Below, one piece after another: positions 1 through 64,000 of a stretch of DNA of 64,000 bases. Positions within the stretch are counted from its first letter, which is position 1. Each line of letters starts with the position of its first letter. The translations under genes and the position numbers were made by a program. The DNA is from Gyrodactylus bullatarudis. Its lineage: Eukaryota; Platyhelminthes; Monogenea; Gyrodactylidea; Gyrodactylidae. Under the pieces are notes generated by a model that searched no databases, was not told the origin of the DNA, and was given only the letters and a program-made list of their open reading frames with translations. The DNA is taken from contig SSNU01000132.1 of NCBI GenBank assembly GCA_012064415.1, positions 238,236-302,235 on the forward strand, read 5' to 3'.

Positions 1-280
1 TTTGATTTTTTGCCTGAATATAAGCTCTGATGAAAGCGACAATTTGGATTTATTTGAAGATTATAATTTAGATGATGGAAATCGGAATAGAGCCAAAGAA
101 CTGAAATCACCTCAGAATTTATATCATAAGTTCATTGATTCAACGATATCACCTCAAGCAGCTGAAACATCCCAAAAGAATATTTGTAAATTCAAAGCTG
201 ATTCTTCTTCTTCTCACAGCAAAAATTTGTTTGAGCCGTTCAATTTTTTTTCTTTGTTGATTCCTGACTTTTTTTGGTAA
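1..280 (+). CDS. 3' end of an unidentified acidic protein gene (partial)
   Basis: The plus-strand frame is open from the window edge to a TAA at 278-280 and encodes about 92 residues. The start of the gene lies to the left. The translated tail is strongly acidic and Ser/Asn rich (SSDESDNLDLFEDYNLDDG), then Ser/Lys rich with a four-serine run, and ends in an aromatic stretch, FNFFSLLIPDFFW. A splice acceptor may lie near position 22 after a T-rich tract. The even acidic composition differs from the random ORFs of this AT-rich DNA, so I read it as a last exon, but no domain is recognised. Function unknown. It could still be a chance ORF. Confidence 0.35.
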   Translation, partial: LIFCLNISSDESDNLDLFEDYNLDDGNRNRAKELKSPQNLYHKFIDSTISPQAAETSQKNICKFKADSSSSHSKNLFEPFNFFSLLIPDFFW

Positions 281-1537
281 AAATATCAACTAACTATTCG
301 AAATTTATGTGAGGGATCATTTCAATTCCTAGTTCTTATTATTTAATCCCTATTTTTACTACATGCATGAAACCAACAAGTATTTCCAGATTTTACTTTG
401 AATCGAACACCACACCTATTTGTATCCTTTATTTTTTAATCATTCAAAAGTATCTGAAACTGTACGGAGAAATATTGTTATTAAGAGCTTTTAGAAAAGG
501 TATTAAGAAAGACAAGAAATATTAGAATATAAAAAGACACTTGAAAGTTTTCTTTTATTTTCTCTAAATACATATCGCAAGTGAGTGATGAGGTGTATAA
601 CTTGTCTATTGCTTTTCTCTCCTTGAATTTTGATAACATTGAAATTATCATGTGGCAAAGCAAGCAACTTTGTTTCTTTTCCCTAAAACAAGAAATTTTA
701 AAGCTTTTCTTCTCTTCTATCATGATACAGGGGAAATTATGAGAGATGTTGTACACCTTTTGATTTCCTCTAAACGGAAATGTGAAATTTCATCATCAAG
801 TGATTTTTTCTTTTCCTGTCTTTTTTCACCTTCAACATTGAACTTTTTTAGCTAGGTGTGTGAGGTGGATGTTTCCCAATTTTATGTACGTTCATGTAAA
901 ATTGGCTAATACAAACGACATAGAGGGTGTTTAAAAAGCGCAAAATTAACCCAAATGATACAAACCACAGTTTTACATCTGATAGAGCAGAGTATTTTAA
1001 TAAAAAACCGTCTTAAAATCTGATATATTGAGATTTTAGAGAATTAAAATGTTGTTTTATTAACAATAGAGAGTTATAACCTGTTCAATTTATGTTTTTT
1101 TTAGTTTTAATGCCCAATTGTACATTTTATCAGGTCATTGTATCAGATAATGTAGAAAAAGGCGATTTTTTAAAAGCTCAATGCAAAGTTAAGGAATAAG
1201 GCTTATGTGATTTATTGGAATTCCTAAAAGGTTTAAGAATTAACTAGAAGGATTTTATTTAACAGACAAGTGAAATTGCTCAAAATAAACAATGAAGAGT
1301 CCAAATGCTATGGTTACATGGAGAAAAAACTCTTTATTCAATAAGTATTTTGTGCAAAAAATTATTTTAATTAATAGAAGGAAATAAGCAGATGATCTGT
1401 TAAAGAAGAAACAGAATTCAATAAATGCCCATTCAGAAATTAAGAGTCTTTCTTCTTATATATCCTCTAAAATCCAGCTAATTGATGAATATGTTGAATG
1501 TGTTATAAATTAAAACTTATAATGCATAACTTCAATA

Positions 1538-1886
1538 TAGTTTGGGAGTCGAATTTAGATTTTTTGATCATTTTCACTACTTGGCAATTAATGAAATTTC
1601 GATCAAATCCCTCAGAAATGGTGATTCTTTCGAAAATTTGTCAGCGATATTTGGCTTTCTTGTCTTATTGTTATCCTTATAATCATCTTTTGATGACTCT
1701 CTCCCTTTGAAATCAATAAAAATTTTCAGTTCAAAGTTCGAAAAATTTTGGCGCGAAATTTGAAAAATGATCTGATTTTTTTCAGAATTTTATCTTGAAA
1801 TCGTGAAAGTGGACAACATGAGTAGGATTCCAAAACATATTTTTGAATCATAGATTCTCAACTTCATATCAACCAACTTTATTTTT
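1538..1886 (+). repeat. Diverged dispersed repeat, family of the 35.3-36.0 kb inverted repeat
   Basis: The order of blocks here follows the right half of the 35281-35960 element: a segment starting TTTGGGAG, then GATTTTTTGATCAT, then TTCAGTTCAAAGTTCGAAAAA, then a segment ending CATAGATTCTCAACTT. The copies are clearly related but diverged, with insertions and deletions. Non-coding. Confidence 0.6.
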
Positions 1887-4800
1887 CTGTTTATTATTTG
1901 AGCCGAATTGATCTAAATCCTCAGAAAAGTTTGTAAAGAAAAAATTCATGGAAAAATTCATGCTAAAATTACCTAGCCTACTCAAAAAAATTCGTTGATC
2001 TACATATATTTTTCATCATTACAATCGAAGTCAAGGTCCCACAGCGGGTATCATCATCCATTCTATTTTTATTCATACCCTATATATTTGCACCATGTAG
2101 TGTTACTCGTTATTTGTGAATAAAAAAAACCTTAATTATAAAGACATCCAGAATTAGCCGATGGAGAATGTGTTGAGAGCCTAGAGGCTATGAAGGATTA
2201 TGAAACTTGCATTTATTGTTCGGCCCATATTTTAAAATATTCATTTACTAGCAGCTTTTATAATGAAAAGAAAATAACCATGCATTTTGTTTGCATACCT
2301 ATGCGTATTTAATTTCCATTCAAGTATTTAGGGAAAAAGCCAAAAACTCAATATGTGGCTAGTTAGAATACTTGAACTTGTACAATGTACAATGCATTGA
2401 ATAAGATCTTTTGTTTACCTATTTTTTCGGGATCTCTTATTTTCAAGGATATCTCTATTATGACTTTAATTAGGGGGTAGAATGGAATGGGTAGTTTATT
2501 AAAATTCTTGGCATTTATCGGGTATTTTGAATGGCCTGAGTCATTTTGAATTTAAACTTCTTTGGGAAAAAGTGTTCATTCAGAACTGCTTCAAGATCTT
2601 GTTAAATCTAATTACGGAGGATATATTCTCTGATTCTTTCATCAACTCTAGGGTGCTTCAGATTCAGAAAGATTCCGAAATAAACAAAAAAAAGTTTTGA
2701 TTTTTATATTGGATAGAAATCCAACATATTTGTAATGAAATAAAAATCCTTCTCTTCTAAAGTTAAATTTTATAATGCATAAGAAAGTAAGTTAACATTT
2801 AATAAGTGATCAAAGTCCCCCCTTAGAAGAGATGGTTCTTGCGAAGAAGAAGGTAATAAATCTCTGTTATACGCGTTGTAAACTCTTGAATTCTAATTTG
2901 AAAAATTTTATTCAACACAAACAAAATATTTCGCAAGATTATCGACAACTATTACTTGTTTTAATAATTTTCAGATAGATCCGAATCTTAACTATTTGAA
3001 GAACGATTCTTCAAGAACCCTAATTAACTCAGAACTTTTGGAATTCTTAGATCGTCTACAAGAATAATTAATTTATCAGGTTATAATAATGAGTTAGTTT
3101 TAATAAAGTTAAATGATAAAATTTTTTCTCACGTGTAAACAATCAGACTTTAAAATTTTTTAAAATAGAGTCATGGCTACAAAAGAAGATTAGCATATGA
3201 AAGGAAAGGTATTTTGTTCAGATTGGCATTTATTAGAAGGGAGATGCGCAGATTCATGTTGCTTTTCTGGGTCAGTTTTAAAACAACACCATAGGATAGT
3301 TTTATACAATTTTTTTCAATACTCAATATGCCTTATTTCAAATTCTCTCCTCTATCCTCAAGGTCAAGCGAAAAATTATTCTTCCCAACTCTGTTTCTTT
3401 GAAAAAAAAAAGTTTCAATACTCTGCGCGCATGAACATAAAAGTATGTAAAATTATCCGTTTTTCTTCATATGTGGCTTTCACACCAAAAAAAACAAAAT
3501 GTAAAAACATAAAATGTATGCAGGCCCCCTTTTGTCCGCTCCTAGTCGCTTTCCGTTTTCAACATGTGTGAATGTTACACAGTTGATGAATAGAAAAGTT
3601 TTATTCACGATGCGCACAAAAACATTATAAATTCTCTATACCATGTATGCACTGTTCATAAATACATGATAGAAAAATTTAATCTTTTTTATGTGTTAAT
3701 GCATAACTAATAGGGAACAATAATATATATATGTGATTTATTTTTTAATTTTCAAAAATGAAACTGCATTCTCGAACTGGGATTTTTATGTAAATTTTAT
3801 TGATATGAACTACTAGAAGATTAATAAGATTGTTTAGAATCTCGAAAATAGTTTTTTTTCTTAATTCTATATGGTATTTTGAAAGACATAATTTTAACTG
3901 ATATTAACATAATTTTCAATCTAGAATAAAACAACTTGATAACTTTTTTGCTCAGTTATCAACTCAAAGTTAAAATTCAAGGATTACCTTGGCATTAATT
4001 ATTCTTGCAAAAATCTCTACTTAATCGGAAATTTTCTGAAAGCTAATTTCAATCAATTCCAGTCATTGACTGCGGTTTGAACTCTGTATATAATAAATTA
4101 AAGTATTAGAAACATTGATAGGAGTTTATCCATAAATCCTGAACACACTTCTGCAAGTTAAAATTTCCTTAATAAGAAAAGCAATGTACCCCTATAGAGA
4201 TAGGCTTAATTTATAAACTATGATTTTAGTTAAATTGAAAATTTATTTAGATTGTGAAGAGCAAGAAAAACATGGAAACAGACTTTTCTCAACTATGTTT
4301 GAGACAAAAAAGTATCTACTCATTTCTCTATGCTTAATAAGCATTGCTTATGTAATGCTAACAGATTTACATGTGTAATTTCTTCATGAGTGAATAAGAT
4401 AAAAAAGATTTTGGAAATTTGTGTGATTTTTTCCTAATAATAATAAATCCAGAGAGTGATCTTCTAGCTAGAGAATAATATGAGGGAAAAGTAGAGTGTA
4501 TTTCCAAAATGTAAAAAAAACACAAGAAATTACTTAAAAGATTATACTATCCTGTAATACGATCAACATGCTAGTTACTAGTTGGACATTGTAAATCATG
4601 AGTAAAAGTGTAGACTAAGATTAAAAAGATTAGACCGAAGGCAACTATGGAAAAAATATGATAGAAATCTTCAAAATCCTAAAGTCCTTAAAAGCTGATT
4701 TTTACAGCGACTCTCGATGAATTTGAAAATTTATGATTTTTGTTTTTTTTATCAAAGTCTCAGAATTAGCATCACCACAAGGATTCCAAACATTTCAATT

Positions 4801-7800
4801 ACATTTGAAAGAAACGTCAATATGAACTAACCTCAGATCATTCTAATTTATTAATAAGTGTAGTAAAAAATAAGATGTATAGACTTTCGCATGATCATGA
4901 TCAGTGGGATGTTTCCTAAGACTCATTTACCATTATTTCCTTTTCTAATGGTGATGCTAAAAAATAACGTTTGTTCCCAGTTGAAATCAACAAATGTTAT
5001 CCTAAAATTATCTTATAAGGTAAAGAAAGATTGATTCAGTTTGTAAAAAATCTAAGAACTTGATGAAAAAATTTTCAATTCATTAAGAATAGCTTTGTAA
5101 ACCTGAAAGTCTTTACAATATTTTCATAATTCCTCCTCTTTTTACTCGGTATGTATCGAATTGATTTTATCAGTTAAATTCACACTTTTCTTAGCAAAGA
5201 AGAAGCTACGGATTATATCAATATGGGTGGAAAAATAAATTTAGCAACCATATTATTAAAAAAAATTTATTAGTATTTTTTATAAAAGAAAAAACCTCAA
5301 GCCATTATGGAAAAGTAGGAAGAAATTGGTGTACAGGTTATCTTCATATTACACGCCTGCTTAGCCATTGGCCATTACTCACTATTATTTGTGGTTGTTG
5401 TTAGGCTGATAATCTCAAGGTGTTTAGATGATGACACCAAAGAAAATCTCGCCAAAGTAGTTCGTTTTTTTATCTCAACTTGGTGAGAGTATTGAATCTG
5501 GAACTATTTTCTATTCATGCCCAGAAATTCAAGTATTTTTTAAAGCTTCCATTGGATTCTTTATGTTCCGTAATCACTGTTTTCGAAAACTTAAATTTTA
5601 AACCTAGATTTTTTAATGTTCTGATATCCATAAATCCCATTTTCCCAAATTGACCGGATATTTCAGGGTGCATTCAGAATTTGAAGTGAAAATCTGATCT
5701 AAAAATATTATAACCTGTCCAATAATTCAAAATTTATTATTTCTCTTAGTAAAATCCATTGAAAATGGTGGCGCAATGGAGCAGAAAAAATAAGATTTAT
5801 CCCTTTGATAAGACTTTCCTTAGCTATAACGCGGATTATTAAAACTATTGCCCAAAGCAAACATCTTCTGGGTCTTGAACAAAGGTTGATCGGAAGTTTG
5901 AATAAAACAAGATCATAAACTATAATGATCGGCATTTGAGTATATTTAGGCAATATTTTTTACACTAAACTTCTGAACAATAATTTTTTTTATTTCTATA
6001 TCCTCAAGTTAGTTACCATGACTTCTAAAGAGGAGAAGATATTTATTTTTTCTGTCCATGAGAAATTCACCTACTCCATAGTACTCAAGGTGATACTGCT
6101 CAAGTGTGATATTAACATGGAAAACTTTATTTTTATTTCCAAAGTGCCTGTTTTTGTTCATACTTTGCTATTATCAGCAGAGAAGATAACAACAAGCTTG
6201 TAAATTGGTCATTTAGGCTTATTAGCTGGAATTTGATTGTGGGAAAATAATTTTATGCTCTTACAATAATAACAGCGACATAGAAATCTTTATCCTCTAA
6301 TCAACAACTTATTCACAAAACGTGGAGGAATTCCGTAATTCGATTCCTAGTTTTTTGGACCACATTTCTTGTTTCGTAATCAAAAACTGTCATTTTTGTG
6401 TTCCTTTTTGAGTCCACTGATCTTTTCTGAAGATTTCATTGAAGATAGAAACATGAATTACATTAACCAACTTGATAAAAACATTGGATCATTATGAGCT
6501 GAGTTGAACCTTTTTGTCGAGAGGTGATGAAACTTATTCAAAGATCCAGTTTTGTGATTCAGCACGATTTTGGAAATGTGTCAACATTTTTTCCGAAAAT
6601 GTAACACCTTGCGCATTCAGTACTCAGCAAAATGTGGGATATTATTCGTTGGTTAACATTCAACTTTTAGCTTGGAATTTAAAGAATATTTATGAAATTC
6701 TTTTGATCTTTTCATAAGATGCTTTGGTGAATTTGCTTTGATTATCAGATAGTGTTTTTTGAAAGCTTCTCCAAAAGTGGAAAGTAATTTTTCTTTCATG
6801 TTGAATTCATCTTTTGAATTTCTTTTAATCTGAATCTGCTCGATTCAATTATCCATCCAGCAATTTTCTCTGTTATAATTCCCAAGATTCTCTTGAAAAA
6901 GAAGCTCTGAGAGAAGAGCAAAATCTTTTAAATTATGTACCCAAGATTTTAAGTTCTTGATATAAGTAATTAATAACTTATTTCATAAAATCTTATAGAG
7001 CGAAAACTATAACGTCAAGCCTCTAGGTTGTATTTTTTTTGTAAATAAACCTGGTTTACACTCTTTTATTTTTATTACTGAACTTACGAAACTAAAGCTT
7101 GAGTTAAGAATCTTAACTTAAGATGAAGATATAAATTTATGATTTTAATAAGAACCCCATTTTTTATCGCGATATCAAAAACGAATAAACAAATTTAAAC
7201 CAAAATCCTTATAATACCAGCCTAATACTAATACTGATCTAAATATGAATGAGATCGTATAAAATCGGTTTTTCATTTAAGAAGTATTTATTGAATCTGT
7301 AAATTTTATAAACAGACCACGGATATCTGGAAATTTTTTCAAAAAGACATTTGAAAGAATTTGGGTTGATTGTGGCGGCAGTGCGCCGGAGCCAAAGAGG
7401 TGTGATGTTTGACATAGAAAGGGCTAAACCACGGCTTTGGGTTCTTAGACAGCTGCATGATGTTAACGTGGAATATAAAAGTTTTAAAGATTTAGATTCT
7501 GTAGTAAACCTAGGAATCTGTAAACTCATTCTATAGTTTCAGACTCTGAGGGATTGGAATAATTCATAGAAACCTAAAGATTTATGCAGTATGAAAGTTT
7601 TTTGGCAATTCTCAATCTTCTGGGTCCGGTTTGATACCAAAATAAACTAAAATGATCTTGATCCGATAATGTTATAATTATCAGGATAAATATCTATATT
7701 GAAGCCAGATTATATCTAAATCTGATGATATTCAAGCAATACATTTTGTTAAAGGAAAAAACTATCAATTAGCAAAATGTATGGATAGCAAAACTATGAT

Positions 7801-8331
7801 TTCCTGCTCAATCAATCTGGTTTTCCCATCTTTTTCTCATACACATCTATTCTTTTGTCATTATTTCATTATCAATCATAAAGTGAATTCCTTTTTTCAC
7901 TTGGAAAAAATACCCATTACATTATTCATAAAAGAGAAATAGTGACTACGCCGATATTGCCTACCATAAAAAAACTATAACTACTCAAAAAATATTACAC
8001 AATAAAAAGTGATTTAAATGTGTAAATGGACTAAACTTTTGACGGATGAATTCTAATCATTAGTATTTTGCATCAATTTTTTCCTCCATTATTACATCAT
8101 CATGTAATCTAACTACTTTTTTCCCATGGTAATTTTGTATAGTAAAAGCATAGGAGTAAGTAATTTTTTTCATCCAATGTGAAAGAATCATTTTATTCCC
8201 TCTTCCGGTTAAAATAGCTGAAATAATTTCTTTGAATTTTAGCCTCTTATTACATCCTGAAAAGATTCATAAGATATTGGTAAAAGTAGCCAAAGCCTCT
8301 TCCAGACGTTTTGGTACTGAAATAGTAAACC

Positions 8332-8482
8332 AGAACTCTCTTCAATTTTATCTAAGAACCTTAGGCAAAAGTCCTTAGTATTCCTATTGGTCCAGATGTG
8401 AAAAATAATTCAAAATTAAATAAACTCTAAAACCGATAAGATGACCTGTAGAAAAACCTGAAATCAATAATTTATGAAAGTC
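8332..8482 (+). repeat. Dispersed repeat copy (paired with 49.4-49.5 kb)
   Basis: This block shares an ordered set of words with 49395-49545: CTCTCTT, then a CCTTxGTATTxCTxTTGGTC block, AAATAAAC, and AATAAGATGACC or GATAAGATGACC. Both copies are on the plus strand. Boundaries are approximate, no ends or coding capacity were recognised, and the family is unnamed. Confidence 0.45.
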
Positions 8483-9110
8483 TCTCTGTATCATTGCAAC
8501 CAGTCACATCCCTTATTTCGATTTCACCAACATTGACATTGATTTGATTTCTTATCCTGTCCAACTAGATAGTTTTGAAATGCCCTTTAAAATCAACTTC
8601 CATCTTCCAAAACTTTATTTATTTTTATTATTGGACAAAAGGGGAATTTTTGGTTAAAAATTCCTTTAGAATTTCAGGAGATACTTTTAATTGAGTGTAA
8701 GGAAAAGTAGCGCTGATTTTTTTTCGCAAAAAAAGAACATTTACGAAGAAAATGAATATGAACAAAAGGACGCAATAAAAAAGAACAATTTCCTTTCAAT
8801 TCTCCAGTACTATTCCAGTTTATTTCTTACTCCTTTATTATACTTTTTATCGTGTATTTTTAAACATATACACTGTGTATAGAGAAGGGATAATATTTCC
8901 AACTCTTTTCATGCTTGTATCATATGGACCAATCAGATTATAGAATCATAAATATTCATTTAGTGGGGGTGAGGGATTGTATATGGATTATTCGCAATCT
9001 ACACTGTCTATGTATTATACAAATTAGATGTACTATAGTTATTTTAAATATGCATATAAATGTATCGGAATAACTACTAGGTATCATCATTAAAGGTGTT
9101 GAAAGTCAGG

Positions 9111-9190
9111 CAGATATAAAAAAGACACGTTCCCGAGAAAAACTCATCAAAGTGAACAAAATTGCAAGAGTCAGCCGAGTCAAAAAAATT
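9111..9190 (+). promoter_or_regulatory. TATA-type core promoter of the FEZF gene
   Basis: TATAAAA is at 9115-9121, 70 bp upstream of the chosen ATG at 9191. A transcription start about 30 bp downstream of the TATA box would give a 5' leader of roughly 45 nt. No other strong element was identified nearby. Confidence 0.4.
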
Positions 9191-10447
9191 ATGGAGAATA
9201 ATCTAAAATTTTCGATCAATCAGTTGATAAATAATTCCTCTCAATCTGGCCATGATGAGAATAGCTCTTTAAATCAATCCTCACTCGATTCGTCAACAGA
9301 AAATCAACACCAGGATGATAATTCTTTTGATCAAGTCCAACGACGGAATAACTTTCCCAATAACTCCATCAGTCCTTCGAATAACAAATCTCCAGATGGA
9401 ACTCAAAAGAGTTTCGAGTGTCCCGAGTGTGGAAAAGTATTTAATGCCCATTATAATTTAACGCGTCACATGCCAATTCACACTGGGGCACGCCCATTTA
9501 TCTGCAAGGTGAGTTTTTCAAATTATTCAAAAAAAATTAACTTAATAATATTCTTGTAATTTTCCTTATAGATCTGCAACAAGGGTTTCAGACAAGCATC
9601 TACTTTATGTAGACACAAGATAATTCATACGTCAGAGAAACCGCATGTTTGTAAAGTTTGTGGAAAAGCGTTTAATAGAAGTTCCACGCTCAACACACAT
9701 ATGCGAATCCATCAGAGTTATAAGCCATTTACGTGTGAAATTTGCGGCAAGGGATTTCATCAGAAGGGTAATTATAAAAATCATCGTTTAACACATTCAT
9801 CGGAAAAGCAATACAAATGCCGGATATGTAACAAGGCTTTCCATCAGGTCTACAATCTCACATTTCATATGCATACGCACCAGGAAACAAAGCCATACTC
9901 CTGTTATATATGCAATAAGGGATTTTGTCGTAATTTTGACTTGAAGAAGCATCTTAGGAAAATGCACAAGACAGAAAATTCCCTACAGACTTCAGAAGAT
10001 TCAGTTAAACAAGATGATATCTGTAGGTTTTCATTCGATTCAACTTGTAACCCTATGATTAAGTTTTAATTGATATTTTTACGTATAGATCGTTCACAAG
10101 GTGACTCAGAATGGAGTGAATCAGACACAAAGTTTAGTCTTACCGGCTCATCAACAGAACTCAAAGTATCTCCGGATCCATCATCTTCTTGTGAACTGAG
10201 TGGAGATTCAAAAATGTTTGATAATCCATTTGGAAGTTTAATTGACAGATATCAAAAATTACTGCTCAATGGCCAAGCAAATATTTTCAATCATTTCACC
10301 CTTCCAAACTTAGAAACTCAAACAGACCTAAAGACATCAATGGGCTTAAACAATTTCAACTTTGAAAAGGCTTTTGAGTTTTTCAAAACTATCAACAATC
10401 AGAATTTCAGTCAATCTGTTCCAAACAACACAACGACGACAATTTAA
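9191..10447 (+). CDS. FEZF: Fez family zinc finger transcription factor (FEZF / earmuff type)
   Basis: Three exons: 9191-9508, 9572-10022 and 10089-10447, separated by GT-AG introns of 63 and 66 nt. The joined frame is 1128 nt (375 aa). Near the N-terminus (residues 7-12) FSINQL resembles the Eh1 Groucho-binding repressor motif of Fez proteins. Residues ~75-238 are six consecutive C2H2 zinc fingers; fingers such as [19 protein letters not shown] and [11 protein letters not shown] match the family almost word for word. The C-terminus is Ser/Asn rich and low in complexity. In other animals Fez factors are nuclear repressors that pattern the forebrain and neural progenitors. The ATG at 9191 was chosen because it places Eh1 at the N-terminus. 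The first intron splits finger 2 in phase 0. AATAAA at 10602-10607 is a likely poly(A) signal. Confidence 0.93.
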
Positions 10448-10677
10448 CTACAGGATAAATCAGATCAAGAACTTTAGAATGCTTAGAGATTACAGATTTT
10501 AAAATATTTATTTGTCTTGAGAGCGCTGTTTTATAAAACCAACAAAGAAATTGTAAACTATGATAATTTTATTATTTTTGAAGCGATAATTTCAATTTGG
10601 AAATAAAACGTAAACCTGTCATATAGAAGAAAAAGGAACTTCAAATTAAAAACTCTTATGGTTTTCACACACATATT

Positions 10678-10701
10678 CTATTATTATTATTATTATTTTT
10701 T
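10678..10701 (+). repeat. (TTA)n microsatellite
   Basis: A run of TTA units at 10681-10696 runs into a T-tract. It lies in the FEZF 3' flank. Confidence 0.85.
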
Positions 10702-12110
10702 GTTTAATCTAAAATCGTTTATGTTAATTCATTAAATATACAGTGAAAAGAAAAAAAGAGATTCTGTACAGTTTTCAAATAAAAAAAATTTATCAAAATT
10801 TGGAGCATTTTATTCGGTGTGATTTGAAAATGGGAATGATTTTTAGAATAATAATCCAAAAGAAATACCTTAACTAGCTAGTTGATGAAAGAAAGCCTTT
10901 TAAGATGTAGAAAATTCTCAACAATTTTCGGAATACTTTTTGTAAAGGATTGAAAGAATGATCAGTAAAACGGATCATAACAAGAGAAAAAACCGATTGT
11001 CAAAATTGATTGACTCGTCAGAAAAAAAAATCAAGAAATTGAAATTTGACATTCCCACAATAATTGATTTCTGACCTGAATTAGCATAGTTAATCTTCTG
11101 AAACTTTGTACTTTTGAAATGTTTGCTGCGCTAATTATGATACTTAGTAGGACTGAAAAAAAATTTTTGTTGAGAAATCCCAAAAATTGTTTTTAATAAT
11201 TATTTAATCAATTTCAAGAATTTTACTTCTATTTAAAGTATTTCTGCAGATATTCTAGATCAAGCCTATCAATTGATTATATTGTTCAAAACTGATTTTA
11301 TATTCCAATTATAGTTCAACTGTTAACGAAGTTTCAGCCAATTGAATTATTGAAGGCTCGTGTAAAAATAGCCAGACAAATTAAATTTAAAGGAAAAGGC
11401 CTACTTAGAGATGTTAGTAATCGTTTTTTTATTTTTCTGATGAGACAAAGAAAACAGTCAACATATCAAAGATCGCAAATTTTCTGCCCTACTTATTAGA
11501 GATTATTTTGGTCCATAAGTATTACTTACTCAGTAATGGAACAAAATACAGGATATTTACATTTACTTTGATATCACTCAAGAAAGATGAATGAAAATGG
11601 CTTCTCCCAAAAAGTCTGTAAAGAATGCTGCAAGAATTTTGTACTTAGAGATCAGATGATAATCTGGTGATCTCTAAAAATGTTTTCTTTGTTCTTCAGG
11701 GTCTCGGTTTGCTCTAGGATTTTTTACAGTTTGAAGAAAATAAATCCAAAATGTTTTTGTGTTGCCTTCATATCATTTAATTCTACAGATTACTAGTAGA
11801 AACTACATTTTGGAGTTCGTTTTCATTGTCTTCCCTTTGCAAAGTTTGCAATATATAATTGGTATCAACCCTTAGTATACAATTACACAACTGCCTTGAG
11901 GGCATGTATCATAATCATAGCCATTCTTTATTTTCCAACAAACAGTTTACTTTGGAAAAAAACAATATTACGCAAAAGACAACAAAACTTTATAATCAGG
12001 GGTAGAAATGCATTTTCTCTCACCTACAAATGTTCAATGTGGTAGTTAAACCCAAAATAATAAATAGGAAAATTGAAAACTGAATAGACTAGGACACAAC
12101 AATGGAAATG

Positions 12111-12134
12111 TAATAATAATAATTATTATTATTT
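12111..12134 (+). repeat. (TAA)n/(TTA)n palindromic microsatellite
   Basis: TAATAATAATAA is followed directly by TTATTATTATTT, so the repeat is its own reverse complement. Confidence 0.85.
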
Positions 12135-13673
12135 CCTTTTTGAAGGACAGACGATGAACTAAAAACATAACTGTATTCACTTACAAGAAACAAAATTTTC
12201 ATGGCCCCTTTTTAAATACACAAAGAAAAAAAAACACTACATTCAGTAATGTCCATCTAGGCTTAATGAGAAGAAGTTTCTCAGTTATAGCCTTACAATA
12301 AAAAATTACGTTAATAATGTATCATCAATAGATTATTATTGTGGATTATTAGGCTAGTGTATTAAGAAGAGAGTGTATTCAGAAAGGGAGAATACTGATT
12401 TTACCTCTAATTGATATTACACCTAAAATGAATGGATTTCTTTCATCGTATGATAATGAAGTGAAAGTAGTTAGTTCTAAAACTCTTTTCATCCAGACAA
12501 GATTTCTTAAATTTTTTCTTCATTGTAATACGGATTCAGCCCTCAGAGTTGAACTATTATTGAGCCACAAACAGCTTGCTAAATCCTGATAAAAGACTCA
12601 ATATCTTATGGAATAAAGCTCACTCTAAGAATCAGAAATATACCAAAGCCCATTGAGTTTATAAATGTTAAAAATATTAGATAGAACACCATCATTCTTC
12701 AACATTTTTTTCATGAATTCTACTAAAATTGATAAAAAATGTATTTTGAATTTTGCTTACAATTTCTGATATGTTTAAATATTTTGTGCCAAACAAATTA
12801 ATTTTATTCTATTCCAGCAATTTGATACACTGTTATTTTTGTAAGCTAGGTATATTTTACATTTTTTTGAACCCAAAGCCCAATTTTAGATCAAAATTTT
12901 TATTTAAACTCGAAGAAAGTATTTTGCATAGGCGACTGGATGTTTTATAGCTTTGATGGATATAAACTTGAGGAGTAATCCTTTCGAATTTAATGATCCA
13001 TGAACCAAAGATTAATACACACTTTTGTATTTCACAGGCCTTTACGAAAAATTTCATCGAACAATTTTCATATAAAGCAGATTAGCAACAAGATTTTAGC
13101 GTGTTGAACAATATTTTTCATACTGAATTCGAGTATTTGTAATTCTACTTTTCCCATGAACTAAAATCTAAAATGATAGATTGTTATCAAAAAAGCGTAT
13201 TAAATCAATTTGAAACTAATGAATAGTACAGCCTGTGGGATATATTACCTAAGCACCTAGAACGAAATATTTCTAGTTAACAATTTTGCAACTGTTTACC
13301 CATTTAAAAATTGTTTAAATAAACAAGCAGAATTCAAGGCTTAAATTATATGTATATCTTAGGTATCTTATTCCTTACGAACAAAAAGATATCTACTTAG
13401 CTGAAACGAAGAGAAATATTTTAGTAATTTTTTCAAATAAAAATCTTATCTGCTCTAGAGGGTGAACAATAATTATTAATAAATTATTAATAAAAATTTA
13501 TTATAATAAATTTTTTAATAACAATAACTTTTTATAACCGTTTTACTTGTAAGTAGGTACCAGATATATAATTTTTTCTATTTCAAAAACATTTATATTA
13601 TTAGGAATTATTTTCCTTAATTAAATATTTATTCAGAAAACGTCGTTCAGCCAAAAGAATTGAAATTTGTGAA

Positions 13674-13700
13674 TTACAGTCGTCCCTCGACTTAGGGTCT
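13674..13700 (+). repeat. Solo terminal sequence of a mariner/Tigger-like DNA transposon
   Basis: TACAGTCGTCCCTCGACTT resembles the TA-flanked CAGT(N)GTCCCTCG termini common in Tc1/mariner/pogo (Tigger) elements. I found no partner end nearby, so this looks like a truncated remnant. Confidence 0.4.
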
Positions 13701-13915
13701 TCAGAAAAGGCATAAGGGTCTACTCAATAGTATTATTTCGGCCAGGAGAATATTTTGTTTGGCTCTAAACATTGTATTCTCAAATGCACCTTTTTTCAGA
13801 ATTGATATTTCCATTTCATATCTATAATCGGAAGCTTACTGAAGTTTGATTTAACTATGTTTAATTTATAGCCTAAACTTTTAAGAATAAAAAGTATTAT
13901 CATTTAATAAGCTAA

Positions 13916-15530
13916 TTAATAATAATAATAAATATTTATTGTCCAATTATATCACGTACAATATTAGGATCAAAAATTCTCAAGATATTTATACAAATCT
14001 TTTTTGGTAAATGCAATGTCTTTTCGTGCAATTTCATTGAATAGAGATGGGAGTCTATCAAAAAAGTATAAAGATTTAAGAGCATTATTTATAGGTCTTC
14101 TCAGTTTGACATTGTTATTTCTCAAGGCTCTTTGATTCAGTTTGGCATTCCAGAGACATTGAATATTGTCCTTTGCAAGTTTTAGACATCTGTAGTTTCT
14201 ACGGTGTCTCAGAAGTCTTATTTTGCCAAACCCACTGGATGGAATGTTGCATAAGCGCAGGAACCTTTTTTGAATATTTTCGAGAATGAAGGATATAGAT
14301 ATGGCCGAAGGACTCCAAATAGCAGAGCAGTATTCAATAGCTGGTCGAGCATATGTTTTAAAAAGGAGAATTTTTAGTTGGTTTGTCTTAACAGTTCTGT
14401 GAATTTGAAGAGTTCTACCAGCAAAAAGATTAGCAATCTTTTTTATGTAATTATCAAATCGCAAGTTATAATCATATTCAATACCAAGATCACGAACTAA
14501 AAATTTCCTTTCAAGAGAAAGAATATTAACATTATCATAGATTCGGTTTGAGGGATTAATAAAGGGAATAAGGAAAAAACTTTTATCAAAGTTAATTTGT
14601 AATGAAAAATAGGATAAATCACATGTCAATTTTGAAATAAAGTGTAATATAAAATCTGTATCGACAGCATTATTAGGAAATGAAAAGCATATTTTTAAGT
14701 CATCGGCAAATTTGAACAATTTAATATTGTCATTATAAGATTGGATTTTTGAAAATACAAGATTAAATAATAAAGGACCAATACGGCTGCCCTGGGGGAC
14801 ACCAGAGGTAATATCGCAAGTATTGGAACTTTTATTCTTAATAGAGACATATTGAGATCTAGATGACAAGAATAAATAAATGACATTTAAGAGGTTATAA
14901 TCATCAACATATTCAGAGAGAACATTCATTATAGAGCAAAAAAGAGATTGAGTCGAATGCTTTTTTCAAATCAATATAATCAACTAAATTGAGAATGATC
15001 AAGGATTTACATTTCTGAATGTGGAAAAAAAAGCAAGGAGATTAGTTTCAGTAGAGCGAGTATTGATAAACCCATGCTGAGTTGGATCAATTGAATTAAT
15101 ATCTATATTTTTTTTGAGAAGGAATAAAATAATTGAATCCAGTATGCATGTAAATTTGGGTAATAAGGAGATAGGCCGGAAATCTTTCACAGATTGAGGA
15201 GAATTATTCTTGGGAATAGGTACAATATTAATCTGTAATAAATCCTTTGGAAAGGAGAATTTAAGGAAAACATGGTAATAAAAGAAAGTATAAAGATGAT
15301 ATATAAATTTTGAAGAACAGCTTTGAATAATTTTGATTGAAATACCAAAATCGTCTTGATTATCTTGATGGTTAGATAATTAGATAAAGAAACCAATGGT
15401 TTAGTGAACTTTCAACAGAAAAAAAATTTTCGCTGCTTTTGAGTTGTACTTTTTACTTTGTAGTGAAGGAAATGAGCCATCAAAGCCAAATTATGATGAA
15501 AATTTTAAAAAGTGATCAACCTGGTCAAGT
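13916..15530 (-). pseudogene. Degenerate non-LTR retrotransposon (LINE) reverse transcriptase
   Basis: Read right to left, three frames together give a reverse transcriptase. About 15530-14999 carries the fingers region with DFRPISLLP and QHGF. About 15000-14930, in another frame, carries the catalytic motif A (VDYIDLKKAFDSI) and ends at stop codons. 14929-13970 carries GVPQGSRIGPLLFN, the FADD catalytic motif, and a C-terminal block (ARPAIEYCSAIWSP, IQKRFLRLC) typical of Jockey/CR1-like elements. At least two frameshifts and internal stops make it non-functional. The minus-strand 3' end finishes in a TTATTATTATTA run at about 13920, a common LINE tail. No endonuclease domain was recognised, so the copy is probably 5' truncated. 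Confidence 0.9.
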
Positions 15531-15721
15531 TTAAGATAAAACAGATAATCAAGGTGTAAGTAAAATCGAAAAGAAAACCTATTTGAAAATTAGAAATCTA
15601 GAATAAACTAGTTCTGCGTTTTTACGTAATATACAATTCCACGATGTTTATTTATGTAATAGAAAAATCTAGAATATATTTTTTTACAATTATACAAAAT
15701 AGATTTCTTTCAATTGGCTGT

Positions 15722-15775
15722 AATGAACCAATCATATTCACCAGTGGAGTAATATAAATATCTTTAGAAGTTGTA
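15722..15775 (+). promoter_or_regulatory. Promoter of small heat-shock gene 1 (CCAAT + TATA)
   Basis: CCAAT is at 15728-15732 and TATAAATA at 15753-15760, about 60 bp before the ATG. The block is conserved upstream of the second sHSP gene at 19084-19130, which supports function. AT-rich GAA/TTC-containing sequence at 15580-15680 could hold heat-shock elements, but I saw no clean nGAAnnTTCn array. Confidence 0.55.
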
Positions 15776-15820
15776 TAATTATTCAAATTATCATTTACAA
15801 TCAAAGGAATTCATTAAAAT

Positions 15821-16381
15821 ATGCTTAGACCAAAGCTTCATAACAGATCTCTACGTCAACGCTTTGACGATTTATTTCCGAGAAAAAGTCTATTCAATAC
15901 AGATCCCTTCTTTAGACAATTTGAACGAGACATGGATGCAGCATTTGATAGGATGCGAAAATCAATGTTCAGCTTGGAGCCTTGGAGAGAGAATATGGAT
16001 TTCCCATGTATTAATAAGAACTTTTTCCCATTCAATCATGAATCGTATTCTTCTTTCAATGAGTCTTTTGAAACTGACAAGAATGGCAAAGTACATTTTC
16101 GACTTTGTTACGATGTAAAAGATTTCCCAGACGAAACACTCAAAGTAACAATCACAGATGACCAGCTCAAAGTAGAAGCAGAACATGAAGTCAGAACGGA
16201 AAATTCAAGATCATCGTCAAAGTTTTGTCGTATCGTCTCATTGCCGTCTAATTTGGAAATGGACCAACTAAAAGCTGAAAGAACCAATGATGGAGTGTTA
16301 GTAGTGACCGCACCCGTCAAGGAAAATGCCATCGCCAATCAACATGTGATACCTATTGAGTACAAGAAATTAAATTCATGA
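15821..16381 (+). CDS. Small heat-shock protein (alpha-crystallin/Hsp20 family), gene 1
   Basis: Single-exon gene of 186 aa, a normal length for a metazoan sHSP. Residues 1-85 form a Phe/Arg-rich N-terminal region. Residues ~88-170 are the alpha-crystallin domain: VHFRLCYDVKDFPDETLKV, then TDDQLKVEAEHE, with SLPSNLEMDQLKAERTNDGV and LVVTAPV at its end. A C-terminal I-P-I (residues 177-179) matches the I-x-I motif used in oligomer assembly. The likely role is an ATP-independent cytosolic chaperone that holds unfolding clients. The start follows a TATA box by about 60 bp. It has a shortened tandem paralogue 2.8 kb downstream. Confidence 0.93.
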   Translation: MLRPKLHNRSLRQRFDDLFPRKSLFNTDPFFRQFERDMDAAFDRMRKSMFSLEPWRENMDFPCINKNFFPFNHESYSSFNESFETDKNGKVHFRLCYDVKDFPDETLKVTITDDQLKVEAEHEVRTENSRSSSKFCRIVSLPSNLEMDQLKAERTNDGVLVVTAPVKENAIANQHVIPIEYKKLNS

Positions 16382-16739
16382 AACGAGAAGCTTTTTGCAT
16401 TGATCATTTTTACTAGAGAGATATTTAAAAATATATATTTTATTGTCATTTACATAAATTAGAATTCTTCTTTTTTATTTAAATCAACTTTAGTTTTTTC
16501 CTGAGTCAGTCGTGACGTAAGGAAATTTTATTTAAATGCATTGAAATTTGTACTGTATTTAACTTGATGAAAAAATCTAAAACTATTTTAGATTACGAGT
16601 TTCTTAAACACATATTTATTAGTCATTGTAATATTTATTATTACTTTAATTAAAATGCTACAGGGACAAAAAAAAGTTTTCGAAAAAGATATGAAAAATT
16701 TGAGTATGGTTTTGGAAATTTGGTGGGACAATATTAAAA

Positions 16740-16806
16740 TACCTGAAGATTAGATTTACCATATAGATGGGGGATTTAGGTAATTTTACAAAGTTTCGTC
16801 CAAGTC
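16740..16806 (+). repeat. Solo end of the 18.5-kb MITE family
   Basis: AAGATTAG, GATGGGGGATTTAGGTAATT and TTTCGTCCAAGTC occur in the same order as in the right end of the 18502-18932 element. I found no matching left arm, so it is probably a truncated copy. Confidence 0.55.
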
Positions 16807-18501
16807 TACCTCAAAACATGGATCAAAATCAGGGTTTAAAAATTTTAATCAATAAAACATTTACCCTCCTCTTATCTTGTAGTCATTTGTCTGAATGACA
16901 GAGAGACTGAGTTCTTTTTAAAATCGATAACATAAAAAAACGATGAGTTTTAAATTCAAAAGTTCGAAGAGAATATATCAAATCACTAGATTTACATTGT
17001 ACATTTCTTGAAGGATCATCAGTAGTGTCACTTTAAAAATGATCGAATTCTAAAAGTCAATGAATATGATAATTTACAAATTCTCAAAGAAAAATAAAAG
17101 ATTAAGATACAGAATAAAATGTGAGCTAAAAAACACCAAAACTCTTCAATAAATAGCAGAAATGGAGAGAAAAGTGAAAAAGCTCACATCAGCCAGGATA
17201 GTTGAAGATTGTAGGAATAATTTTTCTAGACGCATACATTTGGTTTGTACAAGTTGATAGAGAATTCCTCTTTCTTTGAATTATGAACTTAAGAGGATTC
17301 TCGGACGTTAATGAATATTTAGCTCGTAATAATGAAAAGATGATCTCCGAGTTAATTATGAAAAATTAAGATTTTTCCCAACTGAATCATGAACTTATCT
17401 TCGCATAAATTTCAATTGTACGTTAATCTTAGCTCATTCAAGTATCCATAATAAAATTATTCACTAAATCCATGAAAAAATATATTCTATCATTAATAGT
17501 TAAACCGTTTGTAAAAGAAAATACAATTTGAAAGAAAGAATTTTTTCATCTGTTACAAATTTAAATCATTTGTGCATAGTTGAGTCGCTATGTAAAAATG
17601 AATGATCCAGAATAAATTTCTTTTTTTATATTCTAATTTTATACGATAGTAGTTTTTCATTTCTAGTGAACTCAGATTATAATAACTGCTTGACTTCAGT
17701 GAAAACAACATAAATTTCAAGGTTAGAGTTCAGAAAAATGAAATTTCAGCATCGATTCAAAATTCGCAAAATTTTCATATTTTTTCTTCAAAACTTTTCC
17801 AAGTAAAAGTAAATAATCTAGATTTCCAAAATTGTTATCATCATTGAGTTCTTGGTGAGAATTGAGATACTGAAAAATTTCTTCTCTTCATAAATATGAA
17901 GAAATCTATCTAGCGAACACAGGCCATAAATTTTTTCATTAAAAACTTTGTAATCAAACCAGGATTAGAGATTGATAAGACCTGGCGAAATATATATTTC
18001 TCTAATAAAATTATTTGGGTTAATCACACCAAGAAAATTTTTTTTCCAAAAATCACTCAAAGGAAAATTTTCACCCCAAATATATTTTTTTAAAAATAAG
18101 AAATAATTTAATTCAGTAATTTTTCTACCCAAAATCAGCTTGGAATCACTATTTCGATCTTGAGAAACAAGAAATAAATCTTCTTTAAGGATTAGGCCAA
18201 AATTAGTGAGAATCTAGATTCGCGTAAGGTTTTTTCCATCAAAGGTTCTATATAAGGAGAATTCTCACTTTCAAACTTTCTGAATCTTATGTAGGTTGCA
18301 TAAAGAATTTGAATCATTCAATTTACACCATTCAATAAGAGGGGAATTTTGAAATTAGGATAATTGATTCGAGGTAAAGAGTTGAAATTTTCATTGGGGT
18401 GATTTTTCGGGTTATTTTTGGAAATTATGTAAGTATACGTGAATATTTATCTAATAATATTCTGGATAAATTCCGTGAGCTTATCAAGAGCCTATATATT
18501 A

Positions 18502-18932
18502 GACTTGGACGAAATTTTGCAAAATTACTTAAATCACCCATCGATATGAAAAAACTAATCTTCTGGAATAAGATAAACAAAATTATGAAAATTTTCAAAT
18601 TTAAAACGTTTTTTGACCTATCAAAATTTTAATATTCATGAAAAATAAGAGAAATTTCGTTTTGAGCTATTGAAAAAACAATTTTAAAAGGATTTAAGTC
18701 ATTTTTACAACTTTATGTAAAGAAATATTGTGAACTCAAGTTAAAATTATAAAAATAAAACAATACAAAACCTTCTAAATTTGAAATTTTTTACAATTTT
18801 GTTTATATTATTTCAGAAGCATGGAAAGGTATTTTGAAGCGAAATTTGGTGGGATTATATTTAAATACTTAAAGATTAGTTTTTTCACATCGATGCGCGA
18901 TTTAAGTAATTTTCCAAAATTTCGTCCAAATC
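18502..18932. mobile_element. MITE-like element with 59-bp terminal inverted repeats
   Basis: The left arm (18502-18560, beginning GACTTGGACGAAATTTTGC) is repeated in inverted orientation at 18874-18932 with only a few mismatches over about 59 bp. The interior is AT-rich and has no transposase. A related terminus occurs at 16806, and a 608-bp relative with the same GACTTGGACGAAATTT start is at 51616-52223. It is a non-autonomous DNA element; no superfamily is assigned because no clear target duplication was seen. Confidence 0.7.
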
Positions 18933-19083
18933 CTTTCATCTGGGGATAATATTAATTTAATAAACCTTATCGTAAAGGAGACAAACGGATTAGTTTTGAT
19001 CAATTGGAATTTCATTCTGATAAGAAACTAAATTTCATTTCAGAAATTTTGGTGTAATCATCATCATGTAATATTAACATTTT

Positions 19084-19130
19084 AAGTGAACCAATCATTT
19101 TCCTCACTGGAGTAATATTAATTTCTTTAA
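19084..19130 (+). promoter_or_regulatory. Conserved promoter block of small heat-shock gene 2
   Basis: This block aligns with the gene 1 promoter: TGAACCAATCAT, then TGGAGTAATAT, then TCTTTA, in the same order and spacing. The CCAAT box (19091-19095) is intact. The TATA box of gene 1 (TATAAATA) corresponds here to TATTAATT, a change that should weaken it. Confidence 0.5.
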
Positions 19131-19167
19131 AATATCATTATACATCAGTAGTCATTAAAATTAAAGT

Positions 19168-19548
19168 ATGCGCAAGTTAGTATTGGAGCCGTGTAAAGGA
19201 AATAAATATACTTGTCCTCTGTCCGGACAAGAATCGTATTCTTCTTTCAACGAGTCCTTTGGTCTTGACGAGAATGATAGACTATATTTCAAATTTTGTT
19301 ACAAAAATTTCCCGAATGAAAAACTTGAATTAACTATCACAGATGACAAGCTAAAAGTAGAAGCAGAATTGGAAGTTGGAACAGAAAATTCAAAGTTTAG
19401 TCGTATCATTTCATTACCATCCAACTTGGAAACAAATCAACTCACAGCTGAGAGAACTGATGACGGAGTTTTAGTTTTGAGTGCCCCCGTCAAGGATCCA
19501 ATCATTCAACTGGAACTTGGGATGCATATTGATAAAAATAAAAAATAA
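19168..19548 (+). CDS. Small heat-shock protein paralogue, N-terminally shortened, gene 2
   Basis: Single-exon ORF of 126 aa and a clear tandem duplicate of gene 1: ESYSSFNESF, TITDDKLKVEAELEV and SLPSNLETNQLTAERTDDGV align without gaps. The protein begins at a Met matching internal residue ~45 of gene 1 (MRKLVLEP against MRKSMFSLEP), so about 44 N-terminal residues are missing. The alpha-crystallin domain (residues ~33-110) is complete, but the C-terminal I-x-I motif is gone. Both losses affect regions that control sHSP oligomerisation and client binding, so it may form only dimers or small oligomers (inference). The frame is intact, which argues against a dead gene, but its TATA box is degraded. 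Expression is uncertain. Confidence 0.82.
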   Translation: MRKLVLEPCKGNKYTCPLSGQESYSSFNESFGLDENDRLYFKFCYKNFPNEKLELTITDDKLKVEAELEVGTENSKFSRIISLPSNLETNQLTAERTDDGVLVLSAPVKDPIIQLELGMHIDKNKK

Positions 19549-21449
19549 AATCTGTGAAGAATCTCATAAAGAATTTTCTGTTCCCATACTGTAATGAGTT
19601 AAACTAAAGTAAATCAATCTAAAAATGATATGAATTTTTTAGCGTTCAGATTTCGAGAATTATTCGAATTTTAGGTCTTATTTTTGCTCTAACATGTTTA
19701 TTATAGCTTCTATATTATTAATTCTGAAGAAAAAAAACAGAATTAATCTGCAAAAACTTCTTTATAACTTGTTGCCTCAAAATTTTTAGCTACCTCTTCA
19801 GGTTTAGAAGCTCAAATTTAAATTTTTTAGAAAAATTTTTCTTTTAAGTTGAGAATTCTAATCTCTTTTTAAAGCGGATAGAATTTGGGCAGGAGATTTG
19901 CCTTACATTGACAAGTGTAAAAATGGCTGAAATTTATGTCAAAAATAACCAAAAAGGCTTTTTTCACATTTTAATTTGTATGAATGATATGCGAAGTATA
20001 ATAAAGTTTATTAAATAAATATTAAAAAAATAAAAACTAAAATTCGATAAAACACAAATTTGAATAGATCTCAAAGTCTAAACGCTAAAACATTTTCTAA
20101 TATTCCGAATCTTTTTATTTGGATCTGATGAAAATACTGTCGAAATTTTATATTGTATAAATGAAAAGAGTGTTATTTTGGTCCTGAAATCCAGTATTTT
20201 ATAAAAATTGTGAATTCTCATCTTCATAAAAAAATTCATGGTTAATCCCTCTAGTCGATGATGATGTATCATAAAACACACTTGAAATCAATTCAAGTTT
20301 TTTTCTGATAAACATTGCATTATTTAACATGTGTTTACATTTTTCTAAAGCTATAGATGAATCTTGATAGAACTCAACATTTAATCTTTCAATGAGAGAA
20401 TATACTTTTTTCATAACTATATTAATAATGTCATCAAAACTCTTGATTTTGACTCTGCAAAAAATATTTCTATCTTGAAAAATATTCTCAGTAAGTTTAA
20501 TATTATGTTTTTTATCTTTAAATTTAGAGCTTTAACTTAACGCTACAGTTTTAATTTTAGCTATTTTTCTTATTTATTTCTTTTAATTTTTAATATTTCA
20601 AATCAGATTGTTACAGTGTAGCAGCTACATCAGATTTGAGAACAGCTTATAACTAATAGCAATTGATAAGAATATTTAATCAAGTTACTATTTATAAAAT
20701 GATATGATTAATAAGCATTGCTTATGGAATACTAATTTGTTCATTTAAGTAGATAAACTTCATGTCAGTATCAAGTTGAAAAAAAAATTCAAGACACATT
20801 TTCCACTTTGAAAAAATCATTAAAAAGAGATAAATTAACAGTGTCTTATAAATTATAGGACATATTATAAGTTATAATAAGCTGATATTAACTTACTACT
20901 GTATTTATTCTCAGACGTTTGATATCTCTAAAACTCATAAATACAATATATGATTAAAAAATTTCCAAAACATAATAGAGCTTAATTATTTCTAAATTTT
21001 GGAGTTTCAAAATAAATTTTATCCACTAAAAGTATTAGTCTGGAAATTAAATGGATTTCTTTTTCAAGTTACTAATTTTATATAAATTCCTAAATTTTGA
21101 GTCATATATTGATACTAAAACATGTGTTATTCCTAAAAATAAAAAAAAGGAATTATAGATAATACCTTTTTGAAATTTTTTATCCGATTCACTTAGTTCC
21201 TGCCTATATTATTATTTATATATTTTTAAATTTATCTTATCAAACAGCAATCTACTGTTGAGTAATTGTGTGTAAAATCAGAAATAATTTTGCTTAAAAT
21301 TATCTGACAGGTAATATTTGTACTACTCATCCAGTCAGAATCAATATCTCAAGGTTAATGGTGGTTGCTATTGTTATAGTAAACTCAATTTTCGAAAAAT
21401 ACAATAATTACATAAGATATGCTATATATTTATCAACTTATGAGATTAT
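19549..21449. other. Intergenic region without a recognised gene
   Basis: AT-rich. ORFs at 20078-20414 (minus) have no recognisable domain. A 19-bp word containing ATAAGC-ATT-GCTTAT at 20708-20726 is identical to one at 4334-4352. Confidence 0.45.
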
Positions 21450-22605
21450 TCAAATGTTGAAAATCTTTTTCACAGTCTTGACTACATTCTCCGCTGTTGG
21501 GAGGGAAGCGGCCTCCAGATTTTTTGCATACGGCATTGGAATATCTGCTCCAGTTACACGCATTGCAGGTGCATCCAAGTAGAAAAATGCATCAGCTAAA
21601 ATATAATAGTAATTAAAGGAATAAAATTATTAAAGTCATGAATTTATGCTTACTTTCCATAACACGAGCCAGAATCTCAGATCCGATGCTACACATGGGC
21701 CATGAAGTTTCAACAGTCACGAGGCGCTTCGTCTTTTTAACACTTTCAAGTATAGTTTTTTCATCCAGAGGTTTCAATGTACGCAAATTGATAACTTCAG
21801 CACTAATGCCAAGCTTTTCAAGTTCAGCTGCAGCATTTAGGCAATGATCAACAGAAATTGAGTAGCTTATTAGAGATATATCAGTTCCAGATCGCATAAT
21901 CTTTGCTTTACCAATAGGTAGAACAAAGTCTGGGCTGATGGCTTCATCAGAAACATCAAAGGAAACTCCATAAACTAACTCATTCTCGAGAAAGACAACT
22001 GGATCAGGGTCTCTTATAGCAGCTTTGAGGAGACCTCTGGCATCTTCAGAGTCATAAGGAGAAAGGACTTTAAGACCAGGACAGCTGGCATACCAAGCAC
22101 TAAAATCTTGAGAATGCTGAGCAGCTACACCGGCTGCAGCTCCGTTAGGACCTCGAAAAACGATAGGAACAGTAACTTGTCCAGCACTCATGTAATGCGA
22201 TTTGCCAGCAGAATTTATTATTTGATCAATAGCCTGCATAGCGAAATTGAACGTCATAAATTCACAAACAGGTTTGAGACCGGCCATTGCAGCACCAGTC
22301 GCAATTCCAGCAAATCCCATTTCTGTAATTGGAGTATCCTTTACTCTGTCATCTCCGAATGCCTTCCATAAACCTTTTGTAACCTTGTAGGCTCCATCAT
22401 ACATTGCGACTTCCTCACCCAAAACGAAAACATCCTTGTCCCTTTCAATTTCTTCTCTAAGGGCAGAATTTAAAGCATCGCGAACGGTTAACTTAGTTGA
22501 AAGAACTCCGGAAGAATGAAAAGTTCGATTGACGAAATTTTTCGAAGATTTTGTCGATTTAATGAGACTAGAAGATAGTAAATTTAGACTCCTAAAGAAG
22601 GACAT
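21450..22605 (-). CDS. PDHB: Pyruvate dehydrogenase E1 component subunit beta, mitochondrial
   Basis: Two exons on the minus strand: 22605-21654 and 21595-21450, with a 58-nt GT-AG intron. The joined frame is 1098 nt (365 aa), close to the usual ~360. Residues 1-30 are Ser/Arg/Lys rich without acidic residues, as in a mitochondrial presequence. [17 protein letters not shown] and [20 protein letters not shown] open the thiamine-diphosphate-binding half. [20 protein letters not shown] and [12 protein letters not shown] follow, and the last exon supplies [20 protein letters not shown]. With E1-alpha the subunit decarboxylates pyruvate and passes acetyl to E2 in the matrix. The start at 22605 is the first ATG of the open frame. 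Only 86 bp separate it from the divergent Hakai start codon, suggesting a shared promoter. Confidence 0.96.
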
Positions 22606-22691
22606 TTTATAAATCACTAAAAATCAAACAAAAAAACATCTGTGACTTAAATTAATTTTCTTTGTTTTATTTTGTTGTTACATCAATTAAA
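22606..22691. promoter_or_regulatory. Bidirectional promoter between PDHB and Hakai
   Basis: The start codons of two divergent genes are 86 bp apart, so both 5' leaders and their core promoter must share this interval or overlap the coding regions. No TATA box was seen, which fits a housekeeping bidirectional promoter. This is an inference from spacing. Confidence 0.55.
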
Positions 22692-24464
22692 ATGTCTAGT
22701 CCTAGTCCTGAAAGGAGCTCAAAACATCGAGTTTCGAGGTCCAGGAGCTACTCTAGATCTAGATCTAGGTCATTTTCTTATAGTAGATCTAGATCAAACT
22801 CATATGACCACTCCAGATCCCCCTATCCCAGTAGATCGCGAACTAATAGCCAAAACAGTCGATCAGATTCAAATACTTCTAACGAAAAATATCAGCCCAA
22901 AGAGGAGATTTGGAATAATAAAATCTTTATCGTTGGCGAAAAAGTTAGAAATATCAATTTTCACTTTTGTTTTGATTGTGAATTGCCAATATTAACGTAT
23001 GGAAGAATGGTTGGTTATAATTTTTCATTTGAAACCCTTTTAGATACCATGTAAACATGTTTTGTGTTTAAAATGTGCAAATAACTCACCTAAAAATTGT
23101 TTTATTTGCAACAAAGCAGTCACTAAAATTGATGAATGCGTCGTTGGAAATATATTCATGTGCAATGAAACAGACAACTGTCAGAGAACTTATATTAGCC
23201 AGGAAGACTTAAATGCTCATATAAACCACCGACATGTTCCCAAATCTTCATATTCAGGATCAGTCCCTCCAAAAGAGGCAGCGAATGATAAAAAAAAACT
23301 AAATAATAATAGTTTCACAACATCCCCTATCAAAATGACTGCACCGAACACATCAGAATCCATAAAGTCTAATAATAATTCGATCAATTCAGATTTGTAC
23401 AGTAAAAGTGAGTTAAAACATTCAAAATCGTAAATAATTATCTTTAAAATTCAATATTTTAGTGAATGATTCTTCCAAAATCCCAACCTACAGTCAGATA
23501 AACTTGTGAGTAGTTTATTTATTTATGTATTTTGATTATTTATCTTGTAGTAATAATAATTTCAATATATCTGAATTATAATATCTGAACCTTGATGAGA
23601 ATATTCGTTTAGAATTTATTGAGAAACTTTAATACCAGATAAAAAGTTACTATTACATCATTATAGGTCACTTATTTCAAAGGAAGAAACTACAGATTCT
23701 GCTACAAGTTATTTATTTAATCATTTTCAATTCATGGTAATTAAGGTTAGAAATAATTTGAGGTGTTGTGGTTAAGCAAAAAAATCTTTGTAGAAAAGGG
23801 GAAAAAAAATATATACATTTATTAGAATAATTTAATTAATTCCTGAGAACTATCGAATTGGAAATAAATAAGGATAATATTTTTTTGCTTATTTCTAAGA
23901 TAATTTTCAGAATTTGGTCTTTAGATGATTGAATGCCATTTTCAGTTGAAAAGTCGATTATAATTTGAGTATGCTCAAGATAAAAGATGAATTCATTGTT
24001 CTCATATTTATCAAGATCAAAATATACTATCTTATGAAATTCGTATTTTTCGTAAAATTATTCCCTAATGAATGTATCTACATTTAAGTAAAAAATTATT
24101 AATTAAAGTAGAAAAAGCTCCAAACTGATTAGAAAATTTTGCTTAGGAATCACATGTCACCCATTAAGTTAACTCAAATGAACCAGCCAACTCAGATGGT
24201 AATATCGCCAAAATTGAATTCTATTCATCAGTTGACAAATCGCAGTAATGGAAATAATATTCAACAGATTTGTACATATCCAGGTAACGCCAATTTCGGC
24301 ATTAAGCAATCCCCAACCAGTTTTACAAAGTCAAGAAACTTTAATCAACCACCACCTGTCAGTTGATTAATCTTTATTCTCTTTTAAAAATAATTCATTT
24401 CTATAAATTAAAAAATTTTCAGTTGCGAAATGGTCAGAATCAAAATTACCCAAATAATACCTGA
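22692..24464 (+). CDS. HAKAI: E3 ubiquitin-protein ligase Hakai (CBLL1-like) with an SR-rich N-terminus
   Basis: Five exons fit in phase: 22692-23009, 23044-23407, 23463-23505, 24147-24357 and 24423-24464 (978 nt, 325 aa). Without the last splice, the frame in exon 4 stops at 24366. Residues ~1-70 are an Arg/Ser-repeat region. The RING follows: C-x2-C, YGRM-IPCKH, C-x-H-x2-C-x2-C, and C-x2-C. Next comes the Hakai-specific C2H2 unit with RTYISQEDLNAHINHRH. The remainder is Ser/Asn/Gln rich. In flies and mammals Hakai ubiquitinates phosphotyrosine targets and belongs to the m6A writer-associated complex in the nucleus. The human protein lacks an SR-type N-terminus as far as I recall. Intron 1 is only 34 nt. 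Exons 3-5 rest on splice sites and phase only. Confidence 0.87.
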
Positions 24465-25063
24465 CAAAGTTAAAATTAGTGTATCTATTGTATTTATATT
24501 GTATCTATTTATTGTGAATAACATTATCTTTTTTGTGAGAAATATTAAACTGTTTTTATTTATTCTTTTATCTCTATTTTTGGATATATCATTTTGCTCT
24601 TTTTACCTACTTATTTATTTCAAGAAAACCACACCCCTATTTTGATGAAGATAACTTAATGCATTTGTGCTTAAACTATTTTGAAAACAACTCAAGAGAT
24701 TTAATAATTTTATGATCAATTTTTTTTATATTGTTGAAGAATATTCCTCAATTATTTAAGGTTTCATTTCTATTCGAGATGACGATGATTTTATTACTCG
24801 AATTTGTAATTAAATTTTAATTTTCTAAAAATAACTTTTATACATGTTCAATCCGAAAATTACATACAGTATATAGAAGCCTAGAATCTTGTCTCATCAA
24901 AAAAGGGAATGATTTGAAAGCTCTTGAGTACTATTGATGAGGGATCACAAAACCTTTTTTCTATGTGGAACATTTTACAAATTCCATACTGATCTTAAAA
25001 ATGTAATTTAATTTGAGAAAAGATACAATCTTTACAGTATACAGAAAATATTTTTTTTATGTT
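24465..25063. other. Convergent intergenic spacer between Hakai and the MFS transporter gene
   Basis: It holds the 3' flanks of both genes. No further gene was seen. Confidence 0.5.
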
Positions 25064-26575
25064 CTATTTATAATAAGATTTCTCTTTTAGTTGATTCCAC
25101 TTTTTAGTAAAGTCGTCCTTTACAAAATCATTTTCCGAATCTGACCCATTCAAGTCTTCATTTTCATTAGTGTCGTTGTCAAAATTATTTTGTATTAAAC
25201 TGTCCTCCTCATCGGTTGTCTTTGCTCTCACATAGTCTCTGGATGAATAGGCCAATGTTCTTTTTGAAATTAGAATTGCACCAAGCAAGCACATTGCCTT
25301 TAACAACATCAAAAGACCTTGAACGCAAAAAAAGAATTTGTACATAAAGCGTTCAGCAATGAAAGCAGTCAGACATGGGGAAATTATCATTCCCACACCC
25401 ATGAAACCTAATGAGAATGGATAAGAGACATGTCCACTGAGCTGTGTCATTTCTTCACTAGCTGGAAATAAAAATGTAATCGAGGGGCCAAGACAAAAGC
25501 CGGTGCCGAAAGCCAGAAAATGACTCAATATATTGTTGTTAGAGTTAAACTCCCATATTAAAAGTAAAATTGCCATACAAAAACTTGATACAAACAAAAT
25601 GTACTTGAGTTTATCTCTCAAAAAGTTTTTCGTCAATGCTGTTGCCAATGTACCAATAACATAAGTGACTGCTTCACCCGCAGCAAATAGGGTCGTTAAC
25701 AGAGCTGACTTTTGCAAAGAGGACTCCTCCTGATGCTTATAATCAGCCAAATTCAACAACATTCCATAAGTCACAATACTAGTTAACATTCTATCAATGG
25801 CCCAGAGGATAAGCAACGACTTTCTTGAGGTTTTTAATCTCTTTAAATTTTCCTCTGTCTCGAATTTAGCCACGCTATCATTATTTGAATTTTTTTGTTT
25901 TTTTTCAAAAACAAAACTAGCCGATATATTAACAAAGAGATAGATGAAGCCCAGTATTATGAATGCTGATCGCCAGGAATATGTTTCTATAAGGTAAGCA
26001 TATAATTGTACAAACATTATAGAGGCAATTGAACCGCCAGATATTAATGTTGTTGCCAAAATATGATATTTGTGGTCCTTATCAAAGTGCTCGTTCACGA
26101 CAAGACCAACTGTCGCTAAAATGGCTGAGCTTCCAATTCCATGGAGAACTGTATGAGTTAGAAACAACCAATGAGGATTGGAAACATAGGCCGAAAGTAT
26201 ACATGAAATGAATATAAATCCAGAACCTATAGCCTGCGAGAGATGATAACAACGATTGTACTTCAAGATTAACTTTGTTGAAAGTGATGTTGTCAAGTAA
26301 CCGAGTGCTGCATAAGAGTCTCCGATCCAGTTGAGTTCAGTCAACGAAGTTCCACGAAACTCTCCTCGTAGTTGTGCCACAAATATTCCAAATGCTCTCC
26401 TCTTTCCTCCAAGAAATATCACATTAATTGCTGCAAATCCAAGAATCAACCATGCATAATTTTCCCTATGTACCATTACAGTGGGAAGAAGAATATTTCT
26501 CTTTTGGGTATATCTTAGAAAAATACTAACCAAAGGATCTTTGAGTGAATTTATTCTCACTAAAAATAAATGCAT
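25064..26575 (-). CDS. Major facilitator superfamily transporter, SLC16/monocarboxylate-transporter-like
   Basis: Intronless ORF of 503 aa with about 12 hydrophobic segments in two groups of six, joined by a charged loop (KRLKTSRKS region). The first segment and its flank (YAWLILGFAAINVIF, then AFGIFVAQLRGEF and LNWIGDSYAALG) follow the layout of SLC16 proteins. The usual Gly/Trp-rich entry motif of classical monocarboxylate transporters is replaced by RENYAW, so the substrate cannot be predicted. The C-terminal tail is cytosolic and acidic (NDTNENEDLNGSDSEND). It likely acts in the plasma membrane. An alternative start, MVHRENYAW at 26476, fits family N-termini equally well. Absence of introns in a gene this long is unusual here and could reflect an old retrocopy. 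Confidence 0.85.
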   Translation of the reverse strand: MHLFLVRINSLKDPLVSIFLRYTQKRNILLPTVMVHRENYAWLILGFAAINVIFLGGKRRAFGIFVAQLRGEFRGTSLTELNWIGDSYAALGYLTTSLSTKLILKYNRCYHLSQAIGSGFIFISCILSAYVSNPHWLFLTHTVLHGIGSSAILATVGLVVNEHFDKDHKYHILATTLISGGSIASIMFVQLYAYLIETYSWRSAFIILGFIYLFVNISASFVFEKKQKNSNNDSVAKFETEENLKRLKTSRKSLLILWAIDRMLTSIVTYGMLLNLADYKHQEESSLQKSALLTTLFAAGEAVTYVIGTLATALTKNFLRDKLKYILFVSSFCMAILLLIWEFNSNNNILSHFLAFGTGFCLGPSITFLFPASEEMTQLSGHVSYPFSLGFMGVGMIISPCLTAFIAERFMYKFFFCVQGLLMLLKAMCLLGAILISKRTLAYSSRDYVRAKTTDEEDSLIQNNFDNDTNENEDLNGSDSENDFVKDDFTKKWNQLKEKSYYK

Positions 26576-27799
26576 ATATAAGGGTCATTTTAAAATATCC
26601 TTTGATTACTGTTGATTTGATATTTATATTGAAGATTTTTGTACAAAAAATCAATTCTAGCTAATAGAGTACTAACATTAAAAAAAAGTTCCCTTCAGCT
26701 TAAATCAATGGTATACAGTCAATGAAAATTTTTATTTATTTACCTCCAGATCACGAAATCCCAATAAGAGTATTAATTAATAGTTAGTAGAAATAAGTAT
26801 AGTAAATTAAAATTTTACAAGAAATTCATTGGTGCATATAGATTTCCAATCAAATCGTGTTCGTGAGTAAGGGTCAAATTTAGAATTAAAAATTTGTGAG
26901 GAAAAGAGAGGTCTTATTTTGAAACTAAAAGATGAGCCTAACAACCTAAAATCATTAATATAAATAAGTAGTTTTGTAATATAAAAATATACAATTAATT
27001 AAAATATAATAAAATATTCACTTTATAGACTATCTAAAAAACCTGTCCTATTCCGGTCTACCTATAGGTGATGGATCAAAATCAAGGATTTGAATCACAT
27101 ATTTATTAAACAATATCAGTGAATCTGAAAACTAATGTGTGTCTTAAGACTCCCCGATAGTCCCTCTATTGCTCCCTAGTTAGCTAGGGAACCTGGTTTT
27201 GTGTTTTTTACTTCAAGAGTATTTATGAAAGGGAATAAAACGAGAATAGTAGCAAGCTTTTTCGAAAAAATAGGAGGGAAAGTAAAGCAACTTTAGTGGA
27301 TTAGACGGTTGTAATAAGAATTTCATCTAAAAAGTCAAGATCTGAAAAAAACTATTCAATGAATATTCTAGTCTGTTTATTGTGACGCATGAAGAGAAAA
27401 TATTCATTGAAGCATGGAACTAAATCTTCCCCTAGATCAAAATCAGATCTATTATCATTTAAGAAGACTCTAAATCTAAATTAATTAGCGTTCGTACTGA
27501 GTATGAATCTGATCTTCAAACTGCAGTAAAAAGCAGTAATAATGACTTCGATCTAATATTGTAATTTATTGATTAATATGGTAAAGTATAGATTTGTAAA
27601 TGCGTAATTTTCAAATAATTCATGTACAAATAAAATTATTTATGATTCATAACACTTTAGCAATAACGAGTGAAATATGAAAAAATCATTGGAGAACCAA
27701 TCAAATGACAGCATTTATTCTATTTCTAATTGGTCCTTGTAAGATGTATGAATTTTGCTAAAATTTCCATGTGTTTCGTTGTTAAAAAAATTATTCTCC
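26576..27799. other. Intergenic region between two minus-strand genes
   Basis: No gene was recognised. It includes the 3' flank of the Cys-loop receptor gene and the upstream region of the MFS transporter. No TATA box was seen upstream of 26575 at a convincing distance. Confidence 0.45.
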
Positions 27800-30700
27800 T
27801 CAAATTTTACACGTGGAAATTCCCTGACATTCCATTTGGGTCTCTGATTGTGTCAAAATTATAATCCAGAATATCATCAATGTCAAAGGATAAATTATCG
27901 ATAATAAAATCCTAATTGTAATCAAGTAACAATTCGGTGAGATCATATTGAAAGCAGAAACACTTTTTAAACTATCGGAATTCTTTAGGAGCTTTGATCC
28001 TGAACCCAAATCGGATCCTTCATTTGAAAATTGTGGGAAATTTACATTATTGTTGTAAGTGCTATGAATACAATTACAGTGTGATGAAGGATTATGTTGA
28101 ACTCCTTGACTGCTTCCATTGATACCATTGCCTGATTCGCTGCTTCCAGACAAGAAATAATTCTCATTGTAATTCGAATCCTAGAATAAAAATTATTTAG
28201 ATCTAATAGGCTCTTACTTAATAAATATGAAACAGTTTAGTACCTTTATAGTTTCATGTATAAAGATTTGATGAGTCACAAAAGAATAATTCAACCATGA
28301 GATTCTTAAAGAAAATTAAAGTTTCATCTTAAAAACAGCCCAATTTCTATTTAATCTTTCGATGTGTTTCTTGAAGGTCTATTTAGAAATGCCATTTGTT
28401 ATATTCTCATCAGATCTCCTTATACAGATTTATAATTTATATAATTTATAATTTTAAATTGATAAAGCATCCTAAATTTTTATTTTTTGAAGGAATTTTA
28501 AAGAAAAAATTTAAAATCATTTGAAAGCACGTATCTAAACCTAATTGATATGATGATTTCGATGATTCGAAGCAGTTAATTACTGATATTCAGGATCAAG
28601 ATTAGACGAAGAATTCGAATTCGGCCATAGAGATAGCGATAGATTTCGGATAATTTCCCTTCGTTATAATCGAAACATTTAAATTCGATTTCTTAAAGTA
28701 ATTAGGAATTTCAGTAAACTTCTGCAGGTGAATTCGAATTCTTCGTCTAATCTTGATCCTAAATAATATTTAGTAAATATCAGTAATTAACTGCTTCGAA
28801 TCATCGAAATCGATGAAAATTTTGGGTTCAAAAGTTGAAAAAGTCCCAATTTTTTTGAATATCAACAACTTATTAGCTCGTTTAGTTTTAGAATTCAAAA
28901 ATTATTTTTTTTAGTGAATCCGGAGAAAAATATCGAGTTTTTTGTAAGAATTCTTATCTTCATGTCAATTAGCTATAAGATAAGGAGAAATTTTGCTTTT
29001 TACATAAAAAATCCTGTTTATAATAAGATTCTCATTCATTACATTCTGTTTAGAAGTTTAATTCAGATGTCTATTAAAAATTACCTCTAAAATTTTTTGA
29101 TATTCTTACCATTTTATTGGAAATGAGTCCATTTTGAAGAAGAGACAATGGCCCAGGACTGTTTCTACTCTCCATAATTCGACTACTCGGACTACCAAGA
29201 CCCATGGGTGAGACATGATTATAAGTGGAATTATAATTCAATCCATTATTCGCGCCACTTGTTGATCCAGAATTTGTATTTAGCCTTCCATTCATGGTAC
29301 TTGTACAAAGAATACAATCATTAGTATTTCCATTTTGAACTTGACCATTAACAGTACAGCCCGCAGAAGTGTACGCTGACTGAATCAATTTGCGATTATT
29401 TTGAGCAAATTTCTTCCTTAGAATTTTACTAGCCCGATAATACGCAATAACCGTGAGAAAAGTTATTAGAGTATTACAAATGATAGAGGAATAGAATGTG
29501 TAATTGTTCAAAAAGTTTGTCAATTGATACAAATTTGTTGAGGTACTCATTAATAGGAAGAAGAGAGTGTTTGTAAACAGAAGGGCTAATTGAATCAAGA
29601 ATGAGCACATTGTCCCTAAAGGGATGATCCAAAGGAGGAGAACGCAGAGTGATGATTGAACAATATTGACTAGTATAAAATAGAAAACCTTTGAACCGTT
29701 GGATAGGCACATGTTAATGACGAGTCCTTGTTGTGTACCTAATAAAAATGTTATTATAATTATAATGAATCTACTTTCAAGTAAATACAAAAACTGTTTA
29801 AACTATTAGAAACTACAAGAATTTATTTTTTCATAATCCCTATTAGTTTTGCACCGAATATTATAAACTCTTATCATCTTACGTAATAAGTTATTAGTAA
29901 TAACTTTTAAATAACCAAAAATTTTCCAACCAAGAGTATCATACTTTACTGTGTGTTAATGTCACTGTATAAAAGTTCAGGAAAGCAGGATTTTGATTGA
30001 TGTATTATGATGAGTAGTTGTGCTTGTTCAGTTTTTTTCGATATGGTCAGTGGTTGATAAATTTGAAATGCTAATCTCAGTTTCTTCATAATTCATTTAT
30101 TTTCAAGTTTGTACTTTAACGTGGTTTATTATTAATTTTCTTGTGAATTAACATGTTCACCAATTCGTCAAATGATAATAAATATTTCATTTTTATAAAA
30201 GTTCAAATGAAAAAATTTTATTTTGTGGATACCTTTCGCGTCTTTTAATTGTTGCATTAAAAATGAATAAATAATACATTCTGAAAATAACCGTGTGTGT
30301 ACATTTTAACATTCAAATTTATCTCAAAGTGTAAATGTAAATTCTTTACATGTTCTTATCCATTATTTTCAACAGATAAATCTTTATTTAGTATCAGAGG
30401 TTATTTTCAAAATCGAATGTAGTCGTTTATAAAACTCAGATCTTGATCAGCTAGCATTTTGCAATTTCGCAAAGCTATATAGAGTCGACTATGAATAAAT
30501 TTTAGGGTTTGAATGACGCTGCAGTTTTATCTCAGTTTTAAAACTGGCAGGTCGAGATCTAATTGTGCTAAAGGATAATTTTTCAAAATTGACTTACTGT
30601 ACTTTTTAATTGATTTGAAAAACTTTTTACTTGTCGACAAATGCACTAGATCAGTATCCTTAATTCGTTCATTGTAAAGACATTCATTGTTCTCCTTCCA

Positions 30701-33700
30701 TTTGAGTTCAGTGAGGAAAGCTTGATTTCCACCTAGGCAAAAATTATTCGAATTAAATATTAAACTCATCTAAAGGAATTATTATTGAATATAAGAATTA
30801 TATCAAGGATCAAATTTTGAAGAAAAATAAACCATAGATAATGACAGGAAGACTAAACAAATAATCGTAATCGCTAATACATGATGAATTGTTTAAATTT
30901 GGGTCTATCGTGTACAATTTTAGATAATATCTCTTTCACTAGAAAATAAAAATTGATGTCTATAGAGAAAGAGAGTACAATCTAAACTATACCTCTTGAC
31001 AGAAAACATGTTCTACAAACTATTGACTGAATTCACTTTCATTCAATGAAGCAAACTCATTATATATTAGAGATGTTACAAATTTTTCAACCTATTTTAA
31101 AAACCCACTCAAATGATAATACTATGAATTCTAAACATAATTTTATATAAGATTAAGTATCAAAATGCTTGTCTGTGATAATATTCAAGTTTAAAGATCA
31201 GACTTTTTTAAAAATGCCGCTAGATTTTCAATGAAATTTTTACTACGTTTTCATTAAAATTTCGAATATCTTTTTTGCTGGTGAAGCTTCAAGTGTATTT
31301 TCGATGAAAATAGTATTAGAATCATGTTAAGATCATTTCTGTTAAATTTTGTTATACCACTATGCCTACAAAAAAATTTAGGGAAAATGGGCAATGCACG
31401 ACTATGCATAGGATTGCAAACGAATTTTCAGTTATTTTAGATCAAAATTATATGCAGAAATTTCACGGAAAACTTGATTAATAAAAGGTAAAATTTCGTT
31501 TATATTATCCTCATGATAAGCTTAGATTCATCAAATACGAATGTGGTATATTCCCTATTTTGAAACCTCAGTCTAGAAATGAACTCGGTAGATAAATTAT
31601 AAGTCAAATTATGTTCAAATCTGGTCATTAAAGAGATTAAAGAAAAATTCCTCAATACCTTGCTAGTTGAAATCGAATACAAACACTTAGAAAACTGAAG
31701 ATCATCCGTTTGAATATACGTTTACAAAATACGTATTTTAAATCATTCAAGAGATGAAAACTCATCATTGAAGAGAGTTGTAAAGAAATCTCCTACAAAT
31801 ATAATTATATACTTATGAGCCACAAGAGGATTAAATAGATATATTCATTGATATTCCTTATTAAAGCATTTTTTATTGCTGTGGCTAGCCAAAAAAATTG
31901 CCCTCAATAAGTACTACCAATCATTATAAACTTTTGTATATTAATTCCCATTGTAAAATGTTTCTATTGGATAACAGGGCTATATGAGTAATCTATCAAT
32001 AATGCACTTCAAAGATTCCTTACTCAAGTGATTATTCAGATTATTCTTTCATCCAAGTATAAATTTATATGATAAAAAAATATCTAAAGCTAGTTAGTAT
32101 GAAGATGGTATATTCTCAATTTTTTCATCAAGAAATCGACTTTGATCAAGATTTTTTGGAATCTAGATCATGTTGCTCAGATTCAACCTGGGAAGAAAAG
32201 AATTTGAAAAAATCAATTTTGATTTGAAAAAATGTGCTGATTTCAAAGTGAAAATTTTTCAAAATTTTCTTTCTTCTTTTGTTAAATGTGGGCCTTATGA
32301 TCTAGATTCCAAAGAATCTTGATTAAAGTCGATTTCTTGATTTTATTCAAGAGTAAAAATCTTTATCAGCCTAAATTAAGTTGAAGTATTTAATGTTTCA
32401 AATATAAAATTAATTTTACCGCTAGTATATCTATCAAAAATTTCGTGGGCGATTGGGGAATGTTTCGTAGGAAAGAGTATATACTTAATCATGCATGTAT
32501 GCAAAAGGTGATAATTCAATGTGTATTATACGTAAAAGGGAAGATTACAAGATGAACGGAATCCATTCGTAGAACAACTCACCCAATTTTAGAATAAGCG
32601 GACAATTGACAAATCCAATTTGATCGACAAGACGAGATCCTCCGCACAAGACTTCAACGTTCAAGCTATAGGGGAAAACGTTAATTATTCATAGAATATT
32701 ATAAATAGAGAATAAATTTATATGTCAAAAACTTATGATAGATTAGTAGAGATATTTTCCAAGGAATTTGAAAAATTTGGAATCTTTCAGGAATAATGTT
32801 TTAATAAACCAGAGTTAGATTTCTAATGTCGTTAATATGATCACACTTTGCTAGTTAGGTTTAGTTAAACATAAAAATATTGTGAAAGTCTACTTTTCCA
32901 TATAACAAATCATCATATTTCAATGAAGTTTTCTCTAATTCCAAAAATAAGCTTAATATCGTACTTCATTGTATTGAGTAGCTAATTCAACCCTGAATTA
33001 AAGAATTTGAGCAATCACTTTTCTATCAAATGTTAATCAAACAATTTTTGTATGTAAACAAAATATTGAAATGAAAAATAAATAGCAAGTCAGAACAAGA
33101 AAAAATCCACATTCTTGACATCAGTAGAAAATGATGTATATGTCTCATTCTTGAGATTTTTTGATCAAAAGCAAGAGATTGCTCATTTTAATTTGATTTT
33201 TTCTTCGATATAAATTTTTGATAAATTTTTTTTCTAAAAACATCGATTTTTGAATTGGATCAAATCAGAGAAATGGAGGTCCGAAAAACAGATAAATAAG
33301 CCAATGAAAAGATTAATCATTCAGAAATTGTTGGATTTTCTCTTTTAAGGGAGTTTTATTTTAAACTCGCAGAAGATTTATAATTATAAATAATTTATAG
33401 ATTAAGAGTTAGATAAGGTATTCCTCAAGAATCTAGAATACGTCCCTTACTATTCAACATTATTTCTAAAGAGATATAATCATTTTACACAACATCGAAT
33501 GGATTGTAGAATTCTTCCCAAAGAAAAACTAGAAGACCTTGGCGTCACTCATTCACATAACCTTGACTTCACAGATTACTACATTATTACATGGAAATAA
33601 AAAGAAAATTCATTGCTCGACTCATTCATATCCACAAGTGCATAAAAACAGATGAAATGAAAAAACTTCTCTTCAAATTATATATAGAATATTGTATGAA

Positions 33701-36700
33701 ATTCAACATATATTTTCATCATAGTGGGAAATTGAACAATCTGAATTCTCCAATTTCCACGAAAAAGAATGACCCAAAATTTCTGTGATCTTCATAGACT
33801 CATTACTTTAACTTTGTTCACAAGTCTGGATTTAATCGCTTCAAATAACAGAAATCAATAAATTACTGAAATATTAAATCTAACTCTTAGGCTAAACAAT
33901 TTAAAGTAAAGATTTAAGCATGAATAAAATACTCAGCTCTTGTTCATTAACAAAGAGCCTTCAAAGCTCTTTATCATCTTTGGTTATTCGTTCAATAATT
34001 TTTGCAAAATAAAACCGTGAAAGTATTGATTTAATTGATCAATGATCCTTAATTATAATTACTACATGATACATGTATTTTCTTTTTTAGATATGTTTAC
34101 TTTCTAAGGAAACGTATCGTAAAACAATAATTCAACAGATCCATATAAAAGTTTCACATAATTATTTTCTATCCCTTAGGCGTTACCTAATGATAACAAT
34201 GCAAACTGTTTATTATTATTTGAGTTTGCATACATACTTGGTACATACATAAAGAAGTATGATCTTCAACAAGTGACTTGTTGCAGTTCTTAGTGTTTTT
34301 TCTCTCTACCAATAATAATAAACAGAATAAACTTTGAGAAACAGTCTTTCTCAGAGACATATAATAAAATAACTTGTATTCAATAAATGTATAAAAAAGA
34401 ATTTTGTGGAATAGAAGAAATCCTCACTTTGTATAGTTTATAACCACACATAGAGTGAAATACCCCTTTTTCATATAAAAGTTCATTTAAAGCTAAAAGT
34501 ATACATAAAGAAAAGAGAGATTGTAGCCAACAACTACGTCCACCTCCCTTGAATCTTTCTAGTTTCATCTTTGTCAACATTACTAACCAGAGAGTTGCAA
34601 TAACAATCAGAATACAAATGTGAAAAATACTTTTTTGATCTGAAAATAAAATTCATCTTCCTTATCAAATATATAGAGTATGTGGAAGCGTTTTTCCTCT
34701 CTCCCACTTCAAGCCCAAAATCAAGGGTTATAAGGTGAATTTTACAATAAAAGAATATTTTAAAATATTCATAAGAAAACCAGATTGATTACTTTATGAT
34801 ATGCAACTTCTACCATTGGGAAGCATGATTAAATGCGATCAGATATCGATTTAAAGCTTACTTCTGAGTAAATGAATAGTAGGGAATATCTTGAGCCAAT
34901 ATTTTCCGACGCCTATCATTAAAGGCTCCATTAGGTTGAACAGATGGAAGTGAATCAGCATTGAGATTGCTTTCACTGACAGCTGGCTCTAGTTCAAATT
35001 GAAGCTCAAGACGGCTTGGTGATAGTTCTTCGACTTTTCTGATATTGTCAAATGTCAGATCTGGGTACCAGGCTAGACTTTTATCGAGTAAAAGTGTTCC
35101 AAAGTCAATTTCAGAGTTGATAAGTTTTGATTCGGTCACAAGCCAAGTAGTATACAAGTTGAGATTTACTTCGGCGGTCTAAAAATATGATTAATTTAGC
35201 CCTTACAGAATATGTTGAAGATAAAATGAAGGTTCAAAGCATTGATAATTGGCAAACTTATCCTAAAGTAAAGCTACTTGATATGAAATTGGGAATCTAT
35301 GATTTTTACGAAAACATCGATTTTTTCAACAAAAATTCGAATTTGTAAAAGATTTTTGAAATCATACTTATGTTGCCCATTTTTACGATTTGAAGAAAAA
35401 AAATAAAATTTTCATGAAAAATATGGTCAATTTTCAAACTTGGATTCGGTGACAAAATCCCATCTTTTTCGAACTTTGAACTGAAGATTTTAATGATTTT
35501 AAAGTAGGAGGGTGGCTATAAGATGTTTATTAAGATCGGGATTAGACATGATATTAAATAATCTGAATCTGTTCTCATGCATATCCTTATCATCGTTTGG
35601 GAGCTGAATTTCGATTTTTTGATCATATTCAATGAAATTTCAATAAATCGAAATCCTTCGAAAATGGTGAATCTTTCGGAAATTCATCGGCAATATTCGG
35701 CAATTTGCCTAATTCTGATCTTAAAAATCATCTTATAGCCACTCTCCTACTTTAAAATCATTAAATTCTTCAGTTCAAAGTTCGAAAAAGATGGGATTTT
35801 GCCACCGAATCCAAGTTTGAAAATTGACCATATTTTTCATGAAAATTTTATTTTTTTTTCTTCAAATCGTAAAAAAATGGGCAACATAAGTATGATTTCA
35901 AAAATCTTTTACAAATTCGAATTTTTGTTGAAAAAATCATAGATTCCCAACTTTATGATAGTAAAACATGTTAAGTCAAGGGTCAAAAAATTTCTAATTG
36001 GTAATTTCTTGAAAGAATCAGCTCTCATTAACTAAAGCTATGAAAAAACAAAAACATTTACAAATGTGATAAAAAATTAACGAAAACGAGATGAGTCAAA
36101 CTCGAGATAACCCAGAAAAAAAGAGAAACATTCATGAAAATAACATTCGAATGATTCTTCAGTTCAAACGAAAATCGCAATTATCATTGAAATAAAAAAA
36201 AACTTTTAGAGCTTCCTTTACGCATTTTTATTACACTTTCTAACTGCAATACAGATTCTTAGAGGAGATGAACCCTGGCTAATACAAAAGATGCTCCATC
36301 ACACTTTATCTATTTGTCAGAGATGTATCTGGAAGGGATGGACGTAATCAAAACTTCTTGTGCAATGCCTTTACACAAGAAGGGAGGTATATTCTGAGTG
36401 TAAAAAGTAATAGAAACGTATGTATATTCTGTTAGCCTGGTTAGCCACAATGCATCATATAACGGAGATGAACAGAAATGGGTTGGGGAACTGCCTAAAG
36501 TAATGTCATCTTCAAGACAAGTGTCCTCATAACTCTTTTTCGATTGCGTACAATGAACAGAGGGCAAAAGAAAAAATAGAAGAAAACTCATAAAAAAATT
36601 TGCAACATAAGTTTTACAGGAATAATCAGAGGTAAGAAAGAATAATGTAAATTTTATTTGCATTACGCTAAGGAATAAACCCGTTTTTTCAAAAAATATT

Positions 36701-39700
36701 TTTCGTTATCTAAAGCTAGTTAATAATTAAGTTTCATGAAGCTTAACAATTTTTCGTTATCTTAGATACTATCTTTAGCAAAATTAGTTGGCTAGGTTTG
36801 AGCAATGAGATTTTAAAAGTTTGAAAACTTTTTAATCTCCAAAGGAACAGGTCACTTTATCTTACCATAATTCTATTTTAAAGAAACTAAAAATAGTTCA
36901 TTAACTCCTTTTCTGTAAGAAAAACTAATATTCTTTTGAAATAACTATGACTTTTTCAGCTACGATCATCAGTGACAATTTAACCTCCTCGTTACCAAAG
37001 TTCGTATACGACCTCCTTTTTAAATCTTGATTAAATTGTTGTTCTATAAACTTATGAATTAGATTTTTTAATACCTTTAATTTTAATAGTTTTACCTTCT
37101 TAATGGTGTATGATTTTCTCTCTCCCAAAATTAATTAGCGTCTTTTATCACAGGTTGAAGTTTTTACTTGGAAACTATTATTGCTGAGTGTAATTAGGAC
37201 TAATTATCTTCAATGAAAATTACCCAAGAAACGAGTTAACTTATGAGCATAATTATAATCTTGTAATAATTCATATTTCGAAGGAATCAACCATCTCTGA
37301 TTGGTTAGCTCGGAGTTATCTCTAATTATATTACAGGTCGTATACGACCTAATGGTAACCAGAAATATGGAGAGCGAGTTAAATGTACGTCACACAAGGA
37401 ACGGAAAAATTTACTCACTAGTGGTAATTCCTGATGCAAATCAATCAGAAGAAGAGCTAGAAGAAGAAGCAAATACTCACCAGGAGCAAATAATTGAATC
37501 CTCTAGTGACGATGAAATTGATTTAGTTCCGAATTCCGTTAGGTCGTTAGATATGAGAGATACAAGACAGCATCCCAAGATAGTTCTTGACTTCACAAGC
37601 CAGAAAGAGAAACAAATATCCCTGAAAAAACCTTTAGAATATTTCTATACTTATTTCAGCGATGATATGATATCATTGATGGTTTACCACTCAAATATAT
37701 ATGCAACTCAACAGAATCGGATTCTTCGGGCCAACATATCTGAGGCAAAAAAATATCTTGGAATCTTACTGCGAATGGGAATAATCAAACTTCCAAGATT
37801 TATGATGTATTGGAGCGATGAAACAAGAATCGAATCAGTTGCTCGAGTTATGCCAAGAAATCGCTTTTTTGAATGGCAAAGAAATATCCATTTTTGTGAT
37901 AACCATCAACCTGATCCAGATGACCGGTTTTTCAAAATTCGGGAATTCTCTAATATTTTTCATTCAAATTGTAGATCTGCTGCTTCACAAGGACAAACCC
38001 ATTCTGTAGATGAGCAAATCATACCTTTTAAAGGCAGATCAAGACTGAAACAATATCTGCCAGCTAAGCCAACAAAGTGGGGCATTAAAGTATTTTCTCG
38101 AAATGATATGGATGGTCTCATGCATGAGTTTATCATCTATGATGGAAAGTGTCCAATAGTAGAAGAATCGTGTGGAATGGTATCTGGAGATTTTGTTTTA
38201 AGTGTGTGTAAGCAAATTCCTAACAACTCTAATCATATTATCTGCTTCGACAACTATTTCAACAGTCCAAGCCTTCAAAAGGCATTGTTAAAACGAGGAA
38301 TTCATAGTTCGGGAACATTGAGATCTAATCGACTTAAAGCATTAGAAAAAAGTCTTCTTACAGAAAAGGAACTTAAATCGAAAGGTCGTGGCTCGTATGA
38401 CCTATTATATAGCCAAAGTGACAAAATATTTATTATGAGGTGGTTTGACAACAGAGCTGTTACCTTAACCTCAACTTTTGCTTCGAGTGAACCTATCTCC
38501 ATTGCCAAAAGATGGAATCGTAAAGAAAAAAAAATCGAGCAAGTACCAGTACCATATATTGTCTCAAATTATAACAAATCTATGGGCGCTGTCGATTTAT
38601 TTGACTCATACCAATCCCTTTACAGAATTGATCATAGATCAAAAAATTGGTATTTTGCTGTTTTCAAATGGATTCTTAATAGCTCAATCATAAACGCATG
38701 GCTTCTTTACAAAAGAGACATGATTAAATGTCAAAATGAAAAGCCAATGGATCTTTTAAGTTTTCAGTTAAGCGTAGCAGAATCCCTGATCAGAGAAACT
38801 TGTGAACCTACTCCGAAGAGACGAAGAATTAGTATACCTGAAGAATCCCCTGATGTTCGAAGAAAATGTTCTTTAGAAAATATTGAAGAAATTCTAAATC
38901 TCAGCACAGGCAAATCAGACCTGGAGATTCATAAACCAATAAGAGTTGTCAAGGACAAAGATCGACGAGCATGTTTTACTTGCAAGAAGAAAAGTTATTT
39001 CTTTTGTGAAACCTGCAAAATATTTTTATGTATAAGCTCAAGTAAAAATTGCTATTATACCTATCATAATAAATAAAAGATATTTGTCGCTAACAAGTAG
39101 TTAAGTAATTTTCTATAACCTTTGATTACCATAAGGTCGTATACGACCTGATCCAGATCGACACAAAGCACTAGTTTGACTAAAATTTCATCTACATAAA
39201 GTTTGTTCAACAGAACCTGATAAATAAGTTAGTGAAAAAATCAAATAAAAAGCTCAATTGGTTTTTTCCTGGTAACGAGCGGGTTAAATGTGAATCGTGC
39301 TAAAAACCATACAAAATTATCAAACTTATTACTCGTTATTCGAGACCTAAAATAGTAGAAGTAAGCTGTAAGAAACTCTCTGAAACTTCTCAGCTAGCTA
39401 TTTTAAAGGCTATTCTCGATTGAATCGCTCAATTTATTTGGGTAAAAGTAAATTTTCTAAATATCTGGATGAAGCTTTCAGAGATTTAACATACAATTTC
39501 AGTGTTAAAATTGCTGAAATTTATGAAGCTGTTTTCAAAATTTGGAAAAAAGTAGTAAAAATTGGCCAAAACGTCACACTTTGATAATTTCTGATTTTAG
39601 ATCAATTAGTTTACTAGTCTACTAGAAACGAATAATCAAATTTGAGGGATACTATCGAGCCTTTAAACTAAAACAGACAGCTGATAAGTGTTAAGACTGT

Positions 39701-42700
39701 CAACATTTTAAAGAGTTCAAAAATTATTTATCAATAAAATTTAAAACCTCTGTTGATAGCCCTTGAAAAATCTACTTGCAAGAGCTTATGAAATCATTTC
39801 TGATATCTCCTCAAAGGCAACTTTCCTCATGAACAATTTAAAGAGAATATTAAATGTAAAGTAGCATTAAAATTAAGGTTCAGAAATATTGTGTTAATGG
39901 TGCTAAGCAAGTGTTGGAAACGTTTACAGTATAGACTGCATGAATTATTTTTTAGAAATGTGTTAATTTTAATGCGTTAACAACTGATGGGAAAAGTTTC
40001 ATATGAGGGATATCATAAACAGACCTGTTATTCGTATAAAATGCATGATGAATTAGAGAGTAATTCAAAATTTATGATTTTGATAGATTGGATAAGATTT
40101 TCAATTCAATTCCAATTGATGAGAAGTTCTTAGATTTTAATTGCTAGTGGAGAATATTAAATGTCTAATAAATATGGATATTTCCATGTATCAGTTTACT
40201 TAGCCTTTTATTTCTGAACCTCTCGGGAGAAATTTTTCATATTATAACGACTATAGAATAACATTTGCCAGTTCTCGTTACATATTACGAGGGGAAATGA
40301 AATCAATTTTGGGAAATGGCAAAAATTGCATTTCAAAAATAATCCGATTCAAAAGTTGATTATAGAAGAATGTACAAAAAAATATTTAATTCAAAGATGA
40401 ACTTTATTCCTTGATCAAAAAGTTTTGTGAACGGATTAAGAGAGGAATAAACACACTGAAATAATTTTGATAATTTTGTAGAGGGAAACGTCCAGAAATT
40501 CAATGAACCAATAAAAGATGAATCATAGTTTTATCCCATTAACAAACCAAGCCAGTTCTCCTTGCCCTATAGATACATTTTTAGTATATAAAAATAATAA
40601 TGTAAACATTTATATTTATAAATGCAGGAAGAATAACTAAATTTCTAGGTTAGACTTTAGAAAGAATAGTATTTTAGAGTATTTTTAGAGTATTTTTCCC
40701 GATTGAATATTGAGATGGAATAAATTAATCTAAATTAACCCTTAAAGATCCAGAGAAATTTTTTTCAAGGTACATTGTAAATTAAAATAGGTTGATATGA
40801 AGTTGGGAATCTATGGTTTTTACGAAAAATTCACTAAAAAAAATTTTTTCACTAACTATACAAGAGCAAAAAAATTTCCCATTATCTGTTTATTTATATT
40901 ATTTTAATCATTTATGTGATAACTTTTCACGATAAAAATGTGAAAAGCCAAACAGGACCCCAAAAATTCTCAAGTATAATAAAGTTCACTTGTAAGTAGT
41001 GAGAATATTTCTGGTGTTGAATGCCTAAAAACAAAGCTCTGTTGAGTACTTTTGACCGTAACTCAAAATAAAAACGATTTAATTCCTGAAATCTATTTCT
41101 AGTTGAGATGGGACTCAAATGTTTTTTTTATTTCAATAAAATCTCGATCGATATTTGTTTTAGATGAATCAAGATACTGCAGGCTATAATGCGAATTCTG
41201 GACGTGTATTGAAATTATTATCTCACATTTTGGATTCATTTTATAACTTTATCTTGGAATATGTCTATTTTGATTTATACAAAAATTTGCATATTTTATT
41301 TTTTTCTAAAATGCCGAAAACATTTTGTTCCAATAGAAAAGAATTCTGTTACCTTTATTCATTTGATGGAAGCTCAAATAAATGAAAGATGACTTTGTGG
41401 CTCTCAATGATGGAAGTAAAAGATTTATTTGTGTAAAAATTTTTGAATAAAACTAGAATTATAAAAATTTCATTCCTTGGATTTCTCTGATCATCTTGAT
41501 CTGTCAGTTATTCAAATTTATCATTATAAACTATAAACAATATTTAGATGTATTTGTTTTTCTACCTTTTATCAGCAATAGATGTAGTAAATATTCTGTG
41601 TTAATATTATATTGTAAACTTTGTTTAGTAAAGAAATTAAGACATTAGTACAAGTTTGAGAAATTATTATTCATAAAAAGGTAAAGGTTAAGCTAAATAT
41701 ACTTTGCAAATATTTAGTTTAAAAAAAGTGAGAAGAATTTCGATAAAAACTCACTTGAATTCCGTTGATAATCCTGACATTGAAATCATTCACTTGAACA
41801 GACGTTCGAAGAATTGAACGAGCATCTAGAAAAATTATTTTTAATGAATAAATTAAACTTTTATCGATTTGAATAAATAAGCCTGAATTTTTGTTTGTTT
41901 ATTTATTATTTTTACTCTGAATACAAAGATGGGTTCTATGAACATCTCAACAGCAGGTGATCAAGATCATGAAGCCAGAATAAAATTATCCTTCCTGTTA
42001 TCATTGGACATTCACGATTAAAAGAACACTCTAAGGATAAGAACAAAAGTGATCGGATAACTTGATATCGTTTGAAGATATGACATAATTTAATGATTTG
42101 ATATCAGGCAATTCGAGATTTATTCAGTTGGCCTTCAAATCAATAGACAAAGGATATATTATGATGGAGCAAATTTTTATTAACGTCCGAAAATCCACAA
42201 AATTTATAGAACAATCAGAAGTTTATTAAATTCAAAATGAATTATATGTTAGAGTTTAATAATACTATAGGTTTTCTTCATTTCTCGGTATACAAAATAA
42301 TTTTCATTTATTTTTAAAAGATTTAGTGCCAAAGCTTTTCAAAAAAATGTCACTATTATTGAAGAAATCTATCGAGATTGTAACAAATTTATAGTCGTTT
42401 TTAAGCACGTTGATAAAGTCTTTTTTTTCTATCTAGAAATCTGTAATTTCAAAACTTAAAATTGAGTCGTCATAGTTAGATTGTTTAAGATCTTGAATTA
42501 TAGTGATTATGCAAGTCGTACAAAGTACAGAAAATTTCTATTGTAAATGTACATCCAACGGCTATAATATATTTTTTCCCTATCTGTTTTAATGGACCTA
42601 AGATCCTCTCAACTCAGGATTAGTTCGTTCCAATCTTAATTTTGAAATTTCTTTTTAATGTATTTTAAAAGATATTAAAATTGAAAAACTGAATTGCCTA

Positions 42701-45700
42701 TATGGGGCAAATAATGTTTAATGTATTAGACTATTCTCCACAATATGATGTAGTTGGCAAAAATTAATCTGTTTAAAATCAAATATGAACAGGTATGAAT
42801 CACTTGAATAAAAAGATTGACAGGTTCCAATCATAAATTAATGGATAATTATGATGGATTTAGGAAAACCCAGAGAATTTTTAAGTTTGCCTGTTGTATA
42901 TTTGAAGACTGGAAGAGAAATTTTTTGACCTTGTCACAGGGAAATACAAAATTTATGGACAAGAAACAGAAGCATTTCTCCCCCTGGTTAAAAAAGAAAA
43001 TGGGAGAAAACTAATTGCTGTTTTCATTATGGCTTTAATGAAAAAGAGATGATACCACCTTGATAAGTATAAATTCATCATCAAATTTTTTATCTTGTAA
43101 CTGTAATTTTTTCAGTTTTAATGATAATTTATTCTCCTTTTTTGGGTTTGTTTAAATAAAGTTTAGTTTTTAACAGGTTATACAGGGGAACACCCTATTT
43201 GAATAGAAATTTAAATTTATTTAAAACAGAGCCTAATTTGCATATTATTCCTAGGACAAAGGGTTATTCAACCCTCATTCTTATTGGATACCATTTAAAC
43301 TTGTATTCACAAAGGAATATTTTGAGGATTAAATCATTGAATTTCATTAAACGAAAAAGTCTAAAGTCAAGCTTAATTCACCCAATCAGTGGTTGTGTCC
43401 ATCAGCCTAAAGCCCATCAAATCTTTTCTTTTTCTGCACTTTTTATTCAATCTTTTGTTCACAATAATTTTGGATAGATAAATAGAGAATAATTTGATGT
43501 CTGAATTCAAGAGGGAAATATTTTTCCCATATCATTGAAATCCTAATTCACTAAAGAATAATTAATACACTGTGCTAGGCTCCTGTATTAATTAATAATC
43601 TCTGGGATGAAATAAAAGTTAGAGCATATGTTTAATTATTTATCTGCAAATGAAAAAAAACTTTTTAGGATCAATTTAAATAGAGATTTGTGAAATAAAA
43701 TCTCATAATCTAGGATTTATTTCTTTGTACCAATGTTCTCGATGAGTGCTTGAAAATAAGGTGAATAATATTTTGACTGTTTTATCGCTTACCAGAAAAC
43801 GAATTTTATCTCATTTTCTCCTACTGTCTAAGCATATAAGATTTCAAAAAAAGATCTAAATTCTATTATTTTCGATTTTCTAAATTTGCATTCACTAAGT
43901 AACATGACAAAATGTATCACTAATTGCTATTTGAGCATTCTTGTGAGTTTTAGGCTTTTACCAGATCTATGTTTTTTTAAGACTTTTTGAGTTATAAATA
44001 TTTTTGTAATTGCTATAAGGAGCAAAAAAAAGTATGTTCCAATTCAAATTATGGGACATAAAAAGGGTTGATGTAGGTCCTTTATCATCATAATTGAAGA
44101 AATAAATGACTTTAGAGTAACTCAAAAATCATTTTTCTTTACTCACCCATATTGTCACCCGGTGGCACTGATTTACTGTGCATATACGTGTATAATTGTT
44201 CCACATAACGTCGCATTTTTTCAACGCTAAAAATTAGAACAAATTAATATAAATAATAACATGAAAATTTTGATAAAAATTCAAACGTAAAGAATTTTAA
44301 ACATGGAATGATTAGTCTTATGGGCAGATCAAAATTAACTCATAAAATAACCAGCTGTATTTGTTCTCAAAGGATTGTTGGAATAGTTCTAATTTATTGT
44401 TTATTAATAATAAGCCTTCTTTTTTCCTCTTTTGGTGCGGGCTCTACAATTAACAATATTAAAAGTAGTCGCAAATATCTGCATTGCCCGTGAATTAAAT
44501 TTTTAAAAACTGTGTATATAGTTCTCGTAGACATAAAGATAAATTATTCTTTAGTGTTCTACCTCTCTAGGAATTGTATTCTCAATATAATTAATATAAT
44601 TGTAATGTTTTTCATTCTCTGGGAAAAAAATTCAATGACAGAAAATGTTGACCTTTCCCTAAAGTAGAATTGACATGTTTTCTTATGAGCTTTAAATTTT
44701 TCTACTGAATAAACATGGGAAATATTTTGTTTAAGTTCAATATATTCCAACCTCTTCCTCACATATTGATTTGCACACGAGTGACAGGCCCCCTGGCCTA
44801 TTAGTCAGAAGAATCAATTTTATTCATTGTCTTTAAACCTGCTCAAATAATGTTTCTACTGAAATTTTATTTTCCCCCAGATCTTAAATCCAAGATGGCT
44901 TAATTTTTTGTTTATTTAAAAATGGAAAAAATATCAAACACAACGTTAGTGTACACAAAAGTGGCCTTTGTTTCGTCTCATTTGGAAAATTGAGTCACTT
45001 TTATAGAGATAATGAAGTAAAATGATTCATTTTAGTCAAATATGGCCTAATGTTAATGATCAAATATTTGCACTATATTTCCTGACATTGTATCAGTATC
45101 AACCAAATTGAGAGTAGACCATTGTTTCAATGAGAAACCATAAGGATAATCTTCATCTTTGAGGACTACGTGAAACAATGGATAGATTTTCTCTTGAGCT
45201 GTGACTGAATTCTGTGAGATGAAGGTTATGCAAGTAGGAATTTATTTTTATTGCTTCTGTTCTAATTTTTTTTCACTTGATTTATACCCATCTTAGATAA
45301 TTAATGAAAAATATAACAGTTTACATTTGAATAGTTTAGAATGTATCAGAAAAGGATGTACTCTTAGGAAAAAAGGGGACATCCATTGTTCTAAATCATC
45401 CATTTCAAATACAACTAAGGTCAAATGTAAAGATTATTCTTCAATCATCAAGATTAATATTGTAAAAGATCTTTTAAACTAAAGAAATTATCTTGAAACA
45501 TAGATATATTCAACAGAATCCTCTTCTAAGAGCTAGACCTCATGACTTTAGTAATTTGAAAAAGTGCTTTTTAGTTTATTCGTTAGATCTATCTCAAAAG
45601 ACGGATAAAAAATAGGATTATTTCAATAGAAATATGGTAGGCAAGTAATAATATTTGTTAAATACACGTCTGGACAAGAATTTTGGTCATGATCTTGGCT

Positions 45701-48700
45701 GAAATTCAAGAAATGAGGGAATCATTCTTTCTTGTTAAAAGTACTCATGATAATAACAAGCATTCATAATAATACTTGTGAGCAATAAAACTTTGGTCAG
45801 ACATGCAAATGATGGGTTGTTGGATTTGAGGATATGATAATAGCACATCTATCTACATAATAAAGTGAAAAATTGAATACTTTTTACAATGCATGAGTTT
45901 GAGTACTTTTATTAACCAATCAGTTAACATCTTCAAGGACTCCTCATAATAATGTAGTTGTATTTAGATTTTCCTCTAAGAAAGTGTCTGAGAAGACCAT
46001 TCCTGTTTTAATTCCACTTCTACTAAAGAGTGTAGATGATACAAATTTCATGGTCCAGTCATCATATGATGAAATTATTCATAGCGCTTTCATTAGAGAA
46101 AGAATACAAATGATTAAATGGATCGAAAAAGTATGATTATTATTTCAGATTAAAAGTACATGTTATATGAAGAGAAAGAAAGATTTGTTTGAATATCTTT
46201 CATTCACCAAGGTTATATATAAGGCTATATATTATATATATACGTAGTCAGGCTTTCACTCAAATCCTTTCACGATCTAATTCATCTCTTTTATCTTAAA
46301 TGAATCATAGAGGAGAACTAAAGATTGAGAGAAAAAAACCCAAATCATGTAATCACCTCCAAGAAGAAAATGTAGGAAAAATAGAAACCAAAAACACCCC
46401 ATCATTCGATTTTCAAGAATTTTTTATTTTGAATAATAATACAAGTAGAATAATTATAATTTCCATTCTCTAAAGTAATTTAATAAGAGTTATCAAACAG
46501 TTTTTTGCACTTTATTTGTAAAGTGTTTTGATAAGACACCTTACATTTTCAGCATAGGAGATTAGAAATAAAATTTATAGAGTTCTACGTCCAAGGGAAT
46601 TAACCCTGAATACATCTGTAAAAACCTTTTCAAAGATTTTACATTTAAACAAAGTATTTGAGGAATATTTCAAGTGACGATTTTAATTTTAAAAATAAAG
46701 ATCAGATTAATTTCATTTCATATATAGATGTGATTTTAAATAAAAATCAATAAGGGTTTTACATGAGAATGATAAGAACATCAAATTTTTTATTATAGAA
46801 AAAATCAAAATGAGATTCACTCCTTCGCATATGAGGTATGTATGAGTCGGAAGGTTCTCCAAATTTTAATTTTCTTCAATTAAACATTTTTGTCATTGTT
46901 CAAGTTGATTATTTTGCTTGTTTACAGTTTGAGAGTGTGTTCATTTTTATTAAAGTATTCAGTTTGGAGAAAAGTACAATTGGAATTTAACAAAATCTAC
47001 TAACAAGTAGGTAAATGGTTATCATTAAAGATGAATTTTATTCATTCAAAAATTATTAATTAAGAAATTCTGTTCAACCAAGTCTAATCGGGAATTAGTA
47101 GGCTTGCTCAGTAGAGATAGATTTTTCAAATTTTCGGTTCTTAACTCTAGTCATAATCTGGTTCAACTCCTTAGACGATTCTAATGATGTATAAAACATG
47201 GGTCTGAAAACCTACTTTAGATTGAGACATATCATGTTTAAACATTTTGTAATAAGAGAATTGCCTAATTATCATTTATTCACAATTTTTTCGACTTTAA
47301 GCTTTAATAACTTCGTCGAGATGATATCAACTCCTTCGATCCCAGAGGTCGTATAATTTAAGTTTTAGGCGATCGCTGCATTTTAATGGGTTCGAAGGGG
47401 TTAAAATCATTAATGAACTAAGAATATAAAAAATCAAAAAGGAACCCAAAAAGTCTTATGATAAAAAAGTTTACTTGAAAGTAGTGAGATCATTTTTGGG
47501 ATTCAAATGTCAAAAAATATAAACTTTGGCTCTATTATGTCACTATCTAAGAAATCATATCTTTCAAAAATTTGAACTGAACTTGAAATAGTTCGCCATG
47601 ATGTGGAACTTGTGTGGCTTGGCAGTTTGAAATTATCAAAATTAAATTTTAAAAATCTACCCCTATTGCTCAGGCTTATTTTTACGAAATAGGTTAGCAA
47701 ACAAAGATTACTCAAGGAGACTATCACAATAATTATTGCAGTTAATTATTGAGTGAATGTGAAACCTTGAAATAAATTTTTAAGTAGTCAAAAACTTCAT
47801 CAAATTTTATTTGATGGAACATACGAATCCATTGAAAATAGGAGATATTAATTTAGAAATAATACTGTTTCAAAGGATTGTGATTACAGTTGTTGTAAAC
47901 GCTTTAGTTTGAATTTCTTTCATCTTTTTATTGAGATTCTCAATTGATGTAAAAATTCGGATACATAGAAAAAATACACAGGAGTAATAAGGATAACCCA
48001 TTAAATGTAAGATATAATGTGATAACTATATATAATTTTTCACAAAGCAAAAATTACATAACAATCAAAACTATTCATTTTTATTGTCTTGTGTAGGTCC
48101 CTCTTATCTTCAATTAGTACTTTTACTAAACAATTTTCTGTACACACACAAAGGTTTCAGGGTTTATTATATAGGATTTACTACTATAACTTTTGAGATC
48201 AAAATACAAACACAGGAGAGATAACTTGTGATGTTGAAGATTTAGCTTAAAAGGTAATTATATTATTCTTTAGTATCTACACACTTTCTCCTTCTTATAG
48301 ACAAAAGATACTTTTTCTGTGAGATAAATCAAGAGAAAATACTACATATTTTCAACTTTTTCCTTCTTCGTCCCTTACGAGAGAACATTAGTTTATTTTT
48401 CTCCATAGTTGGAATATTGAACTTGTGTACAGATTTTGAATGGTACAAATTTTTTTCAGTTCCAAAAATAAATATTCCTTGCAAGTTTTGGACTGTGTAT
48501 ATATATACAGTATTTTTCAAAACCAGACAATCATGATTAGTATTTACTTACATTTCAAAAGATTATTACAGAAGTAATTTGAATAAATTAATGGGAAAAA
48601 GAAGCAAGTGTTATATATATGGTACGCTTCCATTTATTGAAGTTGCTTAAAACTTGAGTTTATCCCTAATTGGAAATGTTTAAGATGAAAGAAAAATTTT

Positions 48701-51700
48701 GTTGAAATTTCTTTTCATGATTTGGAGAAAAGTTTGGATCTTCATTCTTGCGTATTTCTTTCAAAATGGAAGTTTTGTATTCCGAACATAATTAATCAAA
48801 TTTCTTATTTCTGTGAAATAGTTGACTTGGTGCCAAATCAGATTAGAATAAAAATCGAACGATGAACTGTTGTTGTTGTTAAAACCAGCAGGAATTATCA
48901 CCTCAATAAAAATGTTATTTTTTCCGATATAAAACAATAAAAAATGTCGGTATATTGAAACGAAAGTTAAATAACACCATCTATTGCTTACATTTACCAA
49001 AAGTTATTGGATATTGATAAGAGAGGCGTTTAAAATATATACATACAGTAAGCTCAGTAATATGTATGTTCGTTTGTGTAAAAAAGGGTATCTTTTACCT
49101 AATTTATAGACAAATTTATTTCTCCTAGACGTTTGAAAAAATTACAAAATGAATGGTTAGGCTACACATGCCTGTAATTAAGGTTTACAGAAAGATTTAG
49201 TGTCCAGGAATTTTTATTACACAACATACAAACTAAACATGTATTTGAAATAGGGAAAAAGTCTAATTTATCACTTCTAGATTAATCTTTTTCAAATTTA
49301 AATAAATTTTATTCACAGGTAGTTAGTAGGAAGTATTCAACAAATATTAGTGAGAGTAGATTTAATTGAAATATAAACACATTCTTCAGAGAATGAGACG
49401 CTTTTAATCTGAGCTCTCTTAAATTATATCTAAAAACCTTGGTATTTCTGTTGGTCAGGATCTGATTAATCATTAAAAATAAATAAACCTTAAAAACAAT
49501 AAGATGACCAGCAGGAAAATTCAAACTTTGGAACAAGGTTGATAAATTATCAATGATAACGTTTTAATTAAATCTACTTTCACTAATATTTATTCGAGGT
49601 TTCAGATTCCATCACCAATTTTAAAAAATTTCTATTAGTTTGAAGTAAGTTTGGGGCTCATAAACTAGATTTCAAAAACTCTAGATCATGTTAGAATTCT
49701 TAATAAAATAGTCCCCCTCATTTGAAATAATTTGATTTGAAATTTTTTATCTCAGAATTATTAAACTGACCGTTTATTTTTTGAGATTTCTTTAATAGAA
49801 GCTATGAGAAATGGTATAATTCAAAGAGAAGAGCTGAAGAAAATCAACAATTAACAATCTAGATCTGATTTAAACTGGAGAATTTTCTAAAATAGAGAAT
49901 TTGTAAATTTGTAGCAAATAGTAAAGTTTGAAACAGAATCCTTATTTTCATTCCCTTGTCAACAGAAACTCTATCGTATTTACTTGAGAGATTTATTTAC
50001 ACAAGAGATTGAAAAGAGAAATTAGCATCAACCAAAAAGTAAATTTCCTCTAACAAAAAGGAAAAAATAATCCCAAAAATTAATGAGAACGTTGATGATG
50101 TTTGGGGAGAAGAAATACGTTAAACTCTCTCTTGACTGTGGAATGAGTAAATTTCTACTTCTGCAACAACAAAAGAGGGGGTGAGAAAATGCTTTTCTTC
50201 TCACAATAATTCTAATAATTTCACTTTGTGCAGAGAAAAAGTACAAAGAATTAAATCTCTTATCCAAGTTTAAGAACAAATTAAGGAAATCAGTAAAAGT
50301 TCTTCTATGAAATGATAAAAAAGTTTTATCTAACTAACCACTTGAGTAGATTTTTTTTAAATACCCATTTTTAATCAAAATTTATTAATCGTATTAGATT
50401 TAAAATAAAAAATTGATTTCTCAGGATCTTTTTTTTATTTTAAGTTAAGATTTTTTTTTGAACCAAAATTTTGATAAGTGACTACAGCTCAAAAGAGGCA
50501 TAGGGAGTTTAGTTTTATTCCTAAAAATTTCTTGAATTTCAGCTGGGACCTCAAAAACGAAAAGTATAGCTGACAAAAGCATATTATTAAAATTCGAAGA
50601 TTCACAATAAAAAGTGTATTAAAATAAATGCTAAAAAGATTTCTATCAATGTCTGGTTCACCAAGACAATTACCGGGTGATTTAACGAATTTGCAATTAA
50701 TTGGCAATAATAAAGATTGATTAGTTAATATTCTATATGTGATAAAAAACATGAAATTGAGACAAACTCTATATGATCCCGATCAAAATTTTTTATAGAG
50801 AAAAAAAATTACAGAGAAAAAATGCAACGTTTTTCATTGCTAGCTAAAGTTATTTTTCAAGAGACTCTACGTTTATAAAAATTTCAAATCAAATATCGGA
50901 AGTTGATGAAATAAACTTTATATTCTTAACTTTCAATGTTTTAACGAGAATTAATAGCCCCATTTTTCGATGGATTTGCAAATAATTCAAGGGAATTCGG
51001 ACCAGTCTTAGCAAACAGTTTATATACAAAAATTTCCTCACTTATCCAGAATCTGAAAACAAAATCAGATCGTACACGAGCTGAGTTAACGACTGAAACA
51101 GATTATAATTCGTACAATCTTGGTTATTGGCTAATTCCAAACAAAATTGATAATTAAGTTATTTCAATTTTTAATAATTAAAGAAAGAGTAATGTTTGAA
51201 AAAAAATTATAAATTTTCACATTCTTTCTAGCTTTATCCAGTGTGCAGTAAAACTGACTATGAATCTGTACCCTTAAACAAGAATGGGAGAATTCTTAGA
51301 GTGCAATCAAATATTTGTATTAGACTATGGAAATAATTGTACCGCTCACTAATTTGGCTAGAAGTAATACAAAGTTACCTAATTAGAATCAAATAAATAC
51401 ATATTTGTTTACAAAATTTCTTACTCTTACATAAAAACAATCATTTAACTTTAATACATGACCTTCCTACAACATTATATTATTTTGAAATCGTAAAATT
51501 AACTGGAACGGAAAAAAGTTCGTTATTAACTAGAGAGATGTTATAGTTATAAAATTGTTAGTCAGATTGTCTTTGATTTTGATTTTAAGCTGTTCAAAGC
51601 CCATAATTGATGATAGACTTGGACGAAATTTCGTAAAACTAATGAAACCGCCTGTAATTTTGTTATAAATATTCTTCCATGTTTTGAATTTCGAATAAGG

Positions 51701-54700
51701 AAGATTAAGACATTTTTAATGAAAATATTAATTGAGAAAGTTCAAAATTTCGGAAATTTCGTTCATTTAATTCAGTATTTTTCAATTTAGAAAATATAAC
51801 TACAGATCTGAAATCAGCACAAAATTTCGATCCAGAAAATGTTTGTATCAAGATCCTATTGCACATAGTGTCCTACTGTGTTATTAGGGCCAACTTTTAT
51901 CTGATTTTAAGCTTATATCATTCTGATTCTCTATCGATTGATCTGAAAATCTCAACTTTTTGAAATTTTTAGACAAAACTTTATACCAGGACCCTAATAG
52001 GCCTACTTCAAAGTACAATGACAAGTTATTTATTCATTAAAAAACTTTGAAAATACACAAATGAATGGAGGTGTAGTTTTACACTCCACAAATACGGTTC
52101 TCACCAGAAGCATTTTAAGAGTTGATTCAGCCAGGCATAGTGGAATAATTTCGAAATAGGTCAAAGAAAATTTTAACAAAATTACAGGTGGTTTCATTAG
52201 TTTTACGAAATTTCATGCAATTCTAATTAATAATTTATATTAAATATGACATTGAATACATTTAAATTCAACCTAAAATATAAAGTCAAACTAATTTTAA
52301 TTCGGTATGAGACGAAAAGGTTTAGTCTTGTATGCTTTTTCCATCGCAATTCTGAGATTGTATGTACAAGACAATAATTTTTATTATTATTATCTTTTAT
52401 TTATTTAAATAGGTAGTTTAAAAATTTTAAATAAAAATTAATAGACTTGGAAAAATTTTGATTATCTAAGCCTTGTCTAAAAAGTTGTATTTAATTTTTT
52501 AGATAGTTTCATCAGATTAAAAATTTGATTGATCTGAAGGCCATCTACCAAGAATTATCAATGCTCATTCAAGAACTAACTGGCAAGATAAAAGTACAAG
52601 TCTCATCCCTTTCAAAGGAGGAACGAATCAAAAATAATTTTGGATAATTCTGCTTGAGGATATTCCAAGAAAGCATTATATGGATTAAGTTGATTCTTAA
52701 AAAATAATTCTAAAATTTATTAGAATATTTCAAGGCCAAAACTTCAAGTACAAGATGAAAAAGAATTTCTCAAGGGTTTGTGAGAAAAAAAGTATTTTAG
52801 AAAATACAGTCAATTTTATTGAAAATTACGAAAAAAAGCACCATAAACTATTTTCATGCAAATTTTTCAACAAAAACCGTTCAGTAATGAGTCAAAATAA
52901 GGACACTGAATTTTTCATCGAATCTAATTTATGATTTCAATAAAAAAATTTTGAATTTTCCATCATGGCACATTCAATGAATTCCATTGAACATACAAGA
53001 TTTTATTAGTTTTATATTCCAAAAGAACTCTTTTGTTATTTTCAGACCAACGCACTCTTGCAACAAACAAAAAGAGACAAATTCCATCTAATATTATCGA
53101 CATGTTCTTCATTTTTTTCAAGAAAAAACCCGAAAGGAAAGAGACACCAGAAGAATATCATTTTTTTCTATCAAAATCATTTTAGCAATTTTTTCTTCTG
53201 TAGAAACGAATAAATCAAAATTATTTTTTTACGTTTTACTTTAAATGCTATGATGATTTATTGATAAGATTTTAGTAATGCAATAAAATACAAGTTTTCA
53301 CTAGATATAAAATGAATGACTCATGGAATACGATCAAAGAAAATGCAGGGAAGAAACTTTCCTTTCTCAAGTGTTTCTTTTGACAAAGACTGAATAACTT
53401 GGGAATAAGTGGGAAATCATGTAGACAATTAGAGACACGCCTTAGTGGCCTTTATGCGCGCCATCTTCCTCGAGTTGAAAAAACAATGACAAGTTTGTTA
53501 ATAGGTCTACCTCAGTGAGAGAGCCACCTCTTCTTTTGTCTACATTAAAAGTGTCTTTCTCTAAGAGAAATGTATTTGTCTGAATAACATGAATTTTTCT
53601 CTATGCGCTTAGTAAAAAATTAGTGCATTGAAACAGTCATTAAAAAAGAAGGCATCAGCATAAAATTGATCAAGAACAGAATAAAATCAACAAATATAAG
53701 AATTAGAAAATTTTCCAAGTATAAAAGTTGCCTCATACAACTCAATAAGGCTTTGTAGATTCCACAGGGTAAATTTTTAAAGACACAAATATTATTTCTC
53801 TAAACCTTCAACAAAAATAATTATGCTGATCCCGAAAAAAAAATTGAAAACTGTTCAAAAGTTAAATATTGTTGATTTAATACGATTCATTTTTTTCTAA
53901 ACTATGAGAGATATCGAGCAAGCAACTACAAAATTTGAAACTTAAAAAAATTCAATCTGACAAAAATTTTTCCATGTTTGAATTTCGAAAATTTCCCAAT
54001 ATCCCATTTTTTACAGTTGAGCTCTGAATTTTTATCGACTTCAAAGATTCAAGCAATTAAATACTGATATTTGGAATAAAAATTAACCGAAGAATTTACC
54101 ATAACATTTTCTTGGAAACGGCGAGTTTTTCAACCCCAAAAGCCGAATTTGAAATTTTCGTGCAATGTTGATCCGAAGGGTCAGTGCTGAATTGCTTCAA
54201 ATCTTCGAAATCAATAAAAAATTTTGAGCTCAAAGCTTGAAATTATAAAAATGGGCAAAATTTCGTCTGATTAAATATTTTTATTTCAACAACCTATTGG
54301 CTTTTGAAATAAGTTATTCCATAACGGGATTCAAAATATAATTGTGTTCGAAATAGTAAATTCTCATCTTCATGTCACTTCGCTTAACAAAGTTCCTATC
54401 TACTGAGGGATAAACAACGTATTTGAAGCATCGTTCAATTAAAGTTATAGTTTGAGAAAGCGAAGTTTTCTTCTAGAAGGACAATCGGATATGGTTTCAG
54501 TCATTTTTTTCCTATTTTTCATCTAACTCTATTAGTTACTCTAGTCATTTTGATTCTTATTCTTTGTGTTTAATATTTGATCTCATCAATCGAGGAGACT
54601 CATTTTTGGACAAATCCATACAAATTCAAATAAAGTATTCTAGTTTGAGTAAATGCTCAATTTAACCAAAAGAAAATCTATTCCAAATTATCCATAAACT

Positions 54701-55877
54701 GGAGGAAAGTTCTCATTTCTATATTTTCAAAAAAAGAATACAAATTCACCTGTACATTTATTTTTCATCGGGGATAATCTCGTTTTGATTCCCAGCAATA
54801 AATTTGTATATGTATTTGAAAAAAATAAACTAAAATGTTTAATTTATATGTATTGAAGAGATAGAATTTTTAAATGACTAAGTCATTCCACGTGTTTTTA
54901 GTTTCTGTACAGCGTAGACATTAGAAGAGGAGCAGTTTCAGTGTACATTCATCATTCAAGTTGAGTTTAAATTTTCCCTTTAACGACACTCTAATTATGC
55001 ATGCTAAAAATTACAAAAGGGAAAATCCAATGATGATGGCTATATTTTGTCTTGATATATTAAACCAGTGAGAAAATCTAATTTTGTGAAAAGAATGACC
55101 ACACACATACATTGTTTTTGGGAGAGTACGCACAGAGGAAATTATGTAACATTTGGTCAAATTTAAATTCTTCCTTAATCTTTATAAATTTAAATGGATA
55201 ATTTTTTAAGCTCACATATGAAAGAGATATGTCAAGTTGAAATAATAATTATGGTAAAACAATGATGATAATTCTGTTGCATCAACTCCCAAAAAAGAGA
55301 GAATTTAAATAATTTTGAGAAGAAATTTTTAAAAAGATCAAATTTTATACCTAGCTAGATGATAGTAATAAGAGGGAGTATTTTTTAATTAGGATATTTT
55401 CAAGATTTTCTGGTAAGCCCAATGAAATGAAGACAAAGTATTATATCTTTTAACAAATGACTGATAGATACTATATTTTCATATTAGTATCTGATATAAA
55501 TAAAATCGCACAAAAGGAATTAACATCTGAATTATTTAGGGTCCCCCGAAAAAAAGGATTGCTTCAAAATGTTTGCGAAAATGATAGAAAATCAAATTTC
55601 TTTCCAACAAAGACGAATAAGCCTTAGAATTGACTAGGATTATTTATAAAATTAAAAGGTACAAATTTGAAAATGGGAAAATATGTCATGTCAAAATGGC
55701 GCCAAGAAATACAAAATTTTACATGATTAAACATTTTTCGTCCAACTTTTCAGCAGAGAATTTATTTAACATGTAGACAAGGATTATTTTAAAAATTACA
55801 AAAACTCACTCGAAATGTTCACATCTGACAGGATCGAGTAGAAACAACAGAGACAGGAAAACTCCAATGTAATTCAT
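27800..55877 (-). CDS. Divergent Cys-loop (nicotinic-type) ligand-gated ion channel subunit
   Basis: Eight minus-strand coding exons: 55877-55810, 44226-44147, 41825-41755, 35178-34862, 32665-32583, 30732-30598, 29738-29110 and 28180-27800. Every junction is GT-AG and every phase agrees, giving 1764 nt (587 aa). Exon 1 encodes a signal peptide (MNYIGVFLSLLFLLDP). The ectodomain has an N-terminal helix ending in PP, a WLVT segment, a loop-A-like AWYPDLTFDN, and two Cys separated by exactly 13 residues. Exon 7 holds three membrane segments (FYFILVNIVQSSLCVLLLW; LALLFTNTLFFLLM; a third ending IAYYR) and a Ser/Asn-rich loop. Exon 8 holds a fourth (LLSIIYPLTLMIFWIII). The layout is that of pentameric Cys-loop receptors, closest to nicotinic subunits. 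The Cys-loop Pro and Asp, the TM1 Pro, and both GEK and PAR pore signatures are absent, so ligand and ion selectivity are unknown. Confidence 0.78.
28555..28811. repeat. Foldback element in intron 7 of the receptor gene
   Basis: The left arm 28555-28622 (GATTTCGATGATTCGAAGCAG...) is the near-exact reverse complement of 28730-28811, apart from a ~15-nt insertion in the right arm. The spacer is about 107 bp. Downstream sequence to about 28990 is shared with the element at 54.0-54.4 kb, so this is a dispersed family. Confidence 0.8.
32130..32338. repeat. Short inverted repeat in intron 5 of the receptor gene
   Basis: Left arm 32130-32171 (AAGAAATCGACTTTGATCAA...) and right arm 32297-32338 are reverse complements over 42 bp with few mismatches, around a 125-bp AT-rich spacer. 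No transposase. Confidence 0.75.
33405..33790 (+). pseudogene. Fragment of a LINE reverse transcriptase (family of the 13.9-15.5 kb copy)
   Basis: Conceptual translation with stops gives GIPQESRIRPLLFNI, matching GVPQGSRIGPLLFN of the larger copy. Then EDLGVTHSHNLDF matches RDLGIEYDYNLRF, and IHKCIKTDEMKKLLFKLYIEYC matches the segment before its AIEYC block. An internal deletion has removed the FADD region. The fragment lies in intron 4 of the receptor gene, opposite to that gene's direction. Confidence 0.75.
35281..35960. mobile_element. Large inverted-repeat (foldback/MITE-like) element in intron 3 of the receptor gene
   Basis: Left arm ~35281-35545 and right arm ~35707-35960 are reverse complements over about 250 bp. 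Both contain GGGAATCTATGATTTTT, GGTCAATTTTCAAACTTGGATTCGGTG (in part), and TTCGAACTTTGAACTGAAGA or its equivalent. The loop is about 160 bp. There is no ORF. A transcript across it would form a long hairpin. A diverged half-copy lies at about 1538-1886. Confidence 0.8.
37335..37350. promoter_or_regulatory. Palindromic subterminal repeat immediately before the transposase start codon
   Basis: AGGTCGTATACGACCT is a perfect 16-bp palindrome. It is followed by ATGGTAACC, which contains both the transposase ATG and the inverted GTTACCA word of the transposon termini. This placement would let the transposase bind near its own start and repress itself (inference). Confidence 0.6.
37352..39076 (+). 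CDS. piggyBac transposase
   Basis: Uninterrupted ORF of 574 aa from ATG 37352, the first ATG of the frame. An acidic N-terminal region (residues ~30-60) precedes the DDE_Tnp_1_7-type domain. Catalytic Asp candidates are D220 (SVDEQIIPFKGRS), D300 (ICFDNYFNSP) and D415 (MGAVDLFDSY), with piggyBac-like spacing. A basic stretch (TPKRRR) may be a nuclear localisation signal. The C-terminus has a cysteine-rich domain (CFTCKKK, CETCKIFLC, then further Cys/His) of the type that binds the terminal repeats. The enzyme excises and inserts DNA at TTAA. No stop or frameshift was seen, so the protein may be active. Length is within the family range (about 570-600 aa). Confidence 0.95.
   Translation: MVTRNMESELNVRHTRNGKIYSLVVIPDANQSEEELEEEANTHQEQIIESSSDDEIDLVPNSVRSLDMRDTRQHPKIVLDFTSQKEKQISLKKPLEYFYTYFSDDMISLMVYHSNIYATQQNRILRANISEAKKYLGILLRMGIIKLPRFMMYWSDETRIESVARVMPRNRFFEWQRNIHFCDNHQPDPDDRFFKIREFSNIFHSNCRSAASQGQTHSVDEQIIPFKGRSRLKQYLPAKPTKWGIKVFSRNDMDGLMHEFIIYDGKCPIVEESCGMVSGDFVLSVCKQIPNNSNHIICFDNYFNSPSLQKALLKRGIHSSGTLRSNRLKALEKSLLTEKELKSKGRGSYDLLYSQSDKIFIMRWFDNRAVTLTSTFASSEPISIAKRWNRKEKKIEQVPVPYIVSNYNKSMGAVDLFDSYQSLYRIDHRSKNWYFAVFKWILNSSIINAWLLYKRDMIKCQNEKPMDLLSFQLSVAESLIRETCEPTPKRRRISIPEESPDVRRKCSLENIEEILNLSTGKSDLEIHKPIRVVKDKDRRACFTCKKKSYFFCETCKIFLCISSSKNCYYTYHNK
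39134..39149. repeat. Right subterminal palindrome of the piggyBac element
   Basis: AGGTCGTATACGACCT again, preceded by GATTACCATA, which matches the GTTACCA-palindrome module found at the left end. It probably forms part of the transposase recognition region. Confidence 0.65.
40940..41100 (+). repeat. Dispersed repeat copy (paired with 47.43-47.56 kb)
   Basis: The series AGGACCCCAAAAAT, TAATAAAGTTCACTTG, AAGTAGTGAGA and TGGTGTT occurs in the same order at 47435-47560 with substitutions. Both copies are on the plus strand in introns of the receptor gene. The ORFs here on the minus strand are shadows of the repeat. Confidence 0.55.
47435..47560 (+). repeat. Dispersed repeat copy (paired with 40.94-41.10 kb)
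   Basis: AGGAACCCAAAAAGTCT, AAAGTTTACTTG and AAAGTAGTGAGA align in order with 40940-41100. Ends are not defined. Confidence 0.55.
49395..49545 (+). repeat. Dispersed repeat copy (paired with 8.33-8.48 kb)
   Basis: Contains GAGCTCTCTT, ACCTTGGTATTTCTGTTGGTC and AATAAGATGACC in the same order as the 8332-8482 copy. It is also on the plus strand. Confidence 0.45.
51616..52223. mobile_element. 608-bp MITE with ~50-bp terminal inverted repeats
   Basis: The left end (GACTTGGACGAAATTTCGTA, continuing to about 51666) is inverted at 52174-52223, sharing AAATTTCGTAAAACTAATG and CCTGTAATTTTGTTA. The outermost 16 bp match at 13 positions. The terminus is shared with the 18502-18932 element, so the two belong to one family or superfamily. 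It lies in intron 1 of the receptor gene and has no transposase. Confidence 0.75.
54013..54400. repeat. Dispersed foldback-type repeat, relative of the 28.5-kb element
   Basis: Left arm ~54013-54072 and right arm ~54181-54243 are imperfect inverted repeats around the motif AAGATTCAAGCAATTAAATA. The right flank (CAACAACCTATTGGCT, then ATTCTCATCTTCATGTCA) also matches 28.86-28.97 kb. Confidence 0.6.
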
Positions 55878-55978
55878 CCTAGTCCTCGAATGTGCGAATG
55901 ATTAGTTAATAATTATGGTTTTAAACAAAATCAAGGAACTTTTGCTACAAAATTACCAGTCTCATTACAGAATGATTT

Positions 55979-56031
55979 TGATTGGCTCAATGTTTCTATT
56001 GGCTGAAAAATAGTATTGAGGCTTTATTGGT
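55979..56031 (-). promoter_or_regulatory. Three CCAAT boxes upstream of the receptor gene
   Basis: On the minus strand CCAAT occurs at 55985-55981, 56002-55998 and 56030-56026, about 105-155 bp upstream of the start codon at 55877. Three copies within 50 bp on the correct strand at a promoter-like distance support exon 1 as the true 5' coding exon. Confidence 0.45.
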
Positions 56032-56900
56032 TGATTACTTGATAGTAGATTTGAGAAAAAAAAACTAATACACTAATGATAATAAAAATTCTATCAGGAA
56101 ACTAGTTCTGATATGTATTCAACTCTTCATTTGAGTATTTTTCAATAAAAATAGTTACTTTTATTTAAACGTATGAGAAACCAGACACAAATTAAAGAAA
56201 CCCAAGTGAATATTCTACTATTATTCATAATTTTCTAGATGCATTGCACATAGCTTTATTCAAGAGACCACTAAGCAAATAATAACATTATTACCAAGGG
56301 AAATTGGATAGAATTTCAAAAGTAAACATCTTGGCAAAAACCAATGACTCATCAAAAGCACGAATAAAATTTGGACAGGTAAAATCTTTTTCAATAATTC
56401 AGCTTCTTGTACCTATAATTTTATAATAAACTACAACTGTAAATGTGAAGTTTTTGTCATTGGTTAGACTAATGATTGTCAAATTTAATTGCATTGTTGA
56501 ATTGAAATTTAAATTTAATATGAATTTCATAAAAATGAAATAATCTAAAGAGCTGAGGTCTCTCAGAAGAGACTATAAAAAATTATTTAAGATAAAATTT
56601 AAATATAACGGAGATTCCTTACTACTAATAGTAGGCTAGAGATTCCTAAAAAATTTTTAGTAAAAATTATCAACTTGATTTTTCTAGGATCAAAATTTCT
56701 CGCAAAGATTTTTGTACAGAATGTATCACTATAGCTTGCATAAGTAACTCAAAGGAGGGTGATGAAAGCTAGCTTATATAGAAATAAAATAGAGAATAAC
56801 ATAAGATTTAATAATTGAATTTCTATTAATAATAAAGAATTCAAATTTCATATGTGAAAACTATAGTTACTAAAACAAATAGAAAATTACACTCACAAAT
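56032..56900. other. Intergenic spacer between the receptor gene and the myosin light chain gene
   Basis: The two genes are divergent. No gene was seen in the spacer. The right end contains the light-chain TATA box. Confidence 0.45.
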
Positions 56901-56903
56901 TGT

Positions 56904-56911
56904 TATAAATA
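56904..56911 (+). promoter_or_regulatory. TATA box of the myosin light chain gene
   Basis: TATAAATA lies 31 bp before the ATG at 56942. Normal TATA-to-start spacing would put transcription initiation within a few bases of the start codon, implying a very short leader. Confidence 0.5.
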
Positions 56912-56941
56912 GTATTAAAGTTTGAAATAAAATCCCGAAAG

Positions 56942-57415
56942 ATGGAAACACTTTCTGACAAAGAAATTCAAGATGCATTCGATATTTTCAGTCTTTACGA
57001 TACCAAAGGTGATAAAAAAATTTACTGTAAACATATTGCGGAGGTTGTAAGAGGCCTTGGTCTGAATCCAACAGAAAACGATATCAAGAAATGTGGATAT
57101 TCTTCTGAACCTGAACAGAGAATCAGTTTTGAAACTTTCCTTCCTATATATCAGACTCTTGCAAAAACTAACAAATATTTCAAAGAAGAAGAATTCATTG
57201 AAGCCTTTAAAGTTTTTGATAAAGAATCAAATGGTTTAATTAGTGCTGCCGAATTAAGACACCTCCTTGTGGCCATGGGTGAAAGACTTCAAGAAGAAGA
57301 TGTTAATATTCTCTTAAATGGATTAGAAAATCAAAACGGTTTAGTTCCTTATGAAAGTATGATCATTATTTTATTTTCTTTTAAGGTTTCGTCAAAAGAG
57401 TTATGTCTTGATTAA
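56942..57415 (+). CDS. Essential (alkali) myosin light chain
   Basis: Intronless ORF of 157 aa, the normal length for an invertebrate essential light chain. An N-terminal EF-hand region ([13 protein letters not shown]) is followed by the family-typical [16 protein letters not shown] and [14 protein letters not shown] second EF-hand has a fairly complete loop ([12 protein letters not shown]), then [17 protein letters not shown] and a C-terminal NGLVPYESM. This order, especially the LNPT and FLPIY blocks, fits essential light chains better than calmodulin or troponin C. The protein would bind the first IQ motif of a myosin II heavy-chain neck and stabilise the lever arm in muscle. AATAAA at 57515-57520 is a likely poly(A) signal. 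Absence of introns suggests a retrocopy or intron loss, although a TATA box is present. Confidence 0.87.
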
Positions 57416-58743
57416 TCTGGATAAACCAACAAAAAATTCCTATCCTGGAAAAAAAGAATGCCTATATCTGCTCATTTCTTTAACTACAAGAATGCTTTTA
57501 AATTTTTCTTCTCGAATAAAAATAAATTATTCTTTTAATGTTTACTTAATTTCTTATTTTATCACAGAATATTTGTAATTATTCAATATTTTCAAAATTT
57601 TCTTGGATTCAGATTTTAATATTCACTCATGTTTTAGAATTTCTACTAGAATATTGTATAAAGAAAAATAAAATAAAGAAAAAATATTCTTGAAATTCTC
57701 ATTGATTCTAGAAGTTATAATATCAACAATCAAGAGAATTTTATTTACAAGTGAATGATAGATTCTCATTTCCTGGAAAACTTCACAGTTTAGACTCTAA
57801 GCTTTAGTTTCTTTAAATTTGAGGCTAATTTAGTAAGTAAGTAACTTATATTACTTTTTACTGAGTGAGTATGTATACATACTTAATTTAACAAATATTT
57901 ATTATTTATTCGAAAATTTATCTCATCTAAAATCCGACTCACTTTGTTCAAAGGAGTTATTCTCCCTAATTTCGATTAAGGATCTGGACTTCTATGTCAA
58001 ATACCCCAAAAAAACAGTAAAAAACTTGAAAGAATCCTATTTATCTACCTCAGATCTTGCTTTGGACCTCACTCATACAAAACTCTCCTGGAACTATCAA
58101 ACATGCACCCTCTTTGGCTTCGAAGAATTGCCGCCTCAGCATCCCTCTACAGTGACCGAACGCCAAATCAACTCTCCAGATATAATCTCAGATCTGGCTC
58201 TGGATTTTCAATTCTACTGCACACGATTCTACCACTTAGATCGCGCTTCCAGATTAACTTATGCATTTTTAAAGACATGAAAATAAACCAGATATGTAAT
58301 CATCTTTATCAATTTATACCAGATAACCACAATTATTTTTGTAATTTTTTTATATAATCTTATAATTAAATAAAAATCTATTATATAATATATAATAAAT
58401 TATATAATAATATAATATAATAATAGATTTTTATTTATATATATTATTATTATTCATTGCTTCCGCATCATCTACTATAGTAAAGCCTATATAAGCCCAA
58501 TTTCTGAATGGTCAGCGATGCTGATATCATCAGCCTCATACTATGTTCTGATAATTTTCAGTCTGTTAAACAAACAGTTTGTTACAAAGTTTGTTTACAT
58601 TTTTGAAAAAATTACGTATTAAAAGTCTCAATTCAAAACTCATTTCTCAAAATATTTTGTTATAACTCTTAACTTTTTCGCAATATTATGAGTCATATCT
58701 TAGAATCGAATATATTACAATGAACACAAACTAGATAAATATA
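57416..58743. other. Spacer upstream of the S6 kinase gene with a possible retroelement scrap
   Basis: Contains the light-chain 3' flank, an AT-only tract at about 58360-58455, and a frame at 58100-58260 reading HPLWLRRIAASASLYSD and RYNLRSGSGF. That frame is loosely like the C-terminal end of LINE ORF2 proteins and shares its GC-rich core with 7360-7450 on the other strand. A TATATAA at 58488-58494 is a possible S6K core promoter. Confidence 0.4.
58360..58455 (+). repeat. AT-only low-complexity tract
   Basis: A run of TATAATATA/TTATTA variants, almost without G or C, upstream of the S6 kinase gene. Confidence 0.8.
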
Positions 58744-61700
58744 ATGGATACTGCCATAAACAATCACTTCAATCAAAGTCATCTCTTTAATGGCAACCTA
58801 AGGGCTTTCAAAGTGAAATATTTAATGACATTTTAGGAAAATCATGCCAATCAATCGTCGAATGAGGATATTTTCGGCACTGAAGACAGTGTTCTGGACT
58901 TCAATAAGTCATTGGACGCCATCAATATTTCTGATAACATTCCTATACTCGATCCCAGCAATCAGATGTATAAAGAGTATGCTTAAATTTGGTTTTATTT
59001 CTTTCTCAGGGATATGACTGGAAAACATTCAGTGGAGATTTGTGATAAAACTGTTCATCCTCATCTTAAAGTAAATCAAGAAGACTTTAGCCTTCTTAAA
59101 ATTATTGGTAAAGGTGGCTATGGAACAGTGTATCTTGTTAAAAAGTTAACACCTCCCAAACAAAATGATTTATTCGCTATGAAAGTGCTTAAAAAAGCTA
59201 GGATAATCTGCAATGAAAAAGATACTGATCATACTGTATCAGAGAGAAATATTCTACAAATGCTCAAGCATCCCTTCTTGGTTAAATTACACTTTGCCTT
59301 TCAAAATGAGTCAAACCTGTATATTGTTCTTGAATATTGTCCTGGTGGAGAATTATTTAGCTATTTAGAAAAGCAATACTTTCTATCTGAACCAAATGCA
59401 TGTTTCTATGCATCAGAGATTACTCTTGCTATTGGACATTTACATTCTCTCGGGATTATTTATCGAGACCTTAAATTGGAAAATATACTGCTCGATATGG
59501 ACGGTCATGTGAAACTGACTGATTTCGGTCTTTCTAAAGAGGGAGTCCGTTTAACAAACACATTTTGTGGAACTATTGAATATATGGCACCAGAAATTAT
59601 TCAATGTCAGGGTCATGGAAAAGAAGTTGATTGGTGGTCCATGGGTACTCTCATATACGATATGCTTTCAGGTTAGTATTTGAATTACAATAAGCATTCA
59701 TTCACATCTTTCTTGGTTAAAATCATAATTTAAAGAATTGAATTTCCAAATTGGATATAAATTTTTAGACATAAATTCAGAATGAATAAATTCTATTGTA
59801 ATATTGAAAAATCTATAATTACTTGAAAATGTCATAATTTATCAAAATCTTATGTAAGTATCTTAATTAATACGATTTTAGGTTGATTAGGGTAAAATTA
59901 AAACTGTTCCCGATCCTTGAATTCTTTTTTTTTTCAAAATACAGTAGGTTGACATTAATTAAATTAAGACCTTTTGTCTGTTCCAAAAACTATTTTTCGT
60001 CACTATAAAATCAAGAGTTTTATTATTTTTCTCTTGATGCGTTCTCTTCTGAATGCTTTAGCATTTTTGACAACTTGGTATTCAGATTTAAATATTTACT
60101 TCTTCTTTTGGAAAACATGGCATTTTTTCGAACCTTTTTGCAGGGTCTATTTTTTGTTATTGATTTCTGAATTTCCCATATTTTTTATTGAATCAGAGCT
60201 CTCTAGAAGGAGTTGAAAGTTTCTTTTGCAGAAAATAAGTATTTAAAAAGAATTAATTTTACCTTTAGGTGGTCCTCCTTTTGTAATTGAAAATAGCAAA
60301 ACAGAGACCGCCAATAATATTCTCTATGCGGAAGTCAAATATCCAGAGGCATTTTCTAAAGAAGTCGTTGACTTTCTCAAAGGACTCCTTAATCGTGATC
60401 CCAAGAGTCGTCTGGGTAGCATTAATGATGTGGAGGATATCAAGAATCACAGCTTCTTTAGATATTATAAAATCAATTGGGACGATGTCTATAATCGCAA
60501 GTTGACACCGCCATTTAAACCAGTCCTCAAATCGGCTACAGATGTATCCTTCTTTGATGAAAATTTTACCATGCTTAACCCTGCCTTGACGCCATCAGAT
60601 TCATGCTCAATTGTTCCGCCAGATTATTTTCATGGTTTCTCCTACGTTGGCAATAGCGTTAGAGACGGTTTTCTTAATGAAGAAAATTTTTCCAGCAGTG
60701 CCAGATTCAAGCGTATCCAAATGCTAAGGTTAGCTCAATTATTTTTCTTGTATCGAGTTTTTGTTTTCTCCTTTAAAGTTTCAAACGTGGCCATATTTAA
60801 TTTAATCGAAAGAATTGTTTACCTTTGTATTATAGCCTAGTATTTCTAAATGAAATAAATCATAGAAGGTAAATGTATATTATCTTAGTGATTAGCTGAT
60901 TCAAAAGTTTACTTTCTCATGAATCTTTGGAAAATAATCATGTTTAGATTAAAGTTAATTAAGACTATTCATAATTATGAATGACCTGAATTTTTTTAAA
61001 AATAGTAAAATTTACCCTGTTGGGAATTCATCCTTCATCTAAAAATTTTACTCAACAACTTTTATTGATTGTTGTTTTAATGAAATTCTCTCATACTAGG
61101 TCATTACTATGACTGCTCTGATGAATAATTCCAATAATTTTCTGCCAAATTCTATTGTTTTCAAATGTACATTTGGTTTTAAAATACATTAGAAAAAATT
61201 CGATCTATACATGAAAAAATTAACTGGATAATTTTTAGTAAGCAGGGATTAGGATAAAATTTATTATGTAAGTATTATTAATTTTTCTAGGAGACGTCTA
61301 CATGTTCTTTCATTTGAGAAATTTCTATGAGTCCAATGTAATTTTAGCCAACTCTAGACTGTATGAATATTTTTACCCATTTCGGTTAATAAGATTGATA
61401 AGCTTTTCATATAATATTTCTTTTTCACCATCAACTAGAATTCTTAATTATTTTAATTTTTAATATTTTTCTCACTATAATTTAACTAGAGTACAATTTA
61501 ACGAGATGATTTTTTAAATAACGGTTAAAAATGACCCAAGTTTGAATATTTAAATTTGAACAAAATATTTTGCAGCTTGTTTCTTCTGATTTATATGCAA
61601 AATATTTCGGCCAACACTTTTATATTATGACTAGGGCCTCAAATAATAATACGTTAAAAAAATGTTTAGATCTTTATTCTCAATAAATATTTTTATCAAT

Positions 61701-63202
61701 ATTCGAAAACTCAAAAATAATCATAAGTTCAATAAATCAAAACTCTTCTCGGTTCTTAAATTGAAGTAGACCTACTGATACGATTGCACGTCTTGACATG
61801 ACTAAATGAGATTGTATTTGATTTCCCACGTCACACATAAAATGATGAACTAATGTGGTGCATTCTGATTGGTTTGAATATTTCTAACCAACTAAATCAA
61901 AGCAATTTACTTTGTTCTCTATACAATGACGTGGTATTGATGTCTCAACCTATATCATTAAAAATGCAAATAGATTATCAACTCTTGAAAATAATACTTT
62001 ATTGAAAAAATAATACATTATAAGATGCTATAACTCTGGACTCTAGGGTCCAAAGGAAAATCTGAAAAGCCCAACTTGATTTTCAGAGCCGAGAAAAGCT
62101 CTGGTTAAAATATGATTTTTAAGACATTTTGAGGCCCTAATTATGACTATTCAAAATCAAAGTTTAAATTTTCGACCAAAGTTGTTTAAATAAAATTATT
62201 ATACTTCTCTTAGTCTTCTTGTTTATGACGAAACCAACAGAGGAACTTAAACAGGAAATAGAATAACTGAGAATTAGTTTTTCACATATTCTATGCTAAA
62301 TCCTAATTTACTATCTAAAATAATGAATAAACCAAGCATAATGTATTTGTTTATCAGTGATAAATGGAGAGAATAGTCAAGCATTAATGTTGTTACCATA
62401 TGATAACCTTCTTTTCTCTTACAAAACACTATCAACATTACTAAAGTCTTTGTGCCACAGAAGTACACCCATGATAAATTGATTTTAATATGAAAATCTT
62501 GTGATAATATAGAAATGTTCATTTAATGATCAAGTTTTTCATTTGTTAAATTTATTCAAACTAATTTATAATCGTTACACAACAGTATTCATTTCAGAAA
62601 ATTAAATTGAATAATACTAAGAGATAGATTAAAAGTGATTGAAATCATCACAAAATGACCAGAGTAGTCCTGATATGTTTTTGTGTTTCTTTCCAAAAAA
62701 ATCGAATTTCATGCAAAAATAAACTGAAATCGAATTCAGCCAAAGTCTATGATTCAAAGGTTTTCAAGACTGGGAATTCAAAATTAAGATTGATTAATCG
62801 TAAATAATGTAAAAAAACTGCAGTATAATTTTAGAAAAATTAAATTATGAGATAAAATCATATTGATGAAATTGTCTTAAAATTTTTTTAGAGTATCATT
62901 TTATATTCTCTAATATAAAAAATTCATTTTGCCTCTAAATTATGTTGGGATATTGGTTTTGTCAAGCCAAAGTAAATGTGCAATAATGTATTATTTTTGT
63001 TTGTAGAAGCGGGCGTAGTCAATTATCAGATTCCAATAGTGATATTAACGGAATCGAATTCAAGTCAAACTCCCCAAATTTTATAAATAAAAAGGCCAAC
63101 GTCCAGGTTAGAGACGACCCACATCAGAAAGTTTTATCAAGAGTCATAAAAATGGATAATTTCAAGCAACTGCCAAACCAGTCATCTCCCATTTCCACTA
63201 AA
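58744..63202 (+). CDS. S6K: Ribosomal protein S6 kinase (p70 S6K-type AGC kinase), 3' end outside window
   Basis: Exons 58744-58812 (tentative), 58837-58967, 59010-59671, 60269-60728 and 63007-63202, with matching phases (1518 nt, 506 aa so far). The last exon ends at a GTAAGT donor, so the gene continues beyond the window or past 63203. An acidic N-terminus precedes the kinase domain: glycine loop GKGGYG, catalytic Lys in FAMKVLKK (about K125), HRD-type YRDLKLEN, DFG at about 238, and a T-loop TNTFCGTIEYMAPE whose Thr is the PDK1 site in the family. The AGC tail carries LTPPFKP, a Ser/Asp turn motif, and a hydrophobic motif FHGFSYV with Ser where human S6K1 has Thr389. It acts in the cytosol below TORC1, phosphorylating ribosomal protein S6 and translation factors. 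Ser-rich C-terminal sequence follows. The 24-nt first intron is doubtful, so the N-terminus may differ. Confidence 0.9.
60729..63006 (+). other. 2.3-kb intron of the S6 kinase gene
   Basis: Bounded by GTTAGC at 60729 and TTGTAG ending at 63006. No other gene is recognised inside; the minus-strand ORF 62274-62522 has no domain. Confidence 0.7.
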
Positions 63203-64000
63203 GTAAGTGACTTTCTTCTTTCAAAGTTGGTTTTGAAATGCTTAAAATTTTGCCAAATTGGAATATTTTTTTTTTCATAGAAAAACTCTCAATCTTAATC
63301 TTGTGACCAGTTTTGATCTTTATATGATATTATCCATTGGGGCCTCAAGAAATATGACCTAAAAATTCATTTGTAGGCGCCTATAATATGCTCTAACGAT
63401 TTTTTCCTAAATATCATATACAGTCAAACCATCGATTGAGCGGGAGGATTTTATCCCTTACACATTTTTATGAATAATTTTTCATTTCAACTGTGAAAAC
63501 TAATTCAGATTCAGAGTTATTTTCGTTGCTTAATTTTTATCGCTGAACGAATATTTTCTGTTTTAGTTTAGGCGTGAAAAGGGCTTGATTGGAACTCTAG
63601 TTATCACACCAGCTGTTGTATTATTTCTCTATTTACAAAAATTACATTAAGGCTTAAAAATTCTCCATTTTTCGTCGTACACATGTGAGACATGGCTCAA
63701 TCTTTTTAAAATTGTATAACCTATATTTTGATACCAAGTTTGAGATAATTACGATGAATTTCAATTTTCTCGCGTTCTGATTGGCCAATCATAAAAAATG
63801 TGCAAGGGATAAAACCCTCCCGCTCAATCGATGCTTTGACTGGTACTTATTTTAAGTTTTGTTCCCAAAGATCGATTTTCATCATCTAATTTTTCGATAA
63901 TTCATATACATGTACTACTTTTGTAAAATATTATTCTTCTTCTGAAACAATATTTATAATTTTCAAAATTGGGTGGCGTGGGTCATATGATTATCATGTA
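63203..64000 (+). other. Downstream intron of the S6 kinase gene (incomplete)
   Basis: Begins at GTAAGT (63203). I did not find a convincing next exon before the window ends. About half of the interval is a MITE (63421-63842). Confidence 0.55.
63421..63842. mobile_element. Tc1/mariner-type MITE with ~53-bp terminal inverted repeats
   Basis: Left end CAGTCAAACCATCGATTGAG, continuing through GCGGGAGGATTTTATCCC to about 63472. The right end at about 63791-63842 is its reverse complement with only a few substitutions. The element is 422 bp and has no transposase. The left end is preceded by TA; the right flank reads GTA, so a TA target duplication is likely but offset by one base. CAGT-starting ends beside TA are typical of Tc1/mariner. 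Confidence 0.82.

What the first reader, a model, noticed from the sequence alone, without database searches (positions are those of the whole stretch)
27800..55877. Highly divergent Cys-loop receptor subunit hidden in eight small exons over 28 kb
Each exon alone looks like noise, but seven splice junctions agree in phase and the joined protein has a signal peptide, C-x13-C, WxPD, and four membrane segments in the right order. The family fit is layout-based, because the sequence has drifted far from nicotinic, GABA and glutamate-gated channels.
Basis: partly seen in the sequence, partly recalled or inferred. Interest (0 to 1): 0.85.

Follow-up and report, generated by a model that had tools for sequence, protein, structure and literature searches.

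The report
Profile-invisible receptor-like gene in a flatworm
A real eight-exon flatworm gene encodes a membrane protein laid out like a Cys-loop ion-channel subunit, but its sequence has drifted so far that no search we ran recognises it, so the family assignment is likely yet unproven.

Summary
The gene model is well supported. Eight minus-strand exons (55877-27800) join to 587 aa plus stop, with GTRAG donors and TAG acceptors throughout. A motif-blind gene finder recovers all eight with identical boundaries (score 72.0; 12 resampled sequences 6.9-22.6), adding one 84-nt exon inside a piggyBac copy. The host is a 77.3-Mb flatworm-type genome.

The family is not established. The layout fits: likely signal peptide, ~245-aa ectodomain, WxPD, C-x13-C, M1-M3, long loop, M4. 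WxPD plus C-x13-C in pLGIC-like order and spacing arises in 2 of 200,000 ectodomain shuffles. But Pfam, PDB and protein-database searches give no pLGIC match. hhalign finds only the WxPD segment. Profile scores are not significantly above layout-preserving shuffles; pairwise alignments are at most weakly above. FPxD, the M1 proline and M2 charges are missing. Single-exon structure models were uninformative.

Best reading (0.65): a single-copy, strongly diverged pLGIC-like subunit, perhaps accessory or non-conducting. It differs from the flatworm Cys-less clade, which lost the cysteines but kept FPxD.

The parts
55810..55877 (-). E1: start codon and likely signal peptide (MNYIGVFLSLLFLLDPVRCEHF)
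   Evidence: the only ATG..GTRAG first-exon candidate of that phase found in 57000-44227 with the filters used; recovered by the gene finder
44147..44226 (-). E2: predicted N-terminal helix of the ectodomain (by eye)
   Evidence: 3 of 654 open intronic AG..GT segments of similar length score as high
41755..41825 (-). E3: predicted beta1 region (by eye)
   Evidence: 12 of 701 score as high
34862..35178 (-). E4: ectodomain with YTTW...WYPDLTFDN (WxPD); the distance WxPD to first Cys is 76 residues versus 44 in own GluCl L001
   Evidence: 0 of 10 score as high; hhalign's only match to the receptor profile is this motif
32583..32665 (-). E5: C-x13-C (CGGSRLVDQIGFVNC), no FPxD motif
   Evidence: 6 of 640 score as high
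30598..30732 (-). E6: end of ectodomain (ELKWKEN ... KKYS)
   Evidence: 15 of 331 score as high
29110..29738 (-). E7: pre-M1, M1, M2, M3 and first part of the M3-M4 loop
   Evidence: no other open AG..GT segment of its length in the introns; AF2 of residues 253-374 gives three helices, pLDDT 71.3, pTM 0.40
27800..28180 (-). E8: rest of the loop, M4, short C-terminus, stop
   Evidence: codon score only 3.8
36980..39287 (+). piggyBac-type transposon inside intron 3 (transposase ORF 37301-39076), not part of the gene
   Evidence: Pfam DDE_Tnp_1_7 E 6.3e-68; inverted repeats 36978-36997/39270-39289 that contain TTAA; protein 100% identical over its full length at C245 and C421

Best explanation
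This is an intact, single-copy, protein-coding gene of a flatworm. It encodes a strongly diverged subunit with the layout of a pentameric ligand-gated ion channel: signal peptide, ectodomain with a disulfide-closed loop, M1-M3, long cytoplasmic loop, M4, short C-terminus. Shown: the gene model, the topology as hydropathy, C-x13-C, WxPD. Inferred: the fold, the disulfide, which side faces out, assembly into a pentamer. Because FPxD, the M1 proline, charged M2 rings and most binding-loop aromatics are missing, my best guess at mechanism (inference only) is that it cannot form a normal transmitter-gated homomeric pore. It would act as an accessory or modulatory subunit in a heteropentamer with one of the genome's ordinary GluCl- or nicotinic-type subunits, or as a poorly conducting channel for an unknown ligand. 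Formal membership of the family is not established.
For: Gene model recovered without motif knowledge; junctions canonical and in phase; positive codon score in seven of eight exons, E1 being 0.0. Topology. WxPD and C-x13-C both occur in 55 of 200,000 composition shuffles of the ectodomain, and in order with pLGIC-like spacing (limits set by me) in 2 of 200,000. From the second Cys to a pre-M1 anchor chosen by eye is 67 residues, against 68 in own GluCl L001. An ungapped 72-column match from M1 to the end of M3 to the own nicotinic-type receptor at C130:692028, reached uncorrected by 2 of 400 (windows of 8) and 1 of 400 (windows of 4) layout-preserving shuffles; an alignment to own GluCl L003 that pairs both Cys with both Cys. 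Mean z over 36 own-genome targets is reached by 3 of 400 and 13 of 400 shuffles. hhalign: the real protein scores 23.5, above 5 shuffles (14.0-18.8), its reverse (12.3) and an MFS protein (16.3).
Against: No Pfam family for the whole protein even at E 10; of four pieces only one gave anything, HlyD_D23 at 0.28. NCBIfam for M1-M3 gave only the bacterial transporter KpsM at 0.0096, 15.9 bits against a cut-off of 300. PDB: beta-2 adrenergic receptor chains at 0.37-0.73 and SRC-1 at 1.1, no pLGIC; nothing for the ectodomain. No homologue among 7992 scored candidates at E 1 or 2405 at E 10. hhalign probability 1.1%, 13 columns. HMMER, windows of 8, 2000 shuffles per profile: reached by 180 (fam), 537 (comb), 708 (lb), 766 (nm), 1546 (tm); the best case is comb against full shuffles, reached by 11. 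Glocal z 1.1-1.8 against windowed shuffles; by part 0.7-0.8 (ectodomain) and -0.5 to -0.7 (M1-M3). Corrected for 156 targets the best pairwise match is reached by 61 or 130 of 400 shuffles, and the mean over all 156 by 45 or 72 of 400. Foldseek found nothing for the M1-M3 model; the E4 model is unusable (pLDDT 37.0). Intron positions of one own nicotinic gene, C141, read by eye, do not coincide.
Confidence: 0.65

Rival explanations
1. An unrelated fast-evolving four-pass membrane protein with a secreted-type ectodomain. It resembles a pLGIC only in layout, and WxPD and C-x13-C are coincidence.
For: Homology searches are negative, hhalign gives 1.1%, and profile scores are mostly explained by layout alone. 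Hallmark residues are absent.
Against: The motif conjunction at the right order and spacing is rare (2 of 200,000). I recall no other family with signal peptide, ~245-aa ectodomain, three clustered helices, long loop, fourth helix and short tail (not searched). In-register alignments to own-genome receptors.
Confidence: 0.25
2. The exon chain is partly wrong (E1 behind an 11.6-kb intron, or E8, belongs elsewhere, or exons are missed), or the gene is a recent pseudogene.
For: No transcript data here. E1 has no coding bias (0.0) and E8 little (3.8). The gene finder adds one exon.
Against: All eight exons are recovered jointly. E1 is the only first-exon candidate of its type in 12.8 kb. Frames are open and phases agree. 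The added exon lies antisense in a recent transposon copy.
Confidence: 0.1

Closest known systems
Pentameric ligand-gated ion channels (Cys-loop receptors; GluCl and nicotinic types of the same genome)
   Same: Likely signal peptide, ectodomain size, WxPD, C-x13-C, M1-M3 cluster, long M3-M4 loop, terminal M4; Cys2-to-pre-M1 distance 67 versus 68 in L001
   Different: No significant profile similarity. FPxD is replaced (LVDQIGF). By the ungapped match, the places of the -1' Glu, 0' Lys and 20' Glu (numbering recalled) read C, S and T, and the M1 proline is absent. WxPD lies 32 residues further from the first Cys than in L001. Intron positions differ from the nicotinic gene at C141 (by eye)
Flatworm 'Cys-less' LGIC clade (PMC9874803; parts 1 and 2 of 3 read)
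   Same: Flatworm, layout of an LGIC, atypical Cys-loop, no standard selectivity motif
   Different: That clade lacks the cysteines but keeps F/YPxD and a glutamate at M2 -2'; here the cysteines are kept and FPxD and the acidic residue are lost

Membership tests
pLGIC / Cys-loop receptor | Signal peptide, ~200-250-aa ectodomain, M1-M3 cluster, loop, M4 (layout) | tested here: met
   hydropathy; signal peptide judged by eye; three helices in M1-M3, moderate confidence
pLGIC / Cys-loop receptor | Two cysteines 13 residues apart before M1 | tested here: met
   C186 and C200
pLGIC / Cys-loop receptor | WxPD in the ectodomain | tested here: met
   WYPD at 110-113
pLGIC / Cys-loop receptor | F/YPxD inside the Cys-loop | tested here: not met
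   loop reads CGGSRLVDQIGFVNC
pLGIC / Cys-loop receptor | Match to Neur_chan_LBD or Neur_chan_memb profile | tested here: not met
   contig C99 is also absent from the lists, which score only the best candidates
pLGIC / Cys-loop receptor | Cation (GEK-like) or anion (PAR/PAK-like) motif before M2 | tested here: not met
   PLGTMCSF at that place in the in-register match
pLGIC / Cys-loop receptor | Beta-sandwich plus four-helix fold | tested here: inconclusive
   single-exon models only: pTM 0.40; 0 matches; pLDDT 37.0
pLGIC / Cys-loop receptor | Pentameric, ligand-gated conduction | not testable with these tools
   needs expression and recording
Flatworm Cys-less LGIC clade | No cysteines at the Cys-loop, F/YPxD kept | tested here: not met
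   cysteines present, FPxD absent; definition from PMC9874803

The most novel reading that the evidence does not exclude
An orphan flatworm lineage of pLGIC-like subunits, invisible to profile searches, that has shed the Cys-loop FPxD, pore charges and most agonist-binding aromatics and keeps only the disulfide, WxPD and topology. It would work as a non-conducting accessory or dominant-negative subunit, and would mean that profile-based channel inventories of parasitic flatworms are incomplete.
Probability: 0.25. Interest if true: 0.65.

Novelty: new variant of a known kind. Interest (0 to 1): 0.42.

Why it matters
pLGICs are drug targets in parasitic worms, and a recent schistosome inventory was made by profile search (PMC9874803). 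If this gene is a real subunit, such inventories can miss members that only layout and gene structure reveal, and a subunit with no detectable homologue could be a parasite-specific target. If it is not, it is still an intact orphan receptor-like gene.

Tried and rejected
Homologues: two searches of ~5.8 billion proteins found none; they need shared 5-residue words, so a very distant relative could be missed. In the own genome only the gene itself was found; the weak second hit at C470 (E 0.158) lies antisense to a RING-finger-like ORF, judged by eye, and is treated as chance. Profile tests with own-genome and listed receptors did not separate the protein significantly from layout-preserving shuffles; pairwise tests did so weakly for own-genome targets only. 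Conserved intron positions: one nicotinic gene (C141) read by eye, no coincidence. Structure: M1-M3 alone and E4 alone, Foldseek and VIA-align on the M1-M3 model, nothing. An alignment of M1-M3 with 15 listed receptors was visibly misplaced, so I did not fold it. Ionotropic glutamate receptor was considered and rejected by eye: the M3-M4 stretch is low-complexity, not a second ligand lobe. Rfam: no match in the window. Papers: search listings; PMC9874803 parts 1 and 2 of 3 read; PMC12677651 passages only. None of the titles listed there describes this gene, but the searches were few and cover open-licence papers only.

Full report
OBSERVATION. The eight exons on the minus strand, 55877 down to 27800, join to 1764 nt coding for 587 aa plus a stop; the donors are GTGAGT (four), GTAAGC, GTAAGT and GTAAGA, and all seven acceptors are TAG. 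Junction phases are 2,1,0,2,1,1,0. To test whether the exons had been chosen for their motifs, I wrote a dynamic-programming gene finder that uses only codon usage from 11 other ORF pieces and generic splice matrices set by hand, run at one setting. On 27000-56500 minus it returns exactly these eight exons with identical boundaries, plus one 84-nt exon (37502-37419). That extra exon lies antisense inside a piggyBac transposase ORF and I regard it as spurious. The chain scores 72.0; the plus strand gives 23.0 (mostly the transposase), the reversed sequence 12.3, and 12 Markov resamples 6.9 to 22.6. Exon by exon, few open AG..GT segments of similar length in the introns reach the same codon score (E2 3 of 654, E3 12 of 701, E4 0 of 10, E5 6 of 640, E6 15 of 331; none of E7's length exists). 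E1 itself scores 0.0 and E8 only 3.8. E1 is the only ATG-to-GTRAG first exon of that phase in 57000-44227 under the filters used. No transcript data were available.

HOST. The window is contig C99:238236-302235 of a 77.3-Mb, 471-contig genome. A GluCl-type gene of that genome (L003) finds flatworms first: every organism named in the first 85 of the 120 rows shown (355 hits in all) is a parasitic flatworm, rows without a name aside, and the highest identity at 90% coverage or more is 49% to Cichlidogyrus, a monogenean. Published Gyrodactylus genomes are 67-91 Mb with 31-39% GC (passage of PMC12677651); the window is 27-32% GC in 4-kb steps. The species is not established.

LAYOUT. Hydropathy marks M1/M2 at 267-318, M3 at about 331-351 and M4 at 540-574. 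Cysteines are at 186 and 200 and WYPD starts at 110. The start looks like a signal peptide by eye. In 200,000 composition shuffles of the ectodomain, C-x13-C occurs in 4.5%, WxPD in 0.6%, both in 0.0275%, and both in order with pLGIC-like spacing in 2. The spacing limits were mine, and the two motifs were chosen because of the family, so this is support, not proof.

HOMOLOGY. The direct searches are negative. Pfam finds no family for the whole protein at E up to 10, and for four pieces only HlyD_D23 at 0.28 in one of them. NCBIfam for M1-M3 gives only the bacterial KpsM at 0.0096, far under its cut-off. PDB phmmer gives beta-2 adrenergic receptor chains at 0.37-0.73 and SRC-1 at 1.1, no pLGIC, and nothing for the ectodomain. 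Protein searches scored 7992 candidates with none at E 1 and 2405 with none at E 10. The own genome shows no paralogue, and contig C99 is not among the 70 LBD and 74 membrane-domain matches. hhalign against a profile of 123 receptors aligns 13 columns, the WxPD motif, at probability 1.1%; its score of 23.5 is nevertheless above 5 shuffles (14.0-18.8), the reversed protein (12.3) and an MFS protein (16.3). HMMER: against shuffles in windows of 8 the score is reached by 180, 537, 708, 766 and 1546 of 2000 for the five profiles; the most favourable case, the combined profile against full shuffles, is reached by 11 of 2000. Glocal alignment gives z 1.1-1.8 against windowed shuffles and 2.6-3.2 against full shuffles, 500 each; part by part it gives 0.7-0.8 for the ectodomain and -0.5 to -0.7 for M1-M3 against windowed shuffles.

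The mildly positive result is pairwise. Among 156 receptor sequences the best matches include an ungapped 72-column alignment, in register from M1 to the end of M3, to the nicotinic-type receptor at C130:692028. An alignment to L003 pairs C186 and C200 with that receptor's Cys pair; the top match, P0102, is in register at WxPD but not at the Cys-loop. With 400 shuffles the single best match is not significant after correction for the 156 targets (61 of 400 with windows of 8, 130 of 400 with windows of 4), nor is the mean over all 156 (45 and 72 of 400); the mean over the 36 own-genome targets is reached by 3 and 13 of 400.

STRUCTURE. AF2 without alignment of residues 253-374 (one contiguous exon piece) predicts three helices with very short connections, pLDDT 71.3, pTM 0.40. 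Foldseek finds nothing in PDB, so VIA-align had nothing to compare. E4 alone gives pLDDT 37.0. Both are uninformative.

WHAT IT MOST LIKELY IS. I put 0.65 on a strongly diverged pLGIC-like subunit, 0.25 on an unrelated membrane protein with a similar layout, and 0.1 on a partly wrong model or pseudogene. If it is a pLGIC, what is missing matters. The Cys-loop lacks FPxD. By the in-register match the places of the -1' Glu, 0' Lys and 20' Glu (numbering recalled) read C, S and T, and the pore face would be hydrophobic. The M1 proline is absent, and the loop-B region (GGNQAF) has few aromatics. From general knowledge of the family (recalled) this does not suit an ordinary transmitter-gated homomer. 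An accessory or non-conducting role in a heteromer is my inference; nothing here tests it.

COMPARISON. The known atypical flatworm channels, the Cys-less clade of schistosomes (PMC9874803, parts 1 and 2 of 3 read), show the opposite pattern: cysteines lost, F/YPxD and a glutamate at M2 -2' kept. This gene keeps the cysteines and loses the rest, so it is not a member of that clade by its definition. Membership of the pLGIC family itself fails tested criteria (profile, FPxD, M2 motif), so I describe it as pLGIC-like and do not file it as a member.

CONTEXT. The introns, about 26 kb, are partly transposon. Intron 3 holds a piggyBac element with TTAA in its inverted repeats (36978-36997/39270-39289) whose transposase protein is 100% identical over its full length to copies at C245 and C421, which points to recent movement. 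Beside E4 sits a 674-bp foldback element with many relatives in the genome.

Noticed in passing
36980-39287 (ORF 37301-39076, +): piggyBac-type transposase ORF inside intron 3; protein 100% identical over its full length at C245 and C421, 99-100% at C409, C28 and C330 (C409 and C330 with a stop), and many diverged relatives: a recently mobile family.
   Followed up: partly
35283-35956: 674-bp foldback element next to exon 4 (main arms 84-100% complementary); of 2340 candidate places 40 were scored, the near-full-length ones elsewhere at 73-79% identity.
   Followed up: partly
15818-16381 and 19165-19548 (+): Two related small-heat-shock-protein-like ORFs in tandem, the second shorter (by eye).
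   Followed up: no
13970-15379 (-): Two reverse-transcriptase-like ORFs of a LINE-type element (by eye).
   Followed up: no
G000 contigs C234, C448, C352, C285: Several anion-channel-type receptor genes lie in single open frames of 394-514 aa, some as opposed pairs a few kb apart (C234, C448, C352), unlike the eight-exon gene here.
   Followed up: no
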